Shown one piece after another: positions 1 to 61,225 of a DNA stretch of 61,225 nt (position 1 is the stretch's first letter; each line of letters begins with the position of its first letter). The notes beneath the pieces are model-generated. The model was not told where the DNA came from and did no database searches. It saw nothing but the letters and a program-made list of their open reading frames with translations. The stretch spans positions 1-61,225 of the forward strand of contig JAURJU010000075.1 in NCBI GenBank assembly GCA_030832085.1. Direction: 5' to 3'. The stretch is from Chitinophagales bacterium. Its GTDB lineage: Bacteria > Bacteroidota > Bacteroidia > Chitinophagales > Chitinophagaceae. Made by a program: the position numbers and the translations under genes.

Positions 1-395
1 ACGGATTTGCTGTTGTAGATCCTGTTGGTTTCATGAATACCAAACAGGGCATCTTTCAGGGATGGATATCCATCAAAGTCAATGGAATTCCTGTACAGCG
101 TGTACAATGCCTCTTGCGGCGCACTGTTGGTTTCATGCTCTCCAAATTGAACCCGAAAATGGTTGTTTCTCTTTTTCAGTTTTTGGTGTGAGGAATGCCC
201 TACAATCTGGTTGATTGAAAAACGCATCCACCAAACGCGGCGCATGCCTGTCAACAGCCCTTTATCACTGAAATCGAAAAGATGGGAACAGGTGAAAATA
301 TATTGCCGCATGCGGTACCATCCCAGCGACAGAAAACTGTCGAAATCATTGGGCGCCAGGTGCTCCGGGTGTTCAGTGCGGTGGTAGATGGTCAT
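1..395 (-). CDS. Arginyl-tRNA--protein transferase-like protein (partial, C-terminus outside window)
   Basis: The first 131 residues are visible and the frame stays open to the window edge. The N-terminus (HPEHLAPNDFDSFLSLGW, then YRMRQYIF, then RRVWWMRF) and a later ALYTLYRNSIDFDG stretch resemble the short Bacteroidota proteins annotated as arginine-tRNA-protein transferase (COG2935, GNAT-like fold), which add amino acids to protein N-termini. The N-terminal Cys pairs of the proteobacterial enzymes are not visible. The start is well supported: ATG at 395 follows an AAGGAG Shine-Dalgarno six bases upstream and lies 9 bases after the stop of the preceding oxidoreductase gene, so translation is probably coupled. 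Family assignment is from remembered sequence character only and the activity is unproven. Confidence 0.5.
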   Translation of the reverse strand, partial: MTIYHRTEHPEHLAPNDFDSFLSLGWYRMRQYIFTCSHLFDFSDKGLLTGMRRVWWMRFSINQIVGHSSHQKLKKRNNHFRVQFGEHETNSAPQEALYTLYRNSIDFDGYPSLKDALFGIHETNRIYNSKS

Positions 396-404
396 TTGTA
401 CTCC

Positions 405-1769
405 TTAATGCACGGCAAGATAAGGGTGTTTCCATGGTGATCGGTAATTCCGTTGAAGCATTGCAGTTGCTTCACTGTCATTGACAACAAGGCGCCTGAC
501 AGGGTCATAACGCAATGGACGCTGGAGTTTCATGGACATGTTGGCCAGTATGCAGGATGCAGTGGAAATATGTCCTTCTTCAATATCAGCAACAGGTTTT
601 ATACCCTTGTCAATGGCATGAAGAAAATTTTTCATGTGCTCACGTGTTGCAGGTGCAGCAAAGAGTTCAATGTCTTTTTCTGTAAGGTCTTCTGGATATT
701 TTTCCTTTTCAAGGACCACGTCACGGTGAATTTTTTCGCCCTTGCCAGATGGAATGAAGTCGTATTTCATGGTGCTTCCACACAGTGTTCCGTTTTCTCC
801 ATAGATCTTGAACGACCATGGGTATTCCGGGTCTGCAGCAGTACCCCAGGTGCGGTGTTGCCAGACGCAATTCAGTCCCTCATATTCAAAGACCGCTGTT
901 TGGGTATCTGCAATATTGCTTTTGCCAGGATTGCTGCCATAGATGCCGCCAGTTGAACTGATCCTGTTGGGCCAGCCAAGGTCAAGCATCCAACGCACGG
1001 TATCGAACATGTGGATGCACATGTCTCCCATGATGCCGTTGCCATATTCCATAAAGGCACGCCACCATCGACGGTGGGGTAAACCATCGTATTCCCTGAG
1101 GGGCGCGGGGCCTGTCCACATCTCATAATCCAAAAAATCTGGAACGGCTTGTACCGCTGGATTGCTGTTGTTGCGCATGTGGTAGTAACAGCACATTTCA
1201 ATATGGTGCACCTTGCCCAGCAGTCCGGCATCCACAATGTTTTTCTTTGCTTCAACCAGATGAGGCGTACTTCTTCGTTGTGTGCCCACTTGTACGGTCC
1301 GGTTGTATTTTCTTGCTGTGGCAAGAATGGCCTCCCCTTCCAGCACATCAACACTGATGGGCTTTTGAAGATAAACATGGGCGCCGGACTTGATCGATTC
1401 GATTGCCTGCAGTGCATGCCAATGGTCTGGAGAACCAATCAGCACCATCTCGGGTTTTTCAGCCGCCAGCATTTTTCGGTAGTCACCATAGGTTGGGATG
1501 GATGCAGAGGACTTTGATCTTTCAGCAACCAGCGATGCAGCAGTTTGCAGTTGCTGTTTGTCAACATCGCAAAGTCCAACCACTTCAATGGGCGCCACCT
1601 GCATCAACCTGAACAGGTCGCTTTTGCCATACCAGCCTGTGCCAATCAGGGCAACCCTGCGCGGATTTGCAAGTGCAAGTGCATCCAATCGCGATGCCTT
1701 GAAGGTGGACAGCGCAAACAATGCAGCACTGTTTCTGATGAAGTTTCGTCTGGTGTTCGCTTGTTGCAT
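405..1769 (-). CDS. Gfo/Idh/MocA family oxidoreductase, Tat-exported
   Basis: A 454-residue secreted NAD(P)-dependent oxidoreductase. I chose the internal ATG at 1769 (longer frame from 1814) because it puts the twin-arginine motif RRNFIR at residues 7-12, followed by a hydrophobic AALFALSTF stretch. The Rossmann nucleotide-binding segment VALIGTGWYG lies at about 39-48. The conserved EKP motif is present as YLQKP (E replaced by Q), and the substrate-domain motif GDMCIHMFDTVRW is visible. This subfamily, with DHWHA and GTQRR signatures, is widespread in Bacteroidota and Planctomycetota and is linked to periplasmic sugar oxidation. It is preceded on the same strand by an alpha/alpha-toroid glycosidase-like gene and followed 9 bases later by the aminoacyl-transferase-like gene. 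Family confident, substrate unknown. Confidence 0.85.
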   Translation of the reverse strand: MQQANTRRNFIRNSAALFALSTFKASRLDALALANPRRVALIGTGWYGKSDLFRLMQVAPIEVVGLCDVDKQQLQTAASLVAERSKSSASIPTYGDYRKMLAAEKPEMVLIGSPDHWHALQAIESIKSGAHVYLQKPISVDVLEGEAILATARKYNRTVQVGTQRRSTPHLVEAKKNIVDAGLLGKVHHIEMCCYYHMRNNSNPAVQAVPDFLDYEMWTGPAPLREYDGLPHRRWWRAFMEYGNGIMGDMCIHMFDTVRWMLDLGWPNRISSTGGIYGSNPGKSNIADTQTAVFEYEGLNCVWQHRTWGTAADPEYPWSFKIYGENGTLCGSTMKYDFIPSGKGEKIHRDVVLEKEKYPEDLTEKDIELFAAPATREHMKNFLHAIDKGIKPVADIEEGHISTASCILANMSMKLQRPLRYDPVRRLVVNDSEATAMLQRNYRSPWKHPYLAVH

Positions 1770-1833
1770 GGTTGATGTTGGACGCTGTGGAACTGTATTG
1801 AAAAGATAAGACAAACTGCTGGTTTATAAACCC

Positions 1834-3435
1834 CTATATCCCGCTAATTTCCAGGTAAACTGTTTCTCCTGCTTTCAATGCAAGCGGCAGTCCCTGGGAC
1901 AGGGATTTGCCGTTTGTTGTTGTGGTTTTCTCACTGCCGACGGACTTCACCCGATAGGATTTTTCCTGCTCTACCACAAACCATTCCTGGAACTGGTTGA
2001 TCCTCGGATAGTCTGCAGGGAAATGCATCATTGTTTTGTGACGGGGCTTGTCAAATTTTAATTTCCCTTTCCATCCTGTGGGGGTTGATACTGAAATTTT
2101 TACGCCTGTTGCAGTCCTGACGGCACCAATCAAAAGGTCCTTGTCCCATTCCGATGGAACGATTCCCTGTGTTTTCCACAGGCAATACATGATGGTCGTT
2201 CGCGCAAAATTTCCATCGCCATGCCATCCCTCTATCAAACCATCGGATTGCTGCATGGCCCACATTACCTTGATTTCACTGTCCAGCCATTCCTTGGCCG
2301 AGGGGATCGATTCGCGGTTGTAGAGGTTCAAGGTGCCTTCGATGGCGTCTGCGTACCCATCTGCACTGCTTCCTTCCCAAGGGTGGTTCCTGTATTTTTT
2401 ATTGAGGGATGAGAGTGCTTTGATGACTGCATTGCTGTAGGCCGGGACGGAGTCGATCCTTGAAATGAACCAATAGGCATTGAGGGTATACCCAAAATTA
2501 TCTGCCAGTCTTTTGGACAGGACCATTCCGTTTTTGGGATTGACTTCGTCATAAAAAAGTCCATCCTCATTTCGACCGACCTCAAGGATGCGATCCATCA
2601 TGGCATGGATGAAAGGCTTCCAGATTTTTCTTTTTTCCGGCATTGCAAAATGCGTGGCAATATACACTTCACACAAGCCTGAAATGATTTCGCAACCATG
2701 ATCCCTGATGCGCAGGTGGTCCAATGCGGTTGTGGGCAATTCCTTTGCGTTCAGGTAATGGTCAGCAATCTCAATGGCCCAGTCGAGGTATTTTCTATTT
2801 CCGGTGAACCAGTACATCCGCGACAAGACCTGCAACAGGTCACCGTTCACTTCTACAGTTGCACTGTTGCCATACCAACTGCCATGGATGTTTTTTGCAA
2901 CCCTGGTGAGCCGGGGAAGGTCATCGAGTATTTCCAGCATGCGCGCACTCCATGGACTTTTCCCCAACCATTCCGTGAGTGGAATGAGGCCATCTTTCAT
3001 GTATTCTGCAGCGCCAAAAATCAGCTGGTTGGTATCGATGGTTTCGTTCCTGAATCCCTTTTTTGAAAAAGAGTAGGTGTCAGGAAGTTTCCCTATCCTT
3101 GATGTGAGACGCTGTTCTGTCTTTAGCATCTGCAATGCTGTTTCTTTGAAAAAATCAGGCATCAGGATGGAGGAGGTCAATACCATGAATGGATAGTTGT
3201 CTGCAGCAGCATCCCAGGCATTCCAGAAATCCTTTGAATCATTGATGTTTCTTGGGATGAGTCCTGTGGAGGAATCTGCGTAACGCATCCATGCATTCAC
3301 ATAATTGATGCAACGGTTGAAGCCTTCGTTGACCAGCTTTCCCTGCTCAGCTGCGAGTTTGAATTCAGGGTCAATGTTTTGGGCATTTGCCAGACCCGCG
3401 AAGAACACCAACAACAAGGCAATCAGGAATTTCAT
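1834..3435 (-). CDS. Secreted alpha/alpha-toroid (six-hairpin glycosidase-like) protein
   Basis: A 533-residue protein whose ATG at 3435 gives a clean signal peptide (MKFLIALLLVFFAGLANAQ). The body is rich in paired helices with aromatic/acidic motifs (FWNAWDAAADNYP, NGDLLQVLSRMYWFTG, GFNRCINYVNAWMRY, DGLIEGWHGDGNFARTT), the look of an (alpha/alpha)6 toroid as in unsaturated glycuronyl hydrolases and related glycosidases. A small beta-rich C-terminal part (about 440-533) follows. I cannot place it in a GH family and see no certain catalytic pair. It sits 64 bases upstream of the Tat-exported oxidoreductase on the same strand, so the two are probably co-transcribed and may act on one glycan. 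It is divergent from the next gene with only 41 bases between start codons. Confidence 0.6.
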   Translation of the reverse strand: MKFLIALLLVFFAGLANAQNIDPEFKLAAEQGKLVNEGFNRCINYVNAWMRYADSSTGLIPRNINDSKDFWNAWDAAADNYPFMVLTSSILMPDFFKETALQMLKTEQRLTSRIGKLPDTYSFSKKGFRNETIDTNQLIFGAAEYMKDGLIPLTEWLGKSPWSARMLEILDDLPRLTRVAKNIHGSWYGNSATVEVNGDLLQVLSRMYWFTGNRKYLDWAIEIADHYLNAKELPTTALDHLRIRDHGCEIISGLCEVYIATHFAMPEKRKIWKPFIHAMMDRILEVGRNEDGLFYDEVNPKNGMVLSKRLADNFGYTLNAYWFISRIDSVPAYSNAVIKALSSLNKKYRNHPWEGSSADGYADAIEGTLNLYNRESIPSAKEWLDSEIKVMWAMQQSDGLIEGWHGDGNFARTTIMYCLWKTQGIVPSEWDKDLLIGAVRTATGVKISVSTPTGWKGKLKFDKPRHKTMMHFPADYPRINQFQEWFVVEQEKSYRVKSVGSEKTTTTNGKSLSQGLPLALKAGETVYLEISGI

Positions 3436-3476
3436 ATTTTCATCATTTGGTAGTACCATCAAAAGGTCCGAAAATT

Positions 3477-4469
3477 ATGAACAATCATCAAAACAATGGG
3501 CAATGCATTTCCTGGGGCATTATCGGTTGCGGCAATGTAACAGAACTCAAAAGTGGACCGGCATTCAATAAAGTGCCTGATTCTCGGTTGCATGCCGTGA
3601 TGCGCAGGGATGCATTGAAAGCAGAAGATTATGCGGCGCGACATGGTGTGCCTGTTTGGTACAACGACGCCAATTCCCTGATCAATGATTCTGCCATCAA
3701 TGCCATTTATATTGCAACGCCCCCAAAATTCCATGAGGAATATGCCATTGCCGCATTGGAAAAAGGCAAGGCTGTTTATGTAGAAAAACCGGTTGCTGTT
3801 TCAGTGGCCGCTTCTAAAAGAATGGCCGATGCTGTAATGGCCAACAATGGAAAGCTGGTCGTGGCCCACTACCGGAGAGGATTGCCCATGTTTTTGAAAA
3901 TAAAAGAATTGGTTGAAGCAGGTGCGGTGGGTAAGGTAAAAAACATCCGCTTGACCATGTTTCAAACACACAGAACTGACATTGTTGCCCAAACAGGGTT
4001 CAACTGGCGTGTAGATCCCGAATATGCAGGTGGCGGTTATTTTTATGATTTGGCACCACACCAGCTCGACATCATCCAGTTTATTTTTGGTGAAGCCCTT
4101 CGCAAGGCCGGTGCCGCCGCACATCAAACCAATTTTTATGCAGCGGAAGATGCAGTATCTGGAATTATGGAGCTTCCCAACAATATTTTGTTTCAGGGCG
4201 ATTGGAATTTCTCAATGCCAGACATCATGAAGGAAGACAGCTGCCTGATCATTGGAGAAAAAGGCTACCTCAAGTTTCCATTTTTTGGATCATCGCTAAG
4301 GATTGTGTCAACAGCAGGTGAGGACCTGATTTCCTTCGATCATCCGCAAAACATTCAGCATCCCATGATCAGCAAGGTGGTAGACTATTTTTTAGAACGG
4401 GGTGAAAATCCCTGCTCCATCGAAGAGGCCATCAAGAGCATGGAAGTGATGGAAACCTTTGCACGTTAA
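3477..4469 (+). CDS. Gfo/Idh/MocA family oxidoreductase, cytoplasmic
   Basis: A 330-residue oxidoreductase, and the only one of the seven paralogues in the window without a signal sequence. The ATG at 3477 leaves eleven residues before the Rossmann segment WGIIGCGNVTE. The EKP motif is intact (VYVEKPVAVS), and GGGYFYDLAPHQLDIIQFIFG is the family's central region. It should oxidise or epimerise a sugar or polyol with bound NAD(P). The start is 41 bases from the divergent toroid gene, so both promoters must overlap each other or the coding ends. Downstream on the same strand lies the propeller/cytochrome gene, with a TAnnTTTG-type element directly after this gene's stop codon. Confidence 0.82.
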   Translation: MNNHQNNGQCISWGIIGCGNVTELKSGPAFNKVPDSRLHAVMRRDALKAEDYAARHGVPVWYNDANSLINDSAINAIYIATPPKFHEEYAIAALEKGKAVYVEKPVAVSVAASKRMADAVMANNGKLVVAHYRRGLPMFLKIKELVEAGAVGKVKNIRLTMFQTHRTDIVAQTGFNWRVDPEYAGGGYFYDLAPHQLDIIQFIFGEALRKAGAAAHQTNFYAAEDAVSGIMELPNNILFQGDWNFSMPDIMKEDSCLIIGEKGYLKFPFFGSSLRIVSTAGEDLISFDHPQNIQHPMISKVVDYFLERGENPCSIEEAIKSMEVMETFAR

Positions 4470-4476
4470 CTACTTG

Positions 4477-4484
4477 TATATTTG
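4477..4484 (+). promoter_or_regulatory. Candidate Bacteroidota -7 element (TATATTTG)
   Basis: TATATTTG is an exact match to the TAnnTTTG consensus and lies 46 bases before the chosen start of the propeller/cytochrome gene. A TTTG at 4458-4461 could be the -33 element, but the 15-base spacer is shorter than usual. It begins 8 bases after the upstream stop codon. The assignment rests on consensus match only. Confidence 0.35.
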
Positions 4485-4530
4485 CCAAACCATCCAACGC
4501 ACTCATTTTCGTCATCGATCATTCAACGGT

Positions 4531-7500
4531 ATGCACATGCAAAACAACATCAACCCTGCACGCATTTCATTGGTCATTTTTCTCTTCCTGGCCGTTCTTT
4601 CCTATACCCTGCCAAAGTATGGCTTCAACATTGCGGCAACGCACAAGGACAGCCTTACCCCTGCACAAATGCGGCTTCCAGAAAACGCCCTGAAAGGGCT
4701 TTCTGTTGCCTATGGACTGCAGGTGCAGTTGATGGCGACAGAGCCCATGTTGCAAAATCCCACCAACATTGATGTTGATGAAAGGGGAAGGATTTGGGTG
4801 ACGGAAGCATATAACTATCGACCCAACCTCAATGGCAATCCAACAACACCCAACGGCGATCGCATCATGATCCTTGAGGACAGGAATGGCGATGCAAAAA
4901 TAGATACAGCAAAACTTTTTTACCAGGGCCCGGAGATCAATGCGCCCTTGGGCATTGCCGTATTGGGCAAGCGGGTGATTGTAGCACAAAGTCCTTATGT
5001 CTGGAATTTCTACGACGATAACGGCGATGACAAGGCCGATCGAAAAGAAATCATGTTCCAGGGCATTGAAGGGGAGCAGCATGACCATGGCATGCACACC
5101 TTCAGTTTTGGTCCGGATGGAAAACTGTATTTCAACTTCGGCAACAATGGAAAAACATTGAAAGACAGCAAGGGCAATACGGTTCTGGACCAGGACGGGG
5201 ATGAAATCGGTCCGAAAAAATACAAGCAAGGCATGGTGTTCCGATGTGATCCCGATGGCTCACGTGTGGAATGCCTGGGGGATAATTTCAGGAACCCTTA
5301 TGAAGTGGCCGTAGACAGCTATGGCACCATGTGGCAAAGTGACAATGATGATGATGGCAACAAGGGAACACGCATCAACTACGTAATGCCCTATGGCAAT
5401 TACGGGTATACCGATGAAATTACGGGTGCCGGATGGAATTCGTCGCGTACGAACATGGAAGACTCCATTCCATTGCGGCATTGGCATTTGAATGATCCGG
5501 GAGCAGTTCCCAATGTACTGCAAACCGGTGCCGGATCGCCGACAGGTCTATTGGTATATGAGGGAACGCTTTTGCCGGAGGCTTTTCAGCACCAACTCAT
5601 CCATGCGGATGCCGGCCCCAATGTGGTCCGGGCTTATTCCATCCAGAACCAGGATGCTGGTTATGGGGCCAGCATTGTAAACATACTGAAGGGTGAAAAC
5701 GACCGTTGGTTCAGGCCTGCAGACGTTTGTGTTGCACCCGATGGTTCTCTGATTGTGGCCGACTGGTACGACCCGGGGGTGGGTGGACACCAGGCGGGTG
5801 ATCAGACCAGGGGAAGGATCTACCGGGTAGCCCCGGCAAAAGCAGCTGCATACACCATGCCTTCATTTGATTTTACAACGGTTGAAGGTGCAATGGTTGC
5901 CCTTCAAAACGCAAACCTGGTGGTGCGGTACCATGCTTTCACGGCCTTGCAGCAATTTGGGAAAAAGGCAATCTCCCCTTTGGAAAAGCAATGGAAGTCT
6001 GATGCCGATCCTGCTTTGCGGGCAAGGGCATTCTGGAGTCTTGTAAAAATGCCTGGAGCGAAGCCAGAAAAATACATCAAACAGGCGCAGCAGGAAAAAA
6101 ATCCACAGCTAAGGATGCTGGCGATCAGGGCAAGCCTTCAGCTCAAAGGCAATACCACTGCCGTTTTGAACGCACTGAAACTTGATCCTGACCCTCAGGT
6201 AAGAAGGGAGTGCATCATCGCCCTTCACCACAACAAAAGCCCTGAATCGGCCGCCATATGGGCCACCCTGGCTACACAGTATGATGGAAAAGACAGGTGG
6301 TACCTGGAGGCCCTGGGCATAGGCGCGGACGGACAATGGGATGCTTTTTTCAGCGCCTACCTTGATATCGTGAAGGATCCCACAAAAGACGCAGCCGGAA
6401 GGGATTTGGTCTGGAGGGCAAGAACAGAAAAAGCAGTTCCTTATTTGGCAGGGCTGGCTGCTGATGGCAGCTCCCCGCTCAAGACAAGGCTCCGTTATTT
6501 CCGTGCTTTTGATTTTAACGATGGCCCTGCAAAAACTGCAGCATTGTTGAAGATGGTTGCAGATAACAAGGCAAGCGACCTTGCCATGGACAAGTTGGCG
6601 CTTTTCTCATTGAATCCAGATGCCATAAAAAATATGCCAGCAGCACAGAGGGCATTGAAAAATGTCCTGGATGCCAGCTATGGCACCAGGGACTACCTGG
6701 ATCTGGTGGCTTTGTACAACAGGAAAGATGAGCAGCACAGATTGCTTGAGATGGCCATTGCAAAGAACAACGAAGACCTGGGAAGAACTGCGGCAAAGAC
6801 CCTGATTGGTTTTGGCGGACAGGCGGAGGCATGGAAAACCATCAATGAAACGGACAATACCAGGTCGATGGGCCTTTTGAATGCACTTTCCAAAGTAGGC
6901 AATACCATATCTGTTGATCTCTTGCAGGCAGTAGCCTTGGGCATTCGTTTTCCTGAACCCATGAGAAAATATGCCGCTGTCAGGATTGGCAAAAGTGGTG
7001 AAGGAGAAAAAAGGGTATTGGAGATCCTGAAATCGGGGATGGTACCAGAAGCGCTGATCCCGGATGTAGTGGAGGGTGTCGGGTCATCATGGCGCCAGGC
7101 CGTTCGCATCGAGGCCAGAAGTTATTTGCCCAAGAAAGCAGCGGTGGAAGTCGTGGACAAGGTTCCAACCATTGACGAAATCAATGCAATGAAAGCCAAT
7201 GCAACGAATGGCAAAGCGATATTCGCTTCCAACTGCGCGGTCTGCCACAAGGCCAATGGAGAAGGATTGGATTTTGGTCCGGCCCTTTCAGAAATTGGTT
7301 CCAAATATGCAAAGGATGCGATGCTCAAGGCAATCGTTTACCCCTCTGAGGGCATCAGTTTCGGATATGAAGGATGGGTGTTGAAAATGAAGGACGGTTC
7401 CGATATGGTGGGCATCATGGCCAGCAAAACAAAAACGGAAATTGAACTGAAAATGCCAGGAGGGATGGTACAAAAACTAAAAACATCTTCGGTGAAGTCC

Positions 7501-7608
7501 ATGGAACAAATGAAAGTTTCCATGATGCCTGCCGGATTGCATGCGAGTATGTCTGCACAGGAAATGGCAGACCTCCTGTCCTATCTCGATGGGCTCAAAA
7601 GAAAATAA
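4531..7608 (+). CDS. PVC-type beta-propeller / HEAT repeat / cytochrome c protein
   Basis: A secreted 1025-residue protein. A membrane-anchor or signal-like segment (ISLVIFLFLAVLSYTL) is followed by a six-bladed beta-propeller of the 'membrane-bound dehydrogenase' type (about 70-430; GPEINAPLG, FGPDGKLYFNFG, NPYEVAVDSYG, QSDNDDDGNKG, ADWYDPG). Helical HEAT-like repeats span about 450-830, and a C-terminal mono-heme cytochrome c domain has CAVCH at about residue 902. This architecture is typical of Planctomycetes and Verrucomicrobia heme proteins and is also found in Bacteroidota. The usual inference is a periplasmic sugar or alcohol dehydrogenase passing electrons to its own heme, but the substrate is unknown. 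Start candidates are ATG 4531 and 4537; I chose the first. A penicillin acylase gene follows after 40 bases. Confidence 0.85.
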   Translation: MHMQNNINPARISLVIFLFLAVLSYTLPKYGFNIAATHKDSLTPAQMRLPENALKGLSVAYGLQVQLMATEPMLQNPTNIDVDERGRIWVTEAYNYRPNLNGNPTTPNGDRIMILEDRNGDAKIDTAKLFYQGPEINAPLGIAVLGKRVIVAQSPYVWNFYDDNGDDKADRKEIMFQGIEGEQHDHGMHTFSFGPDGKLYFNFGNNGKTLKDSKGNTVLDQDGDEIGPKKYKQGMVFRCDPDGSRVECLGDNFRNPYEVAVDSYGTMWQSDNDDDGNKGTRINYVMPYGNYGYTDEITGAGWNSSRTNMEDSIPLRHWHLNDPGAVPNVLQTGAGSPTGLLVYEGTLLPEAFQHQLIHADAGPNVVRAYSIQNQDAGYGASIVNILKGENDRWFRPADVCVAPDGSLIVADWYDPGVGGHQAGDQTRGRIYRVAPAKAAAYTMPSFDFTTVEGAMVALQNANLVVRYHAFTALQQFGKKAISPLEKQWKSDADPALRARAFWSLVKMPGAKPEKYIKQAQQEKNPQLRMLAIRASLQLKGNTTAVLNALKLDPDPQVRRECIIALHHNKSPESAAIWATLATQYDGKDRWYLEALGIGADGQWDAFFSAYLDIVKDPTKDAAGRDLVWRARTEKAVPYLAGLAADGSSPLKTRLRYFRAFDFNDGPAKTAALLKMVADNKASDLAMDKLALFSLNPDAIKNMPAAQRALKNVLDASYGTRDYLDLVALYNRKDEQHRLLEMAIAKNNEDLGRTAAKTLIGFGGQAEAWKTINETDNTRSMGLLNALSKVGNTISVDLLQAVALGIRFPEPMRKYAAVRIGKSGEGEKRVLEILKSGMVPEALIPDVVEGVGSSWRQAVRIEARSYLPKKAAVEVVDKVPTIDEINAMKANATNGKAIFASNCAVCHKANGEGLDFGPALSEIGSKYAKDAMLKAIVYPSEGISFGYEGWVLKMKDGSDMVGIMASKTKTEIELKMPGGMVQKLKTSSVKSMEQMKVSMMPAGLHASMSAQEMADLLSYLDGLKRK

Positions 7609-7648
7609 GCAGGAATGATTGGTGTAACTTGCATCCAAACCAGGTTGC

Positions 7649-9697
7649 ATGAAAATTTTTTTTCCTTTTCTTTTGTTGCTCAGCATCCATGCGCATGCAC
7701 AAATTGATCCCGCATCAGTAACCATTGCGCGCGATAGCTTTGGGGTTCCACATATTTTTGCAAAGACTGATCCGCAGGTTTCATACGGCTTGGCATGGGC
7801 ACATGCAGAAGATGATTTCAAAAGCCTTCAGCTGGTGGCACTTCCTTCCAAGGGCCTGATGGGAAAGGCTTTGGGAAAGGATGGTGTGGCCGGGGATTAT
7901 GCCTTTGCCCTGTTCCGTTGCAGGGAGATCACGGAAGAAAAATGGAATACGCTTTCTCCGGCTTTTTTAAAATTGATCGAAGGATATGTGCAAGGGATCA
8001 ACGATTATGCCAAAGCCCATCCCGAAGAGGTCCTGGTTAAAAAACTGTTTCCCATTTCTGTCAAGGATTATGTTGCTTCTTCAGTCCTGGCATTGACCGT
8101 ATTCAATGGTGGCGACAGGGCATTGCGCGCAATATTTTCCAACAGTGTGAATCCCCTTATCGATTACGATAAAATGGGTTCCAATGCCATTGCCATTCAT
8201 CCCTCCAAAACCACAACTGGAGAGGCTTTTTTGGCCATCAATGCCCATCAGCCGAACATGGGTCCTGAAGCTTTTTATGAGGCCCATGTCAACAGCGAGG
8301 AAGGGTGGAATGCATTGGGCGGTTTGCTGGCAGGAGGTCCCTGTATTTTGCACGGGGTGAACGAAAACCTTGGCTGGGCACATACCGTAAATTTTTGTGA
8401 CCGGGTAGACATCTACCAAATGCAGATGAACCCCAACAATGCAAACCAGTACATGTTTGATGGGGTATGGACCGATCTTGAAAAGAAGAAAATCAAATTG
8501 CACATCAAAGGGGTTCCCGTGCCCGTTTCCAGAGACCTGTTCTGGAGCAAGTACGGTGCTACCATGAAAAATGAACAGGGCACCTTTGCGATTCGCCTGG
8601 GTGCCAACATGGAGATTCGCGCGTTGGAACAATGGTACTACATGAACAAGGCCCAAAATTTTACCCAGTTTTACAAGGCCATTAGCATGCAGGGATTGTC
8701 CATGTTCAACATCATGTATGCCGACAGGAATGATACCATTTTTTACATCAACAATGCCCTGATGCCGGTGCGGGATCCTTCGCCCGCATTCGATTGGAAA
8801 AAGACCTTGCCCGGCAATACCTCAAAAACCTTGTGGACGAAATTCATGGGCATCCATGAATTGCCACAGTATCTCAATCCATCGAGCGGATTCCTGTTCA
8901 ATTCCAATCACTCTTCATTTTATGCCACTGCTCCGGAGAACAACCTCTCTGCCGAAGCTTTTCCGTTGGCCAGCGGATGGGAGACCAACCACAACAACAG
9001 AAGCAAGCGTTTTCTGGAGTTGATGCCAACCGAGGGCAGCAAGGTTGATTTTGAACTGTTCAAGCGGATCAAATTTGATCGCCAATATCCTGCAGTTTTC
9101 GAGTTTCCTTATGGTGTAGACAGCTTGTTTACCATGAAAAGGGCCTTGTATCCGCAGTTTGATACCTTATTGAGAAACCTGCAGGAATGGGACAGGCGTG
9201 GTGTTGTGGAAAGCAAGGGTGCCGCAGCTTTTCTGATGGTCTATGAAAAAGTATCGAGGTCAATGAAAGGCAAGGATTCAAGGAACTTGACCATGTTGGA
9301 ATGTGAAAAATTGCTGCAGGATATCCAGGTGCAAATGACCAAGACCTACGGCACCACGGATCTGGCACTTGGGGATATACAAAAATTGGTTAGGGGAAGC
9401 AAGGAATTTCCCGGTCCGGGCTTGCCGGACCTGCTTGCTCCTGAATGGGGTATACCTTACAACAATGGCAAGCGCAAGATAACCGGTGGAGATGCTTATG
9501 TGGCGATGGTGCGTTTCCCAACATCAGGATTGCCCATCATTGAGACAATCAATACCTATGGGGCATCTGCCAAAGAAGGAAGCCCGCATTTTGATGACCA
9601 GGTGCCCTTGTTTTTGCAACAAAAAATGAAGCCCATGAGCCTGGACAAAACCAAGGTGTTGGCTGCTGCAAAAAGAATATACCACCCGGGGGAATAG
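7649..9697 (+). CDS. Penicillin acylase family protein (Ntn hydrolase, S45)
   Basis: A 682-residue periplasmic amidase with signal peptide MKIFFPFLLLLSIHAHAQ. The family is made as a precursor that self-cleaves before a nucleophilic Ser. Here the expected site is MGSNAIA, giving Gly177-Ser178 and thus an alpha chain of about 160 residues and a beta chain of about 505. Further family-like features are VTIARDSFGVPHIFA near the mature N-terminus, LGWAHTVNFCDRVDIYQ and SGWETNHNNRSKRF. Members hydrolyse acylated amines such as penicillins, N-acyl-homoserine lactones or acyl-amino acids; the sequence does not tell which. It follows the cytochrome gene by 40 bases and converges with the next gene, 10 bases apart. 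Confidence 0.85.
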   Translation: MKIFFPFLLLLSIHAHAQIDPASVTIARDSFGVPHIFAKTDPQVSYGLAWAHAEDDFKSLQLVALPSKGLMGKALGKDGVAGDYAFALFRCREITEEKWNTLSPAFLKLIEGYVQGINDYAKAHPEEVLVKKLFPISVKDYVASSVLALTVFNGGDRALRAIFSNSVNPLIDYDKMGSNAIAIHPSKTTTGEAFLAINAHQPNMGPEAFYEAHVNSEEGWNALGGLLAGGPCILHGVNENLGWAHTVNFCDRVDIYQMQMNPNNANQYMFDGVWTDLEKKKIKLHIKGVPVPVSRDLFWSKYGATMKNEQGTFAIRLGANMEIRALEQWYYMNKAQNFTQFYKAISMQGLSMFNIMYADRNDTIFYINNALMPVRDPSPAFDWKKTLPGNTSKTLWTKFMGIHELPQYLNPSSGFLFNSNHSSFYATAPENNLSAEAFPLASGWETNHNNRSKRFLELMPTEGSKVDFELFKRIKFDRQYPAVFEFPYGVDSLFTMKRALYPQFDTLLRNLQEWDRRGVVESKGAAAFLMVYEKVSRSMKGKDSRNLTMLECEKLLQDIQVQMTKTYGTTDLALGDIQKLVRGSKEFPGPGLPDLLAPEWGIPYNNGKRKITGGDAYVAMVRFPTSGLPIIETINTYGASAKEGSPHFDDQVPLFLQQKMKPMSLDKTKVLAAAKRIYHPGE

Positions 9698-9707
9698 GTC
9701 CATAACA

Positions 9708-10358
9708 TCAAGGCAAGTCTCGATTGATTTTTTCTGCAACGATCATCGGACCGAAGCGGCTGAATCTTTTCAGCGAGCTGCCATTTTCCCAGGTATCTGC
9801 ATTTTCACCATCCAGGTAAAGCGCACTGGTGCAACCATTGTCCAGAAAATGTTTTGCGAAATCTTTCATTCCCGCGTCGATGACCGCAAAATAAACCCTT
9901 CCGTCTTTTTTGATGCCTACACCATGGCGAAGGGTCTTTATTTTGTTGGGAAGCCTTGGGTTTATTCTTCCATTCATCAGCAGTACAGGGCCGGATTGTA
10001 TGGCCCATTTTGCGTTTTTATATGAACTGTTTTCTTCCAAAGAACTGATGAATGCATGTGTTCCTGTGGTATGGAAAACTCCATCGGGCTGAATGTTGAG
10101 GTTCACTTTGTAATTCATAGGCTTTCGCATGGGATGAAGTGTTTTCCCATTTTCAATGTAAAGCCCGAAGGGCACCAACGATTTCCCAGTCCCCGTGATG
10201 AATACAATGCGGCCATTCAATTTCAGCAGACGGTCAAAAGTCATGAAAGGAACGCCAGCACTGTCTTTCCAATACATCTTGATGGCAGCAGGGTCAAATG
10301 TTTGGGCTCTTGTAAACACTGTTGGTACAAGGCCCATGAAGAGAAAAAAGGTTTTCAT
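9708..10358 (-). CDS. Phosphodiester glycosidase family protein (NAGPA/DUF2233-like)
   Basis: A 216-residue secreted single-domain protein (signal MKTFFLFMGLVPTVFTRAQ). The conserved core of the NAGPA domain is visible: QSGPVLLMNGRINP, then GVGIKKDGRVYFAVID, then FLDNGCTSALYLDGENADTW. The family includes mammalian uncovering enzyme, which removes N-acetylglucosamine from a GlcNAc-1-phosphodiester, and bacterial proteins acting on cell-wall or exopolysaccharide phosphodiesters. Presence beside several amino-sugar enzymes fits a GlcNAc-phosphodiester substrate, but that is inference. It stands alone on the minus strand, with a convergent neighbour 10 bases away. Confidence 0.8.
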   Translation of the reverse strand: MKTFFLFMGLVPTVFTRAQTFDPAAIKMYWKDSAGVPFMTFDRLLKLNGRIVFITGTGKSLVPFGLYIENGKTLHPMRKPMNYKVNLNIQPDGVFHTTGTHAFISSLEENSSYKNAKWAIQSGPVLLMNGRINPRLPNKIKTLRHGVGIKKDGRVYFAVIDAGMKDFAKHFLDNGCTSALYLDGENADTWENGSSLKRFSRFGPMIVAEKINRDLP

Positions 10359-10468
10359 AGTATGGGATAGCGGGAAATATGAAGTTCCATCATTTTAACC
10401 TTGGGTTGGTCCAAGAATACCGGAAAATTAGCAATTCTCATTTTTGGTGTTTTTACTTCCATTTTCGC

Positions 10469-10499
10469 TTTGGTACTTGTCTCAAGGCATTTACTTTCA
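10469..10499 (+). promoter_or_regulatory. Possible -33/-7 promoter of the small lipoprotein gene
   Basis: TTTG at 10469-10472 and TACTTTCA at 10492-10499 are separated by 19 bases, the usual Bacteroidota spacing. The downstream box matches TAnnTTTG at six of eight positions. The lipoprotein start is 25 bases further on. Weak evidence. Confidence 0.25.
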
Positions 10500-10524
10500 A
10501 TGCAATATCCCTAAAACCATTTTC

Positions 10525-10815
10525 ATGAAAATTGTTTACCTGTTGTTGATTTTTTTTGTTGCAGTCTTGTTTTTTTCCTGTGATGTTCCTGCGCGATTTA
10601 CCGTTGGCACCACCTTGATGGCGCCATTGGGTCCACGGTCAGCAGCTCCTGCTTTGGGCTATATATGGATTGATGGAGACTGGTTCTGGAATGGTAGAAG
10701 CTATTCCTGGCGCGATGGCTATTGGTCAAATCCACACAATGGATACCAATGGCAGCCCGGGTATTGGAGGAAAAGGCCAGGGGGCTACCAATGGAAACCC
10801 GGGCGTTGGCGTTGA
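10525..10815 (+). CDS. Small lipoprotein with WxxGxW-type repeats
   Basis: A 96-residue protein. The ATG at 10525 gives a lipoprotein signal ending AVLFFSC (Cys about residue 16). The mature part carries several aromatic repeats of the W-x-x-G-x-W kind: WIDGDWFW, WRDGYW, WQPGYW and WKPGRW. This pattern is found in small periplasmic or surface lipoproteins of unknown function (the WXXGXW/YXWQ repeat families). Basic, glycine-rich repeats at the C-terminus suggest binding to polysaccharide or cell wall, which is speculation. Its stop is 6 bases from the end of ftsH, which is transcribed towards it. Confidence 0.75.
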   Translation: MKIVYLLLIFFVAVLFFSCDVPARFTVGTTLMAPLGPRSAAPALGYIWIDGDWFWNGRSYSWRDGYWSNPHNGYQWQPGYWRKRPGGYQWKPGRWR

Positions 10816-10821
10816 GCAATT

Positions 10822-12771
10822 TTACGCGTGGATGGGAGCTGGTATCGCTTTTTTACCAAGGATCTTTTCCAGGTCTTCCTTGTACAGTATTTCTGTTTTC
10901 AACAACTGCTCCGCCACTTCCACGAGCAATGGTCTGTTCTCATTGAGCAGATCCTTGGCTTTTTCGTAGTTGGAAGCCACCAGTTGTCGGACTTCCTCAT
11001 CCATCATTTTACCGGTTTCTTCACTGTAGGGCTTAACCAATGTGCTTTCTGATTGGCCTGTTGAATCATAAAAACTGATGTTGCCGATCTTGCTGCTGAA
11101 TCCGTAGAACATCACCATGGTATAGGCTTCCTTTGTAACTTTTTCAAGGTCGTCCAATGCGCCAGAAGAAACCTCGCCAAATACAATTTCTTCTGCAGCC
11201 CTTCCGGCCAATGTTGCACAGAGGTGCTCATGAAATGCTGAGGATGCACGGATGTTTTTTTCTTCCGGCAGGTACCATGCCGCACCAAGTGATTTTCCTC
11301 TTGGGATGATGGATACTTTCAGCAAGGGGTCAATCTGTTTCAGCATCCAACTGGCCACTGCATGCCCCGCTTCGTGGTAAGCAATGATCTGTTTTTCTTC
11401 CGGAGAGATGATCTTGCTTTTTCTTTCCATTCCGGCAACAACCCTTTCGATGGCTTCGAGAAATTCAGCCTTGCCGATTTTATCTTTTTTATTTCTTGCA
11501 GTAATCAGCGCAGCCTCATTGCAGATGTTGGCAATGTCGGCACCAGAAAACCCAGGTGTTTGTGTTGAAAGCATGTGGAGGTCCAGGTCATCTTGCATGA
11601 CCAGCTTGCGCACATGAACCTTAAAGATTTCTTCTCTTTCCCTGAGGTTGGGCAGTTCCAGGTAGATGTGCCTGTCGAACCGTCCAGGCCTCAACAAGGC
11701 AGGATCCAACAGGTCTGCCCTGTTGGTGGCGGCCAACACAATTACACCACTGTTGGTGTCAAAGCCATCCATTTCTGTGAGCAGTTGGTTGAGTGTACTT
11801 TCCCTTTCATCATTGGAACCACTGAGGTATGCTCCCTTGCCCCGTGACCTTCCGATGGCATCAATTTCATCAATGAATAAAATACAAGGCGTTTTTTGTT
11901 TTGCTGTCTTGAAAAGATCGCGCACACGAGAAGCACCCACACCAACAAACATTTCAACAAAGGCCGATCCTGAAATGGAAAAAAAGGGAACCTGCGCTTC
12001 ACCCGCAACTGCTTTTGCCAAAAGGGTTTTTCCCGTACCCGGCGGACCAACAAGAATGATTCCCTTTGGAATCTTTGCACCTACTTTGGTAAATTTTTCA
12101 GGAGCCTTGAGGAAATCAACAATTTCTTTGACTTCGGTCTCCGCTTCTTCAAGCCCAGCGACATCTTCAAAGGTGATGGTGCTGCCTTCTTTTTCAACCA
12201 ACGTTGCATTTGATCTTCCAAAATTGAAAATGGAAGGTCCACCACTACCTATACCGGACATTCTACCGGCCATCATGCTCCAAAAAAACAACAGCAATGC
12301 CAACGGAATCAACCAGGAAAGCAATTCGGGAAATAGTTTGTTGTTTTGCACATAGAGGATTTCGGTTCTGTCCTTTGCAGGAATATTTTTTTCAGCTTCC
12401 TCCATCTTCTTTTCAAACATTTCAACGGATCCGATATTGAACCAATACTGTGGACCAGGGTTGATCTCATCTGACAATTTTTTTTTCAGGTCGGTCCTGA
12501 AAAAAGGGTCATTCATTTTTTCTTTTCGAACATATACCGTCGCTTTTTCCTTGTTGATGACCACGATTTTTTCAATGGCTTTCCTGCTCAATATCTCATT
12601 GCTGAATTTTTGCCAACTGATTTCTTTTCCGGTTGATGATCCGCCAAACAGATTTGGCAGCAGAAAAAATCCTGCCGCAAGCAGAATCACCAGCCATGGA
12701 ACCGGAAATTTGAAAACAGGCTTTGGGTTGTTTTTTATCTCGTTTTTGGAGGATGGCGCAGGGTTGTCCAT
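10822..12771 (-). CDS. ftsH: ATP-dependent zinc metalloprotease FtsH
   Basis: A 649-residue membrane AAA+ protease that degrades damaged or unassembled membrane proteins and some soluble regulators. The ATG at 12771 is preferred because it leaves a short polar N-terminus before the first membrane segment (about 24-41). A second membrane segment lies at about 148-168 after the periplasmic domain. Walker A GPPGTGKT is at 242-249, Walker B ILFIDEID at 297-304, the second region of homology ends [10 protein letters not shown], and the zinc site HEAGH is at 466-470. All expected catalytic elements are present and the length is normal. It is monocistronic or follows the BON gene, from which a strong hairpin separates it. 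Confidence 0.97.
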
Positions 12772-12844
12772 AGGGTGTAGATGTCCATAAAAGTTATTTT
12801 TCCTTTTGCATAAAGCATGACCTGCATCAGCAGTGTAATACATG

Positions 12845-12876
12845 AAGGAGCACCTGTTGATGCAGGTGCTCCTTTT
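12845..12876 (-). terminator. Perfect 12-bp hairpin between the BON gene and ftsH
   Basis: Arms at 12845-12856 and 12863-12874 are perfect reverse complements (GGAGCACCTG core) around a six-base loop. On the plus strand the stem ends in TTTT; on the minus strand, the direction of both flanking genes, it is followed by TTCATGTATT, a poor U-tract. Most likely it ends the BON transcript and insulates ftsH, but readthrough is plausible. Confidence 0.6.
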
Positions 12877-12896
12877 GGTTGTTCAGCGGGTAATGC

Positions 12897-13571
12897 CTAT
12901 GCGGATTCAAAAAATTCTTCATAAGCCACTTCAATCCTGTTTTCCACTTCATTCACGCCGGGGGTTGCCCATGCGGTGTTCTCTGCCTCTTCCCTCTCAT
13001 AGTGAGACTTTACATTCCCCCTAAGCACAACCTTGTCGCCCAAGGTTTCAATGCGTATGTTATCGGCTTCATGCCCGGCTGTACTGATAAAACTTTCCCT
13101 TATCCGTTGTTTGATATCAACGCTTGAGGGTTTTTGCTTTACAACAATCATGTTGTTCACGCCCTTGACACCGTTTAGCCCAATCACTGCATTTTTGGCG
13201 GCAAGGCGCTGGTAGCCCCATTCCACTGTGCCTTCCATGGTAACTGTTGCATTTTCAACCTTTATTTTGATCTTATCGTCGGGTACTGAACTGTCCCAAC
13301 GCAGGGCGTTGACACAGGCCTCTGCAATTTCTGTGTCCGATTTCCTGTTTACCGGTGAAATGCCGACCTGCAAATCCAATGCAACGGCTTTAACGCCAAT
13401 CACGGATTTGGTGACTTTTTCTGCAGCCAATTTTTTGGGATACGTGTCAACAATACCGGCAAGGGTTACGATCCCATTTTTGACAGCCACACCAATTTCG
13501 GCAGCATTGAGTTGTGGCTCCCATTTGAGTTGGTTCTGCACGTCAGTCTGAATTTGAGCATCAGTTTTCAT
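12897..13571 (-). CDS. Triple BON-domain protein
   Basis: A 224-residue protein made of three BON (OsmY/nodulation) domains at about 1-70, 77-145 and 150-220. Each carries the pattern of a beta strand, IVTLAGIV / TVTMEGTV / KVVLRGNV, then a helix and a GV-ending strand (GVKAV, GVKGVNNMIVV, GVNEVENRIEV). BON domains bind phospholipid membranes, and OsmY is a stress-induced periplasmic protein. Unlike OsmY, this one shows no signal peptide: it begins MKTDAQIQTDV, so it is predicted cytoplasmic. A perfect 13-base palindrome lies 74 bases upstream in the intergenic region, which may carry its control. Confidence 0.85.
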   Translation of the reverse strand: MKTDAQIQTDVQNQLKWEPQLNAAEIGVAVKNGIVTLAGIVDTYPKKLAAEKVTKSVIGVKAVALDLQVGISPVNRKSDTEIAEACVNALRWDSSVPDDKIKIKVENATVTMEGTVEWGYQRLAAKNAVIGLNGVKGVNNMIVVKQKPSSVDIKQRIRESFISTAGHEADNIRIETLGDKVVLRGNVKSHYEREEAENTAWATPGVNEVENRIEVAYEEFFESA

Positions 13572-13879
13572 GATTTGAATTTTTTGTTGGTTTAAAAATT
13601 TGATGGCTGTAAAAATAAGGGCGTCTCTTTCTGCGAAAGACGATAGGGGTCACCCCTGAAAATGAACCGCATCAGTCTTAGCGACATGTAAAAACTGCTT
13701 GGCGATTCATCCACCATAAACATACAATACTGCTTTGATGCACACCAACAATATCATTTTCAAGTCATCCATGCCATTGAGCAGGATCATGCCACACGCT
13801 TTTTGACATCATCTCCTATGGATGAATGCTGCTATAATTTCGGTTCAATATTGATTACTCATCTTCAAAATTGTATGCA
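13572..13879. other. 308-base divergent intergenic region
   Basis: This lies between the start of the BON gene (minus strand) and the barrel-protein gene (plus strand). It contains an imperfect inverted repeat (GTCTCTTTC-TGC-GAAAGAC, about 13622-13642) directly next to a perfect palindrome at 13645-13657, and a TATTTTTA box on the minus strand near 13612-13619 that could be the BON -7 element. The part from about 13680 to 13840 shows no coding potential or repeat that I can recognise. Confidence 0.5.
13645..13657. promoter_or_regulatory. Perfect palindrome AGGGGTCACCCCT
   Basis: Two six-base arms (AGGGGT / ACCCCT) flank a central C. The site lies 74 bases upstream of the BON gene start and 223 bases before the barrel gene on the other side. 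Size and symmetry fit an operator for a dimeric regulator. No regulator gene is adjacent, so the binding protein is unknown. Confidence 0.4.
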
Positions 13880-14416
13880 ATGAAAAAATTATCCCTTGTT
13901 ATTTGCCTTTTTTTATTGGTTTATTCTGTGAACGCACAGATTCAAAAGAATGATTGGTTGATTGGTGGCAATGTCAAATTTGCTTCCAACAAGGTTGCCG
14001 ACTTGCAAACAAGCATGTTTGAGTTCAGTCCCAATGCTGGATATTTCTTTGTCAATAATTTTGCAGGAGGATTGAGGGCAGACATCAACAGCGTAAAGGT
14101 GGAGGACGAGGATGCAATCAGCAGCACATTGATCAGCCCTTTTCTGAGATATTATTTTCTTCCTTCAGACAACAAGGTCAACATCCTGCTTGATGGAAGC
14201 TTTGGGTTTGGAGCTACCTCAGGAGCAGGGGATACCAAAAGCCAGAGTGGATTTGGCTTTGCAGCCGGACCCGCGATTTTTCTCAACAAGCATACCGCAT
14301 TCGAGTTCACCTTGGGCTACAACTCCATAAAATTTGAAGACGACCCAGACCGCAGCAATACTTTTACGGTAGGTGTTGGATTCCAGGTCCATCTTTTGGG
14401 AAGCAAAAAACAATAG
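13880..14416 (+). CDS. Small outer-membrane beta-barrel protein
   Basis: A 178-residue protein with signal MKKLSLVICLFLLVYSVNAQ. Alternating-residue strands with Gly and aromatics (WLIGGNVKFAS, FEFSPNAGYFFVN, FGFAAGPAIFLN, FEFTLGYNSIKF) and a final GVGFQVHLLG indicate an eight-stranded OmpA/OmpX-like barrel ('outer membrane protein beta-barrel domain'). An in-frame TTG lies 9 bases upstream, but the ATG at 13880 matches the signal better. A strong terminator follows 45 bases after the stop. Function unknown; such barrels are usually structural or adhesion proteins. Confidence 0.75.
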   Translation: MKKLSLVICLFLLVYSVNAQIQKNDWLIGGNVKFASNKVADLQTSMFEFSPNAGYFFVNNFAGGLRADINSVKVEDEDAISSTLISPFLRYYFLPSDNKVNILLDGSFGFGATSGAGDTKSQSGFGFAAGPAIFLNKHTAFEFTLGYNSIKFEDDPDRSNTFTVGVGFQVHLLGSKKQ

Positions 14417-14461
14417 GTCCTGTTTCGGGATTGAGCATTGTACAATATTTCAATGTTCCAT

Positions 14462-14494
14462 GGCCGCACGTCAATTGTGCGGCCTTTGCTTTTT
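14462..14494 (+). terminator. Rho-independent terminator
   Basis: An eight-base perfect stem (GGCCGCAC at 14462-14469 with GTGCGGCC at 14477-14484) encloses a seven-base loop and is followed by TTTGCTTTTT. It ends the barrel-protein transcript on the plus strand and separates it from the DUF1080 gene. Confidence 0.85.
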
Positions 14495-14550
14495 CAATCC
14501 ATCAAAATACCATAATTTCATTTTTTATGTCCATTGTTCAACACTTCATC

Positions 14551-15414
14551 ATGAAAAAATTCAAACTGTATTTTCTCCTCTCTTTTTTGTTGGCCGCTTT
14601 TTCGGCCAATGCCCAAAACTCCAAAAAGGAAAATTGGGAATCCATGTTCAATGGCAAGGACCTGAGCAAGTGGAAGCCCAAAATCAGGTACCATGCTGCC
14701 GGAGAGAATTTTGGAAATACCTTTCGTGTAGAAGATGGCAAGATTGTAGTAAGGTATGATGCATACGAGAAATTTGATGAAAAGTTTGGGCACCTGTTTT
14801 ATTACAAACCTTTCAATTATTACCGTATACGCCTTGAATACAGGTTTGTGGGTGAGCAGTCAAAAGACGGTCCTGGATGGGCATTGCGGAACAGTGGAAT
14901 CATGGTACACGGGCAAACCCCTGAAAGCATGGGCAAGGACCAGGATTTTCCGGTTTGTATTGAAGTGCAGTTGTTGGGTGGGGATGGAAAAAACAAGAGA
15001 ACGACTTGTAACCTTTGTACGCCCGGAACCAATGTTGAGATGAACGGGAAATTGTTCACTCCCCATTGCATCAATTCAACATCTGAAACCTACCATGGCG
15101 ACCAATGGGTCAGGGCCGAAGTACTTGTTTTGGGTGATTCTATCATCAAGCATTTCGCCAATGGAAAGGAAGTGCTTTCTTATGAAAAGCCACAAGTGGG
15201 TGGCGGTAATGTTTCCGGGCAGGAAGTCAAGTTTGGGACATCTGGGCAAATGCTGACTGGTGGAACCATATCATTGCAAAGCGAGAGCCACCCTGTAGAA
15301 TTCAAGAACATCGAAATCTTGGACCTTGAGGGCTGCATGGATCCCAAGGCCATCAATTACAAATCGTACTATGTAAAATCAAAACCTGCAGATTGCAAAT
15401 ACAAGCAGAAATGA
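14551..15414 (+). CDS. DUF1080 / 3-keto-disaccharide hydrolase family protein
   Basis: A 287-residue periplasmic protein (signal MKKFKLYFLLSFLLAAFSANAQ, which selects the ATG at 14551). The jelly-roll family PF06439 is seen from the start motif W-x-SMFNGKDLSKWKPK, through GWALRNSGIMVHGQ and CIEVQLLGG, to GGTISLQSESHPVEFKNIEI. Members are now described as 3-keto-glycoside hydrolases or hydratases that act after a Gfo/Idh/MocA oxidoreductase has oxidised the sugar at C3, which fits the seven oxidoreductases around it. After the domain comes a short extra tail with two cysteines (GCMDPKAINYK ... ADCKY), resembling the GC-DP-A-NY modules of Bacteroidota surface proteins. It follows a terminator, so it has its own promoter. 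Confidence 0.85.
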   Translation: MKKFKLYFLLSFLLAAFSANAQNSKKENWESMFNGKDLSKWKPKIRYHAAGENFGNTFRVEDGKIVVRYDAYEKFDEKFGHLFYYKPFNYYRIRLEYRFVGEQSKDGPGWALRNSGIMVHGQTPESMGKDQDFPVCIEVQLLGGDGKNKRTTCNLCTPGTNVEMNGKLFTPHCINSTSETYHGDQWVRAEVLVLGDSIIKHFANGKEVLSYEKPQVGGGNVSGQEVKFGTSGQMLTGGTISLQSESHPVEFKNIEILDLEGCMDPKAINYKSYYVKSKPADCKYKQK

Positions 15415-15427
15415 TGTTCATGAACAA

Positions 15428-15922
15428 TTAGTTTTTGTATTGGCCCGGATCAAGTGCCCTTGGTCCCCAATGGTCAAAAAACTCCAGTATTTTTCTTGCG
15501 CTGTAAGATTTTCCCTCTTCAAGATAGGCGCTGTTTTGTGTATGAAGCCTGTTGCCTTTTGCATCCAGCATTACAAACACCGGAAATCCAAATCGCTGGG
15601 GATAACCGAATTTTTTCAATACATCCGGGTTGCGGTTCTCTGGACTGTAATTCATGTGGTAAACAATAAAATTCTTGTTCATGGCGGAGTCAAGCTGCTG
15701 ATCCTTGTTCACAAAATCATTGAACCTCGCACACCAAACACACCAATTGCCGCCAATCTGAACAAAAACATACTTGTTCTCTTTTTTCGCCTGCGACAAA
15801 ACAACTTTCAATGCTGAATCCACATTTTCATAGGGATTGTACAATTTGAAATTTTTCATGTCTTGAGAAAAGGACAGCTGGGACAAAAGCAAAAAGATGG
15901 GGAACAAGCGAAAATATTTCAT
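15428..15922 (-). CDS. Periplasmic thioredoxin-like protein
   Basis: A 164-residue secreted protein (signal MKYFRLFPIFLLLSQLSFSQ from ATG 15922). The active-site motif is WCVWC with cysteines at 61 and 64, preceded by KYVFVQIGGN and followed by a cis-Pro-like GFPVFVMLD segment. This is the thioredoxin_7/DUF255-like type. Probable role: disulfide reduction or exchange in the periplasm. It converges with the DUF1080 gene (13 bases between stops) and lies 34 bases downstream of the GH18 gene on the same strand. Confidence 0.82.
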   Translation of the reverse strand: MKYFRLFPIFLLLSQLSFSQDMKNFKLYNPYENVDSALKVVLSQAKKENKYVFVQIGGNWCVWCARFNDFVNKDQQLDSAMNKNFIVYHMNYSPENRNPDVLKKFGYPQRFGFPVFVMLDAKGNRLHTQNSAYLEEGKSYSARKILEFFDHWGPRALDPGQYKN

Positions 15923-15956
15923 GTTGCTTTGGTTTCGTTGAAGGTATTGATTTTGA

Positions 15957-17030
15957 TCATTGATAACTCCTGCCAAGCGTATCACAGACTGCTTTCAACA
16001 GGGAGAAATTGTCGTTGGCATCCTGTCCCATCTCCCAGACCATGATGCCAGTTCCCTGTGTATTCCCCAACACTGCTTTCTTCTTTGCAGTCAATTGGCC
16101 ATTGTAATAAATGGTATAGGAAGGAAACCCTGTTGCGGAAACCACAGCGGAGTCGGCACTTGGAGCGCCTCCCTTGGAAAGGATGGCAGCATAGGCCTGT
16201 ATTGTCCCTGTCTGGGTCATGCCACTGGCACGCCCGTAAGAGGGTATTCCCAACACTGCTTTTCCTTTTGGCATACCAGCAGTATTGATCCAATAGTTCA
16301 AGCTGGTCTCTGCCAACTTAAGATCGCTGTGGTGTTTGTACGGTACCGTTGTGCTGAAGTCGTCGTAGGCCATGATGTTGAAATAGTCCACTTGCTCTCC
16401 TTGCAGCAACTCTTTTGTTATGGCATCCCTGTACTGGCCTGCATATTTGCCGGTAGTAATGGCTGCTGACAAGTAGTATTTTCCGTCCACATGCAGGCTG
16501 TCGCCCAATTCCTGCATCAGTTTGGTGAATGTCAATGATGTGCCATCTGCGGTGGATGGATATTCCCAATCTACATCAATTCCATGCAGTCCATTTGTTC
16601 GTACCAAGGCAATGGCTTGTTTTACAAATGTATTTCTGCCTGCTGGGGTAGCTGCCATTTGTTGCCAGTCAGCAGTGGCGCCATTGATGGATAAGAATAT
16701 TTTAGCACCATTGCTTTTTGCCTTGTTGGAAACAATGGCGAATGTGGTCGGATTTTGGACAACAATATTTCCGTTGGATGATACAGTACCGAACGCATAG
16801 TTGACCACATTGCACATCTTGAATTTTTGATCAGGGATGGCATTGGGATCACGATAGGATGGAAAATATCCGGAAACAACCGTTCCCAATGCAGGCGGCG
16901 CCTTGATGACGGTAGGTGGCACTGTTGGAGTCGTGTTTCCTCCACCCGGTGGAACAATTGCTGATTTTTTACATGCATTGAAAACTGCGGCAATCATGAT
17001 CCATTTTGCCCATGTCTTGGTATTTCTCAT
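15957..17030 (-). CDS. GH18 chitinase-like lipoprotein
   Basis: A 357-residue protein. The ATG at 17030 yields a lipoprotein signal with lipobox VFNAC (Cys20), then a Pro/Gly/Thr-rich linker (about 27-45) and a GH18 TIM barrel. The catalytic motif reads HGIDVDWEYP, with Asp152, Asp154 and catalytic Glu156; the first Asp of the usual DxxDxDxE is His149. The downstream MAYD motif is intact. GH18 enzymes hydrolyse chitin or GlcNAc-containing oligosaccharides by substrate-assisted catalysis. With GH20 and NagA elsewhere in the window this suggests amino-sugar glycan use. The metallophosphoesterase gene ends 33 bases upstream on the same strand. Confidence 0.85.
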   Translation of the reverse strand: MRNTKTWAKWIMIAAVFNACKKSAIVPPGGGNTTPTVPPTVIKAPPALGTVVSGYFPSYRDPNAIPDQKFKMCNVVNYAFGTVSSNGNIVVQNPTTFAIVSNKAKSNGAKIFLSINGATADWQQMAATPAGRNTFVKQAIALVRTNGLHGIDVDWEYPSTADGTSLTFTKLMQELGDSLHVDGKYYLSAAITTGKYAGQYRDAITKELLQGEQVDYFNIMAYDDFSTTVPYKHHSDLKLAETSLNYWINTAGMPKGKAVLGIPSYGRASGMTQTGTIQAYAAILSKGGAPSADSAVVSATGFPSYTIYYNGQLTAKKKAVLGNTQGTGIMVWEMGQDANDNFSLLKAVCDTLGRSYQ

Positions 17031-17063
17031 GTCTATCGTGTGAAGTTGGTTGAGCCAGGGCAA

Positions 17064-17879
17064 TTAGCCGATTTTCGCCTCGTTGATTCTTTCTGTGGGA
17101 TTCATGATGCAGGTCAACATGGAGCCGTCCTTGAAGAGTTCAACAATCCGATAGCCCTTGTATTTTGTTCCCCAGTTGCCACCAACATGGCTGTCGAACA
17201 TATAAGGGATCCCGTCTTGCCACTTGATGGCATCCTGGTCGTGTTCGTGCCCGTGGAATACGGCTTTCAGGTTCTTTTGCTTTTTCACCAGCTCAACAAA
17301 GGGCGTTGATTCAATGGCATGTTTGGTCCATTTGATGGGTGGGATATGGATAAAGAGGAGGATGTTGTCTGCTTCTTTATGTTCTTCAAATTTCCCGGAC
17401 AGCCATTCAAGATCCGGAGGAAGGTATTCTCCCTTCTTGTTGGATGTTGTTGCAAACAACAAGACCGTTTTTTTGATCACCACATCAAAGTTGAGCGGTG
17501 TATTCCAGGCATTTTCCCATTCCTCTTTTGTTGCAAGATCATGGTTTCCCTGGGTCACATAGTATTTGAAGGCAAGGTTGTCCAGGGTTTTTTTGGCATC
17601 CCCGAAATAACGGATGTCATCATGGACAATGTCACCATTGATCACTCCAAAGTCGAATCCGTTCGTATGGTGCATGGCATTCATGTGCCCTACTGCCGTG
17701 TCAAGGTATTCCTGAAACGGTGTTTGTGCCTGCCCGAAGTGTGCATCGGATGCAATGGCAAAACGAAGGATGGGTTTTCTTTTTTCAAATCCACTCAGGT
17801 CTGAAGCAAGAAGGGTTTTGCCATTGACAAGGAGGATGGCAGTGGAAATGTTTTGAATGAATCGCCGGCGACTGGTCAT
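17064..17879 (-). CDS. Tat-exported calcineurin-like metallophosphoesterase
   Basis: A 271-residue protein with twin-arginine motif SRRRFIQN at residues 3-10. The metal-binding signatures of the calcineurin fold appear in order: SDAHFG, NGDIVHDD, GNHD and HGHEHD. It therefore hydrolyses a phosphomonoester or diester, probably in the periplasm; the substrate is not evident. It lies upstream of the GH18 lipoprotein gene in the same direction (33 bases). Confidence 0.85.
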   Translation of the reverse strand: MTSRRRFIQNISTAILLVNGKTLLASDLSGFEKRKPILRFAIASDAHFGQAQTPFQEYLDTAVGHMNAMHHTNGFDFGVINGDIVHDDIRYFGDAKKTLDNLAFKYYVTQGNHDLATKEEWENAWNTPLNFDVVIKKTVLLFATTSNKKGEYLPPDLEWLSGKFEEHKEADNILLFIHIPPIKWTKHAIESTPFVELVKKQKNLKAVFHGHEHDQDAIKWQDGIPYMFDSHVGGNWGTKYKGYRIVELFKDGSMLTCIMNPTERINEAKIG

Positions 17880-17945
17880 TGCATGTTGTTTTGGAAGGCA
17901 TAAAATACAACAAAAATGCCAATCGCAGCCCCGGCAGGAAATTGA

Positions 17946-18665
17946 TTATTGGTTCGAAAACACTTTTTTAAGCAGGTCAGTGGTTCTGGCCAAAGGATCT
18001 TTTCTGATATTTTTTTCTTCGATGGCTATCTGGGTGAAAATTCCCTGCAATGCCTTTTCAGTGACATGGCTACTCAGGTCTGGATTGATTTTTTGGAGGC
18101 TAAATTTGTTATACGCGTTGATCATTGTTGACCAATATTTTGTTGCTCCGGTTTTTTCAAGGGAACGGTTGATGACAGGTTTGAAAGCTTCCCCCAGTGG
18201 TGCGGTTGTTTTGCTCCTCAGAAATCCTGTTGCAGCGGTATCTGCTCCCCTTAAAATTCCGATGGCATCATTGACATCCATTTGTCTGATGGCGTTTACA
18301 AATATCGGGGCAGCTTCTTTGCAAGCCTCTTCAGCACCACGGTTCATGCTGGTGATGGCATCATCCACCATCTTTCCGAGACCTGCCCCTCGCAACATCT
18401 TTTCAACTTTTTGTGCTTCTGAAGGAAGGATGATTTTCAAGAGTGGGTTGCCCAGAAAACCATTTTCTTTGGAAAGTGCTGCTGCTCCTTTTTCTGCACC
18501 AATGGCAAGCGCTTCCTTCAATCCCGCTGCAATATCTTGTGGGCCCAGTTGTCCACCATTGGCCGCAATTGTTTCTTTTGCCTTTTTCAACAGTGTGTTG
18601 AGCTGCTGTGCTTGTACAGATGACGACAAGGCAACAAGCATAAGAATCGAAAATAAATGTTTCAT
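17946..18665 (-). CDS. DUF4197 domain protein, periplasmic
   Basis: A 239-residue protein with signal MKHLFSILMLVALSSSVQAQ (ATG 18665). The rest is mostly helical, with features I associate with DUF4197: GLKEALAIGAEKGAAALS, then IILPSEAQKVEKMLRGAGLG, and a C-terminal LQGIFTQIAIEEKNIRKDP. Family function is unknown. It lies 66 bases upstream of the metallophosphoesterase gene on the same strand, a loose association. Confidence 0.75.
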   Translation of the reverse strand: MKHLFSILMLVALSSSVQAQQLNTLLKKAKETIAANGGQLGPQDIAAGLKEALAIGAEKGAAALSKENGFLGNPLLKIILPSEAQKVEKMLRGAGLGKMVDDAITSMNRGAEEACKEAAPIFVNAIRQMDVNDAIGILRGADTAATGFLRSKTTAPLGEAFKPVINRSLEKTGATKYWSTMINAYNKFSLQKINPDLSSHVTEKALQGIFTQIAIEEKNIRKDPLARTTDLLKKVFSNQ

Positions 18666-18758
18666 GGGGTGGTGTGCTTTGATGGTAAAATTACCCCATC
18701 CGGATTGATGAAGCATAAAAGGAGTAGCCAGTCTTTGGTTAAAGTTGAAATGAAATGA

Positions 18759-19934
18759 CTAAAGGATTTTCCCTTTGACCATGGTCATTTGAACATTGAT
18801 CCTTTCGTCAAAGATCAGCAGGTCTGCATGCATTCCTGGCTTGATGGAGCCAATCCTGTCGTTCATGTTGATGATCCTGGCTGGCGTGGCTGTCATCATG
18901 GTGATGGCATCATGCAATGGAATGTCAGCAAAATCGACCATTGTGCGCACCAGCCGGTCTGTCGTGGCAATACTGCCTGCAAATGCAGAGCGGTCAGGTA
19001 GTTTCGCGACCCCCTCTTCCGTGATGACCCTGAGCCCACTGTTGATGTTTCCTAGGATGTATTCTCCTTCGGGCATGCCTGAGGCCCGCATGGAGTCTGT
19101 GATCAGGGCTGTATGATCAGGGCCCTTGATTTTGTGGACCAATTTCAGCAATGGCGCTGGAAGGTGCACACCGTCTGCTATGATTTCCACATCCAGTGCA
19201 TCGTGGAGATAACCCGCTTCCACAACGCCTGCGTAACGCCGGGCATTGCGTCGAACAACCCCGGACATGGCAGAGTAAAAATGGGTGAGCAGGCTGTATC
19301 CGTTTTCAAACGCTTCAAGTGCCTCTTCATACACCGCCTCGGTATGGGCCATGGATGCAATGATACCCCGCTCGTGGAGTATTTTCCCAAATGCAATGGC
19401 GCCCTTTCTTTCCGGTGCCACGCTCCACCTTTTGATGGACTTTGAATATTCCAGGATTTCCATGTACTCGGCCGGGTCTGGATCCCTGATGTATTTTGGG
19501 TCCTGTGCACCGCGCTGGTTCATCGCAAAATAAGGCCCTTCCAGGTGGAGGCCGACAAAGGATGCACCATTGGCATTGATGGTATTCGCTCTTTCGTAGA
19601 CGTCAAGCACTTGCAGTATGCCCTCTTTTTCAGCCGTGGTGGTGGTGGGCATCATGGAAGTGGTTCCATGCTTCGCATGGATGGCCGCTATCGCCAAAAA
19701 AGCGGCTTCAGTGCCATCCATAAAGTCGTGACCACCCCCGCCATGCACGTGGATGTCTACAAATCCAGGAGAGATATATTGTCCCTTTGCATCCGTATTG
19801 ATTGCACCAGGGAAATCAAGATCCCCTGCTTCAGCAGCAATGATTCTTCCTTCCTCCACAAGCACTGTTCCCTGCTCAACAATACGGTTGGGCAAGATTA
19901 GTTTCCCGTTGAATATCCTGTGTTTTTGGTGCAT
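18759..19934 (-). CDS. nagA: N-acetylglucosamine-6-phosphate deacetylase
   Basis: A 391-residue cytoplasmic amidohydrolase converting GlcNAc-6-phosphate to glucosamine-6-phosphate and acetate. Visible motifs are the metal site DIHVHGGGGHDFMDG (His62, His64), GLHLEGPYF (Glu132), MAHTEA, IADGVHLP and LITDSMRASG. Length and layout are normal, with a short beta-sandwich made of both termini. It is 54 bases downstream of the HGSNAT-like membrane protein gene, so the two probably form an amino-sugar uptake and catabolism pair. nagB and a GlcNAc kinase are not in the window. Confidence 0.93.
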   Translation of the reverse strand: MHQKHRIFNGKLILPNRIVEQGTVLVEEGRIIAAEAGDLDFPGAINTDAKGQYISPGFVDIHVHGGGGHDFMDGTEAAFLAIAAIHAKHGTTSMMPTTTTAEKEGILQVLDVYERANTINANGASFVGLHLEGPYFAMNQRGAQDPKYIRDPDPAEYMEILEYSKSIKRWSVAPERKGAIAFGKILHERGIIASMAHTEAVYEEALEAFENGYSLLTHFYSAMSGVVRRNARRYAGVVEAGYLHDALDVEIIADGVHLPAPLLKLVHKIKGPDHTALITDSMRASGMPEGEYILGNINSGLRVITEEGVAKLPDRSAFAGSIATTDRLVRTMVDFADIPLHDAITMMTATPARIINMNDRIGSIKPGMHADLLIFDERINVQMTMVKGKIL

Positions 19935-19988
19935 GTTGTTGCGTATTTCCTGGCTTTGCTGTTGAACAAAGGTGTGGGATTTTATGCA

Positions 19989-21101
19989 TCAGACCTTTAA
20001 AAATATTTTTTTCTGGTAAAGAAAATACATGAAAATCCATTTGATCAATACCACTGAAATGGCCATTGCCACTGCATTGTAAGGATCTCCAACAAGGTCG
20101 GAAAGCCACTGGAACAGTCCCTTGTTCGCATAGGACCAGTTGATGAATTTTCCAGACATGTAGATGAGGATGGAGTTCATGCCAATGACCTTAAAGAAGA
20201 ATGCCCATTTTCTATAACCAAGCACATCTATCACCCAGTAAAAAAGTGCAAAAAGCAAGAGACTGAAGCCAACGGTATGCATCACAAATGAACTGGACCA
20301 AAGGTTTTTGTTGATCGGAAAATCGAGGCTCCAGAGCTGAGCGATGGCCAGGGAAAGCAATCCTGCTATAGCCATCATGCCTGATTTTTTTGAAGGCGCA
20401 TCGTTGTTGTGTTTGAGATAATTCCCTGCAATGATTCCTGCAAGGGCAGAGCTGATGGCAGGGATATTGTTGAAAAGCCCTACTGTATCATGGATGCCCC
20501 TTGACAATTTTCCGGGAAGCACAGTCCTGTCAAAGTAAGAAGAAAAATTTCCTGCTTCTGTAAGATCGCCCGGCATAAAACCCGGAGCCGATGTAAATTT
20601 CATCAGCAGCCAGTATCCGACAAGCAGTGCTGTGAACCAAATGATTTGGGCCCTCTCTTTTGTGTAGAGGTAAATGATGCTTCCCAACATGGTCGCAATC
20701 CCAATCCTGCCCAGCACACTCATGAACCTGATGTCGCTGATCGGTTTGATCTGCAATCCATTGTTGTATATGATCCCCAATAGAACCAGGATCAGCCCCC
20801 TTTTGATGACTTTCCAGAGCAGTGCATTTTTGGATTTTCCTGCCGCTATCGCGCTGCCGATGGCATATGGGGTTGAAACGCCAGAAAGGAAAATGAAAAG
20901 CGGAAAAATCAGGTCATAGGCCGTGAATCCGTTCCAAACTGGATGTTCAAATTGTGCTGAAAGACCCTCCCAGAAAGGATGATGGGTGACGGCTCCCATG
21001 GAATGGAATACCTCCTCAGCACCGATGATCCAAAACATGTCAAATCCCCGAAGGGCATCGAGAGAGAAAAGCCTTTGCTTGATGGTTTGATTTGTTTGCA
21101 T
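19989..21101 (-). CDS. HGSNAT/NagX-like membrane protein (DUF5009)
   Basis: A 370-residue polytopic membrane protein with about ten hydrophobic segments. It opens with the family signature RLFSLDALRGFDMFW (from ATG 21101; the frame extends upstream to 21203). Relatives are lysosomal heparan-alpha-glucosaminide N-acetyltransferase and bacterial NagX proteins, proposed to bring GlcNAc or glucosamine across the inner membrane or to acetylate it. The position just upstream of nagA (54 bases) supports an amino-sugar role. A Gfo/Idh/MocA gene ends 120 bases upstream on the same strand. Confidence 0.85.
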   Translation of the reverse strand: MQTNQTIKQRLFSLDALRGFDMFWIIGAEEVFHSMGAVTHHPFWEGLSAQFEHPVWNGFTAYDLIFPLFIFLSGVSTPYAIGSAIAAGKSKNALLWKVIKRGLILVLLGIIYNNGLQIKPISDIRFMSVLGRIGIATMLGSIIYLYTKERAQIIWFTALLVGYWLLMKFTSAPGFMPGDLTEAGNFSSYFDRTVLPGKLSRGIHDTVGLFNNIPAISSALAGIIAGNYLKHNNDAPSKKSGMMAIAGLLSLAIAQLWSLDFPINKNLWSSSFVMHTVGFSLLLFALFYWVIDVLGYRKWAFFFKVIGMNSILIYMSGKFINWSYANKGLFQWLSDLVGDPYNAVAMAISVVLIKWIFMYFLYQKKIFLKV

Positions 21102-21221
21102 GGCGGACAACTGTTGGGACTTGAATGGATGAAAAATATTTTCAAGGTTCGGCATGATGCATTCAACCGGGTCAATGAGCTCATGCAGCAGCATCAACTG
21201 CAAACATCTTTCTGATCTGCA

Positions 21222-22565
21222 TTAAACCTTGGGTTCCCATCCCTTCTCGTATTCCCTGCTCCATAGTTTCATGGCATCCTTGTCGTGCAGGATCCTTCCA
21301 TTGCTTGCATCGATGTTCAGGGTTCGTCCGGTTCGTTGGGCGATGTTCCCCAATTGAACCAGCAGGGTGCTTTGGTGTCCGCTCAATATATCTGAATTCA
21401 GTGCAGCACCTTTTTTGATGGCAGCAAAAAAGTTTTGAATATGCAGCGCATCCAGTTCCATGCCCGGTCCGGTCTTATCAAGCGCATTGGCTGTGATATC
21501 GTTCTTTACTTCTTTTACCAGCTTGCTCTTGAGGTCAAATATCTTGTAAGCATTACCACTTTCAATCAGCAGTGATCCTGTTTCGCCATAGAAAATCACA
21601 CCAACAGAGCTGCCCTCGACGGACTTTCCATTGCAGGACCTGCCCTCCCAGGAAATCTGGGTATTGTTGTCAAATTCAAGGTTGATGACCTGCGTGTCCG
21701 GTGTCTCCCAATCGTCCTGGTAGCGGTAACGTCCACCTGCAGAAGTCACGCGGGTGGGATAATTCACTCCAAGTCCCCAACGCGCAAGGTCGACCATATG
21801 TGTCCCATTGTTCAACGCCTCGCCAGTTCCCCAATGCCAGAACCAATGCCAATTGTAGTGGATCAGGTTGTCCTTGTAAGCTTTTCTTGGTGCGGGTCCC
21901 TGCCAGAGATCATAATTGAGCCAGGAGGGCACATCCGTCACCTTGCCCACACCAATCGATTCTCTGTTGTTGGTGTACCAAGTTTTTGCAAAGTAGGGTC
22001 TGCCAATGACGCCTGCATGCAGCTCCTTGATGGCGGCCATCACATTGGGCCAGGACCTTCGTTGGTTGCCCATTTGAAGCAATTTGTTGTGTTTTGTTGC
22101 AGCCTTTACCAGCATCTCTCCTTCATTGGGGTTGTGGCTACAGGGTTTCTCCAGATAAACATGTTTGCCTGCTGCCACGGCCAGCAATGCGGCGGGTGCA
22201 TGCCAGTGGTCTGGTGCCGTTACAATCAACAGGTCAAGGTTTTTGTCATCCAGCGCCTTCCTGAAATCACCTTCCGCCTTTGGCCTTTTTTGTTGTGCTT
22301 TTTCCACTGCATTCACGCATTTGTCCATTGCACGCGAATCCACATCACAAACATGTGAAACTTCACATTCTTTTTGCGAAGCGAAGTTGGTGCTGACAGA
22401 CAAACCCCTGCTGTTCACACCCATCACCGCGGCAGTGATCTTTTCATTGGATCCCAGGATGTTGCGGTATTGACTTGCAGAAAAAACAGGGAGTATGCCA
22501 CCAAAGGCAATGGCAGCGGAGGCTGCAGAGGTTTTCTGGATAAAACTTCTTCTGGAACGACTCAT
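21222..22565 (-). CDS. Gfo/Idh/MocA family oxidoreductase, Tat-exported (447 aa)
   Basis: A secreted oxidoreductase with twin-arginine motif SRRSFIQK at the N-terminus. The Rossmann region is VMGVNSRG, slightly degenerate. DHWHAPAAL, HVYLEKPCSHNPNEG and MGNQRRSWPN mark the large Bacteroidota/Planctomycetota subfamily, and WHWFWHWGTGEALNNGTHMVDLARW forms the substrate domain. It probably uses a tightly bound NAD(P), as exported members cannot exchange cofactor freely (established for glucose-fructose oxidoreductase). Its ATG overlaps the TGA of the upstream paralogue by 4 bases (ATGA), so the two are translationally coupled. Substrate unknown. Confidence 0.88.
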   Translation of the reverse strand: MSRSRRSFIQKTSAASAAIAFGGILPVFSASQYRNILGSNEKITAAVMGVNSRGLSVSTNFASQKECEVSHVCDVDSRAMDKCVNAVEKAQQKRPKAEGDFRKALDDKNLDLLIVTAPDHWHAPAALLAVAAGKHVYLEKPCSHNPNEGEMLVKAATKHNKLLQMGNQRRSWPNVMAAIKELHAGVIGRPYFAKTWYTNNRESIGVGKVTDVPSWLNYDLWQGPAPRKAYKDNLIHYNWHWFWHWGTGEALNNGTHMVDLARWGLGVNYPTRVTSAGGRYRYQDDWETPDTQVINLEFDNNTQISWEGRSCNGKSVEGSSVGVIFYGETGSLLIESGNAYKIFDLKSKLVKEVKNDITANALDKTGPGMELDALHIQNFFAAIKKGAALNSDILSGHQSTLLVQLGNIAQRTGRTLNIDASNGRILHDKDAMKLWSREYEKGWEPKV

Positions 22566-23620
22566 GATGGAAGGTTTAATTGTTGTATGATTTTGTTGGC
22601 TTTTTTGAGATGGGCATTGTACACATCCTTTAGTTGAACGGCTTTGCCGCTACTGCGTTTGCTTTCGTCGGCGGCTTCCATGAAGGTATAGATCTCCAGT
22701 GTTTCCTTCGGGTTGATGGGTAGATCACCCGTTTTGAAAAAGTTGATAATCCTGTCGAGCAGGTTGTCATATCCCTTGTAAGGGCCCAGGGTTATTGGTC
22801 CTTTTTCACCATAGGCTGTCCCGCCGTATTCATGTTTGCCTGTTCGTGTACCGCGGAAGATTCCGATCCTGCCATCTTCCCAAATACCAACCACTACTTC
22901 TGTTCCTTCGGTTTGGGTGCGGGTGACGGACTGACAACCGGTACCCATGACGGTATAGAGGGTTTCCACTCCATGAATGCCATACCAGAAGAGATCAGGA
23001 TGGGTGGATTCGAGGGTTGCGGGACTGAAACAGTCTGCACCCAGGATCTTTCCAACCTTGCCAGAAGCCGCTTCCTGTGCGGATTCCATGTACCGCAGCG
23101 ATGAGCAGGAGAAGAAAGGGACCTTGAGTTTTTCAGCAACAAAATAGAGGGCGATGGCATCCGTGAGGGTGCCGGCAACGGGCTTGTCGATGAACAGGGG
23201 TTTGCCTGCTTTCATCACTTCAAGGGCCTGTTGCAGGTGTGGGCGGCCATCGTTGGTTTCCAATAAAACGAAATCAACCTTCTTCAGGAGCTCAGCGATT
23301 GAGTCTACAATCTCTACTCCCATTTTTTTCACTTCCTCAATATAGCCGGGGATTCTTTTGGTGGAGGACTCAATGTCTGCGCTGCCTTTGGGGTAAGCCG
23401 CCACAATGCGAAAGTCTTTGTATTTGTCGGGAGGATTTCCTGCATTCAAGGCTTTGGTGAAGGCGATGCTGTGGGAGGTATCGAGCCCAATGATGCCGAT
23501 CCTTCCGCCATCAGACAATTGCTGGCAAGCCTTTGCCGGTTGTATCAAACCTGAGAGTCCCAATGCCATTCCGGACAGGCCGGCATCGCGCATGAAGCGC
23601 CTGCGGTTATAATTTTTCAT
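22562..23620 (-). CDS. Gfo/Idh/MocA family oxidoreductase, Tat-exported (352 aa)
   Basis: A distant paralogue of its downstream partner. The twin-arginine motif is NRRRFMRD. The nucleotide-binding segment is IGIIGLDTSHSIAF, a variant in which the usual second and third Gly are replaced. The EKP motif is FIDKP. This 'LDTSHS' type is a recognisable subgroup in Bacteroidota. The ATG at 23620 is preferred over one two codons earlier. It overlaps the next oxidoreductase by 4 bases, suggesting two subunits or sequential enzymes made in equal amounts. Confidence 0.82.
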   Translation of the reverse strand: MKNYNRRRFMRDAGLSGMALGLSGLIQPAKACQQLSDGGRIGIIGLDTSHSIAFTKALNAGNPPDKYKDFRIVAAYPKGSADIESSTKRIPGYIEEVKKMGVEIVDSIAELLKKVDFVLLETNDGRPHLQQALEVMKAGKPLFIDKPVAGTLTDAIALYFVAEKLKVPFFSCSSLRYMESAQEAASGKVGKILGADCFSPATLESTHPDLFWYGIHGVETLYTVMGTGCQSVTRTQTEGTEVVVGIWEDGRIGIFRGTRTGKHEYGGTAYGEKGPITLGPYKGYDNLLDRIINFFKTGDLPINPKETLEIYTFMEAADESKRSSGKAVQLKDVYNAHLKKANKIIQQLNLPS

Positions 23621-23740
23621 GTGCAATCGTTTTGGCAGCCCAAGTAAGTTAAAAATAAAAAGGTAAATATTCTCAAATCAGTTTTGTTTTACATACTCTG
23701 ATGTACCGTTACACTCGGGAGGTGAAAGCGGAGGTATTTT

Positions 23741-24682
23741 TTAAAGTTTTATTTGGAGATTCACATTAGCAATGCTGAACCCCTTGCTTTTCACAAGCTT
23801 TGCTTCTTTGGAATCTTCATTCAACAATGGATTGGTATGATTGAAATGAATGAAGATGATCTTTTCTTTTTCTTTCGCTGGCAATGATGCAAATAACTGC
23901 ATGCTTTCCTGTACAAGTGGATGTGGGATTTCTGCAATGTTGCGATTGCCAACTTCCGCAGTACTGAAAAACGTGCCATCGATCAGCGCGTGATCCACTT
24001 CCTTGATGAGTGAAACAATATCGCTCCGCCATTTTTCCCACTTGTCGATGTCCGGGATGAAAAGAACTTTCTTGTGTGGACCTTCAATGATGTATCCCAC
24101 TGTTTCAGAAAATTCATCACGATGCGGAACAAGGATGGGTTTAACTTTCAGCCCAGGAGCAATATTTTCCCACTTGTCTTCAGATAAAGCTTGGGTGCGA
24201 ATGTTGTTCAATGCAACAAGCTGGCTCCAGGGGCCATTGTTCTCCAGAAATGTTTTCAACCTGGGCATTGTGTAGACCGGCACATCCTTGCTGTTCATGG
24301 CTTCGCGGCCCAAAAACATCAGCCCGGCATAATGACCAACATGCGCATGGGTAAGGAAGATCCCGTCGGGCGCTAAGCTTTTTTTCTCGGGCATTGATTG
24401 ATTCAAGACTTTGAGTTGTGATGCAATATCCGGTGTGGCTTCAAAAAGGAATCGCTTTCCACTGGTTGGATCGATGAGCCCCAGCGATACCACTTTTTTA
24501 TTGGAGTCAATTGACTTGCAACAATTTTTTTCACATCCCATGTGGGGCGAGCCTCCGTCCTGCAGGGTACCCAGCACGATCAGGTAAGGATCGGCTGGGG
24601 CAGCAGATTTGTTTACCTGTGCCTGAAGGAAAGCAGCGAGAAAAATTGAAAATAGGCCTACAAGACTATTCCTGATCTTCAT
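23741..24682 (-). CDS. PqqB-like MBL-fold metallohydrolase, secreted
   Basis: A 313-residue protein with signal MKIRNSLVGLFSIFLAAFLQAQ. The body resembles PqqB: VLGTLQDGGSPHMGC near the start, a cysteine group GCEKNCC that may hold structural zinc, then the metal motif THAHVGHYAGLMFLGREAMN, and PVYTMPRLKTFLENNGPW. PqqB hydroxylates a tyrosine in the PQQ precursor, but the other pqq genes are absent here and this protein is exported, so it is more likely a hydrolase of unknown substrate. It is 120 bases upstream of the oxidoreductase pair on the same strand and divergent from the Gly-rich protein gene. Confidence 0.75.
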   Translation of the reverse strand: MKIRNSLVGLFSIFLAAFLQAQVNKSAAPADPYLIVLGTLQDGGSPHMGCEKNCCKSIDSNKKVVSLGLIDPTSGKRFLFEATPDIASQLKVLNQSMPEKKSLAPDGIFLTHAHVGHYAGLMFLGREAMNSKDVPVYTMPRLKTFLENNGPWSQLVALNNIRTQALSEDKWENIAPGLKVKPILVPHRDEFSETVGYIIEGPHKKVLFIPDIDKWEKWRSDIVSLIKEVDHALIDGTFFSTAEVGNRNIAEIPHPLVQESMQLFASLPAKEKEKIIFIHFNHTNPLLNEDSKEAKLVKSKGFSIANVNLQIKL

Positions 24683-24796
24683 GGAAATGCTTTTGAGTTG
24701 TTAAAATAACTTAAATTCCATGAGGAAAAGAAAGGGAATGCATTTCTTCAACATCTAAACATCAAATCAAATTCTTCACCAATAAAATCAACAACA

Positions 24797-25258
24797 ATGA
24801 AATCAATTTTCTCAACGATGTTTGCCTTGGTAGCACTTGTTTTTTCCCTTCAAGCACAACCTCCGGGTGGCGGAGGTGGTGATCCTGAAGCCATGAAGGC
24901 AAGGATGAAAGAGCGCATCAAGCCCATGCTGGTGCAACAGGCAGGTGTTTCAGATGCTGAGGCAGACAAGATTCTCGACATCAACTTCGATTTTCAAATG
25001 AAGTCAAGGCCCATCCGCATGGACCAGTCGCTCAGCGAAGACGATAAGAAAAAGAAAATGAAAGAGGCAGAAGATGCCCGTGATGCTTCGATGAAAGCCA
25101 TCCCATTGACCGAAGAGAAAATGACGAAGGTCAAGGCTTTTTATGATGAAATGAGAAAGCGCCAACAAGAAGGCAGAGGTGGACAAGGTGGCGGTCAGGG
25201 TGGTGGCCAGGGTCGCGGACAAGGTGGCGGTCAGGGCCGTGGCGGTCAGCAGCGTTAA
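24797..25258 (+). CDS. Small periplasmic protein with Gly/Gln/Arg-rich tail
   Basis: A 153-residue protein with signal MKSIFSTMFALVALVFSLQAQ. The middle (about 35-125) is charged and helical with Met-rich stretches (MKARMKERIKPML, EEKMTKVKAFYDEMRKRQQ), similar in character to Spy/CpxP-type periplasmic chaperones. The last 25 or so residues are a low-complexity repeat of GG, GQ and RGQ units. I do not recognise a defined family. A strong terminator follows, so it is monocistronic. Confidence 0.65.
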   Translation: MKSIFSTMFALVALVFSLQAQPPGGGGGDPEAMKARMKERIKPMLVQQAGVSDAEADKILDINFDFQMKSRPIRMDQSLSEDDKKKKMKEAEDARDASMKAIPLTEEKMTKVKAFYDEMRKRQQEGRGGQGGGQGGGQGRGQGGGQGRGGQQR

Positions 25259-25286
25259 GGGCCTGTCAATCACTGTACAACCATTG

Positions 25287-25365
25287 AGGGGTTTGGAAGC
25301 TTTGGTAAGGAGATGAGCGCATCAAATCATCCCCTTCCAAAACTTTCAAACCCCTTTATTTTTCA
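25287..25365 (+). terminator. Long-stem rho-independent terminator
   Basis: AGGGGTTTG at 25287-25295, continuing to 25305, pairs with 25337-25355 in a 19-base stem with one mismatch and one G-U pair. It is followed by TTATTTTT. It ends the Gly-rich protein transcript just 25 bases before the next start codon. Confidence 0.85.
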
Positions 25366-25389
25366 TTAATTTCAAGCAAACAAAATACC

Positions 25390-26487
25390 ATGAACAGTCG
25401 CCGCAGTTTTATCCAAAAGCTTTCAGCTCCCATCATAGCATTGCCTTTCGTCCAACACATGAAAGTCGAAGAGATCCCATATGAAGGGCCGGTTTTGCGC
25501 ATTGCCATCATGGGCCTGGGCGGATATGCAACCCGTGTGGCGGAGGCCATGCAGTCCTGCAAAAAAGCCAAAGTGGTAGGGCTGATCAGCGGGACCCCTT
25601 CCAAGATCAAGGCTTGGAGGGAGAAATACAATATTGCGGAAAGCAATTGCTATGATTATGGCAATTTCGATGCAATCAAGGACAACAAAGAAATCGATGC
25701 TGTTTATATCATCACGCCCAATGCCTTGCACAAGGAGCAGGCCATCAGGGTGGCCAAAACGGGCAAGCATGTGATTGTGGAGAAGCCCATGGCCCTGAAC
25801 GCCAAAGAAGCCGGTGAGATGATTGATGCTTGCAAAAAGGCGGGTGTTCAATTGCTGGTGGGATACAGGATGCATTTTGAACCCAAGACCCTAGAAGTGA
25901 TCAGGATGAGAAAGGATGGGGAGTTTGGGAAAATCAAGTTTTTCCAGGGATTGACAGGCTTTCGGATTGGCGATCCCAAACAATGGCGCTTGAACAGACA
26001 ACTTGCTGGGGGTGGATCGATGATGGACATTGGTATCTATGCCATCAACGGGATGCGCTACATGACCGGGGAAGAGCCCATCTGGGTCACTGCACAGGAA
26101 ACAAAAACCGATCCTGTTAAATTTGCAGAAGGGGTTGACGAAACGATACAGTTCCAAGCAGGCTTTCCCAGTGGCGCAGTCGCCTCCTGTTTGTCAAGCT
26201 ATGGCATTGGCAGCCTTGATCGATTCTTTATCAGTGGGGAAAAGGGATTTGCAGAAATGCAACCTTCCACTGGCTATGGACCCATCAAGGGCCGAACCCA
26301 CAAGGGCGAACTGTCACAGCCGCACCAGCCCCATCAAACGCTACAAATGGAAGAATTTGCCGCCATCTTATTGGAAGGCAAAACGCCCATTGTGCCTGCC
26401 GATGGTGAAGAGGGATTGAAGGACATGAAGATCATCGATGCCATTTATCAGGCGGTGAAAACAGGAAAAAAGGTTAGGCTGGCCTAA
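25390..26487 (+). CDS. Gfo/Idh/MocA family oxidoreductase, Tat-exported, GFOR-like
   Basis: A 365-residue secreted oxidoreductase. The twin-arginine motif is SRRSFIQK at residues 3-10. The Rossmann segment is IAIMGLGGYATRVAEAM, EKP is intact (HVIVEKPMALN), and LVGYRMHFEP plus GGGSMMDIGIYAINGMRYMTG closely follow glucose-fructose oxidoreductase, the classical periplasmic Tat member that keeps NADP bound and cycles it between two sugars. This is the best candidate in the window for a GFOR-type reaction. Upstream is a terminator. Downstream it overlaps the convergent ABC ATPase gene by 14 bases. Confidence 0.88.
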   Translation: MNSRRSFIQKLSAPIIALPFVQHMKVEEIPYEGPVLRIAIMGLGGYATRVAEAMQSCKKAKVVGLISGTPSKIKAWREKYNIAESNCYDYGNFDAIKDNKEIDAVYIITPNALHKEQAIRVAKTGKHVIVEKPMALNAKEAGEMIDACKKAGVQLLVGYRMHFEPKTLEVIRMRKDGEFGKIKFFQGLTGFRIGDPKQWRLNRQLAGGGSMMDIGIYAINGMRYMTGEEPIWVTAQETKTDPVKFAEGVDETIQFQAGFPSGAVASCLSSYGIGSLDRFFISGEKGFAEMQPSTGYGPIKGRTHKGELSQPHQPHQTLQMEEFAAILLEGKTPIVPADGEEGLKDMKIIDAIYQAVKTGKKVRLA

Positions 26488-27445
26488 GTTTTTTGGGCCC
26501 TACATATACAGTTTCATGGATTTGTGGAGCTGAAGAAGCGTAGACCATCATGTCCAATTCGGCTGTCCTTACCATGATGCCATGGGTCATGCCCAAAAAG
26601 CTTGCCCCAACAACGGTTCCCGGAATCCCAATTGATGGATCACAGCCGATTTCAACCTGTTCAGGGCGGATGAAAAAACTTGCTGCTGTATCAGGGATGT
26701 TCCAACACTTTCTTGTTAGCGTATGCTTCGGCAGGATATGGTTGTATTCGCCCAGCAACCCCGCCAGGTATTCAGTGGGGGGATGGTAATACGCTTGCGT
26801 TGGGCTTCCCTGGTAGACCATTTTGCCCTGTTGCATGACCACCAATTCATCCGCCCAGGAGAGTATTTCAGCCGGATCGTGCGAAACCAGCACGCAGGTG
26901 ATTTCCATTTCCTTGGAAACTTGTTTGATTACCCCGTTGATGATCCTGTTGCTGAACAGGTCAAGATTGGTAAAGGGTTCATCCAGCAATAAAATCCTGG
27001 GTTTCCCTACCAGCAGTTTGGCCAGGGCGATGCGTTGGCGCTCACCTCCTGAAACCTGGTTGACCTTTCGCTGCAGCAGGTGGTCAATTTTACAAATCGA
27101 ATAGATCCGCTGGGCTTCCTCGTCTTCCATCTTATTGGCCATTTCAAGCAACTCATGAACCCTGTAGTTGTTTCGCAACTCAAAATGCTGTGATAAATAG
27201 GCAATGGCATCATGTCCTGGCAACAGGACCTCATCAGGGCCCTGAATCCTTTTGTTGTCCAGGTAAATGTTGCCGGAACTGGGCTGCACCAAACCGGCCA
27301 TCAGCTTCATCAGGGTGCTTTTCCCTGAACCGGTTTCTCCCATCAGTCCTATTTTTTTAAAAGCAGGAACAATGAGGTTGACATGCTGTACTTGGGTCCT
27401 TCCCTCTTCTGACTTGCTGACACCCTCGATCCTTAAAAGGCGCAT
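26474..27445 (-). CDS. ABC transporter ATP-binding protein (PotA/FbpC/CysA type)
   Basis: A 323-residue ATPase. Walker A is GETGSGKST at 36-44, the Q-loop is YLSQHF, the signature VSGGERQ is at 131-137, Walker B ILLLDEP is at 151-157 and the H-loop is SHD. After residue 230 comes a TOBE-like regulatory domain (FFIRPEQVEIG, GTVVGASFLGMTHGIMV) as in importers for polyamines, iron, sulfate, molybdate or sugars. No permease or binding protein is adjacent, so the partner is unknown and may be encoded elsewhere. Its 3' end overlaps the oxidoreductase gene on the other strand. Confidence 0.87.
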   Translation of the reverse strand: MRLLRIEGVSKSEEGRTQVQHVNLIVPAFKKIGLMGETGSGKSTLMKLMAGLVQPSSGNIYLDNKRIQGPDEVLLPGHDAIAYLSQHFELRNNYRVHELLEMANKMEDEEAQRIYSICKIDHLLQRKVNQVSGGERQRIALAKLLVGKPRILLLDEPFTNLDLFSNRIINGVIKQVSKEMEITCVLVSHDPAEILSWADELVVMQQGKMVYQGSPTQAYYHPPTEYLAGLLGEYNHILPKHTLTRKCWNIPDTAASFFIRPEQVEIGCDPSIGIPGTVVGASFLGMTHGIMVRTAELDMMVYASSAPQIHETVYVGPKKLRPA

Positions 27446-27475
27446 TCAAATGGTTTTAATGGAACTATACAGTTG

Positions 27476-27483
27476 CAAAAGTA
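27476..27483 (-). promoter_or_regulatory. Candidate -7 element of the ABC ATPase gene (TACTTTTG)
   Basis: Read on the minus strand, TACTTTTG followed by C is an exact TAnnTTTG match, 30 bases upstream of the ATPase ATG. I see no TTTG at the expected -33 distance. Consensus match only. Confidence 0.4.
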
Positions 27484-27651
27484 GTTGATATGTAGCCATT
27501 TATTTTATGCGTGGTGTAATGGTTTTGGGCAAACCACAGCACAGGGTGTCAACATTGGGGCAGTGCAAAAATCCCAATCACCCCATCACCAGAAGTTGCT
27601 ACCTTTAAACTGACTTTCAAACATTCCATTTTGCTGGATCAAACGCCGTTT

Positions 27652-28800
27652 ATGCTTAAAAAAATCCTGGTTCTCTTTTTGGCCATTTTACTGGTTACAG
27701 CAGGCCTCACCTTTACCAACCGGTTTTCCCACTTGAGAAATTTTGCAACCTGGGGGGTGCATACCATTCATGATTACAAGACCCATCCTGTAAGGCAGGT
27801 TGAAAAAGGAAATTTGCAACAGGTCTGGCCTTTTGATGCTGCCTATAACCAGAAAGAGATTCCGGCAGCGTTCATGACCATCATCGACTCCAATGATACC
27901 CATGCATTTCTTGTCATTCAGGACGGAAAACTGGTCTATGAAAAATACTGGGATGGCTATGACAGCGCAACCCTCAGTGGTTCATTCTCGGCTGCCAAAA
28001 GCATCATTTCATTGTTGATTGGCATTGCTGTTGATGAAGGCAAGATCAAGTCTGTCGAAGAGCCCGCCGGCAATTATATCCCCCATTTTAAAACCAATGG
28101 GCTGGAAAAAATCAGGATCAAGGACCTGTTGACCATGAGTTCGGGAACCTCTTACAACGAATCTGACAAGTCATATTTCAGCATGAATGCTTATGGATAT
28201 TATGGCGAGGACGAGGAATACATGGTGAACATGATGGAAAAGAAAGAGGAGCCTGGAGTTTTTTGGCAGTACCGCAGCGGCGATACCCAGGTGTTGGGGC
28301 TGATTGTAGAAAAGGTATTTGGGAAATCCATCTCAGCCCTGGTTTCCGAAAGGTTTATGCAACCCATGGGGGCCAATGCAGATGCACTGTGGTTGCTGGA
28401 TGGCGCGGAGCGGCATGAAAAGGCCTTCTGTTGTTTCAACGCCGTTGCAAGGGATTATGCAAAATTTGGACAGCTGGTATTGAACAAGGGCAATTGGAAC
28501 GGGAAGCAGCTGGTGTCTGAAAAATACATTGCTGAAGCAACAACACCAGCCACACATTTGAAAGACCGCAGCGAAAACAACGGGCCAGTGGATTTCTATG
28601 GTTATCAGTATTGGATGGTCAACCACAGCGGTGTGCATGCCATTGCACAGAATGGATTGTTTGGCCAGTATGTGTATATCATTCCTGAAAAGAATGCTGT
28701 TGTTGTGCGCTTGGGTGAATCAAAAGTTACAACACCCATTCACCACCACCAACCAGAAAACTTCACCTATATCGATGCAGCGCTTTCCATTTTGAAATAA
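27652..28800 (+). CDS. Beta-lactamase-family serine hydrolase
   Basis: A 382-residue protein anchored or secreted through MLKKILVLFLAILLVTAGLTF (ATG 27652; an in-frame TTG lies 21 bases upstream). The class C beta-lactamase / 6-aminohexanoate-dimer hydrolase motif SxxK is SAAK at 113-116, followed by LLTMSSGTSYNES and a second motif at QYRSGDTQVLG. Family members act as D-Ala-D-Ala peptidases, esterases or amide hydrolases; a true beta-lactamase is unlikely from this type. A bidirectional terminator separates it from the convergent oxidoreductase gene. Confidence 0.85.
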   Translation: MLKKILVLFLAILLVTAGLTFTNRFSHLRNFATWGVHTIHDYKTHPVRQVEKGNLQQVWPFDAAYNQKEIPAAFMTIIDSNDTHAFLVIQDGKLVYEKYWDGYDSATLSGSFSAAKSIISLLIGIAVDEGKIKSVEEPAGNYIPHFKTNGLEKIRIKDLLTMSSGTSYNESDKSYFSMNAYGYYGEDEEYMVNMMEKKEEPGVFWQYRSGDTQVLGLIVEKVFGKSISALVSERFMQPMGANADALWLLDGAERHEKAFCCFNAVARDYAKFGQLVLNKGNWNGKQLVSEKYIAEATTPATHLKDRSENNGPVDFYGYQYWMVNHSGVHAIAQNGLFGQYVYIIPEKNAVVVRLGESKVTTPIHHHQPENFTYIDAALSILK

Positions 28801-28820
28801 GCGCGTACACCATTGCGCCC

Positions 28821-28853
28821 AAAAAAAAGGCGTTCCACAGTGGAACGCCTTTG
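28821..28853. terminator. Bidirectional terminator between convergent genes
   Basis: An eleven-base perfect stem (AGGCGTTCCAC at 28828-28838 with its complement at 28840-28850) is flanked on the left by eight A and on the right by TTT. Read on the minus strand the stem is followed by eight U, a strong terminator for the oxidoreductase operon; on the plus strand it is weaker and serves the serine hydrolase gene. Confidence 0.85.
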
Positions 28854-28876
28854 AACATGTCTGAAAGAACCTGAAA

Positions 28877-30349
28877 CTATTTCTTGAACTCCCAGCCTGC
28901 CCTGTTGATGCGGGATACAAACTGGTTGGCATCGTCGAAGTTGGTGATCTTCATGGAAGCACCATCCCAAAGCAGTTTCTTTCTGCCATAGAAGTCCTGT
29001 CCTGTTGTTCCATTGGCTTTTTTTACTTCTTTGCGCAGCATGTAGCTCCTGATGGCAAGGTTACCCATCAGTACGGTTTCTGTAAGTGGACCAGAGTAGT
29101 CAAAAGATGAGCTGAGTTCCTTGTGCGCTTTGCTGTTGAATCCGGCCTTGCAGGCTTCGGTCCAGGAGACCTGGTGCCCGAATTCAGGCAATTTCACAGC
29201 ATTTTTATCCGGTTCCGGCGCTACAATTTTTTCACCCGTGTTCAGGTAGATTTTGGGCCTGTTTCCATACATGTCGATGGTCATCAATCCTTTTGTTCCA
29301 TGAAGAAAAATGCCGTTGGCACCGTTGCCATCTGTGCTCAGTGGCTCATTGGCAGGAAGCTGGTCAGGGTGGAATGGACGTATCCCCCCATCCATCCAAA
29401 CCATTTTCAATGGGCTTTTGTTCTTTTTGGTGGCAGGGAACTTGATTTCAACATGGGAAGAAGGAGGACATCCTTCAGGAATGTATTCAGGGTTCCAATC
29501 CCTGATGAATACAGATCCTACACTGCATTCCACTTCTGTGGGGTAGCCAAGACCAAGGATCCTGAATGGTGAATCGATGGTATGGCAGCCGATATCACCC
29601 AATGCGCCGGTGCCGAAGTTCCACCATCCCCGCCATTTGAATGGATGAAAGAGAGGATTGTAATCCATGTATTCGGCAGGTCCAATCCAGGTGTTCCAGT
29701 CTTCTGCAGACATTGACGCTGGCAATGCTGGCTTGTCTTTTGGCAGGGGGATGCCCTGTGGCCAAACGGGCCTGTCTGTCCAAATGTTAACCGTATGTAC
29801 AGTTCCAATCAAGCCCTTGTCAAACCAATCCATGGCAACTTTTTGAAGTGGATTGGATGCACCCTGGTTTCCCATCTGGGTAACCACCTTGTTTTTTCTT
29901 GCAGCCTCGGTAAGCATCCTGGCTTCAGCAATATTGTGTGTCAGTGGCTTTTGAACATACACGTGTTTGCCCATCGACATGCAGGCCATGGCGGCATACG
30001 CATGGAAATGGTCTGGTGTTGAGATGGTTACTGCATCAATGTCCTTTCCAGACTTGTCCAGCATTTCCCTGAAATCGCGGTATTTCGCTGCATTGGGGAA
30101 TTTTTCAAAAGAGTTTTTGCACTTGTCCCAATCCAGGTCAGCCATGGCCACAACATTGTTGACGCCGTTGTTGTAGGAGTTGAGCAAATCCGATTGCCCC
30201 TTTCCTCCTGCCCCGATGGCAGCAATGTTCAGCTTGTCACTGGGGGCAGTATACCCTTTACCGATGACATGGCGCGGAACAATAAAAAAACCTGCAGCGG
30301 CAATGGAGCCCTGCTTGATGAAACTTCTCCTGTTGTTTTGTTTTGGCAT
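28877..30349 (-). CDS. Gfo/Idh/MocA family oxidoreductase, Tat-exported (490 aa)
   Basis: The longest of the seven oxidoreductases. The ATG at 30349 places the twin-arginine motif NRRSFIKQ at residues 6-13; the frame itself runs up to 30454 and would overlap the neighbour. The Rossmann segment is IAAIGAGGKGQSDLL. DHFHAYAAMACMSMGKHVYVQKP shows the EKP motif with Gln instead of Glu, as in the first oxidoreductase of this window. Aromatic-rich stretches (WRGWWNFGTGALGDIGCHTID) are typical of the subfamily often called 'glucose-fructose oxidoreductase-like'. It lies 47 bases downstream of another oxidoreductase on the same strand, so both likely form one operon ending at the bidirectional terminator. 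Confidence 0.87.
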   Translation of the reverse strand: MPKQNNRRSFIKQGSIAAAGFFIVPRHVIGKGYTAPSDKLNIAAIGAGGKGQSDLLNSYNNGVNNVVAMADLDWDKCKNSFEKFPNAAKYRDFREMLDKSGKDIDAVTISTPDHFHAYAAMACMSMGKHVYVQKPLTHNIAEARMLTEAARKNKVVTQMGNQGASNPLQKVAMDWFDKGLIGTVHTVNIWTDRPVWPQGIPLPKDKPALPASMSAEDWNTWIGPAEYMDYNPLFHPFKWRGWWNFGTGALGDIGCHTIDSPFRILGLGYPTEVECSVGSVFIRDWNPEYIPEGCPPSSHVEIKFPATKKNKSPLKMVWMDGGIRPFHPDQLPANEPLSTDGNGANGIFLHGTKGLMTIDMYGNRPKIYLNTGEKIVAPEPDKNAVKLPEFGHQVSWTEACKAGFNSKAHKELSSSFDYSGPLTETVLMGNLAIRSYMLRKEVKKANGTTGQDFYGRKKLLWDGASMKITNFDDANQFVSRINRAGWEFKK

Positions 30350-30396
30350 GACTGTGGTTTTATCTTTCGTTTGAAAATGTAAGCATGGATTGCAAA

Positions 30397-31500
30397 TCAG
30401 ATTTTTTTTGCGAACTGCTGTGCCTTCAGTGCCAGCTCTGTGGCTAAAAAACAATGTGCCTGTGGCATGGCGGTTTCTGTTCTGTTGACCACATCATCCA
30501 CAAATTGTTTCCCAAAAGGCAATGGTTCATTGTTGCAGTCAAGGTAGATGGTTTCCTTGTTGTTGGCCATGTACAGGTGATTGCCTGAAGCGTAACGGGC
30601 AATATCAATGTTTTTCCTGATTTCGATGAATCCGTCGGTGCCGAGGATGGTCAATCTTCCATCACCCCAGGTTTTCAAGCCATTGGGCGTGAACCAATCC
30701 ACCCTGATATAACCTGCACCGCCGTTGCCCTTCAGCATCACATCTCCAAAATCTTCAAATTTGGGATATTGTTGGTTGTTGACATTTCCCGTTTGGGATG
30801 CCACCACCTCTGCTGAAGTTGATCCGGTAAAAAACAGGAACTGGTCAAATTGGTGCGATCCAATGTCGCAGATGATTCCGCCATATTTTTTTTTGTCAAA
30901 GAACCATTCTGGCCTGGCATTGGCATTGATGCGGTGAGGGCCAAGTCCAATGGTTTGAACCACTTTCCCGATTGCCCCTGCCTTGATAAGTTCTCCTGCC
31001 TTGACTGTTGCCTTGTTTTCAAATCGTTCGCTGAACATGATCGAATAGATGCGCCCGGTTTCCTTTTGCACTTTTCTTACTGCTGCCAATTGGTCCAGCG
31101 TGATGATTCCCGGTTTGTCTACCAGGTAATCCTTTCCGTGTTTCATCACCTCAATGCCCAAGGGCGCCCTTTCATCAGGAATGCCCGAACTAAGGACCAC
31201 CTGTATGCTCTTGTCTTCCAATATTTCCTTTGCGCTGGAGGCTTGTTTTACCTGCGGATAAGCCTTTACAAATGCGGCCAAAAGCTCAGGTTCCTTTGCA
31301 TAAACGGAAACAAGTTCACCCCCACCCTTGATGACAGCATTGCACATGCCATAGATATGGCTGTGGTTGATGTTGATTACTGAAAACCGAATACGGATTT
31401 CTGCGGGGGCTTCTTCTTTTTTCTTTTCAGCAAAAGAGGAGAGCATCATCAATCCGCCTGCGGCGGCAGTACTTTTTAGGAATTCACGTCTCTGGGGCAT
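30397..31500 (-). CDS. Gfo/Idh/MocA family oxidoreductase, Tat-exported (367 aa)
   Basis: The twin-arginine motif is QRREFLKS at residues 3-10, with a Gly/Ala-rich hydrophobic stretch after it. The nucleotide-binding strand is FSVININHSHIYGM, lacking the canonical GxGxxG and resembling the 'DTSHS' paralogue at 22.6-23.6 kb. The EKP motif is present as YLVDKPG. The substrate domain has GGIICDIGSHQFDQFLFFTG. It is first in a two-gene operon with the 490-residue paralogue, mirroring the coupled pair at 21.2-23.6 kb, where again one canonical and one degenerate-Rossmann member are adjacent. Confidence 0.83.
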   Translation of the reverse strand: MPQRREFLKSTAAAGGLMMLSSFAEKKKEEAPAEIRIRFSVININHSHIYGMCNAVIKGGGELVSVYAKEPELLAAFVKAYPQVKQASSAKEILEDKSIQVVLSSGIPDERAPLGIEVMKHGKDYLVDKPGIITLDQLAAVRKVQKETGRIYSIMFSERFENKATVKAGELIKAGAIGKVVQTIGLGPHRINANARPEWFFDKKKYGGIICDIGSHQFDQFLFFTGSTSAEVVASQTGNVNNQQYPKFEDFGDVMLKGNGGAGYIRVDWFTPNGLKTWGDGRLTILGTDGFIEIRKNIDIARYASGNHLYMANNKETIYLDCNNEPLPFGKQFVDDVVNRTETAMPQAHCFLATELALKAQQFAKKI

Positions 31501-31692
31501 ATGGTAGGTTGAGTGAGGTTTAGGTAAGTTGAGGAATGCTAAATCGTTATCGTAATTTATTGAATTTATTTATTGAATCTTTATTAATTTCAAATAATAC
31601 TTCAACCACCAGTCTTTGGATCACCCATCTACTGCTGGTCATCAAATTAAACTGCCTCCAATTTTTCTGAATCTCCATAAACCGCATTCCAC

Positions 31693-32538
31693 ATGAACTC
31701 ACGCCGCAACTTTCTACAAAAAGCATCTTTCGGTTTTGCAGCCGCCGCAGCACTCCCTGCAATTGGATCAGCAATGACCTCTCAGGGCAATGAAAATGCC
31801 CTTGAGGGTCCGGTCAGCCTTCCTTTGGGTTTTGCAGGCTATTCTTTTGTGAAGTTTGATTTGGACAAATCCATGGCCATGATGAAACGCCTTGCGGTGG
31901 AAAATCTATCTGTCAAGGAGTTCCATCTGCCATTGAATTCAACACAGGAAACCATTGATGCAGTGAAGAAAAAACTCAGCGATGCAGGCATCAAACCCTA
32001 TACTGTTGGAGTAATATACATGAGAAGCAAGGAGGCGGTCGACCAGGCTTTTGCTTATGCACAAAAAATCGGCGTCAGCATGATTGTTGGGGTTCCCAAT
32101 CCAGAACTGCTCAGCTATACCGAGGAAAAAGTCAAAGAGACCAATATCCGCATGGCCATCCACAACCATGGTCCTGAAGACAAGCTCTATCCAAGCCCCA
32201 AAGACATTTATGACAGGATCAAAGACATGGATGCACGCATGGGTCTTTGTGTTGACATCGGTCATACCCTTCGTGCAGGTGTACTGCCCGAAAAAGTGGT
32301 GGTGGAATACAAGGACAGGGTTTTTGACCTGCACATCAAGGATGTGACTGCAATGGCGAAAGATGCCAAGGTTGCAGAGGTAGGAAGGGGCGCAATCAAC
32401 TTCCCTGCCTTCGTAAAGGCCTTGAAAAAAATCAAATATTCCGGTGTTTGCAGCATTGAATATGAAAAAGACATGAGCGATCCATTGGTGGGCATGGCTG
32501 AATCTGTTGGCTTTTTCAGGGGAGTGCTCAAGGCGTAA
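31693..32538 (+). CDS. Sugar phosphate isomerase/epimerase-like TIM barrel, Tat-exported
   Basis: A 281-residue protein with twin-arginine motif SRRNFLQK at residues 3-10. The rest is an AP-endonuclease-2/xylose-isomerase-like TIM barrel. Metal-site segments in order are IHNHGPEDK, CVDIGHTLRAG, DLHIKDV and SIEYEKD. Cytoplasmic relatives isomerise or epimerise sugars. Exported ones in Bacteroidota co-occur with Gfo/Idh/MocA enzymes and DUF1080 and are proposed to act on 3-keto-glycosides, for example as eliminating lyases. It is divergent from the oxidoreductase operon (192 bases, AT-rich) and precedes a receptor gene by 29 bases. Confidence 0.82.
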   Translation: MNSRRNFLQKASFGFAAAAALPAIGSAMTSQGNENALEGPVSLPLGFAGYSFVKFDLDKSMAMMKRLAVENLSVKEFHLPLNSTQETIDAVKKKLSDAGIKPYTVGVIYMRSKEAVDQAFAYAQKIGVSMIVGVPNPELLSYTEEKVKETNIRMAIHNHGPEDKLYPSPKDIYDRIKDMDARMGLCVDIGHTLRAGVLPEKVVVEYKDRVFDLHIKDVTAMAKDAKVAEVGRGAINFPAFVKALKKIKYSGVCSIEYEKDMSDPLVGMAESVGFFRGVLKA

Positions 32539-32547
32539 AATGGCCTT

Positions 32548-32570
32548 CATTGCACTAATTTTGTGCAATG
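32548..32570 (+). promoter_or_regulatory. Inverted repeat holding a -7-like box and the receptor start codon
   Basis: CATTGCAC (32548-32555) and GTGCAATG (32563-32570) are perfect eight-base arms around TAATTTT. The receptor's ATG is the last three bases of the right arm. The loop plus first arm base reads TAATTTTG, an exact TAnnTTTG match. It could be an operator, a start-masking hairpin or a weak terminator of the preceding gene. Confidence 0.4.
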
Positions 32571-34817
32571 CATAAAATCAAATGGATGTTCCTTTTCCTG
32601 TGTTTTGGGACAATGGTCATGGCACAGGAAAAACAGGGCGACAGCGTACTGAAAGAATTGCCTTATGTTGATTCAGTACGCTCAAAAATTTCCCTTACTG
32701 AAATTGTGGTGAAGGGCAAGAAGCCGCCCATTTCGTTCAAAATAGACCGGCAGCTGTACCGTGCCGCCGAATATGCCAATGCTGCCAATGGCAATGCCAT
32801 CGACCTCATCAAAAACCTTCCTGCTGTATCCGTCAATGGCCAGGGCGAAATCAATGTCCGGGGATCCGCCAGTTTTCAGGTCCTTCTCAATGGACGCCCA
32901 ACACAGGGTGATCCAGCATTTGTGTTGGCACAAATTCCTGCCTCATCCATTGAAAGCATAGAAATGATCAGCAGTCCGGGGGCAAGCTTTGATGCAGACG
33001 GGAAGAGCGGTGTGATGAACATCATCACCAAATCAGCACCTGAAAAAGGCCTGATGGTGCAGTCCAACCTGATGCTGGGTGCACCACCTTTCAATGACTT
33101 CGATAACCAACGCTATACTTCTCCGCAGCGCCATGCAGCAGATGTTTCCATTGGATACCAGCAAGGAAAAATGGAATGGAGTTCAGGATTCAATTACCTG
33201 AGGAATGACATGGCGGGATATCGCGAAGGCGATGTGAACACCACCATCGGAAATCGATTCACTTCCTTTCCGTCCAATGGGGAACGCAGTTTCAAGCGCT
33301 ATAATGTTGGCGGAAGGTTTGCTGCTGCATTGCAGTTGGATCCACACAATAATGTTGAAGCTTCGGTGTACATGGGAAAAAAATACCAGACACGTGTGGC
33401 TGACTTGCTTTACAACATCAGCCGGAAAAACCTGTTGACAGTCCAGCAATCATCCTTTGATTATTTCAACAAGAATACCGCAGAAAAGCAGGGCGTTTTT
33501 ACTTTGGCAAGCCTGGGTTCTAGCCACCAGCTCAGCAACTCCACCCAACTTTCCTTTTCATTGCAATACGAAGGGGCTGATTTGGAATCACTGACGACCA
33601 ACCAAAACCTTACTTATCCTGGTTTGAAAACCATGATCCAGGAAACCATCAATCCCAGTTCCAACCCCTTGCATGCTTACCGCTTGAAGGCAGATTTGAC
33701 TGATAAAAAGGGAAGCAGGGTTTGGCAAACTGGATACCAGTTTCGATATGATGAACAGTTGGGGGATTTTCTTTACAGTTACAAGAACCTGGGCATGCAG
33801 GAATTTGCCACGGATCCATTTTTCAGCAGCCAGGTTGCTGTACGAAACAATATCCATGCAGGGTATGTTCAATACAGCAATGCCAACGGTAAGTTGATTT
33901 ACCAGGCCGGATTGAGGGCTGAGCAGATGCTCCGCAATCTTTCTTTTTCCGACAATGTGCAAGGCAACAGGCTCCCTTTGTTGAATTTGTTCCCATCTTA
34001 TTTGCTCAAGTATGCACTCGCTGAAAAGGTGGTGCTGAAACAATCGTTCACACGGCGCATCAAGCGCACGAACAATTTCGAACTGAATCCTTTCCCCGAA
34101 CGCGAACACTCTGAGACCCTTGAGCAGGGCGATCCTGCATTGTTGCCTGAGCTTACCGGTATCTGGGAATTGGGTGTGGAGCACAAATTGTCCAAGGGAA
34201 GTTTTTCCATGAGTCTTTATCACCAGCGCACCAAGAACCCGATCCAAAGGGTCAACAAGGTTTACAATGATACCATCCTGGGCAGGATCTTTACGAATGC
34301 AGGCCTGGCCAAGCAAACAGGGGCAGAGGCCAATTTCACCTACCGCATCAGCAAGGCATGGCAAATGATGGTTGGGGGAAATGTCTATAAATACGATATC
34401 CGTGGTTCACTGTTCAATGGCAGCCTTCCGTTCAGCAACAACAGCTGGGTCTACAGCATCAATGCCACGCAGAGCCTTGCGTTGAAGGCCAACTGGCAGC
34501 TGCAGTTCAGTGTCAACTATCTCTCACTCAGGGCCACGGCCCAGGGTGAAGACGGCGCATTCTTCACACCCAATTTTTCTGTGAAAAAAACCAGCAAAGA
34601 CAACCGTTGGAGCTTTCAGGCACAGTGGTTGTTCATGGACATGGGCCTGGGAATTTCCAATATCCAGCGCATCAGCACTTGGGGAAAGGATTTTTACACC
34701 ACCACCAACTATATCTACGAGCCTGATCAGCTGCAGTTTTCAGTAGGATTCAACCTGTCCAAAAAGAACAGGAAGATCAGTTTGCCGCAAAGTGAAATGG
34801 CCGAGAAGGAGTTTTAG
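32568..34817 (+). CDS. TonB-receptor-like outer-membrane beta-barrel protein
   Basis: A 749-residue outer-membrane protein with signal MHKIKWMFLFLCFGTMVMAQ. The plug domain comes first: IDLIKNLPAVSVNGQGEINVRGS, FQVLLNGRPTQGD, SIESIEMISSPGASFDADGKSGVMNIITK. The rest is barrel strands of the OMP_b-brl_3 (PF14905) type. It lacks the N-terminal carboxypeptidase-regulatory-like domain seen in the receptor at 48.2 kb. The substrate is unknown. Its stop overlaps the GH20 stop on the other strand by 4 bases, and it follows the exported TIM-barrel gene, so it may import the oligosaccharide products. Confidence 0.82.
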   Translation: MHKIKWMFLFLCFGTMVMAQEKQGDSVLKELPYVDSVRSKISLTEIVVKGKKPPISFKIDRQLYRAAEYANAANGNAIDLIKNLPAVSVNGQGEINVRGSASFQVLLNGRPTQGDPAFVLAQIPASSIESIEMISSPGASFDADGKSGVMNIITKSAPEKGLMVQSNLMLGAPPFNDFDNQRYTSPQRHAADVSIGYQQGKMEWSSGFNYLRNDMAGYREGDVNTTIGNRFTSFPSNGERSFKRYNVGGRFAAALQLDPHNNVEASVYMGKKYQTRVADLLYNISRKNLLTVQQSSFDYFNKNTAEKQGVFTLASLGSSHQLSNSTQLSFSLQYEGADLESLTTNQNLTYPGLKTMIQETINPSSNPLHAYRLKADLTDKKGSRVWQTGYQFRYDEQLGDFLYSYKNLGMQEFATDPFFSSQVAVRNNIHAGYVQYSNANGKLIYQAGLRAEQMLRNLSFSDNVQGNRLPLLNLFPSYLLKYALAEKVVLKQSFTRRIKRTNNFELNPFPEREHSETLEQGDPALLPELTGIWELGVEHKLSKGSFSMSLYHQRTKNPIQRVNKVYNDTILGRIFTNAGLAKQTGAEANFTYRISKAWQMMVGGNVYKYDIRGSLFNGSLPFSNNSWVYSINATQSLALKANWQLQFSVNYLSLRATAQGEDGAFFTPNFSVKKTSKDNRWSFQAQWLFMDMGLGISNIQRISTWGKDFYTTTNYIYEPDQLQFSVGFNLSKKNRKISLPQSEMAEKEF

Positions 34818-37051
34818 TCGATGATGATTTCGTCTGCAAAAAGGAAGCCCCTTTGCAGCTTGGCCACAAAACGAACATACCTCGCCTGCTTGCCTTTGAG
34901 GTCCACCTCAAACGTCTTGAAGCTGAGTTTGGAATCTGTTGGAGAAACATCATTCAAGGTTTTTCCTGCAGGCGTAAAGTTGATGCCATCTGCACTCAGG
35001 CTAACTTCAATGAAGTGCGGCATGTACACACCGGGGCCGATGATCTGCATGAAGGTGGAACGAAGCCTGCTCAGTGATTCTGCTTTTCCCAGGTCAACAG
35101 TAACATCCACATCGTTTAAAAAGCCCTGCCACTGGCCATCTTGGTAGGTGAGCGATCCCCTGTACCCATTGATCAGGGTGGACTCTTTTTGTGCAGGATA
35201 GCTTCCGCTGTATTTTTTGTTGTAGACAATCGTTTTGCCAATTGCCTTGTGCAGGTTGATGTCCAGTGTATCGGGTTGTTGGCCCATGCTGTTTTTTCTG
35301 AAGATGCCCGCCTTGACCAGTGCAGATCCTGTAACAGTAAATGGACTCTCATAATGCGGAGAGCTGCTTGTGGGCCTGCTTCCATCAATGGTATAGCGAA
35401 TGGTAGGCTTGTATTGTTCCGAGCTGAAGCTGACGGTGGTTGTTCCTTTTGCTGCATCGATGAATGGGCTGATTTCCACCCTGTCTGAAGGACGACAATA
35501 GTTCACATTCAGGCGTTGCAACAATGCATAATGTTTTGAAAGCCTGTACTGAAAATCAGTCCAGTTCATGTTTTTACGTTCACTCCATACCGCTTCGCTC
35601 AGTGCAATGATCCTTGGAAAAACCATGTATTCCGCATGCTCCATGGTAGGCACGTATTCAGTCCAGAGGTTTGCCTGTGCGCCTTTTACGAACTGTTGCT
35701 TGTCAGCCTCCAGCGCTTTGGGCATGGGTTCATATTCATATACTTTTTGAAGGGGAAGAAAACCGCCGATGGCTTCGGGTTCTGTTGCGGGATCTTGTTG
35801 GTATTTGTCAAAATAACAGGTTCCTCCCGGGGTCATGATCACATCGTGTCCCATCCTTGCCGCTTCTATGCCTCCTTTCTCTCCCCTCCAGCTCATCACC
35901 CTGGCACCTGGCGCCAATCCACCTTCTAAAATCTCATCCCAACCCAACAATTGACGGCCTTTTGAAGCAATGAATTTTTCCATCCTGCGGATGGCATAGC
36001 TCTGCAGCTCAAATTCATCTTTCAGGTTATTTTCTTTGATGCGCTGCTGGCATTTGCTGCAGGTTTTCCAGTTGGCCTTACCCGCTTCGTCTCCACCGAT
36101 GTGGATATAGGTGGAGGGAAAAATCGCCATCATTTCGGTAATCACATCTTGCATGAATATAAAGGTGGAATCGTTGCCCAAACAAAACTCGCCCTGCCCT
36201 TTTTTGGCAACAACACAACCGAGCTGGGGGTAAGCGGCAATGACCTCTTCGGAGTGGCCGGGCATTTCAATTTCCGGAATGATGGTGATGCCTCTTTTTT
36301 GGGCATAGGCAACCAGGTCTTTGGCATCTGATTGTGTATAGTAACCGCCGTAAGCACCGGCCTCACCCTCTTTTGCATAGTCCCTGTCGCTGTTCCACCA
36401 TTTCTTCCAGCCATAGCTGGTTCTCCATGCAGCCTGTGCAGTGAGTTCGGGATATTTTTTCACTTCTATTCTCCAGCCCGCAGCGTCGGTAAGGTGCATG
36501 TGGAGCGTATTGATTTTGTAGAGCCCAATAAGGTCAATCATTTTTTTGATGAAAGCGGGAGGAAAAAAATGCCTTGATACATCCAGCATCAAACCCCGGT
36601 AACCAAACCTTGGCTTGTCGGCAATCCATGCACAAGGAATCGCAGTTCTGGTCTCTTGGGTAAGGATGATTTGTGCGAGGCTTTGCATGGCATTGATCGC
36701 ACCGGCATAGCCCGATGCAGCGATGCGTATCCTGTTTTTCCTGATGTCAAGGGTATAGGCAGCACTGTCGTTTTTATTGCCTTTTGTTTTTTCAATGACA
36801 ATCGATCCTGAAGGAGGAAGGCCGCCCTTTTGAAGCCCGATCACCCTGGTAGGTTTCCACTGCATGAGGTCTGCGAGCAACAGTCCAACTTCACGAAACT
36901 CCTTGCTGACAAGGATTTTGTTGTTGTTGAGGCTGAAGTTTCCTTCTATGTCCTGCACCTTTTCAGGCTTTGGGATGATGTTGATGCGTGATTGTGCAAT
37001 GGATGCGAGGGAGCATGCCAAGAGCAGGAGCGTTGAAAAAAAAGGCCTCAT
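34814..37051 (-). CDS. Beta-N-acetylhexosaminidase, GH20
   Basis: A 745-residue periplasmic enzyme removing terminal beta-linked GlcNAc or GalNAc. Signal MRPFFSTLLLLACSLASIAQ; GH20 N-terminal alpha/beta domain about 22-145; catalytic TIM barrel about 148-500 with the Asp-Glu pair at 321-322 (HIGGDEAGK) and motifs RGLMLDVSRHF, HLTDAAGWR, EIEMPGHS; then a chitobiase C-terminal-like sandwich (TIRYTIDGSRPTSSSPHY) and a C-terminal discoidin/F5-8C-like domain (about 610-745). All catalytic residues are in place. With GH18 and NagA it completes a chitin-oligosaccharide or N-glycan degrading set. It is monocistronic and convergent with the receptor. Confidence 0.95.
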   Translation of the reverse strand: MRPFFSTLLLLACSLASIAQSRINIIPKPEKVQDIEGNFSLNNNKILVSKEFREVGLLLADLMQWKPTRVIGLQKGGLPPSGSIVIEKTKGNKNDSAAYTLDIRKNRIRIAASGYAGAINAMQSLAQIILTQETRTAIPCAWIADKPRFGYRGLMLDVSRHFFPPAFIKKMIDLIGLYKINTLHMHLTDAAGWRIEVKKYPELTAQAAWRTSYGWKKWWNSDRDYAKEGEAGAYGGYYTQSDAKDLVAYAQKRGITIIPEIEMPGHSEEVIAAYPQLGCVVAKKGQGEFCLGNDSTFIFMQDVITEMMAIFPSTYIHIGGDEAGKANWKTCSKCQQRIKENNLKDEFELQSYAIRRMEKFIASKGRQLLGWDEILEGGLAPGARVMSWRGEKGGIEAARMGHDVIMTPGGTCYFDKYQQDPATEPEAIGGFLPLQKVYEYEPMPKALEADKQQFVKGAQANLWTEYVPTMEHAEYMVFPRIIALSEAVWSERKNMNWTDFQYRLSKHYALLQRLNVNYCRPSDRVEISPFIDAAKGTTTVSFSSEQYKPTIRYTIDGSRPTSSSPHYESPFTVTGSALVKAGIFRKNSMGQQPDTLDINLHKAIGKTIVYNKKYSGSYPAQKESTLINGYRGSLTYQDGQWQGFLNDVDVTVDLGKAESLSRLRSTFMQIIGPGVYMPHFIEVSLSADGINFTPAGKTLNDVSPTDSKLSFKTFEVDLKGKQARYVRFVAKLQRGFLFADEIIID

Positions 37052-37259
37052 GAAAATCGGATTTGGGTGAAGGTGTAAACTTACATCTTTTTGGGGAAGC
37101 CTTTTTCACCTTGAAACAACAAGGCCAGTGCTGCATTTGTTGACAATGATCTCTTTGATGAGGATTGCAGTTTGTTTTCGCATTTCGGAAATGACTTTTC
37201 CTGAAATCGCAAAACTGCGGCTGTATGAATTTTCAACTTTGCAATCCAAATTCTAAGAA

Positions 37260-39437
37260 ATGAGAAGAATGATCTTGCTGATGATGACAACAGTGGTTTC
37301 CATGATGGCAATGGCCCAATCATCTGAAACAGCTGATACAACAAGTGCGGTTGACATGCCTCAAATTGAAATAGTGTCGCAACGCGACAGGCTTCTTTCA
37401 TCAGTGCCTGGTTCCGTTGCACGGATGGGATCCGGTTCAATCAGAAAGATAGCGCCTGTCAGCGCCAATGAGTTGTTCAGAAAAATTCCAGGATTAAACG
37501 TTGTCGATGAAGAGGGCATTGGGTTGCGCCTCAACATTGGCATCCGTGGTTTGGATCCGGACCGAAGCCGCAATGTGCTCATGTTGGAGGATGGCATCCC
37601 TGTGGCACTGAATCCCTATGGGGAACCCGAAATGTATTTTACACCCCCGGTCGACAGGATGACTGCCGTCGAAGCATTGAAGGGGAGCGGACAAATATTG
37701 TTTGGGCCACAAACCACTGGCGGGGTCATCAACCTGATTTCTGCCAACCCACCGGAAAAGGAAAGTTCCATGTTTCGTTTTCGGATGGGCAGTGGTGGCT
37801 TTTTTTCATCCCAAGGCAGTTATGGAAACACCATTGATAAAACGGGTTTCATCATCAACTACCTCAACAAGCGTGCTGATCAGATCGGCACAACCAGGTT
37901 CAACCTCCATGATATTACCGCAAAACTCAGGATTGAACTGGGTCCTGCGTCAAGGGTTGGCGTGAAATTGGGCATCTATGATGAGATCTCGAATTCCACC
38001 TACATCGGTTTGACAAGCAACATGTATGAACGAGGAGGGCAGGATTTTGTGCGCATGGCACCCAGCGATCTGTTGCCCGTGAGGCGCTATCATTTTTCCG
38101 CGACGCACCAATATCACTTGACCAAACTGCTGCAACTGCAGACCACTGTTTTTGCCTATACCACCACAAGGGATTGGAGAAGACAGGACTTCAGTTTCAG
38201 TCCAACTGCAGTCAACCGCAGCGGTGTTGTCTGGGGAGATCCATCCATTGCTGGAGGGGCTGTTTACATGTTGAATACCAATGCCCACCGCAACAGACAG
38301 TTTGAGGTGGGTGGAATTGAACCACAACTCAAGTGGAAAACTGAAAAACATTTGTTGCAGGCCGGATTAAGAATGCTTTCAGAGAAGGCAAATGAAAAGC
38401 TGTTGCTGGGGAATCATCCAGAAGCGATGGGTGGTAATGTGAGGGATGTTGAAGTGCGCAAAGGGCAAGCCATTAGTATTTATGTGCACGACAAGATTAC
38501 CCTTTCTAAAAAATTTGATTTCAATGCAGGCGTTCGACTGGAACAGTTTGGATGCCAGAGAAACATTTTACGTGGCCGTTTCAATATCAATGGCATGACC
38601 ATCGTTGCAGATACCAATCTGTTGGCCTCCAACCGGATGATGGCGCTTTTACCCGGTCTGGGGTTCAATTACAACATCCGGGAACATGCAATATTTTTTG
38701 GAGGAATCCACAAGGGATTTGCTCCTCCACGCACCAAGGATGCCATCACCGCCGAGGGGGTGGTCATGGACATCCAACAAGAAGAAAGTTGGAACACAGA
38801 ACTGGGTCTTCGCATTGCTTTGGGTAATTACCTGAATGCTGAGGCCACCTTTTTCAGCATGGATTTCAAGAACCAGATCATACCGGTTTCACAGTCATCA
38901 GGAAATGCAAATGCAACGGGTTTGGCCAATGGTGGAAGAACGAGGCACCGGGGCATGGAGGCTGCAATTTCATTTGATTTGGGCAAGGCGATGGGCAACA
39001 AGTATTCATTGGTGTTCGCATCCAATGCCACCATCAGCAGCAGCAGGTATGCGGCAGACCGCTTCATTGCTGTTGCTGGGGCCAAAACCAACATAAAAAA
39101 CAACAAGCTCCCCTACGCGCCCTCTTTTATCCTCAACAATTCAATTGAGTTTGACAGAAAGGGGTCGGGTTTCAGGTTATCAGGCAATCATGTTGGAAAA
39201 CAGTTTGCCGATGAATTGAATACCATTGCCGCCAGTGCCGATGGCAGAATTGGGTTGATAGATGGTCGTTATACCATTGATTTTACTGCATTTGCTAAGC
39301 TTTCTAAAAAGGATATTGTTTTCAACCTGGCCATAAAAAACCTTACCAATGAAAGGTACATTGCTTCACGGCGTCCACAGGGTATTCGGGTGGGAGTCCA
39401 TCGCCAAGTGGTTTTGGGTATGGAAATAAAATGGTGA
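37260..39437 (+). CDS. TonB-dependent receptor, Fe(III)-citrate (FecA) type
   Basis: A 725-residue outer-membrane receptor with signal MRRMILLMMTTVVSMMAMAQ. The plug (about 45-165) contains RGLDPDRSRNVLMLEDGIPV, then PYGEPEMYFTPPVDRM and GSGQILFGPQTTGGVINLIS, the pattern of FecA-like iron-chelate receptors. The barrel ends with the strand GVHRQVVLGMEIKW and a terminal aromatic. A box CAACTTTG (37234-37241) 18 bases before the start resembles a -7 element. It converges with the cytochrome c peroxidase gene across a 214-base gap. Ligand inferred from family only. Confidence 0.85.
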   Translation: MRRMILLMMTTVVSMMAMAQSSETADTTSAVDMPQIEIVSQRDRLLSSVPGSVARMGSGSIRKIAPVSANELFRKIPGLNVVDEEGIGLRLNIGIRGLDPDRSRNVLMLEDGIPVALNPYGEPEMYFTPPVDRMTAVEALKGSGQILFGPQTTGGVINLISANPPEKESSMFRFRMGSGGFFSSQGSYGNTIDKTGFIINYLNKRADQIGTTRFNLHDITAKLRIELGPASRVGVKLGIYDEISNSTYIGLTSNMYERGGQDFVRMAPSDLLPVRRYHFSATHQYHLTKLLQLQTTVFAYTTTRDWRRQDFSFSPTAVNRSGVVWGDPSIAGGAVYMLNTNAHRNRQFEVGGIEPQLKWKTEKHLLQAGLRMLSEKANEKLLLGNHPEAMGGNVRDVEVRKGQAISIYVHDKITLSKKFDFNAGVRLEQFGCQRNILRGRFNINGMTIVADTNLLASNRMMALLPGLGFNYNIREHAIFFGGIHKGFAPPRTKDAITAEGVVMDIQQEESWNTELGLRIALGNYLNAEATFFSMDFKNQIIPVSQSSGNANATGLANGGRTRHRGMEAAISFDLGKAMGNKYSLVFASNATISSSRYAADRFIAVAGAKTNIKNNKLPYAPSFILNNSIEFDRKGSGFRLSGNHVGKQFADELNTIAASADGRIGLIDGRYTIDFTAFAKLSKKDIVFNLAIKNLTNERYIASRRPQGIRVGVHRQVVLGMEIKW

Positions 39438-39452
39438 TGCAGACAAATACAT

Positions 39453-39486
39453 ATGCATGAAAAAGTTATTTCAAAACTTTTTGCAT
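39453..39486 (+). other. Imperfect hairpin after the iron receptor gene
   Basis: ATGCA at 39453-39457 and AAAAGTT soon after pair with AACTTTT and TGCAT at 39475-39486 across a small bulge. There is no U-tract beyond the stem, so terminator function is uncertain. The rest of the 39438-39651 gap shows nothing I can identify. Confidence 0.25.
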
Positions 39487-39651
39487 CGATGAAAGCAGCT
39501 GATGAAAGGCTGTACTGACTTTCTTTGTTCCCGAGCGAAATTCACGAATCCCTGCTCTTCAAGAATTTTGTTGAGTCAACGATGAATGACTGCATCTATT
39601 TCCCCGTATATGGATGAAGCCGAATGGACCTGGTGTTGTATTCAGGTTGGT

Positions 39652-40683
39652 TCAATGGGTCATTCCTTTTGCGAAATTTGGGTTCGTGACAAATATCCTG
39701 TCATTCAAGGTCAACAAAAAGGCCTTTATTTTTATCCGTTCTTCCACAGTTATGGGAAACAGGTTCGCATTATAGTGTTCCAATACCTTGTCGATGCTGC
39801 TGAAACGCCCATCGTGCATATAGGGTTTTGTATATCCTAGGTTTCTCAGGCTCGGTACTTTGAACTTGTAAAGGTCATTCATGTTGCGCGTTGCAACATA
39901 CCTGCCGGAATCCATCAAATCGTTTGGGGGAAGTTTTGTATTCCGAAAACTGTTGTCGGTGAACAATGGTTCACTGTGACAGGCATTGCATTTTTGGATG
40001 AAGATGGCATAACCTTCTTTTTCACTTGTGCTGAATTCAGCCTGTCCTCGCTTCACGCTATCGTATTTTGCTTCGTTGCTGATGGCCATTGCCATGAATT
40101 GTGAAAGGGCTTTCAGCAACTGATCTTCTGTTGCTGCTCCAGTTCCAAAGGCAGACTTGAACATGCTCCTGTACATGCCAGAACTGTTTACTTTCTTCAG
40201 GATGTTGGGCATGGTTTCACCCATTTCAATGCTGTTCGTAAAAGGTTGAACAGGCTGTAGGTCGAGTTTGCTGATGCTGCCATCCCACATGAATGAATTG
40301 TTCCATGCAAGGTTCATGATGGCCGGCGCATTTCTGCGGGTCAGGCTTCCATTCAAGCCGTGGCTCAGACTGTGTTCATGGTGGGTGAATGCGGCAGACT
40401 GCATGTGGCAAGAGGCGCAACTGGTTGAATTGTCGATGGAAAGCGTGGAATCATAAAACAAAGTTTTGCCCAGCTCGAAGCCTGCTTTGCTCACTTGGTT
40501 TTTGCTGAAATCATAGGTGGCAGAAGGAAAATAGAAAGGTGATTTGAATCCAACGAACTGTTCAATCGCTTTCTTGGAGCATGCGACTGCCAGAAGCAGC
40601 GTTACTGCAGTGACATATGTTTTGTATTTGCGCAATTGGAATAAATATTGTTTCAAATCATTCAATCGATGTAAACAAGGCAT
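39652..40683 (-). CDS. Di-heme cytochrome c peroxidase lipoprotein
   Basis: A 343-residue protein with lipobox LLAVAC (Cys35) after an unusually long 20-residue polar lead; no other in-frame ATG precedes the hydrophobic stretch. Two heme motifs are present, CASCH at 89-93 and CNACH at 232-236, together with the family segments FELGKTLFYD, RRNAPAIMN, FMWDGS and KVPSLRNLGYTKPYMHDGRF. It reduces hydrogen peroxide with electrons from cytochromes, or is a MauG/MbnH-like modifying enzyme. The convergent neighbour is an iron-type TonB receptor; such pairing recurs in Bacteroidota but its logic is unclear. Confidence 0.87.
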   Translation of the reverse strand: MPCLHRLNDLKQYLFQLRKYKTYVTAVTLLLAVACSKKAIEQFVGFKSPFYFPSATYDFSKNQVSKAGFELGKTLFYDSTLSIDNSTSCASCHMQSAAFTHHEHSLSHGLNGSLTRRNAPAIMNLAWNNSFMWDGSISKLDLQPVQPFTNSIEMGETMPNILKKVNSSGMYRSMFKSAFGTGAATEDQLLKALSQFMAMAISNEAKYDSVKRGQAEFSTSEKEGYAIFIQKCNACHSEPLFTDNSFRNTKLPPNDLMDSGRYVATRNMNDLYKFKVPSLRNLGYTKPYMHDGRFSSIDKVLEHYNANLFPITVEERIKIKAFLLTLNDRIFVTNPNFAKGMTH

Positions 40684-40764
40684 CCAACAATTGGCCGGAT
40701 CATTCGTTTAAAATTAGTCAATACATACTATCTGAACGCTTAATTTTATGCCAAATCATTTCCA

Positions 40765-42411
40765 ATGAAGCAATTCTTTTTTCTCCTGGGCCTTGCAGTT
40801 TTGACCATTGCCTGTAACCAGCCTCAGGCAGACAGGGTGTACATCAATGCAAAAATCTGGACCGGCGACAGCAGCAATCCGGCTGCTACGGTCATGGCCA
40901 TCAAGGGCGACAAGATTGTATACGTGGGAGACGATCCATCTGCATTTAAGGGTGCAGAACTGATCGATCTTCAGGGAAAGCGCTTGCTTCCGGGTTTTAC
41001 AGATAACCATACCCATTTTCTTTCTGCGGGATATGGGTTGTCCAGCGTACAATTGAAAGATGCCACTACCCGTCAGGAATTCATCAACAGGATCAGGGAT
41101 TTCTGCAACGCTCATCCGGATTCCACATGGGTCTTGGGAGGCAGCTGGGACCATGAAAACTGGGGCGGTGAGTTGCCCAGCAAGGAATGGGTTGATTCCA
41201 TCACTGGAAATCATCCCCTCTTCATCTCCAGGTACGATGGTCATATGGCATTTGCCAATACAAGGGCCATGGAATTGGCAGGCATCAGCCCATCAACCAT
41301 TTCTCCTGAAGGAGGTGTATTGGTTAAAAATGCAAGTGGATCACCCACTGGAATATTCAAGGATGCTGCCATGAACCTGATCAGCAAGGCCATCCCCGAG
41401 CCTACCAAGGCCCAGCTGGACCAATACTTTGATGCGGCTGCACAGCATGCTGTTGAAAGAGGCGTCACGCATGTAAACGACATGAATTCGTACGGCGGAT
41501 GGAATGATTTGGAAACCTACAGAAGGGCCGCGGACACAGACCGCATGATTCTCCGCATGTATTCTTTTGTTCCCTTGGCCACCTGGGAAAAGCTGGACAG
41601 CTTTGTACAGAAAAATGGCCGTGGTGATGATATGTTGAAATGGGGTGGGTTGAAGGGTTATGTGGATGGGTCACTGGGTTCAACCACTGCATGGTTCCAT
41701 CAACCTTACCTGGACGATCCGCATTCCCATGGCCTGAACATCACCGATACCAATCTCTTGAAAAAATGGATCATGGGTGCAGATAAGGCAGGGTTGCATG
41801 TTGCCGTACATGCGATTGGTGACAAGGCCAATGATTTTATCCTTTCAGTGTACGATGCGGTTGCAGCCATGAATGGCCCACGCGACAGGCGTTTCAGGGT
41901 AGAACATGCCCAGCATGTCAGCAAGAATGCCATTGCCAATTTCGCCCGCCAGGGGGTTGTTGCTTCCATGCATCCCTATCATTTGTACGATGATGGTATT
42001 TGGGCCAACAAGCGACTTGACAGCAACAGGCTCAAGGGCACCTATGCCTTTAAAAGCATGTTGAACCAGGCTGTGAAGATGAGCTTTGGATCAGACTGGC
42101 CCGTTGCTCCCATCAACCCCTTGTATGGCATTTTCAGCGCTGTTACAAGGATTACCGGCGATGGGAAAAATCCAGGTGGTTGGTATCCCGCAGAAAAAAT
42201 TACTGTTGAGGATGCCATCCGCGCCTATACTGCCGGAAACGCACATGGCTCTTTTTTGGAAGGGAAGATTGGCGTGTTGAAAACAGGCGCATTTGCTGAT
42301 TTCACTGTGTTGGAAGAGGATATCCTTTCCATTGCCCCTGAAAAAATAAAAACAGTAAAGGTAATCAGGACAGTGGTCAATGGCAGGGAGGTTTTCAAGT
42401 ACAAGAAATAA
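40765..42411 (+). CDS. YtcJ-like amidohydrolase, lipoprotein
   Basis: A 548-residue amidohydrolase (Amidohydro_3) with lipobox VLTIAC (Cys17), so it is membrane-anchored in the periplasm or outer membrane. Metal and family motifs are GFTDNHTHFLSAG, VLGGSWDHENWGG, KGYVDGSLGSTTAWFHQPY, AVHAIGDKAND, RVEHAQHV and SFGSDWPVAPINP. Family members hydrolyse amides or N-substituted compounds; the natural substrate is unknown. A TAATTTTA box at 40741-40748 is a possible -7 element. It converges with the outer-membrane protein gene of the Lol-like operon, 17 bases apart. Confidence 0.87.
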   Translation: MKQFFFLLGLAVLTIACNQPQADRVYINAKIWTGDSSNPAATVMAIKGDKIVYVGDDPSAFKGAELIDLQGKRLLPGFTDNHTHFLSAGYGLSSVQLKDATTRQEFINRIRDFCNAHPDSTWVLGGSWDHENWGGELPSKEWVDSITGNHPLFISRYDGHMAFANTRAMELAGISPSTISPEGGVLVKNASGSPTGIFKDAAMNLISKAIPEPTKAQLDQYFDAAAQHAVERGVTHVNDMNSYGGWNDLETYRRAADTDRMILRMYSFVPLATWEKLDSFVQKNGRGDDMLKWGGLKGYVDGSLGSTTAWFHQPYLDDPHSHGLNITDTNLLKKWIMGADKAGLHVAVHAIGDKANDFILSVYDAVAAMNGPRDRRFRVEHAQHVSKNAIANFARQGVVASMHPYHLYDDGIWANKRLDSNRLKGTYAFKSMLNQAVKMSFGSDWPVAPINPLYGIFSAVTRITGDGKNPGGWYPAEKITVEDAIRAYTAGNAHGSFLEGKIGVLKTGAFADFTVLEEDILSIAPEKIKTVKVIRTVVNGREVFKYKK

Positions 42412-42428
42412 CCAACAGGATCAGTGGG

Positions 42429-43511
42429 TCAAAAGCTGTACTTCGCCCTTGCAAAAATGCTGTGTCCTATGCCAGAAAAATTGCCGTGGGTTGTAGCAAG
42501 CATGCTTTGAACAAATACATCAAGGTCCAGGTTGGTGATGACATTGACAGACAGGGAAGGATAAAATACCATCAGGTTTGCAAAGGGGGCATACAGCAAA
42601 CCGATTTTGCCATTGACGAGGGGTGTAATTTCCTTGCTTGCTCCAGTCATCATGTTCCAACGCGTTGGCATGAGGTTGTCGGGCTTGTTTTGAAAACTGA
42701 GGGATGACCAATCGGACGGGGCCGAAGTGGTGCCCAATTGATTGAACAGCGCCGCACCATGCAGGTACCATCCATTTTTGGTGATGTGGTCAAACTCAAC
42801 GCTGGCATTCAATATTTGCCTGCCCTTGTTGTGCGATACAAAATACTGTACCTCTCCCTTGAAACCAGTCTCTCCAATGCTTCCCTGCCATCCAACACCG
42901 ATATTTATTTTTCCTTGATTGAATCCGGCAATCATTTGCCAGTCATAGTTGGAACGGTTGAAACTGTACTTGATCGCTCCATTCATCGTCTTTCCGGCTG
43001 GGACTTTGGCGGCCACCAATTCTATCGCACTCATTTCGTTTTTTTGGTAATGAATGCGGATGCCATCAACACCAGCCCTTTCCTCGTAGTCAAAGTCAAA
43101 CATGTTGTAAGCATTGAAAACATCATTGGGATTCCAGGCATTGTTCATTCCCCAATTGATTCTTTGTCTGCCAGCCTTGATGCTCCAACGTGTAGACTTG
43201 TGTTCAATCCATCCCCTTTCAAGTTTTCCAACAAATGTCGGTCTGGGAGCACTGTTCCAGATCAACCTGTTCCTGACTTCTGCAGATGCATTGAAATGTG
43301 TCGATTGCCATTTGAGGTTCAAGCGGTTGTGGACAAGGTTGCCATAGTGGAAGGGCGTCTTTTTAACCGGCAACCTGAAGCTGTTCAAATCTTTCAGGTA
43401 TCCATTGAATGAAAAATGAATGGCATCGGAATGTTCAGCGTCATTTTTTTGTGCGCGTGTTGTGATGGAGGGAAAAACAAGCAACAAAAAGACAGTGGAA
43501 ACAAGGCCCAT
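42429..43511 (-). CDS. Outer-membrane beta-barrel protein of the Lol-like operon
   Basis: A 360-residue protein. From ATG 43511 it has a signal (MGLVSTVFLLLVFPSITTRAQ). An alternative TTG at 43547, overlapping the upstream stop (TTGA), would add 12 basic residues; the choice is uncertain. The mature protein alternates strands with aromatic girdle residues (HFSFNGYLKDLNSFRLP, KLERGWIEHKSTRWSIKAGRQRINWGMNNAWNPND) and ends in KYSF, a typical barrel-terminal Phe. 'KAGRQRINWG' and 'NPNDVFNAYNMFDFD' recall the DUF1302-type porins that pair with lipid exporters. It is last in an operon with an ABC transporter and a LolA-like protein, which points to an outer-membrane exit or acceptor. Confidence 0.72.
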   Translation of the reverse strand: MGLVSTVFLLLVFPSITTRAQKNDAEHSDAIHFSFNGYLKDLNSFRLPVKKTPFHYGNLVHNRLNLKWQSTHFNASAEVRNRLIWNSAPRPTFVGKLERGWIEHKSTRWSIKAGRQRINWGMNNAWNPNDVFNAYNMFDFDYEERAGVDGIRIHYQKNEMSAIELVAAKVPAGKTMNGAIKYSFNRSNYDWQMIAGFNQGKINIGVGWQGSIGETGFKGEVQYFVSHNKGRQILNASVEFDHITKNGWYLHGAALFNQLGTTSAPSDWSSLSFQNKPDNLMPTRWNMMTGASKEITPLVNGKIGLLYAPFANLMVFYPSLSVNVITNLDLDVFVQSMLATTHGNFSGIGHSIFARAKYSF

Positions 43512-43543
43512 TTTATTTTTCACTTTGTAAAACGAAAAGTTCT

Positions 43544-44242
43544 TCAAAGGGGAAGCTTTGTTGAATCAGAAACAATTTGTCCATCGACCAGCGTAATTAC
43601 CCGTTTTGCCCTTTCAATGACACGCTGATCGTGTGTTGAAAAAATGAAGGTCATGTTTTCTTCCCTGTTCAATGCTGCCATGATGTCCAGCAGGTTGAAA
43701 GCAGCAGCGGAGTCCAAATTTGCCGTGGGCTCATCGGCCAAAACAAATTGTGGTTTCGATGCCAATGCCCTTACTACTGCCACACGCTGCTGCTGTCCTC
43801 CCGACAGTTGTGCAGGCCTGGTATTTTTCTTGTCCAGCAATCCCACCTGCTTGAAAAGCCCATTGATCCGTTCTGCCCTTTTGGCCTTTTTTTCCTTTTG
43901 CAGCAGCATAATGAATTCAGCATTTTCACTGGCAGTCAGTACAGGAATCAGGTTAAAGGCCTGGAACACAAAACCAATATTGTGCAACCTGAATTTCACC
44001 AGATCAGCGGAACGCAGTGCAGTGATGTCGGTTCCATTGACGATGATGTTTCCGCTGTCAGGATGATCCAATCCCCCAATCATGTTGAGCAGTGTTGTTT
44101 TGCCAGATCCGGAGGGGCCTACCAATGCCACAAACTCACCTTTTGCAATGTGCAGGTGTACATTCCTGATCGCGGGAACAGGAATCCCAGTGGGGTCGTA
44201 GGTTTTGCTGATATTGTGTGCATCGATGACGGTATTTTCCAT
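43544..44242 (-). CDS. LolD/MacB-type ABC transporter ATPase
   Basis: A 232-residue ATPase. Walker A GPSGSGKTT at 42-50, Q-loop FVFQAFNLIP, signature LSGGQQQ at 146-152, Walker B FVLADEP at 166-172 and H-loop STHD are intact. FNLIP and LSGGQQQRVAVVRAL are typical of the LolD/MacB/FtsE class that drives FtsX-type permeases by mechanotransmission rather than moving substrate through a channel. The gene starts 5 bases after the upstream permease and its stop overlaps the possible TTG start of the barrel gene. Confidence 0.93.
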   Translation of the reverse strand: MENTVIDAHNISKTYDPTGIPVPAIRNVHLHIAKGEFVALVGPSGSGKTTLLNMIGGLDHPDSGNIIVNGTDITALRSADLVKFRLHNIGFVFQAFNLIPVLTASENAEFIMLLQKEKKAKRAERINGLFKQVGLLDKKNTRPAQLSGGQQQRVAVVRALASKPQFVLADEPTANLDSAAAFNLLDIMAALNREENMTFIFSTHDQRVIERAKRVITLVDGQIVSDSTKLPL

Positions 44243-44247
44243 GGTGC

Positions 44248-45462
44248 TTATTTTTGAAGTGCAGAGACTGGATTCATGCTAAGGCTTTTCAGGATGGGTA
44301 CCACCGATGAAACAAGTGCCGTGGCAAATACAAGTGCAATGATGAATGCAATCTTGTCTGATGGAAAATCGGGATAGATCATGGTTTCAAATCCAAAACT
44401 TTCCATCATTTCCCTTCCCATTCCACTGAGGTCCATTCCTTTTTTTGCATAGTATTGTATTGCGGTTCTTCCTGTCACAAGAGCAATTGGTATCCCTGCG
44501 ATGGTGAGGAAAAATGTTTCCGTCATGATCAGCACCAGCAATGGCAGCCTTCCCATGCCCAATGCCATCATCATGCCAATTTCATGGCGCCTTTCCAGGA
44601 TGGACATCATCATGGTATTCATGATGCCAAACGACAATGCGACAAGGATGATGACCAGAATGATATAAGAAAGAGTATCAACTGTTTCTGCCATCAATGA
44701 AGTTTCCGGGGAGAGTGCTTTCCATGGTTCAACTGCAAGGGTTGGAAATTCCATGGCCAACCATTGAGTGGTGCTATCCAGCAATCTGTCATCATGCAGA
44801 ACAATTGCTATTTCATGCACCTGATTTTCCAGGCCCAACATTTCTTGCAACTCTTTTCTGCTGACATAAACATTGACTTCATCCAAGGGGGCATTGGCGG
44901 ATTGATAAATACCCTGAATCCTGAACGCTGCAGAAATCAGGTTGTCTGCAGTATCTGTCATGGTGATGACCACTTTTTCACCCACTGTGAGCTTGAGTTT
45001 TTTGGCCAGTTTTTTACCCATCAGCATCCCCCTAGTAGTTGAGGGCCAAGTCATTTTTCCCTGGCGCATTTTTTTCCCCAACCCTGAAACACGCATTTCC
45101 TCTTCAGGAGATATGCCAATGATGCTTACCCCTGAACTGCCATTGGGTGTCGATACCATGCCTGCAGTGATGGTTCTTTGGGCAATGGCCCTGATGCTTT
45201 TGTCTTTTAGAAGCTTTATAATTTTGTTCCCGTCTTCCTGAACATAGCGTTTCGGATCCTGGTCACCCATGAATCCTTTTGCATGCAGTTGGATATGGCC
45301 GGTTTCCGTATCAATCACCGTGCGGATCCTGCTCTTCATCATTCCTTTGTACAAAGACATGATGGACATGCCAGCGAAGAGTCCCGCTGTCACCGAAGCA
45401 ATGATCACCATGCTCCTCATTTTGTTGCGCCAGATGTTTCTCCATGCCAGTCGAATGATCAT
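44248..45462 (-). CDS. FtsX/LolE-type ABC permease (second of pair)
   Basis: A 404-residue permease with one N-terminal membrane segment (after IIRLAWRNIWRNKMRS), a periplasmic MacB-core-like domain (about 45-260) and three C-terminal segments (about 265-400). RNIWRNK and the GIMNTMMMSILERRHEIGMMMALGM coupling region are hallmarks of LolC/LolE/MacB permeases. It pairs with the next gene upstream as a likely heterodimer, 4 bases apart. Substrate unknown; relatives extract lipoproteins or export amphiphiles. Confidence 0.9.
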   Translation of the reverse strand: MIIRLAWRNIWRNKMRSMVIIASVTAGLFAGMSIMSLYKGMMKSRIRTVIDTETGHIQLHAKGFMGDQDPKRYVQEDGNKIIKLLKDKSIRAIAQRTITAGMVSTPNGSSGVSIIGISPEEEMRVSGLGKKMRQGKMTWPSTTRGMLMGKKLAKKLKLTVGEKVVITMTDTADNLISAAFRIQGIYQSANAPLDEVNVYVSRKELQEMLGLENQVHEIAIVLHDDRLLDSTTQWLAMEFPTLAVEPWKALSPETSLMAETVDTLSYIILVIILVALSFGIMNTMMMSILERRHEIGMMMALGMGRLPLLVLIMTETFFLTIAGIPIALVTGRTAIQYYAKKGMDLSGMGREMMESFGFETMIYPDFPSDKIAFIIALVFATALVSSVVPILKSLSMNPVSALQK

Positions 45463-45466
45463 GTTC

Positions 45467-46684
45467 TTATTTTTTCATGGCTTTCAATGCATTCATTTTA
45501 CGTATCACCCAAATTGGGTAACAGCCCAATATCAATCCCAAAACAAAAACGGTAAGTCCTTGTTTCAAAAAAATGCCAGGATCGCCCGATGCCGGAAACA
45601 AGGGTTCAAAACCAAACCGTTTGTAGGCGTCTGCCGTGCTCCCTGAGATGCGAATGGGATTGAACTTGAGGTAGAGAACCGCAGGCAAACTGATGAGCAG
45701 TCCAATAACTGCTCCCATCATGACAGTGAACATGGATTCGAAAAGCAACAACAATTCTAGCCTGGCCTTTGCCATACCCAGTGCGAGCAACATGCCGTTT
45801 TCAATTTTTCTTTCTGCCATCATGATCAGGAGCGTACTGAAGATGCCAAATCCCACCAAAAAATACAGGATGAGTTGTACATATTGCATGTTCCCCGAGT
45901 CTGCCTCAATATGTTGCTTGATGTCCGGCATGATATCGCCCCAGGTGAGCACTTCATATTCTTTCCCTGCAATACCAGCAATGTTCTTGGCTGCTGCATT
46001 GGGGTCGGTGTCATCCTTCAGCAGGATGGCCCAACTGGTAACGATGGAGTCTGCTGCAAAAAGCAGTTGACACTGCTCCAGTGGCATTACCACGAGTTTA
46101 TCATTCAGTTTGGGTGAACCCAACACCACAATTCCTTTTACAATGAATTTTCCAGCAGCAGATGAACCATGGTAACCCTGACCAATGATGATCACAGTAT
46201 CAAGGATATTTTTTTTCAACTTGATGGCAAGGCCTTCCGATAATATTAACCCATTGTCGCGGATACTGGGATAAGCACCCTTGATGAGCTTGTCGGCCAT
46301 TGCAGTGAATCCATGCCGCTCTTGGTCTTCTATCCCAATCACCAGACAACCCTTTGTGGTTTCGCCGGATGAAATAAGGGCAAAGGATTCAAGCCTGCCG
46401 GTGATGGTTGCTATACCTGGCATGCCGATAATTTTTTCTCTCAACAGTTTTTCCGGTACAAATCCATTTTCAATCACCTGTTCATCCTGATAGCCTTTCA
46501 TGTGCAGTTGAACATGTCCGGTATAGCTGCTGACAATGTCTTTGATAAGGTTGTTGAAAATTCCTTCTTTCAAACTGGCTGCCAACATGGATATCATGGT
46601 TGCAAATGAAACGGCTGCCACAGCAATGGCAGTTCTGCTCTTGTTTCGCCAAATGTTTTTCCAGGCAAGATGAACAATCCACAT
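45467..46684 (-). CDS. FtsX/LolE-type ABC permease (first of pair)
   Basis: A 405-residue permease with the same four-segment layout as its partner: HLAWKNIWRNKSRT at the start, a periplasmic domain about 45-270, and MAERKIENGMLLALGM as the coupling segment. The two permeases are clearly homologous but divergent, as LolC and LolE are. It lies 14 bases after the LolA-like gene and 4 before the next permease, so the five genes form one transcription unit. Confidence 0.9.
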   Translation of the reverse strand: MWIVHLAWKNIWRNKSRTAIAVAAVSFATMISMLAASLKEGIFNNLIKDIVSSYTGHVQLHMKGYQDEQVIENGFVPEKLLREKIIGMPGIATITGRLESFALISSGETTKGCLVIGIEDQERHGFTAMADKLIKGAYPSIRDNGLILSEGLAIKLKKNILDTVIIIGQGYHGSSAAGKFIVKGIVVLGSPKLNDKLVVMPLEQCQLLFAADSIVTSWAILLKDDTDPNAAAKNIAGIAGKEYEVLTWGDIMPDIKQHIEADSGNMQYVQLILYFLVGFGIFSTLLIMMAERKIENGMLLALGMAKARLELLLLFESMFTVMMGAVIGLLISLPAVLYLKFNPIRISGSTADAYKRFGFEPLFPASGDPGIFLKQGLTVFVLGLILGCYPIWVIRKMNALKAMKK

Positions 46685-46698
46685 GATGACGATTCATT

Positions 46699-47463
46699 TT
46701 ATTGTGTGATGATGTACCTCATTTTATCCGTTGAAAAAAAACTTTCATCCATGGGTCGGTTGAAGCTTACGCTTTCATAGATCATCACTGTTTTATGGTT
46801 TTTCTTGTTGGACGGCATCATTTCAAATCTTGTAGGAATCAATCTCCCGTCCATGATCTTGATGTCATAGGCGTTCATTGTATTGATGAGTTCGTCGTCT
46901 TCATCATAAAATCGCGCATGCAACTGAACCATTCTTTCCTTGTCAATGCAGACCACCAGTCTTCCCCAAACCACTGCTGCTTCAGGCTTTGGCATCATGA
47001 TGATGGTATAGCAATTTCTTCTATCAATCAGGGTGTCTGCCGAAAAAGAATGGGTATAGTCCGTTACAAGGGAAGATTCCTTTACAAGGTCGTCGTTGGT
47101 AAAATCAGTGCCCATCCATGACTGGCTCATCATAGAAGGCGGCAATTTGATTGTTTTTTCTATGGCGGGAATCCAGTTCCAGACCTCTTTTTTTCTTTTC
47201 AAAAAAACTATTCCCTTGTCGCGCACAGGGGCATTCACAAGCAACATGGAATAGTCATTTCCTTTGATCCAAGCCTTGATTTTCATTTCCCTGCTCCAGG
47301 TAGGACGAACGGTGCGGATGATCAGATTGGCCTGAGAGGTATTTCCCCTCATTTTTTCTTCGGTGATTGTGATGATCTCTTTTGCAGTTTGGGCAGAAGC
47401 CCTGTCCATGGGCAAAAAAAGAAAAAGGAAGATGTACTGCTTCAAGGCCTGGAGTTTGACCAT
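46699..47463 (-). CDS. LolA-like outer-membrane lipoprotein-sorting protein
   Basis: A 254-residue periplasmic protein with signal ending DRASAQ. The body is a half-barrel lipid carrier of the LolA_like (TP_0789/PF17131) type: SREMKIKAWIKGNDYSMLLV, GIVFLKRKKEVWNWIPAIEKTIKLP, then the diagnostic MMSQSWMGTDFTNDDLV. Such proteins carry lipidated cargo or lipids between membranes. It is first in the operon with two LolE-like permeases, a LolD-like ATPase and an outer-membrane barrel. A gap of 173 bases with nothing recognisable separates it from the VOC gene upstream. Confidence 0.87.
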   Translation of the reverse strand: MVKLQALKQYIFLFLFLPMDRASAQTAKEIITITEEKMRGNTSQANLIIRTVRPTWSREMKIKAWIKGNDYSMLLVNAPVRDKGIVFLKRKKEVWNWIPAIEKTIKLPPSMMSQSWMGTDFTNDDLVKESSLVTDYTHSFSADTLIDRRNCYTIIMMPKPEAAVVWGRLVVCIDKERMVQLHARFYDEDDELINTMNAYDIKIMDGRLIPTRFEMMPSNKKNHKTVMIYESVSFNRPMDESFFSTDKMRYIITQ

Positions 47464-47636
47464 GAAGGTCGAGCTAAGCCTTGCTAAATTTTATGACATG
47501 CATCATTCCAAAAGTCTCGTGTCAATGAAACGGCATGACACGCATCAGTTTTTGCAAATCACAGTTGATACATCAATGGCAACCACAATGCAATAAAGGA
47601 CCTTTTGCCAGTCACCCAGTATTTGTTGTTTGTCTT

Positions 47637-48122
47637 TTAAATTAAACCAAGCAATGCTTGCAGGTCCAATGCCTCAGTTTTCATCATCAGCCCACCATGT
47701 TCATCCATGGGCCACTCTTCCTTTGGCAAGTCCCAATACAATTCGACTCCATTGCCATCCGGATCATCAAGGTAAATGGCATGAGAGACACCATGGTCTG
47801 CTGCTCCAGTAATGGGGTAATTGGCTTCAAGAATTTGTTGCAGTGCAATCGCCAAATCTCTTCTGGTAGGGTATAGGATGGCAGTATGATAAAGGCCGGT
47901 TGAATAAGTTGGAGCAGCTGGAGCGCCATTGCTTTCCCAGGTGTTCAGCCCAATGTGATGGTGGTATCCTCCTGCAGCAATGAATACAGCTTGGGTGCCA
48001 TACCGTTGTTGCACCTCAAATCCCAAAATCCCCTGATAAAAGGAAAGTGATTGTTCAAGGTCGCTCACTTTAAGATGGACATGTCCAATGCGTGTTTCAG
48101 TTGGGATGGTATAAGTTTTCAT
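47637..48122 (-). CDS. VOC-family (glyoxalase/dioxygenase-like) protein
   Basis: A 161-residue cytoplasmic protein. The VOC fold's paired beta-alpha-beta-beta-beta modules are seen as IGHVHLKVSDLEQSLSFYQGILGFEV and LYHTAILYPTRRDL, with metal ligands likely His in GHVHLKV, His in LYHTAIL and Glu in NGVELYWD. It resembles CatE-like catechol-2,3-dioxygenase domains, but only its second half is metal-competent by eye. The reaction is not known. It is divergent from the receptor at 48.2 kb by 95 bases. Confidence 0.85.
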   Translation of the reverse strand: MKTYTIPTETRIGHVHLKVSDLEQSLSFYQGILGFEVQQRYGTQAVFIAAGGYHHHIGLNTWESNGAPAAPTYSTGLYHTAILYPTRRDLAIALQQILEANYPITGAADHGVSHAIYLDDPDGNGVELYWDLPKEEWPMDEHGGLMMKTEALDLQALLGLI

Positions 48123-48217
48123 TGTGCAAAGGTAGCAATGTACTGGAATGAATTTTTTTGTTTCACTGCCAGAGCAGACAAGCTGCCAGAAAATACTTAA
48201 TTTGGCACCTAACCCTT

Positions 48218-50632
48218 ATGCGCATCCAGATGAGATTATTCTTTTTATCTTGCCTTTTCATTTCCGCAACCGCATTTTCGCAAATTCCACCAGGAACCAT
48301 CCAAGGCAGGGTTGTTGATTCTTTGTCCGGAGTACCACTTGCAAGTGCTACGATTCAGTATTTTAGGGAGGGGAAAGGCAGCAGCACCAATGGTTTTTTA
48401 AGCAATGAAAAAGGAATGTTTTCCATCCCTGTTACGGAGGGAAACTACCAATTGCGCATCGCATATGCCGGTTACAGGGAGTACTTAACAAAATGGTTGT
48501 TGGTTTCGAATGCAACGCGCAACATTGAACTGGGCGATGTTCGGCTTTCACTTGGAAAAAATACCCTTGAAGAAATCATTGTGCAGGCAGAAAAAAGTTC
48601 TATGCAGCTGTCGCTGGATAAAAAAATATTCAATGTTGGAAAGGACCTTGCCAATGCCGGCGGTTCAGCCATGAACATCCTGATGAACATTCCCTCAGTA
48701 TCGGTTGATCCAGAGGGAAATGTAAAGTTGCGCGGGAGTGATAATGTACGCATACTGATCGACGGAAAGCCTTCTGGTCTTGTAAGTATCAAGGGGGGAA
48801 GTGGATTGCAAAATCTTCAGGCCAGCATGGTGGAGAAAGTCGAACTGATTACCAACCCCTCTGCCCGTTATGAAGCCGAAGGGATGTCGGGCATCATCAA
48901 TATTGTGTTGAAAAAAGACAGGCGTCAGGGCTTCAATGGCTCGGTGGAAGTCATCACAGGAAATCCTTCCAACTTTGGATTGGCGACCAATCTCAATTAC
49001 AGGAAGAAAAACATCAATTTCTTCATCAACTATGGCATCGCTTACCGCATACAGCCCAGCAAAGGCAATTTATTCCAGGAAACATACGGTAAGGATACCA
49101 CCTTCATTTTCAAACAGAATGACCGGGTAAAATTCAAGGGCTTCAACAATAATATCAGGGGTGGGTTGGATTATTTTTTCAATGAAAAATCCGTATTGAC
49201 TGCAGCCTATCTCTACCGAAAAAGCCAGGGCAAACGCCTTCGTGATATCCGGTACGATGATTATATCAACAACCTCAACACCCTCAGGGGATTTGTCAAA
49301 AGGACCCAAGATGAGGACGAGGTTGAACCCAATTCTGAAGTGACGGTCAATTACAAAAAAACATTTCAGCAAAAAGGCCATGAACTTACCGCTGAAGTCA
49401 AGTACCTTGACTATTGGGAAAACTCCGACCAGGTGTTTACCCAGCGTTCTTTTACCCCTGCTGCAACAGAAATCCTTACTAAAAGCATTGTGCAAAAATC
49501 GGTAAACGACGAGTTTGAAAAACAATGGCTTTTTCAGTTGGATTATGTAAAACCCATCGGCAAAGAAGGGAAGTTTGAAACGGGATTAAGAAGCAGCTTC
49601 CGGAACATGGTCAATGATTATCTTGTTACACAACAGAATTCCGTGGGCTTGTATACTCCCTTGGCGGGTCTTGACAATGTTTTTGTGTACGATGAAAATA
49701 TCCATGGTGCTTACGGCATTCTGGGCAACAAAACCAACAAACTTTCCTACCAGGCTGGTTTGCGGGCAGAGTGGACGGATGTGACCACCACTTTGCAAAA
49801 AACAAAAGAAAAAAATCCGCGCGATTATGTGAATTTGTTTCCCAGCGCGCACATGACCCTTGACCTTGCCAAAGAAAATGGTATTCAGTTGAGCTATAGC
49901 AGAAGGGTTCGCAGGCCCTTTTACAACGACCTGAGCCCATATGCAACATTTTCAGACAGCAGAAATTTCTTTGGCGGCAATCCGGACCTGGACCCTGAGT
50001 TCAGCAATTCTTATGAGCTGGGGCATATCAAATCATTTGACAAGGGTGTCTTTACTTCATCAGTATATTTCAGGAATACCAAGGGACGAATAGAAAGAAT
50101 AAGAAAGGTGGATGCCATGGGAAACTCCTTTACCAAGCCTGAAAATCTATTGTCAGAAAAGGCCTACGGCATTGAATTCACAAGCGGTTATACTCCATAC
50201 AAATGGTGGAAACTGGACTTCAATTTCAATTTCTTTCATGCCAATATTGATGGCAGCAATATCCTTTCCAATTATCAAACCACCACATACAGTTGGTTTA
50301 CCAGGCAAACTTCAAGGTTCAGCCTGAAAAATGGCATTGACCTGCAATTGAGGATGAATTATGAGGCGCCACAAAAAACAGTTCAGGGCCGCAGAAAATC
50401 GTTGTTTTACACGGATTTTTCAATCAGCAAGGATGTGTTGAAGGAAAGGGGAACCTTGAACTTCAATGTGCTTGATGTCTTCAATACCAGAAAGGCAAGA
50501 ACAGTTTTTGCTGGTGAAAATTTTTATTATGATGGATACGGACGGTTCAATCCTCGTCAGGTAAACCTGACTTTTAATTACCGAATCAAACAATCAAAGG
50601 GGACCAAAACCGTAAAGATTCTTCAGGAGTAA
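48218..50632 (+). CDS. TonB-dependent receptor with N-terminal CarboxypepD-regulatory-like domain
   Basis: An 804-residue outer-membrane protein. The start is ATG 48218 or 48230; either gives a signal ending in ATAFSQ. Residues about 28-120 are a carboxypeptidase-regulatory-like sandwich (GTIQGRVVDSLSGVPLASATI). The plug follows with NILMNIPSVSVDPEGNVKLRGSD, RILIDGKPSGL, MVEKVELITNPSARYEAEGMSGIINIVLKK, and the rest is an OMP_b-brl_3 barrel with YSRRVRRPFYNDLSPY. No SusD-like partner is adjacent, so it belongs to the receptor class without surface lipoprotein. Substrate unknown. Confidence 0.88.
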   Translation: MRIQMRLFFLSCLFISATAFSQIPPGTIQGRVVDSLSGVPLASATIQYFREGKGSSTNGFLSNEKGMFSIPVTEGNYQLRIAYAGYREYLTKWLLVSNATRNIELGDVRLSLGKNTLEEIIVQAEKSSMQLSLDKKIFNVGKDLANAGGSAMNILMNIPSVSVDPEGNVKLRGSDNVRILIDGKPSGLVSIKGGSGLQNLQASMVEKVELITNPSARYEAEGMSGIINIVLKKDRRQGFNGSVEVITGNPSNFGLATNLNYRKKNINFFINYGIAYRIQPSKGNLFQETYGKDTTFIFKQNDRVKFKGFNNNIRGGLDYFFNEKSVLTAAYLYRKSQGKRLRDIRYDDYINNLNTLRGFVKRTQDEDEVEPNSEVTVNYKKTFQQKGHELTAEVKYLDYWENSDQVFTQRSFTPAATEILTKSIVQKSVNDEFEKQWLFQLDYVKPIGKEGKFETGLRSSFRNMVNDYLVTQQNSVGLYTPLAGLDNVFVYDENIHGAYGILGNKTNKLSYQAGLRAEWTDVTTTLQKTKEKNPRDYVNLFPSAHMTLDLAKENGIQLSYSRRVRRPFYNDLSPYATFSDSRNFFGGNPDLDPEFSNSYELGHIKSFDKGVFTSSVYFRNTKGRIERIRKVDAMGNSFTKPENLLSEKAYGIEFTSGYTPYKWWKLDFNFNFFHANIDGSNILSNYQTTTYSWFTRQTSRFSLKNGIDLQLRMNYEAPQKTVQGRRKSLFYTDFSISKDVLKERGTLNFNVLDVFNTRKARTVFAGENFYYDGYGRFNPRQVNLTFNYRIKQSKGTKTVKILQE

Positions 50633-50941
50633 GAGTTGCACTAAGAGATCAGTTCCTTTACCAACACTATTTATTTTTTTATTCAAAGGGCTTAAATGGT
50701 TTCCCTTTGTTTGTGCATTTCAATAATATTTCAAAAAAACCGAGGGATAAAAAATCTCCCCAACTCCTTTGCCGATAGGCATTCTGTTGATTGAATGATT
50801 TGCATCACCATGAAGCAGAAATAGCATCATGTTCCTCAATCAGGAGACGCCATATTTTTGATTCGAATTGAAACCGTCGGTTTTCACAGCCTGAAACACG
50901 ATGTTTTTGACAAAATCCTACTGTTCATCAAATCGAAATTA
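50633..50941. other. 309-base leader region of the capsule locus
   Basis: An AT-rich stretch between the receptor and the first capsule gene. It holds an exact -7-type box (TATTTTTG, 50853-50860) and just after it two short palindromes, ATTCGAAT (50861-50868) and AAACCGTCGGTTT (50871-50883), which would sit in the first part of the transcript. A transcript begun there would have an untranslated leader of roughly 75 bases. No convincing gene is present, although an open frame runs from 50858 into the export-protein gene. Confidence 0.45.
50853..50860 (+). promoter_or_regulatory. Candidate -7 element of the capsule operon (TATTTTTG)
   Basis: An exact match to TAnnTTTG, 81 bases upstream of the first capsule gene's ATG. 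I see no clear TTTG at the -33 position. Two short palindromes follow in the presumed leader. Confidence 0.35.
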
Positions 50942-51721
50942 ATGCATCAAGCCATTACCAACATTCTTTCCATTGCAGCAATTTCCTGTATGACCTGTTC
51001 TTGTGTGAGCACAAAAGATATTGGGTATTTCAACAATGCGAAAGAAAGAGAGTATGGCACTGTGCCGAAGGAAGAGAATACAATACAGCCCAATGACATA
51101 TTGAGCATTTCTATCAGCAGTTTGAACCCTGAGGCATCAGCAGTGTTCAACAATGCCAATAACCATAGCGACAACATTGCATCCACCAATGCTAATCTTC
51201 CACAAGTGAATGGATACCTGGTAAACAATGAAGGATATGTACAATTGCCCATTTTGGGAAATGTAAAAGCAGCAGGGCTGACAAAAAGAGATTTAAAGGA
51301 AAACATCACTTTGGTCATCAATGATAAAAAATTGTTGGTCGATCCAATTGTCAACATCAGGCATTTGAACTTCGAAGTCACAGTCATTGGGGAAGTTGGG
51401 CGCCCAACGGTCATTCCTGTACCCAATGAAAAAATATCCCTGTTGACTGCATTGGGACAGGCCGGTGATATTACGGTATATGGAAAGAAAGAAAATGTAT
51501 TGCTGATAAGGGACATCAATGGCAAAAAGTCAATAAAAAGAATAAATCTACATGCAGCAGATTTTTTGAATTCACCTTATTATTATTTGCAACCCAATGA
51601 TATTGTTTATGTGGAACCCAACAAGAACAAGCTTGCAAGTGTAAGCAGGGGATGGCAACTTTTACCCGCTTTGCTCTCTGGTTTGTCTGTAATTGTTATT
51701 GTATTGGACAGAATAATTTAA
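50942..51721 (+). CDS. Wza-like polysaccharide export lipoprotein
   Basis: A 259-residue protein forming the outer-membrane or periplasmic conduit for capsule export. The ATG at 50942 gives a lipoprotein signal ending MTCSC. The polysaccharide export domain is seen as IQPNDILSISISSLNPEA and GYVQLPILGNVKAAGLT, followed by an SLBB-type repeat with FEVTVIGEVGRPTVIPVPNEKISLLTALGQAGDIT. A C-terminal membrane segment (LLPALLSGLSVIVIVLD) may serve as the Wza-like helix. It is 4 bases upstream of the Wzc-like gene, as expected for this pair. Confidence 0.9.
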   Translation: MHQAITNILSIAAISCMTCSCVSTKDIGYFNNAKEREYGTVPKEENTIQPNDILSISISSLNPEASAVFNNANNHSDNIASTNANLPQVNGYLVNNEGYVQLPILGNVKAAGLTKRDLKENITLVINDKKLLVDPIVNIRHLNFEVTVIGEVGRPTVIPVPNEKISLLTALGQAGDITVYGKKENVLLIRDINGKKSIKRINLHAADFLNSPYYYLQPNDIVYVEPNKNKLASVSRGWQLLPALLSGLSVIVIVLDRII

Positions 51722-51725
51722 TTCC

Positions 51726-54041
51726 ATGGACATGTATGTTGAAAATATGCAAACAACCAATGAAACACTGTTCAGCAGGTTGTTGGCCAAATATGTTCCT
51801 TATTGGCCAATGTTTCTTGTCCTGGCCATCTGTTCTTTTTCTGCGGCTTTTGCATTTATGAAAGTAACACCAAAAAAATATCAATCTACCGCATCGTTGA
51901 TCATCAAGGATGAGAAAAAAGGCAATGATGATTCAAGGATCATGGAATCCCTCAACCTGATAGGATCCAAAAAAATAATTGAGAATGAAATTGAAGTGCT
52001 GAAGTCAAGGCCCGTCATAGAAACCGTTGTAAAGAATTTTCACCTGTATGCACCAGTATATCTGGAAAAAGGCCTCATGGATCAGTACCTCTATGAAAAA
52101 GCCCCATTGACCATCGAAGCCCAGGATCTGAAAAAATTGAAAGATATTGATAGAAAATTATACCTGCGTTTGGACAAGCAGGATGGAAAAACATTGTTCA
52201 TCAATGGTGAAAAAGCAGGCTTACAAGGTGAGTGGCTTACGACTCCCTATGGAACATTCCGCTTCAATGTTAAAAATCCTGCATCATTGATGGATTCCCA
52301 ATACAAATATTATTTCCAGGTTGTTGGCGTTCCTGCCAAAACAAAATCCATTCTCGACAACCTAAAGGTTTCATCTGCCAATAAACTTTCAAGCGTAATT
52401 GAGTTGAAGTACAATGATTTTACTCCAATGCTTGCGCAGGATATTCTCGACCATATCATCTTGAGCTACAATACGGCTGCCATCAATGAAAAAAATGTTC
52501 TTGCCAAAAGCACACTCGGATTTATCGAAGCCAGGTTGAATGTGGTGGGAGCACAACTCAACGAAATTGAACAACGGATACAACAATACAAGTCACAGCG
52601 TGGTGCTGTTGACATCAGCACGCAGGGACAGTTGTTTTTGCAGAACGTGAGTTCAAATGACCAGAAGTTGAGTGAAATCAATGTACAGCTTTCAGTAATG
52701 AATGCACTTGAGCGACAGCTTGAAAACAATGCAAGCCTTTCAGGAAAGCATTCGGCAATGTTGGGAAATACAGACCCTATTTTGCTTCAACTGATTGCCA
52801 GTTTAAACACTGCTGAGCTGGATCGTGAGAGACTGAAAAAAACGGTTGCACAAAACAACCCCATGTTGATTGCGGTAACAGACCAGATTTCAAAAATAAA
52901 AGAAAATATTTTTGATAACATCAAAGACCAGCGCCGCAATCTCGAAGCAACGAAGGACAATTTGTATGCAACCAATACCAATTACAACAACTTGCTGCAT
53001 GACATTCCTGCCAAGGAGCGCGAATTGCTGGAAATCAGTAGAGAGCAAAATATCAAAAGCGGTATATATTCTTTTTTGTTGCAAAAGCGAGAGGAGAGCG
53101 AACTGTCTTTTGTTTCCAATATATCCGAAAGCAGAATCATCAACCACGCACAGTCACAGCAATCACCGGTAAGTCCGAATGGAGTCATTGTTTTTGGCAT
53201 GGCCCTATTTGCTGTATTTGGCATTCCAATAACATTCATCGGAGTCAAGGAAACGCTTTCTTCTACTGTTCTTTACAGGAATGAAATAGCATCCCTAGTG
53301 AATATCCCCATTATAGGAGAAATTGAATACCACAAAAAAACAAGGCCCATGGCAATAGTCCCCGGACAAAGAAGCCTTGCAGCGGAAGAGTTCAGACGTT
53401 TAAGGTATGCGTTGCAATTTTATTTGAAGGACGCTATAAACAAGAACATCCTTGTTACGTCAGGCATCAGTGGTGAGGGAAAAAGTTTTATTTCAACAAA
53501 TTTGGCCATAGCTTATTCACTCACTGGAAAAAACGTATTGCTGATTGACATGGATCTCCACAATTCCTCCTTGGGGAAGATTTTTAAAACTACAGACAAA
53601 TTGGGGGTGATCGATTATTTGTCTGATGGGCTAGACATCAATGCACTTGTTCAACCTGTTAGCGGGTATGACAACCTATTCTTTATGCCTGCAGGAACTC
53701 CACATGCCGAGCCTTCTGGTATGCTGGAGCATGAAAAGACAGCGGTACTCATCAAAGAGGTGGATGAATTGTTTGATTTGGTTGTGATTGATTCTCCACC
53801 TGTTAGTTTGGTAACAGACGCCCATTATCTTACGAATTTCTGTGTCGCTACGGTATATGCAGTTCGCCATGGTTTTACACCCAAGGTAATCCTGAAACGC
53901 TTTGAAACAAACAATGCCATTCATCCTTTGGTCAATCCAGTCATTGTTTTCAATGGTGTCAAAACAAGAGGATTTATGGGAGCTGACAATGGCTATGGCT
54001 ATGGGTACAAATATGGCCATGGCAGAGGCAAGGGCTTGTAA
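51726..54041 (+). CDS. Wzc-like chain-length determinant / tyrosine autokinase
   Basis: A 771-residue inner-membrane protein of the BY-kinase family, controlling polysaccharide length and export. It has an N-terminal Wzz domain with a membrane segment at about 28-46, a long periplasmic coiled-coil part (about 250-430), a second membrane segment around residue 495 and a cytoplasmic kinase. Walker A (GISGEGKS) is at about 580-587, Walker A' LLIDMDLH has Asp at about 608 and 610, and Walker B is LVVIDSPP. The C-terminus is a Tyr/Gly cluster (GYGYGYKYGHG), the expected autophosphorylation tail. The partner phosphatase is not in the window. Confidence 0.93.
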   Translation: MDMYVENMQTTNETLFSRLLAKYVPYWPMFLVLAICSFSAAFAFMKVTPKKYQSTASLIIKDEKKGNDDSRIMESLNLIGSKKIIENEIEVLKSRPVIETVVKNFHLYAPVYLEKGLMDQYLYEKAPLTIEAQDLKKLKDIDRKLYLRLDKQDGKTLFINGEKAGLQGEWLTTPYGTFRFNVKNPASLMDSQYKYYFQVVGVPAKTKSILDNLKVSSANKLSSVIELKYNDFTPMLAQDILDHIILSYNTAAINEKNVLAKSTLGFIEARLNVVGAQLNEIEQRIQQYKSQRGAVDISTQGQLFLQNVSSNDQKLSEINVQLSVMNALERQLENNASLSGKHSAMLGNTDPILLQLIASLNTAELDRERLKKTVAQNNPMLIAVTDQISKIKENIFDNIKDQRRNLEATKDNLYATNTNYNNLLHDIPAKERELLEISREQNIKSGIYSFLLQKREESELSFVSNISESRIINHAQSQQSPVSPNGVIVFGMALFAVFGIPITFIGVKETLSSTVLYRNEIASLVNIPIIGEIEYHKKTRPMAIVPGQRSLAAEEFRRLRYALQFYLKDAINKNILVTSGISGEGKSFISTNLAIAYSLTGKNVLLIDMDLHNSSLGKIFKTTDKLGVIDYLSDGLDINALVQPVSGYDNLFFMPAGTPHAEPSGMLEHEKTAVLIKEVDELFDLVVIDSPPVSLVTDAHYLTNFCVATVYAVRHGFTPKVILKRFETNNAIHPLVNPVIVFNGVKTRGFMGADNGYGYGYKYGHGRGKGL

Positions 54042-54099
54042 AAAGCGATGAATTGTCTGCCTTGGGCGAAGTTTATATAGAATGATTTATTGGGTAATC

Positions 54100-54118
54100 T
54101 GTTCAATGTGGTTGAACA
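54100..54118. promoter_or_regulatory. Inverted repeat upstream of the NusG-like gene
   Basis: TGTTCAA (54100-54106) and TTGAACA (54112-54118) are perfect seven-base arms around a five-base spacer, 70 bases before the NusG-like start within a 147-base gap. It could be an operator or an RNA hairpin relevant to antitermination. No U-tract follows, so a terminator is unlikely. Confidence 0.4.
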
Positions 54119-54188
54119 TGGCGAAGCCGTAAGTGAATCTCTCTCATCGATATCGTTTCTTATCCCCCCAACCTAAAACTGGATTTCA

Positions 54189-54746
54189 ATGAAAAACAAC
54201 TGGTATGTCCTTTACACAAAGTCCCGGTGTGAGAAAAAAGTTGCAGACCTGCTGACCAAAAGGGGCATCGACAACTATTGTCCACTCAACCGCGTTTATC
54301 GTCAATGGTCTGATAGAAAAAAGATGATTACAGCGCCATTGTTTACCTCTTATGTTTTTGTTCACGCTACTGAAGAGGAACTGATCACCATAAAAAAAAC
54401 CACCAGCAAAATCGTCAATGTGGTGTATTGGTTGGGTAAGCCTGCCATTGTGAGAAATGATGAGATCGAGCAAATCAGGTATTTTCTCAATGAGTACTCA
54501 AACGTAAAAATTGAAAAGCAACCCGTCAAAATGAACGAAAATGTTCGCATCATCAAGGGTCCCTTTCGAAATTTGGAAGGTAAAGTTGCAGAAATCCGAA
54601 ACAATACGTTGGTTTTGTCGCTTCCTTCCCTGGGATATAGATTGATGGCAGAAGTCAGCACTTCCAATATTGAAATTTTGCATTACGGGTATACACAGGA
54701 AGTGGAATATGCATCCAGAAAAAAAACACTTTCCATACTTAATTGA
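54189..54746 (+). CDS. NusG-like (RfaH/UpxY-type) transcription antiterminator
   Basis: A 185-residue protein. The NGN domain (about 1-105) begins NWYVLYTKSRCEKKVADLL and contains ITAPLFTSYVFVH. A KOW motif follows in VRIIKGPFRNLEGKVAEIRNN. Specialised NusG paralogues such as UpxY in Bacteroides and RfaH in enterobacteria load onto RNA polymerase at their own capsule operon and prevent early termination. The difference here is position: third in the locus, after the export pair, rather than first. The gap in front of it holds an inverted repeat and may carry a second promoter. Confidence 0.9.
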   Translation: MKNNWYVLYTKSRCEKKVADLLTKRGIDNYCPLNRVYRQWSDRKKMITAPLFTSYVFVHATEEELITIKKTTSKIVNVVYWLGKPAIVRNDEIEQIRYFLNEYSNVKIEKQPVKMNENVRIIKGPFRNLEGKVAEIRNNTLVLSLPSLGYRLMAEVSTSNIEILHYGYTQEVEYASRKKTLSILN

Positions 54747-54764
54747 CACTACTAGGTTGGTACA

Positions 54765-55661
54765 ATGAAAATCAATACAAGAAATATACTGACGTATATC
54801 TACGCCAATTTTTTGATGATGCGCGGTGATGTTAAAAAGGCAATTGCACGACTCAAAAACGGCCAGTTTATCCTTTCGATTTATTTTCATGATCCGTCAA
54901 GGCCACTTTTTTCGAAATGCATGAAGTGGCTCAATCAACAGGGGATCGTTTTCCTTGACATTGATACGGTTCATGAAATAGCATTGGGTAATGTTCCTTT
55001 TCCCAAAGGCGCGGTTTTGTTGACTGTGGATGACGGCTGGAAATCCAACAAATCCAATATTGTTGACGTGGCATATGCACACAACATCCCTGTAGCTATT
55101 TTTATTACAACGGAACCAGTATTTGCAGGAAATGGTTATTGGTGGTCCTACGTGAAACTTGCAAACAAGTCAGGTTATTTAAGCATAACAGCCGAAGATG
55201 TAAAACATATGGACAATAAATCGAGGCTGGATTTGCTTTCTAAGTTAAAGGACAAGTTTTGTGTTGGAAGGGAGGCCATGACAGTTGATGAAATACAAGA
55301 AGCAGATGATACGGGACTGGTTCAGATTGGAAGTCACACACTGAGCCACCCCATTTTATCAAAATGTACAGATGAAGAGGTTCATTCTGAAATATACCAC
55401 TCAAAAAAGAAGCTAGAAGAAATGCTGGATCATTCCATTCACAGTTTTGCCTATCCCAATGGAGACCACAGCGAAAGAGAGGTAGCGATGGTTGAAGATG
55501 CTGGTTACCGTTTGGCATTTACTACAAAACCTTATTACATGACAGCTGATAATATTCAGCAAAAATACCGGCTGCCAAGGTTCGAAGTGTTGAATGATGT
55601 GTCATTTGCTGAGAACATATGTCGAATGAGTGGAGTCTGGTTCAAGAATAAAGCAAACTGA
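54765..55661 (+). CDS. Polysaccharide deacetylase (NodB-type, CE4)
   Basis: A 298-residue cytoplasmic or peripheral enzyme with no clear signal. CE4 motif 1 is TVDDG at 87-91 (Asp89 catalytic, Asp90 metal), and motif 2 is SHTLSHP with metal His191 and His195. SFAYPNGDHS and RLPRFEVLND are later family motifs. It removes acetyl groups from N-acetylated sugars of a polysaccharide or lipid-linked intermediate. It lies 18 bases after the NusG-like gene and 3 before the polymerase gene, so is part of the capsule operon. Confidence 0.9.
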   Translation: MKINTRNILTYIYANFLMMRGDVKKAIARLKNGQFILSIYFHDPSRPLFSKCMKWLNQQGIVFLDIDTVHEIALGNVPFPKGAVLLTVDDGWKSNKSNIVDVAYAHNIPVAIFITTEPVFAGNGYWWSYVKLANKSGYLSITAEDVKHMDNKSRLDLLSKLKDKFCVGREAMTVDEIQEADDTGLVQIGSHTLSHPILSKCTDEEVHSEIYHSKKKLEEMLDHSIHSFAYPNGDHSEREVAMVEDAGYRLAFTTKPYYMTADNIQQKYRLPRFEVLNDVSFAENICRMSGVWFKNKAN

Positions 55662-55664
55662 CCA

Positions 55665-56972
55665 ATGACTTCTATTATTTTAATGGGAATTGCTTTGTTG
55701 GCGGTCTCCTTTTTCTTGTATAGCATGCTTTTTATACAAGAAAATCGGGAAAGGGCTTACTTGAAATTTGTTCTTCTTGCATACCCGTTCATCAGCATAG
55801 ATGTTTTACCCAGTATTTTATCGACGACCTTGTTTGTTTTTATCACTGCGGTATTTCTTATCTTTTTTTATCAGTTCAAGCCTGTAAAATTGCGAGGTTC
55901 ATTTCCTTATCACACATTGTTTATTTTGCTCTTGATTATGGTTGGCATTGGGTTGTGGCTATCGGAAGAAGTTTCCGACGAGAGCATTACGGATTTTATC
56001 CAACTTCTGGCCATCTTCTTTTTCGCAAAAGTATTGATTGATGAAATGTCTCGCGATCTTTCTTTCAGATCAACTGTTGTACAATCCATGAAAGTCACAT
56101 TGTTGTTTTCATTTGCATTTTTGGTGTTTCAATTTTTGTTTGGCCCTTCATTTTCAATTGCAAAATCCCAGAATGTCAATGTTGCCGGAGGGATTGCCAT
56201 CAGGTATCCGAGTTTTTTTCAGGACCCCCAGAAGTATGCACAGTATTTATCTGCATCAAGTTTTTTGATGTTGCTCATTACTGACAAAAAACCATCAAAA
56301 AGTAACTACATGGCAATGTTATTGTGTTCTATTTCCTTGATTGCACTATTGTTCACAGGAGGTCGCGCAAGCTTTGGAGGCTGGTTGGTAGGGTTGATGA
56401 TTATTCTTGTTTTCGGAAATGCATCATATAGAGCGATAATTTTAGCAGGTACATTATTTATTTCATTTTTTATCTATAGCTACTCAGATGCCATCCCAAT
56501 TTTCAAGCGTGATGCCCTCGATGATGCATACGCCTTTAGGTACGCCATTTGGCTAGATGCTTTTGATATATTTTTGGCCCATCCCTTTTTTGGAATTGGG
56601 TTGGGCAATTATGCACACTATGTTTCTATCCATAATCCAGACCAATTTTGGATCAATGATAACGATATTACATTTTTTGATCACCCAGAAAGTGGGTACT
56701 TAAAACTCTTGACCGAGTTTGGTATTTTTGGATTTCTTCTGGTCTTCATGCTTATTTTACTGCCCATGTACAGGGGCATAAAAACGTATTTTACAACCAA
56801 GGATTTTAACATCATGGTGATGGTGGCTTCCCTCAGCACATGGCTTATAGGTTTTTACACGGTTTATTCTCTTGGGGATGTCAGGATAAAAATTCTAGTT
56901 GTATCGATTGTCTGTATGTTGATTGCCACTTCACAAGAAGATGCCAAATCCTTTAAAAAAAGCGAAGCGTGA
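55665..56972 (+). CDS. Wzy-like O-antigen polymerase/ligase
   Basis: A 435-residue polytopic membrane protein with about eleven hydrophobic segments. The Wzy_C/O-antigen ligase loop is visible: FLAHPFFGIGLGNYAHYVSIHNPDQFW, then a DHPESGYLKLLTEFGIFGFLLV segment; ARASFGGWLVG-like GGRASFGGWL is the upstream family motif. It joins repeat units into polymer on the periplasmic side or transfers polymer to an acceptor. Its stop overlaps the flippase start (GTGA). Confidence 0.87.
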   Translation: MTSIILMGIALLAVSFFLYSMLFIQENRERAYLKFVLLAYPFISIDVLPSILSTTLFVFITAVFLIFFYQFKPVKLRGSFPYHTLFILLLIMVGIGLWLSEEVSDESITDFIQLLAIFFFAKVLIDEMSRDLSFRSTVVQSMKVTLLFSFAFLVFQFLFGPSFSIAKSQNVNVAGGIAIRYPSFFQDPQKYAQYLSASSFLMLLITDKKPSKSNYMAMLLCSISLIALLFTGGRASFGGWLVGLMIILVFGNASYRAIILAGTLFISFFIYSYSDAIPIFKRDALDDAYAFRYAIWLDAFDIFLAHPFFGIGLGNYAHYVSIHNPDQFWINDNDITFFDHPESGYLKLLTEFGIFGFLLVFMLILLPMYRGIKTYFTTKDFNIMVMVASLSTWLIGFYTVYSLGDVRIKILVVSIVCMLIATSQEDAKSFKKSEA

Positions 56973-58402
56973 CCATTTCGATGAATTTCATGAAGGGTAA
57001 ACTGATTGGAAATTCATTTTGGGCGATTGTTTCAAGTTTTTTTCAAAACATCATATACAGCCTTTTCTTTATCGTCATTGCCCGTACCTACAGCACAACT
57101 GAATTTTCCAGTTATATCATAGCCAATACCCTTTATGGCATGGTGATGTCATTCTCATCACTTGGACTATCGCAATGGTTTATAAGAGAAATAAGGCAAA
57201 CAGATTTTCGTTCAGCACTGATTGTCAGGTTTTTCAAAATACAAATTGTTTCTGGCGCTTTTTTTTATCTGGTCAATATTTTACTTTGTTATTTCTTGTA
57301 TGAAGCAACCTTGGTCAGAAACCTATCTCTTTTGTTGGGTATAAATATTTTATTTGACAACATTATATATGTATTCAAAACGATTAACATTTCACAGTAT
57401 CACCAAAAGCGCAGTTTTGTAATAACCTCCATTGAGGCATTGCTAAAATTATTCATTGCTTTTATGATATTTTATTCCAACATGAACCTGTTATTTGTTG
57501 TTTCTATGTTGATTGCACTTAGATTTTTAACCTTGTATTTGTTTTTAAGATACGGATTGGTTGAAAGAATTGATTTAAGGAATGTCCTGACAGAGGGAAT
57601 CAACTTTCGAGAGATGGTTAAAGTGCTTTATGAGCATATATATTTTGTAATCATTGGAAGTGTTTCTGTCATTTATTGGTCTGTAGGCAGCCTGATTGCA
57701 TCTAAAATGCTTCATTTCGATCGGGTTGCGGATTACGAAATATCCTTTAAGCTGTTTTCCATGGCAGAAATTGTTCCTGTGATGGTTTCAGCTTCTGTTT
57801 TTCCAATACTTGTTGACAAGGGAAAAACAAATCCTGTTGAACGGAATTCGTTTTTTAAAAAAATATTTTTTGCTTATACGGGATACGGCTTGCTTGTCTT
57901 CACCTTCATTTATTCATATGCAGGATTCCTTATTCCGAACATTTTTGGAGAAAAATATATTCAAGCCTCCGCTTTTTGCGTTGAGATGTTTCTTACCATC
58001 ATAATTTTTCCTACTGCTTTACTACAGGCCAACTTGCTTGTTTCTATGAACATGGAAAAAACGGACATGTGGTTAAATCTTTTGAGTCTTTTTCTGAATG
58101 TTTTCATCGCCCTATTGGGCTTATATTTTATAAAACAATTATCAGTAATCAATTATGCAATTTTTGTTTCATTCTTGTGTTTTCACATTGCCCAAGATAT
58201 TTTACTGGTCAGGGCTGGTGTTACAAAAATATCTTCATCACTCATATTTTATGGCGGTATACTTTTTTTGTTGTTGATGTTTCATTTCATTTCAATATCT
58301 ATTTCTTCTCCTTATATATTTTTCATTTTTTGGATAATCATGCTTGTTACAGTGCTGACATTTTATAGAAAAGGTATCAGAGCAAAATCGGTTATCGCAT
58401 AA
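56969..58402 (+). CDS. Wzx-like polysaccharide flippase
   Basis: A 477-residue membrane protein with about twelve to fourteen hydrophobic segments, MATE-like fold of the polysaccharide_synt family: LIGNSFWAIVSSFFQNIIYSLFFIVIARTYSTTEF at the N-terminus is characteristic. It flips lipid-linked repeat units to the periplasm. The start is uncertain: GTG 56969 overlaps the polymerase stop by 4 bases, while ATG 56981 and 56990 would shorten it slightly. This gene is markedly AT-rich; one 60-base line I counted (57241-57300) is about 27% G+C. Confidence 0.87.
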   Translation: MTISMNFMKGKLIGNSFWAIVSSFFQNIIYSLFFIVIARTYSTTEFSSYIIANTLYGMVMSFSSLGLSQWFIREIRQTDFRSALIVRFFKIQIVSGAFFYLVNILLCYFLYEATLVRNLSLLLGINILFDNIIYVFKTINISQYHQKRSFVITSIEALLKLFIAFMIFYSNMNLLFVVSMLIALRFLTLYLFLRYGLVERIDLRNVLTEGINFREMVKVLYEHIYFVIIGSVSVIYWSVGSLIASKMLHFDRVADYEISFKLFSMAEIVPVMVSASVFPILVDKGKTNPVERNSFFKKIFFAYTGYGLLVFTFIYSYAGFLIPNIFGEKYIQASAFCVEMFLTIIIFPTALLQANLLVSMNMEKTDMWLNLLSLFLNVFIALLGLYFIKQLSVINYAIFVSFLCFHIAQDILLVRAGVTKISSSLIFYGGILFLLLMFHFISISISSPYIFFIFWIIMLVTVLTFYRKGIRAKSVIA

Positions 58403-58439
58403 ATATCTTTTACCGTTTGCGCTCAATTCAAATTGATTT

Positions 58440-59624
58440 ATGTCAAAACCCAAAGTGCTGTATTATATTCACACTTATTTTCTGGACAGTTGTTTGGAGA
58501 CCCTCCAATCCATAAAATACCATGTTGACATTGATCTTATTATTGAGGTTTCTCCTGATTCCATCAAGAGTACTATTTTTGAATTGGATGACATTAGACC
58601 CTACAAACAGCTGGAAGACCTTGAGACTGTTTTGTCGCCTGCTGTATGGAAACGATTCAGAATCTACCTGGCGCATATTCACTCAGCCAGGATTTTGTTT
58701 TTTAAAAATAAGCGCACGTTTGGTATTGAAAGCATAAGTTGTGGCTTTTTGTTGGCAAGATTGATTCACGCGGGGAACTATACTGCCATTCATTTTGATA
58801 CGGCCTCAGCAAGGGCCGTCACTTCATTGCCATTTATATTCAATCAAAATCTTGTCATGACCATTCATGACCCGGTTGTTCACACTGGCGAGACTTCTTT
58901 TGTATTGACTCTTGTTCGATACATATACACGCGATTGTGCAATGCTTTTTTTTTCTACTCATCCTATTCAATGGCTTTATATAGCCAATTGAATCATTCT
59001 TTATCCTTGAGATGCTCAAAATTGATGTTGCAGCCTTATTCTTTTATTGCACAGTTTAAAGAATTTGCGCCACCGTTTCGCAGCCAAATCCTTTTTTTTG
59101 GCCAATTGTCATATTACAAGGGCATCGATCTCTTTTTGCAGGCCATTCCAACCGTGCTGAAACAATATCCCAATGAACAATTTTTAATTGCGGGTAAATC
59201 TTCCGGATATTCAATTGATACCGATTTGATAGCAGAATACCCCAACAACATTCAGCTTGTTGATGAGTACCTGAGTATAGGAAGACTTTCCCAGCTGATC
59301 AACCACAGCAAGTTCATTGTTTGTCCCTACAGGGAAGCAACACAGAGTGGTGTATTGATGACAGCATTTGCAATGGGAAGAAGCGTCTTGGCAACAAGGG
59401 TTGGTGCATTTCCTGAATACATCGACAATGGTGTAAACGGAATTCTGTCTGACACCACTTCAAGTTCCATTGCCCAGGGAATCCTTACAATGCTCGATGC
59501 GAAATATTATTTGACGCTTGAAAAGCAGGTCAACTCATCTCCCTCCAAAGATGTTTCAGATTACAACAGAAATGCCCTGTTAGAAGTGTACTCGCTTTCA
59601 AAAACCTCAAATGTTAAGGCATGA
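58440..59624 (+). CDS. GT4-family glycosyltransferase
   Basis: A 394-residue GT-B enzyme. The N-terminal domain starts KPKVLYYIHTYFL. The C-terminal domain has the nucleotide-sugar site: ILFFGQLSYYKGIDLFLQAIP, FLIAGKSSGY, VCPYREATQSGVLMTAFAMGRSVLATRVGAFPEYI with the GT4-type Glu region, and NGVNGIL. It adds a sugar to the capsule repeat unit; donor and acceptor are unknown. It is 37 bases after the flippase and overlaps the acetyltransferase gene by 4 bases (ATGA). Confidence 0.9.
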   Translation: MSKPKVLYYIHTYFLDSCLETLQSIKYHVDIDLIIEVSPDSIKSTIFELDDIRPYKQLEDLETVLSPAVWKRFRIYLAHIHSARILFFKNKRTFGIESISCGFLLARLIHAGNYTAIHFDTASARAVTSLPFIFNQNLVMTIHDPVVHTGETSFVLTLVRYIYTRLCNAFFFYSSYSMALYSQLNHSLSLRCSKLMLQPYSFIAQFKEFAPPFRSQILFFGQLSYYKGIDLFLQAIPTVLKQYPNEQFLIAGKSSGYSIDTDLIAEYPNNIQLVDEYLSIGRLSQLINHSKFIVCPYREATQSGVLMTAFAMGRSVLATRVGAFPEYIDNGVNGILSDTTSSSIAQGILTMLDAKYYLTLEKQVNSSPSKDVSDYNRNALLEVYSLSKTSNVKA

Positions 59625-60187
59625 TAAATGAAGCCATAAGGGCAGATTTATATCGTTATTCCGGTGAATCTCCTTCTGGTAAATTGTTGCCTGCTCTATT
59701 GATTCCGGGATTTAGGTTTATGTATATTTTCCGCAAGGCTGCAGAACATCCTAAAAAGTCCATACGCGGTTTTTTGTACAGAATACTGCTTCAATTTCAT
59801 TCGGTTGTATATGGTTTTCAGATACCGCCATCAACAAGCATTGGGAAAGGGTTGTACATAGGCCATTGGGGTACGATCATTGTCAATGGTAAAACGATTA
59901 TTGGTGCGAATTGCAATCTCTCACCCGGTGTGACCATTGGCCAAACCAATCGTGGTAATAACAAAGGAGTCCCTATCATAGGCAGTAAGGTTTGGATTGG
60001 GACCAATGCGGTGGTTGTAGGAAATGTTTCTATAGGTGATAATGTATTGATTGCTCCCAATTCATTTGTAAACATATCCGTGCCATCCAACAGTCTTGTG
60101 GTGGGGAATCCTGCTACCATAGTACCCAAAGAAAATGCCACTGATGGATATATAGATTTCATATTTGATCCCGATCATCATCCTTAA
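59621..60187 (+). CDS. CysE-like hexapeptide acetyltransferase
   Basis: A 188-residue left-handed beta-helix acyltransferase. Hexapeptide repeats run from about 70 to 165 (IGKGLYIGHWGTIIVNGKT, IGANCNLSPGVTIGQ, IGSKVWIGTNAVVVGNVSIGDNVLIAPNS). HWG and the GQTNRGNNKGVPIIG loop match the serine-O-acetyltransferase-like proteins common in capsule loci. Here it most likely O-acetylates a sugar in the polysaccharide rather than making cysteine precursor, since cysteine genes are absent and it is translationally coupled to the glycosyltransferase. Confidence 0.88.
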   Translation: MINEAIRADLYRYSGESPSGKLLPALLIPGFRFMYIFRKAAEHPKKSIRGFLYRILLQFHSVVYGFQIPPSTSIGKGLYIGHWGTIIVNGKTIIGANCNLSPGVTIGQTNRGNNKGVPIIGSKVWIGTNAVVVGNVSIGDNVLIAPNSFVNISVPSNSLVVGNPATIVPKENATDGYIDFIFDPDHHP

Positions 60188-60208
60188 TTTATTGCTTAAA
60201 TCATTCCA

Positions 60209-61225
60209 TTGTCTACTCCTACAAGCATCGTTTTTGTAATCCATGGCCTGCCGATGGGCGGAGCTGAAAAGTTCATGATCAGCATGGTCAATCACTTTTA
60301 CAACATTTCTTATTCTCCGCTAGTAGTTCTTTTGAGCAATGATGATACCCTGGCCAATGAGATCAATCCGGCAATTCCAATTTTCAAGGTTTTGAAAAAA
60401 TCAAGGTTTGATGTTACAGTATCAAAAAAAATAAAAAAAATTATCATCGATCATGGTTCTTCAAAGATTTTTTGTGTGAACCCATATGCTTTTTTTCTGA
60501 CGAAAATATCTTTTCTTGGGAATACCCATTACCAAATATTTCTTTCCCCCCATACAACAAAACCATTTTCCTTCTACAACTGGTTTCAAACATTTGTTTA
60601 CTATAGGTTGATAGGGGAAAACGATACGTTGATTTATCTGTGTCAGGCACAGCAATCTTATTTATCAAAAAAATACCTTCTGCCCAGGTCTCAACATGCT
60701 GTTATATACAATGGTATCAATACTGATGTTTTCAACCCTGACCATTTTAATGAATTCGATCGCAAGGGTTTGCGTTCAATGCATGCAATTGAGAACAATG
60801 AAAAGGTAATATTGCTTGTGGCAAGAATCAATCCTGAAAAAAGGCATTTGGATGCGCTTAGGGCATTGTCAATCATGCACCAACAGAAAAACGATATCAA
60901 ACCCCATCTCATGATTGTAGGATCTGGGAATGCAAAGTTGAAGCAATTGTTGCAATCAACAGCTTTGACAATGGGTTTGGACAATTTTGTTCATTTTACC
61001 GGAAATCAATCAGATGTAAGGCCATTTTATTTTATGTCGGATATTTTCACACTGACTTCAGAAAGTGAAACATTTTCAATGGCAGCATTGGAAGCCATGT
61101 CATTTGGTTTGCCCTGTGCATTGACTGATGTTGGAGGAGCTAGGGAAATGATCTTTGATGGTTGGAATGGAAGCCTGGCTCAGCCCCTGCACCCATTATC
61201 CATCGCCAATGCATGGGTCAATGCC
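60209..61225 (+). CDS. GT4-family glycosyltransferase (partial, C-terminus outside window)
   Basis: 339 codons are visible and the frame is open at the window end. The first beta strand and glycine loop (TSIVFVIHGLPMGGAEKFM) require a start at TTG 60209; an in-frame stop at 60197 excludes anything longer, and the first ATG (60254) would cut the fold. The C-terminal domain has ILLVARINPEKRHLDALRAL, MIVGSGN, and the GT4 motif SESETFSMAALEAMSFGLPCALTDVGGAREMI with its conserved Glu pair. It follows the acetyltransferase by 21 bases. It should transfer a sugar to the lipid-linked capsule intermediate. Confidence 0.85.
   Translation, partial: MSTPTSIVFVIHGLPMGGAEKFMISMVNHFYNISYSPLVVLLSNDDTLANEINPAIPIFKVLKKSRFDVTVSKKIKKIIIDHGSSKIFCVNPYAFFLTKISFLGNTHYQIFLSPHTTKPFSFYNWFQTFVYYRLIGENDTLIYLCQAQQSYLSKKYLLPRSQHAVIYNGINTDVFNPDHFNEFDRKGLRSMHAIENNEKVILLVARINPEKRHLDALRALSIMHQQKNDIKPHLMIVGSGNAKLKQLLQSTALTMGLDNFVHFTGNQSDVRPFYFMSDIFTLTSESETFSMAALEAMSFGLPCALTDVGGAREMIFDGWNGSLAQPLHPLSIANAWVNA

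Follow-up and report, generated by a model that had tools for sequence, protein, structure and literature searches.

Oxidative (3-keto) breakdown of glycosides has reportedly been described for Alistipes enzymes in a 2024 Nature paper, and 3-keto chemistry in separate steps is familiar from glucosides, trehalose, levoglucosan and similar compounds. In GH109 enzymes, C3 oxidation, elimination, hydration and re-reduction all take place in a single active site. For levoglucosan, the LgdA/LgdB1/LgdB2/LgdC pathway joins Gfo enzymes to 'sugar phosphate isomerase' proteins that carry out elimination and hydration (PMC7676230). The Agrobacterium O-glycoside eliminase AtOGE, a characterized 3-keto-glycoside eliminase, has a His-x-His, Asp, His and Glu set of residues (PMC10628242), and another study mentions a xylose operon that includes a Gfo gene and one resembling an isomerase gene (PMC5507952). 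Here we compare with these systems a 61,225-nucleotide stretch of DNA (the window) from a freshwater bacterium of the Chitinophagaceae. Our best reading, built on gene content, motifs and the conserved linkage of two of its genes, C and D, is that this pair forms a module that oxidizes amino-sugar glycosides at C3 in the periplasm and supplies NagA with GlcNAc; we give this reading, whose chemistry is inferred, about an even chance.

Gene content of the window

The features discussed below are as follows.

405–1814, minus strand: A, Tat-type Gfo protein; distant and partial match to BT_2158_fam (138.4 bits over 268 residues, below the cut-off of 750)
3387–4469, plus strand: B, Gfo protein without a Tat motif (PF01408)
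4459–7608, plus strand: PVC-type heme protein with DUF7133, HEAT and cytochrome c regions (over the TIGR02604 and TIGR02603 cut-offs)
14431–15414, plus strand: protein of the DUF1080/3-keto-disaccharide hydrolase family, convergent to the amino-sugar run (PF06439, 124 bits, cut-off 26.8)
15428–17063, minus strand: thioredoxin-like protein and GH18 family protein
17064–18716, minus strand: DUF4197 protein and Tat-type metallophosphoesterase
18759–19934, minus strand: NagA, N-acetylglucosamine-6-phosphate deacetylase (TIGR00221, 273.6 bits, cut-off 225.65)
19989–21203, minus strand: NagX-like membrane glucosamine N-acetyltransferase (NCBIfam NagX, 331 bits, full model)
21222–22565, minus strand: C, Tat-type Gfo protein, core of the conserved amino-sugar gene set (nearest PDB entry 8tdf)
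22562–23626, minus strand: D, Tat-type Gfo protein with a GLDTSH loop, upstream of and co-directional with C (PF01408, 37 bits)
25390–26487, plus strand: E, Tat-type Gfo protein, xylose-1-dehydrogenase (Gfo6)-like (NF041392, 197 bits, cut-off 350)
28877–30454, minus strand: F, Tat-type candidate glycoside 3-dehydrogenase of the BT2158/AL3 kind (BT_2158_fam, 462.8 bits; 8tdf, 325 bits)
30397–31500, minus strand: G, Tat-type Gfo protein related to 3u3x and 2p2s, with a NINHSH loop
31693–32538, plus strand: Tat-type AP_endonuc_2 TIM barrel, candidate 3-keto-glycoside eliminase/hydratase (PF01261, 69 bits; PDB 3lmz, 269 bits)
34814–37051, minus strand: GH20 beta-hexosaminidase (PF00728, 374 bits)

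PF01408 was matched over its cut-off by seven window proteins, the Gfo/Idh/MocA proteins A to G, between positions 405 and 31500. Tat calls were made by a pattern search for a twin-arginine-like motif, which was found near the N terminus of six of the seven (B excepted), of the TIM barrel and of the phosphoesterase at 17064. The preliminary description's count of seven such oxidoreductases within 31 kb, six of them Tat-type, is borne out by both searches, as are a DUF1080 protein, an exported TIM barrel and a heme-bearing protein (PF06439, AP_endonuc_2 and TIGR02604/TIGR02603 matches) and a layout in single genes and pairs. The open reading frame GHx (1834–3462) neither matched a Pfam family nor had a convincing counterpart in the PDB. 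The genome holds 34 PF01408 matches in 2.89 Mb, seven of them within 30 kb in the window, a density reached in only 1 of 20000 simulations under uniform placement. In a second test, matches less than 3 kb apart were merged into units; 3 of the 27 units then fell in the window, and 52.6% of simulations placed at least three units in some 30 kb. Since clustering is ordinary once neighbours are merged, the Gfo excess of the window is one of tandem neighbours.

C and D belong to a conserved amino-sugar gene set

C and D overlap by 4 bp, and the pair (21222–23626) runs into NagX and NagA. NagA scores as the TIGR00221 equivalog of the GlcNAc catabolic operon, and the NagX-like protein stays below the NagX equivalog cut-off (NF046061; 331 bits vs 480). 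The NagX-like gene is given here from an upstream TTG, the real start probably lying further in. NagB and the GlcNAc transporter NagP are absent from the window run, where the gap between NagX and NagA is 54 bp; in the same-genus G007 and G023, NagB-like and NagP-like genes lie between NagX and NagA, those of G007 scoring above Pfam or gluP cut-offs and short of the equivalog thresholds for nagB and NagP. C and NagX share a fragment in 11 of 15 genus relatives; in three of the others (G016, G018 and G025) the contig stretch stops at or near C, and the fourth, G014, has a 57% paralogue. The DUF4197 and phosphoesterase genes are kept close to NagA in the genus, and the thioredoxin-like/GH18 pair occupies the same place only in G003, G005 and G017 among the genus relatives examined.

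To survey the database, open reading frame clusters within 10 kb of C were counted in the best 80 of at least 579 C relatives, some of these 80 loci being short. Near C we found D in 57 loci, NagA in 53, NagB in 47, an MFS gene in 31, a LacI regulator in 24, DUF1080 in 15, a PF16490 Gfo lipoprotein in 14 and NagX in 8. At least one of NagA, NagB and NagX was near C in 56 of the 80, and in one same-strand run with it in 51; where at least 8 kb was available on both sides of C, 41 of 50 loci had one of the three and 9 had none. C lay directly next to D on the same strand in 44 of the 57 D-bearing loci, and D and DUF1080 were immediate same-strand neighbours in 11 of the 15 loci with DUF1080.

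An independent sample of 117 same-family genomes was compared by eye, with a 10-kb limit and stringent E-values. Five C matches from other genomes were at least 59% identical (63–75%) and all five adjoin amino-sugar genes (four with NagA and/or NagB, one with NagX only), D being adjacent to C in three. By eye count, a NagA match lies within 10 kb of three of these five, and of just one among the other 187 Gfo and TIM barrel matches. The 40 remaining C matches in these genomes (58% identity or less) had no NagA match nearby, some of their contigs being short. A class-wide search that included the source genome found C in 7 of 149 genomes and NagA in 7 of 149: in G166 (C 59%) a NagA match is 44 bp away, in G173 (54%) C and NagA lie on separate contigs, and no NagA match turned up in G154 and G094 (C 52%). 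These are too few to use, and speak against a general C–NagA link below about 59% identity. The link of C–D to amino sugars is strong, and the earlier guess that amino sugars might be among the substrates proved a good one.

Kinship of C and the altered loop of D

In a structure search the nearest PDB entry to the C model, among the 50 matches listed, was 8tdf, the Alistipes glucoside-3-dehydrogenase AL3, at 23% identity and an rmsd of 5.2; the scores of further Gfo enzymes are close behind, and the matches also include the aldose-aldose oxidoreductase 5a03, RgNanOx (6z3c) and KanD2 (6jw7). The model has low confidence at residues 235–250, within a conserved block. C scores 141.7 bits against BT_2158_fam (NF058561), below the equivalog cut-off of 750. 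Against BT_2159 (NF058563, cut-off 650) the best score is again that of C, 27.6 bits, with no match for D or G at E 0.001.

One alternative is that C alone acts as a GH109-like NAD-dependent glycosidase on N-acetylhexosaminides, the DUF1080 and TIM barrel proteins being unrelated neighbours. The amino-sugar linkage of C would fit this, as would the lack of a detected DUF1080 gene in 65 of the 80 best loci, and GH109 (2ixa) shares the superfamily fold and has an N-acetylhexosamine substrate. However, the profile search gave 2ixa only 47.5 bits, confined to the N-terminal domain, vs 115 bits for AL3, GH109 was not among the 50 structures listed, and D is usually kept next to C. We regard this explanation as unlikely.

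Quite unlikely, in our view, is that C and D alter the sugar and do not cut the bond, by oxidation and re-reduction with other stereochemistry or by repair of an unusual amino sugar for entry at NagA/NagB. The matches of C to 5a03, 6z3c and 6jw7, and the handling of free sugars by other genes of the set, are in keeping with such a role, but an intracellular sugar would need no Tat-type signal, and two paralogues of C (C2) sit with a TIM barrel gene, in G300 together with DUF1080 and a PF16490 Gfo gene and in G262 with SusCD. These C2 neighbourhoods speak for the oxidative chemistry of the main reading, as does C36 of the source genome, where a Gfo gene is divergent from a DUF1080-SASA-GH20 run.

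D carries GLDTSH and G carries NINHSH instead of GxGxxG, so that neither is a canonical Gfo/Idh dehydrogenase. In a 36-sequence alignment, residues D49, T50, S51, H52, K148, P149 and H218 of D are invariant, and the D model has a Gfo fold (pLDDT 90.9). A [D/E/N]xxH sequence at the site of the NAD motif is found in both D and G and also in a third family of partner proteins. As D lacks the NAD motif, a scheme with two dehydrogenases is doubtful. A more specific proposal, which we hold tentatively and consider rather unlikely, is that Bacteroidota have a dedicated oxidative amino-sugar glycoside route inside GlcNAc gene sets, in which C would make the 3-keto amino sugar and the NAD-less D ([D/E]xxH) would serve as lyase/hydratase where DUF1080 is missing, the pairing of a canonical with a [D/E/N]xxH protein recurring in F–G and with the PF16490 Gfo lipoproteins.

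F, G, the TIM barrel and the DUF1080 protein

F is an exported Gfo of the glycoside-3-dehydrogenase type by its matches to 8tdf and BT_2158_fam and its RR motif, at 462.8 bits vs the equivalog cut-off of 750. Its nearest tree rows lie 0.2–1.3 kb past the MFS gene of three Cytophagaceae loci of the C set (L089, L091 and L092), in which the order is C-NagX-NagB-NagA-DUF1080-D-MFS. The TIM barrel gene is divergent from G, 192 bp away, and its H157, H159, D188, H214 and E258 stand at a constant +25 offset to the AtOGE residues (PMC10628242). Such His-x-His/Asp/His/Glu residues are widespread in AP_endonuc_2 proteins, and eliminase activity therefore does not follow from them. The parts of an oxidative pathway named at the outset are thus present, F being BT2158/AL3-like and the TIM barrel having eliminase residues at identical spacing.

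The arrangement GH20-TIM-G-F recurs within the genus in G007, and G-F in G013. Outside the genus, F, G, the TIM barrel and the window type of DUF1080 had no common neighbourhood in the 117 same-family genomes (by eye, 10 kb); the sole proximity of F and DUF1080 was 4.9 kb, in the same-genus G010, which had no G or TIM barrel match. In the window the DUF1080 gene, which stays near the amino-sugar run in the genus, lies 5.8 kb away from its closest Gfo neighbour. Its product had no PDB sequence match at 0.001, and 13 of the 14 PF06439 matches of the genome are on other contigs, several close to a Gfo gene. By tblastn none of the best 80 C loci had the window type near C, and the 15 with a DUF1080 gene have another type; present in just 15 of 80, DUF1080 is therefore not the general partner. 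Genome-level co-occurrence (sets taken from the match listings) was significant for 16 of 21 pairs at p<0.05, including G with the TIM barrel (7 genomes, 1.5 expected, p 6e-5) and F with DUF1080 (28, 18.3 expected), and was not seen for window-type DUF1080 with NagA (5 genomes, 4.6 expected, p 0.51); these statistics carry little weight because genome size and diet confound them.

A single oxidative locus holding all of these parts was rejected, given the ordinary clustering after merging and F-G-TIM and DUF1080 links unseen outside the genus in the 117 same-family genomes: the 31 kb is not one oxidative locus. The preliminary description had put forward the pathway in several parallel versions, with gene neighbourhoods in relatives as one way of judging this. 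Parallel versions of the entire pathway are not borne out, as E best fits a xylose-1-dehydrogenase model, B lacks a Tat motif, D and G lack a canonical NAD motif and no neighbourhood shared by F, G, TIM or window-type DUF1080 was seen outside the genus in the 117 same-family genomes. The neighbourhood comparison therefore contradicts the one-locus reading and favours the C–D part.

Discussion

We propose that the core of the locus is the D-C-NagX-NagA catabolic run, with the DUF4197, phosphoesterase and GH18 genes further down, and that C and D, both exported Gfo proteins, may act in the periplasm on N-acetylhexosamine-containing glycosides. From its fold and kin, C would oxidize the amino sugar at C3 with bound NAD. 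The 3-keto glycoside could then be broken by elimination and hydration through a DUF1080 protein, the TIM barrel or D, and the 3-keto amino sugar reduced back by C or F. NagX, in the role proposed for it in print, would acetylate free GlcN, and GlcNAc would be imported, phosphorylated and deacetylated by NagA, deacetylation after import and phosphorylation being established for that family. F, of the BT2158/AL3 type, may carry out these reactions on glycosides of gluco configuration. That the seven Gfo genes lie together by chance and have separate roles in a Gfo-rich, glycan-eating genome is very unlikely as a general explanation: it accords with 34 PF01408 matches in 2.9 Mb, with three merged units per 30 kb being ordinary and with the F-G-TIM and DUF1080 links unseen outside the genus in 117 same-family genomes, and it holds for A, B and E, probably also for the DUF1080 gene, but for C–D it is refuted by the conserved nag linkage, kept with NagX/NagA/NagB across families and by five of five close orthologues of the independent sample.

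The proposed C–D module suggests that in such bacteria amino-sugar chains may be oxidized and then broken, rather than cut by ordinary hydrolysis alone. If 3-keto chemistry also serves glycans containing N-acetylhexosamine, such as fragments of chitin, pieces of peptidoglycan or mucin-type glycans, then a widespread route is overlooked when amino-sugar use in Bacteroidota is predicted from ordinary glycoside hydrolases, and a role open to testing follows for many genes annotated 'Gfo/Idh/MocA family oxidoreductase' that adjoin nag genes. The families of [D/E/N]xxH partners would add an activity that is new for this old fold. A literature search of titles and abstracts found no description of a gene set combining C–D with NagA/NagB/NagX.

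Among described systems, the levoglucosan pathway differs in its anhydrosugar substrate and in its gene set (PMC7676230). AtOGE resembles the window TIM barrel in residues at a constant offset of 25. GH109 shares with C the Gfo fold and a link to amino sugars, whereas C is nearer to AL3 in sequence and fold. With the Alistipes AL enzymes and B. theta BT2157–BT2159 the window shares exported Gfo glycoside-3-dehydrogenases, F being like AL3 and BT_2158_fam, and TIM barrel and DUF1080 proteins; here, however, the parts are dispersed, F is under the equivalog cut-off and C–D sits with NagA/NagB/NagX. The GlcNAc/glucosamine utilization set NagX-NagP-NagA-NagB is matched by NagA over its cut-off and a NagX-like gene, with NagP-like and NagB-like genes in relatives; the window run lacks NagB and NagP, and what sets the gene set apart is its two Tat-type Gfo proteins, sometimes joined by DUF1080 and a PF16490 Gfo protein.

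Linkage of C and D to amino-sugar genes

The Gfo/Idh/MocA genes C and D are linked to amino-sugar (GlcNAc/glucosamine) genes, and this linkage is conserved in many Bacteroidota. In the window, D and C overlap by 4 bp and are followed in the same run by NagX-like and NagA genes, then by DUF4197, a Tat phosphoesterase, GH18 and a thioredoxin-like gene.

22562-23626, minus strand, D
21222-22565, minus strand, C
19989-21203, minus strand, NagX-like gene
18759-19934, minus strand, NagA

In 11 of the 15 same-genus genomes whose C or D region was retrieved, C and NagX shared a single fragment. G007 (where DUF4197 is inverted) and G023 carry NagB-like and NagP-like genes in the NagX-NagA interval; G024, G012 and G008 have a similar-sized gap and G006 has NagB. 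Both genes are absent from this position in the window, G003, G005, G013 and G017.

Seven C proteins were used for a pattern-and-tblastn search across 84,980 species genomes, which yielded at least 579 relatives; the best 80 (59-82% identity) were kept and all 1076 ORFs of these loci clustered without prior names. The top clusters in these best 80 of at least 579 loci were D, NagA, NagB, MFS, LacI, an Nramp-family transporter, DUF1080 and the PF16490 Gfo lipoprotein, identities that agreed with Pfam and NCBIfam for the representatives tested. Three gene orders recurred. F kin occurred 0.2-1.3 kb past MFS in three of the four Cytophagaceae loci; in one of these, L091, the set is preceded by SusC-SusD and a BNR-repeat (sialidase-like) gene.

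Because selection of the 80 loci had rested on similarity to C, the linkage question was repeated in 117 same-family genomes drawn regardless of C. These held 45 C matches outside our own genome, five at 63-75% identity and 40 at 58% or less; neighbourhoods were inspected for 5/5 and 2/40 respectively, with symporters named by eye.

Table. Gene orders around C (D', D-type partner; C2, C paralogue)
Best 80 loci
LacI-D-C-MFS-NagA-NagB-PF16490 Gfo: Dyadobacter; variants in Chitinophaga, Spirosoma, Pedobacter
LacI-C-D'-DUF1080-NagA-Nramp-NagB: four Arenibacter, Splendidivirga, Urechidicola
C-NagX-NagB-NagA facing DUF1080-D-MFS: four Cytophagaceae loci
Same-family genomes, 63-75% identity
C-NagX: G300
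NagB-NagA-symporter-S9-C-D-LacI: G232
NagB-LacI-NagA-C-D-symporter-SusC-SusD, with GH92, SASA and ROK kinase nearby: G226
LacI-NagA-MFS-C-D: G283
C-MFS-PF16490-NagA-NagB-LacI: G213
Same-family genomes, 58% identity or less
TIM-C2-SusD-SusC: G262
Gfo-TIM-PF16490-C2-DUF1080: G300

In a 107-row tree (quick method, no bootstrap), the window's C grouped with the matched C proteins in a single 84-row clade (SH-aLRT 99). C2 rows lay just outside it, followed at greater distance by a DUF1080-linked Gfo of our own genome and then by F-type enzymes; rows outside the clade from the same loci were other Gfo genes. Among the openly licensed papers searched, we found none that describes Gfo or DUF1080 genes as part of GlcNAc gene sets; subscription papers could contain such a description.

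The Nramp-family transporter occupies the sugar-transporter place in the C-D'-DUF1080-NagA-Nramp-NagB operons (L108, L109, L112, L118, L123, L141, L143), where it could either supply Mn to the pathway or carry sugar. Separately, DegT-like aminotransferase, ceramidase-like and Kelch-like proteins (named by eye) are grouped near C in L088, L091, L099, L113, L124 and L158.

A divergent Gfo partner

At the GxGxxG position, the D cluster has G[LC]DTSH in 36/57 sequences and GAENSH in 21/57. PF16490 Gfo lipoproteins have D or E at the second glycine in 11/14 and His at the third in 13/14, one row being unmatched. In G the loop reads NINHSH, against LNHNH and LAHNH in its PDB relatives 3u3x and 2p2s. 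Lys148-Pro149 and His218 of D are kept in 36/36 aligned sequences, and the predicted structure of D is a Gfo fold. We infer that the D-type partner is an enzyme no longer binding NAD in the usual way.

A canonical Gfo recurrently adjoins such a divergent Gfo with [D/E/N]xxH for GxGxxG (D, G and PF16490 types); pairs in our own genome are C-D, F-G and two more.

Divergent sites
22562-23626, minus strand, window, D
30397-31500, minus strand, window, G
14880-16286, locus L104
Contigs C93 and C96 of our own genome

Candidate oxidative-pathway parts of the window and genome

The preliminary description listed seven Gfo genes (here A-G), a DUF1080 gene, an exported TIM barrel and a heme protein; all proved present on checking, with their motifs, and the Gfo clustering reflects tandem neighbours. 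Against the BT_2158 glycoside 3-dehydrogenase model (NCBIfam, cut-off 750), F scored 463 bits, C 142 and A 138; E scored 197 bits against the xylose-1-dehydrogenase model (cut-off 350), B is a generic Gfo without a Tat motif, and D and G gave only weak matches in profile search. An exported 542-aa protein (1834-3462) adjoins A; it had no Pfam match and the PDB search only hinted at GH76 (E 0.13), and by eye it resembles an alpha/alpha-barrel glycan enzyme. At 50858-60187, where G+C falls to 0.37, lies a polysaccharide export and synthesis cluster (by eye: export protein, Wzc-like kinase, NusG-like protein, deacetylase, polymerase, flippase, glycosyltransferase, acetyltransferase).

The genome comprises 2.89 Mb in 111 contigs (98.4% complete, 4.8% contamination), the window being the entire contig C47. 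Much of its gene order recurs in same-genus stretches L070, L071, L076 and L084, which argues that it was binned correctly. Compact Gfo and DUF1080 groups sit on other contigs.

C36, near 86-90 kb, Gfo, DUF1080 and TIM-like gene (by eye)
C8, 42-46 kb, compact group
C3, 32-34 kb, compact group
C79, 7000-14000, DUF1080, Gfo, TIM (second TIM by eye) and PVC-type heme protein in a single run
C36, near 170-176 kb, Gfo divergent from DUF1080-SASA-GH20

In pathways of this kind, the PVC-type heme protein may accept the electrons. Short contigs C12 and C81 carry closely similar Gfo plus DUF1080 matches, perhaps strain variants inside the MAG.

Counting our own genome, the set of 117 included 77 genomes with F-like genes, 12 with G, 17 with TIM, 29 with window-type DUF1080, 44 with C and 20 with NagA. 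The pairs G-F, G-TIM and F-TIM had no common neighbourhood outside the genus in these genomes, and one of 118 F matches lay 65 bp from a NagA (G278).

Comparison with known systems

For the proposed pathway, we infer oxidation at C3, the step order and the substrate. BT2158 is reported to be a periplasmic glycoside 3-dehydrogenase required for growth on trehalose, leucrose and palatinose (PMC11300592). BT2157 is reported to be a 3-ketotrehalose hydrolase, and for NagX, often in chitin operons, a transacetylase role on glucosamine in the periplasm has been proposed (both PMC9007349). Two proteins annotated as sugar phosphate isomerases, LgdB1 and LgdB2, carry out elimination and hydration of 3-keto-levoglucosan (PMC7676230). 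In G274, G adjoins a GMC oxidoreductase, a Gluconate_2-dh3 subunit and two further Gfo genes, a neighbourhood that in our analysis resembles the LacABC-type lactose/glucoside 3-dehydrogenase described in PMC9007349. The window TIM barrel has H157, H159, D188, H214 and E258, and these match the reported AtOGE residues His132, His134, Asp163, His189 and Glu233 (PMC10628242) at a constant offset of 25.
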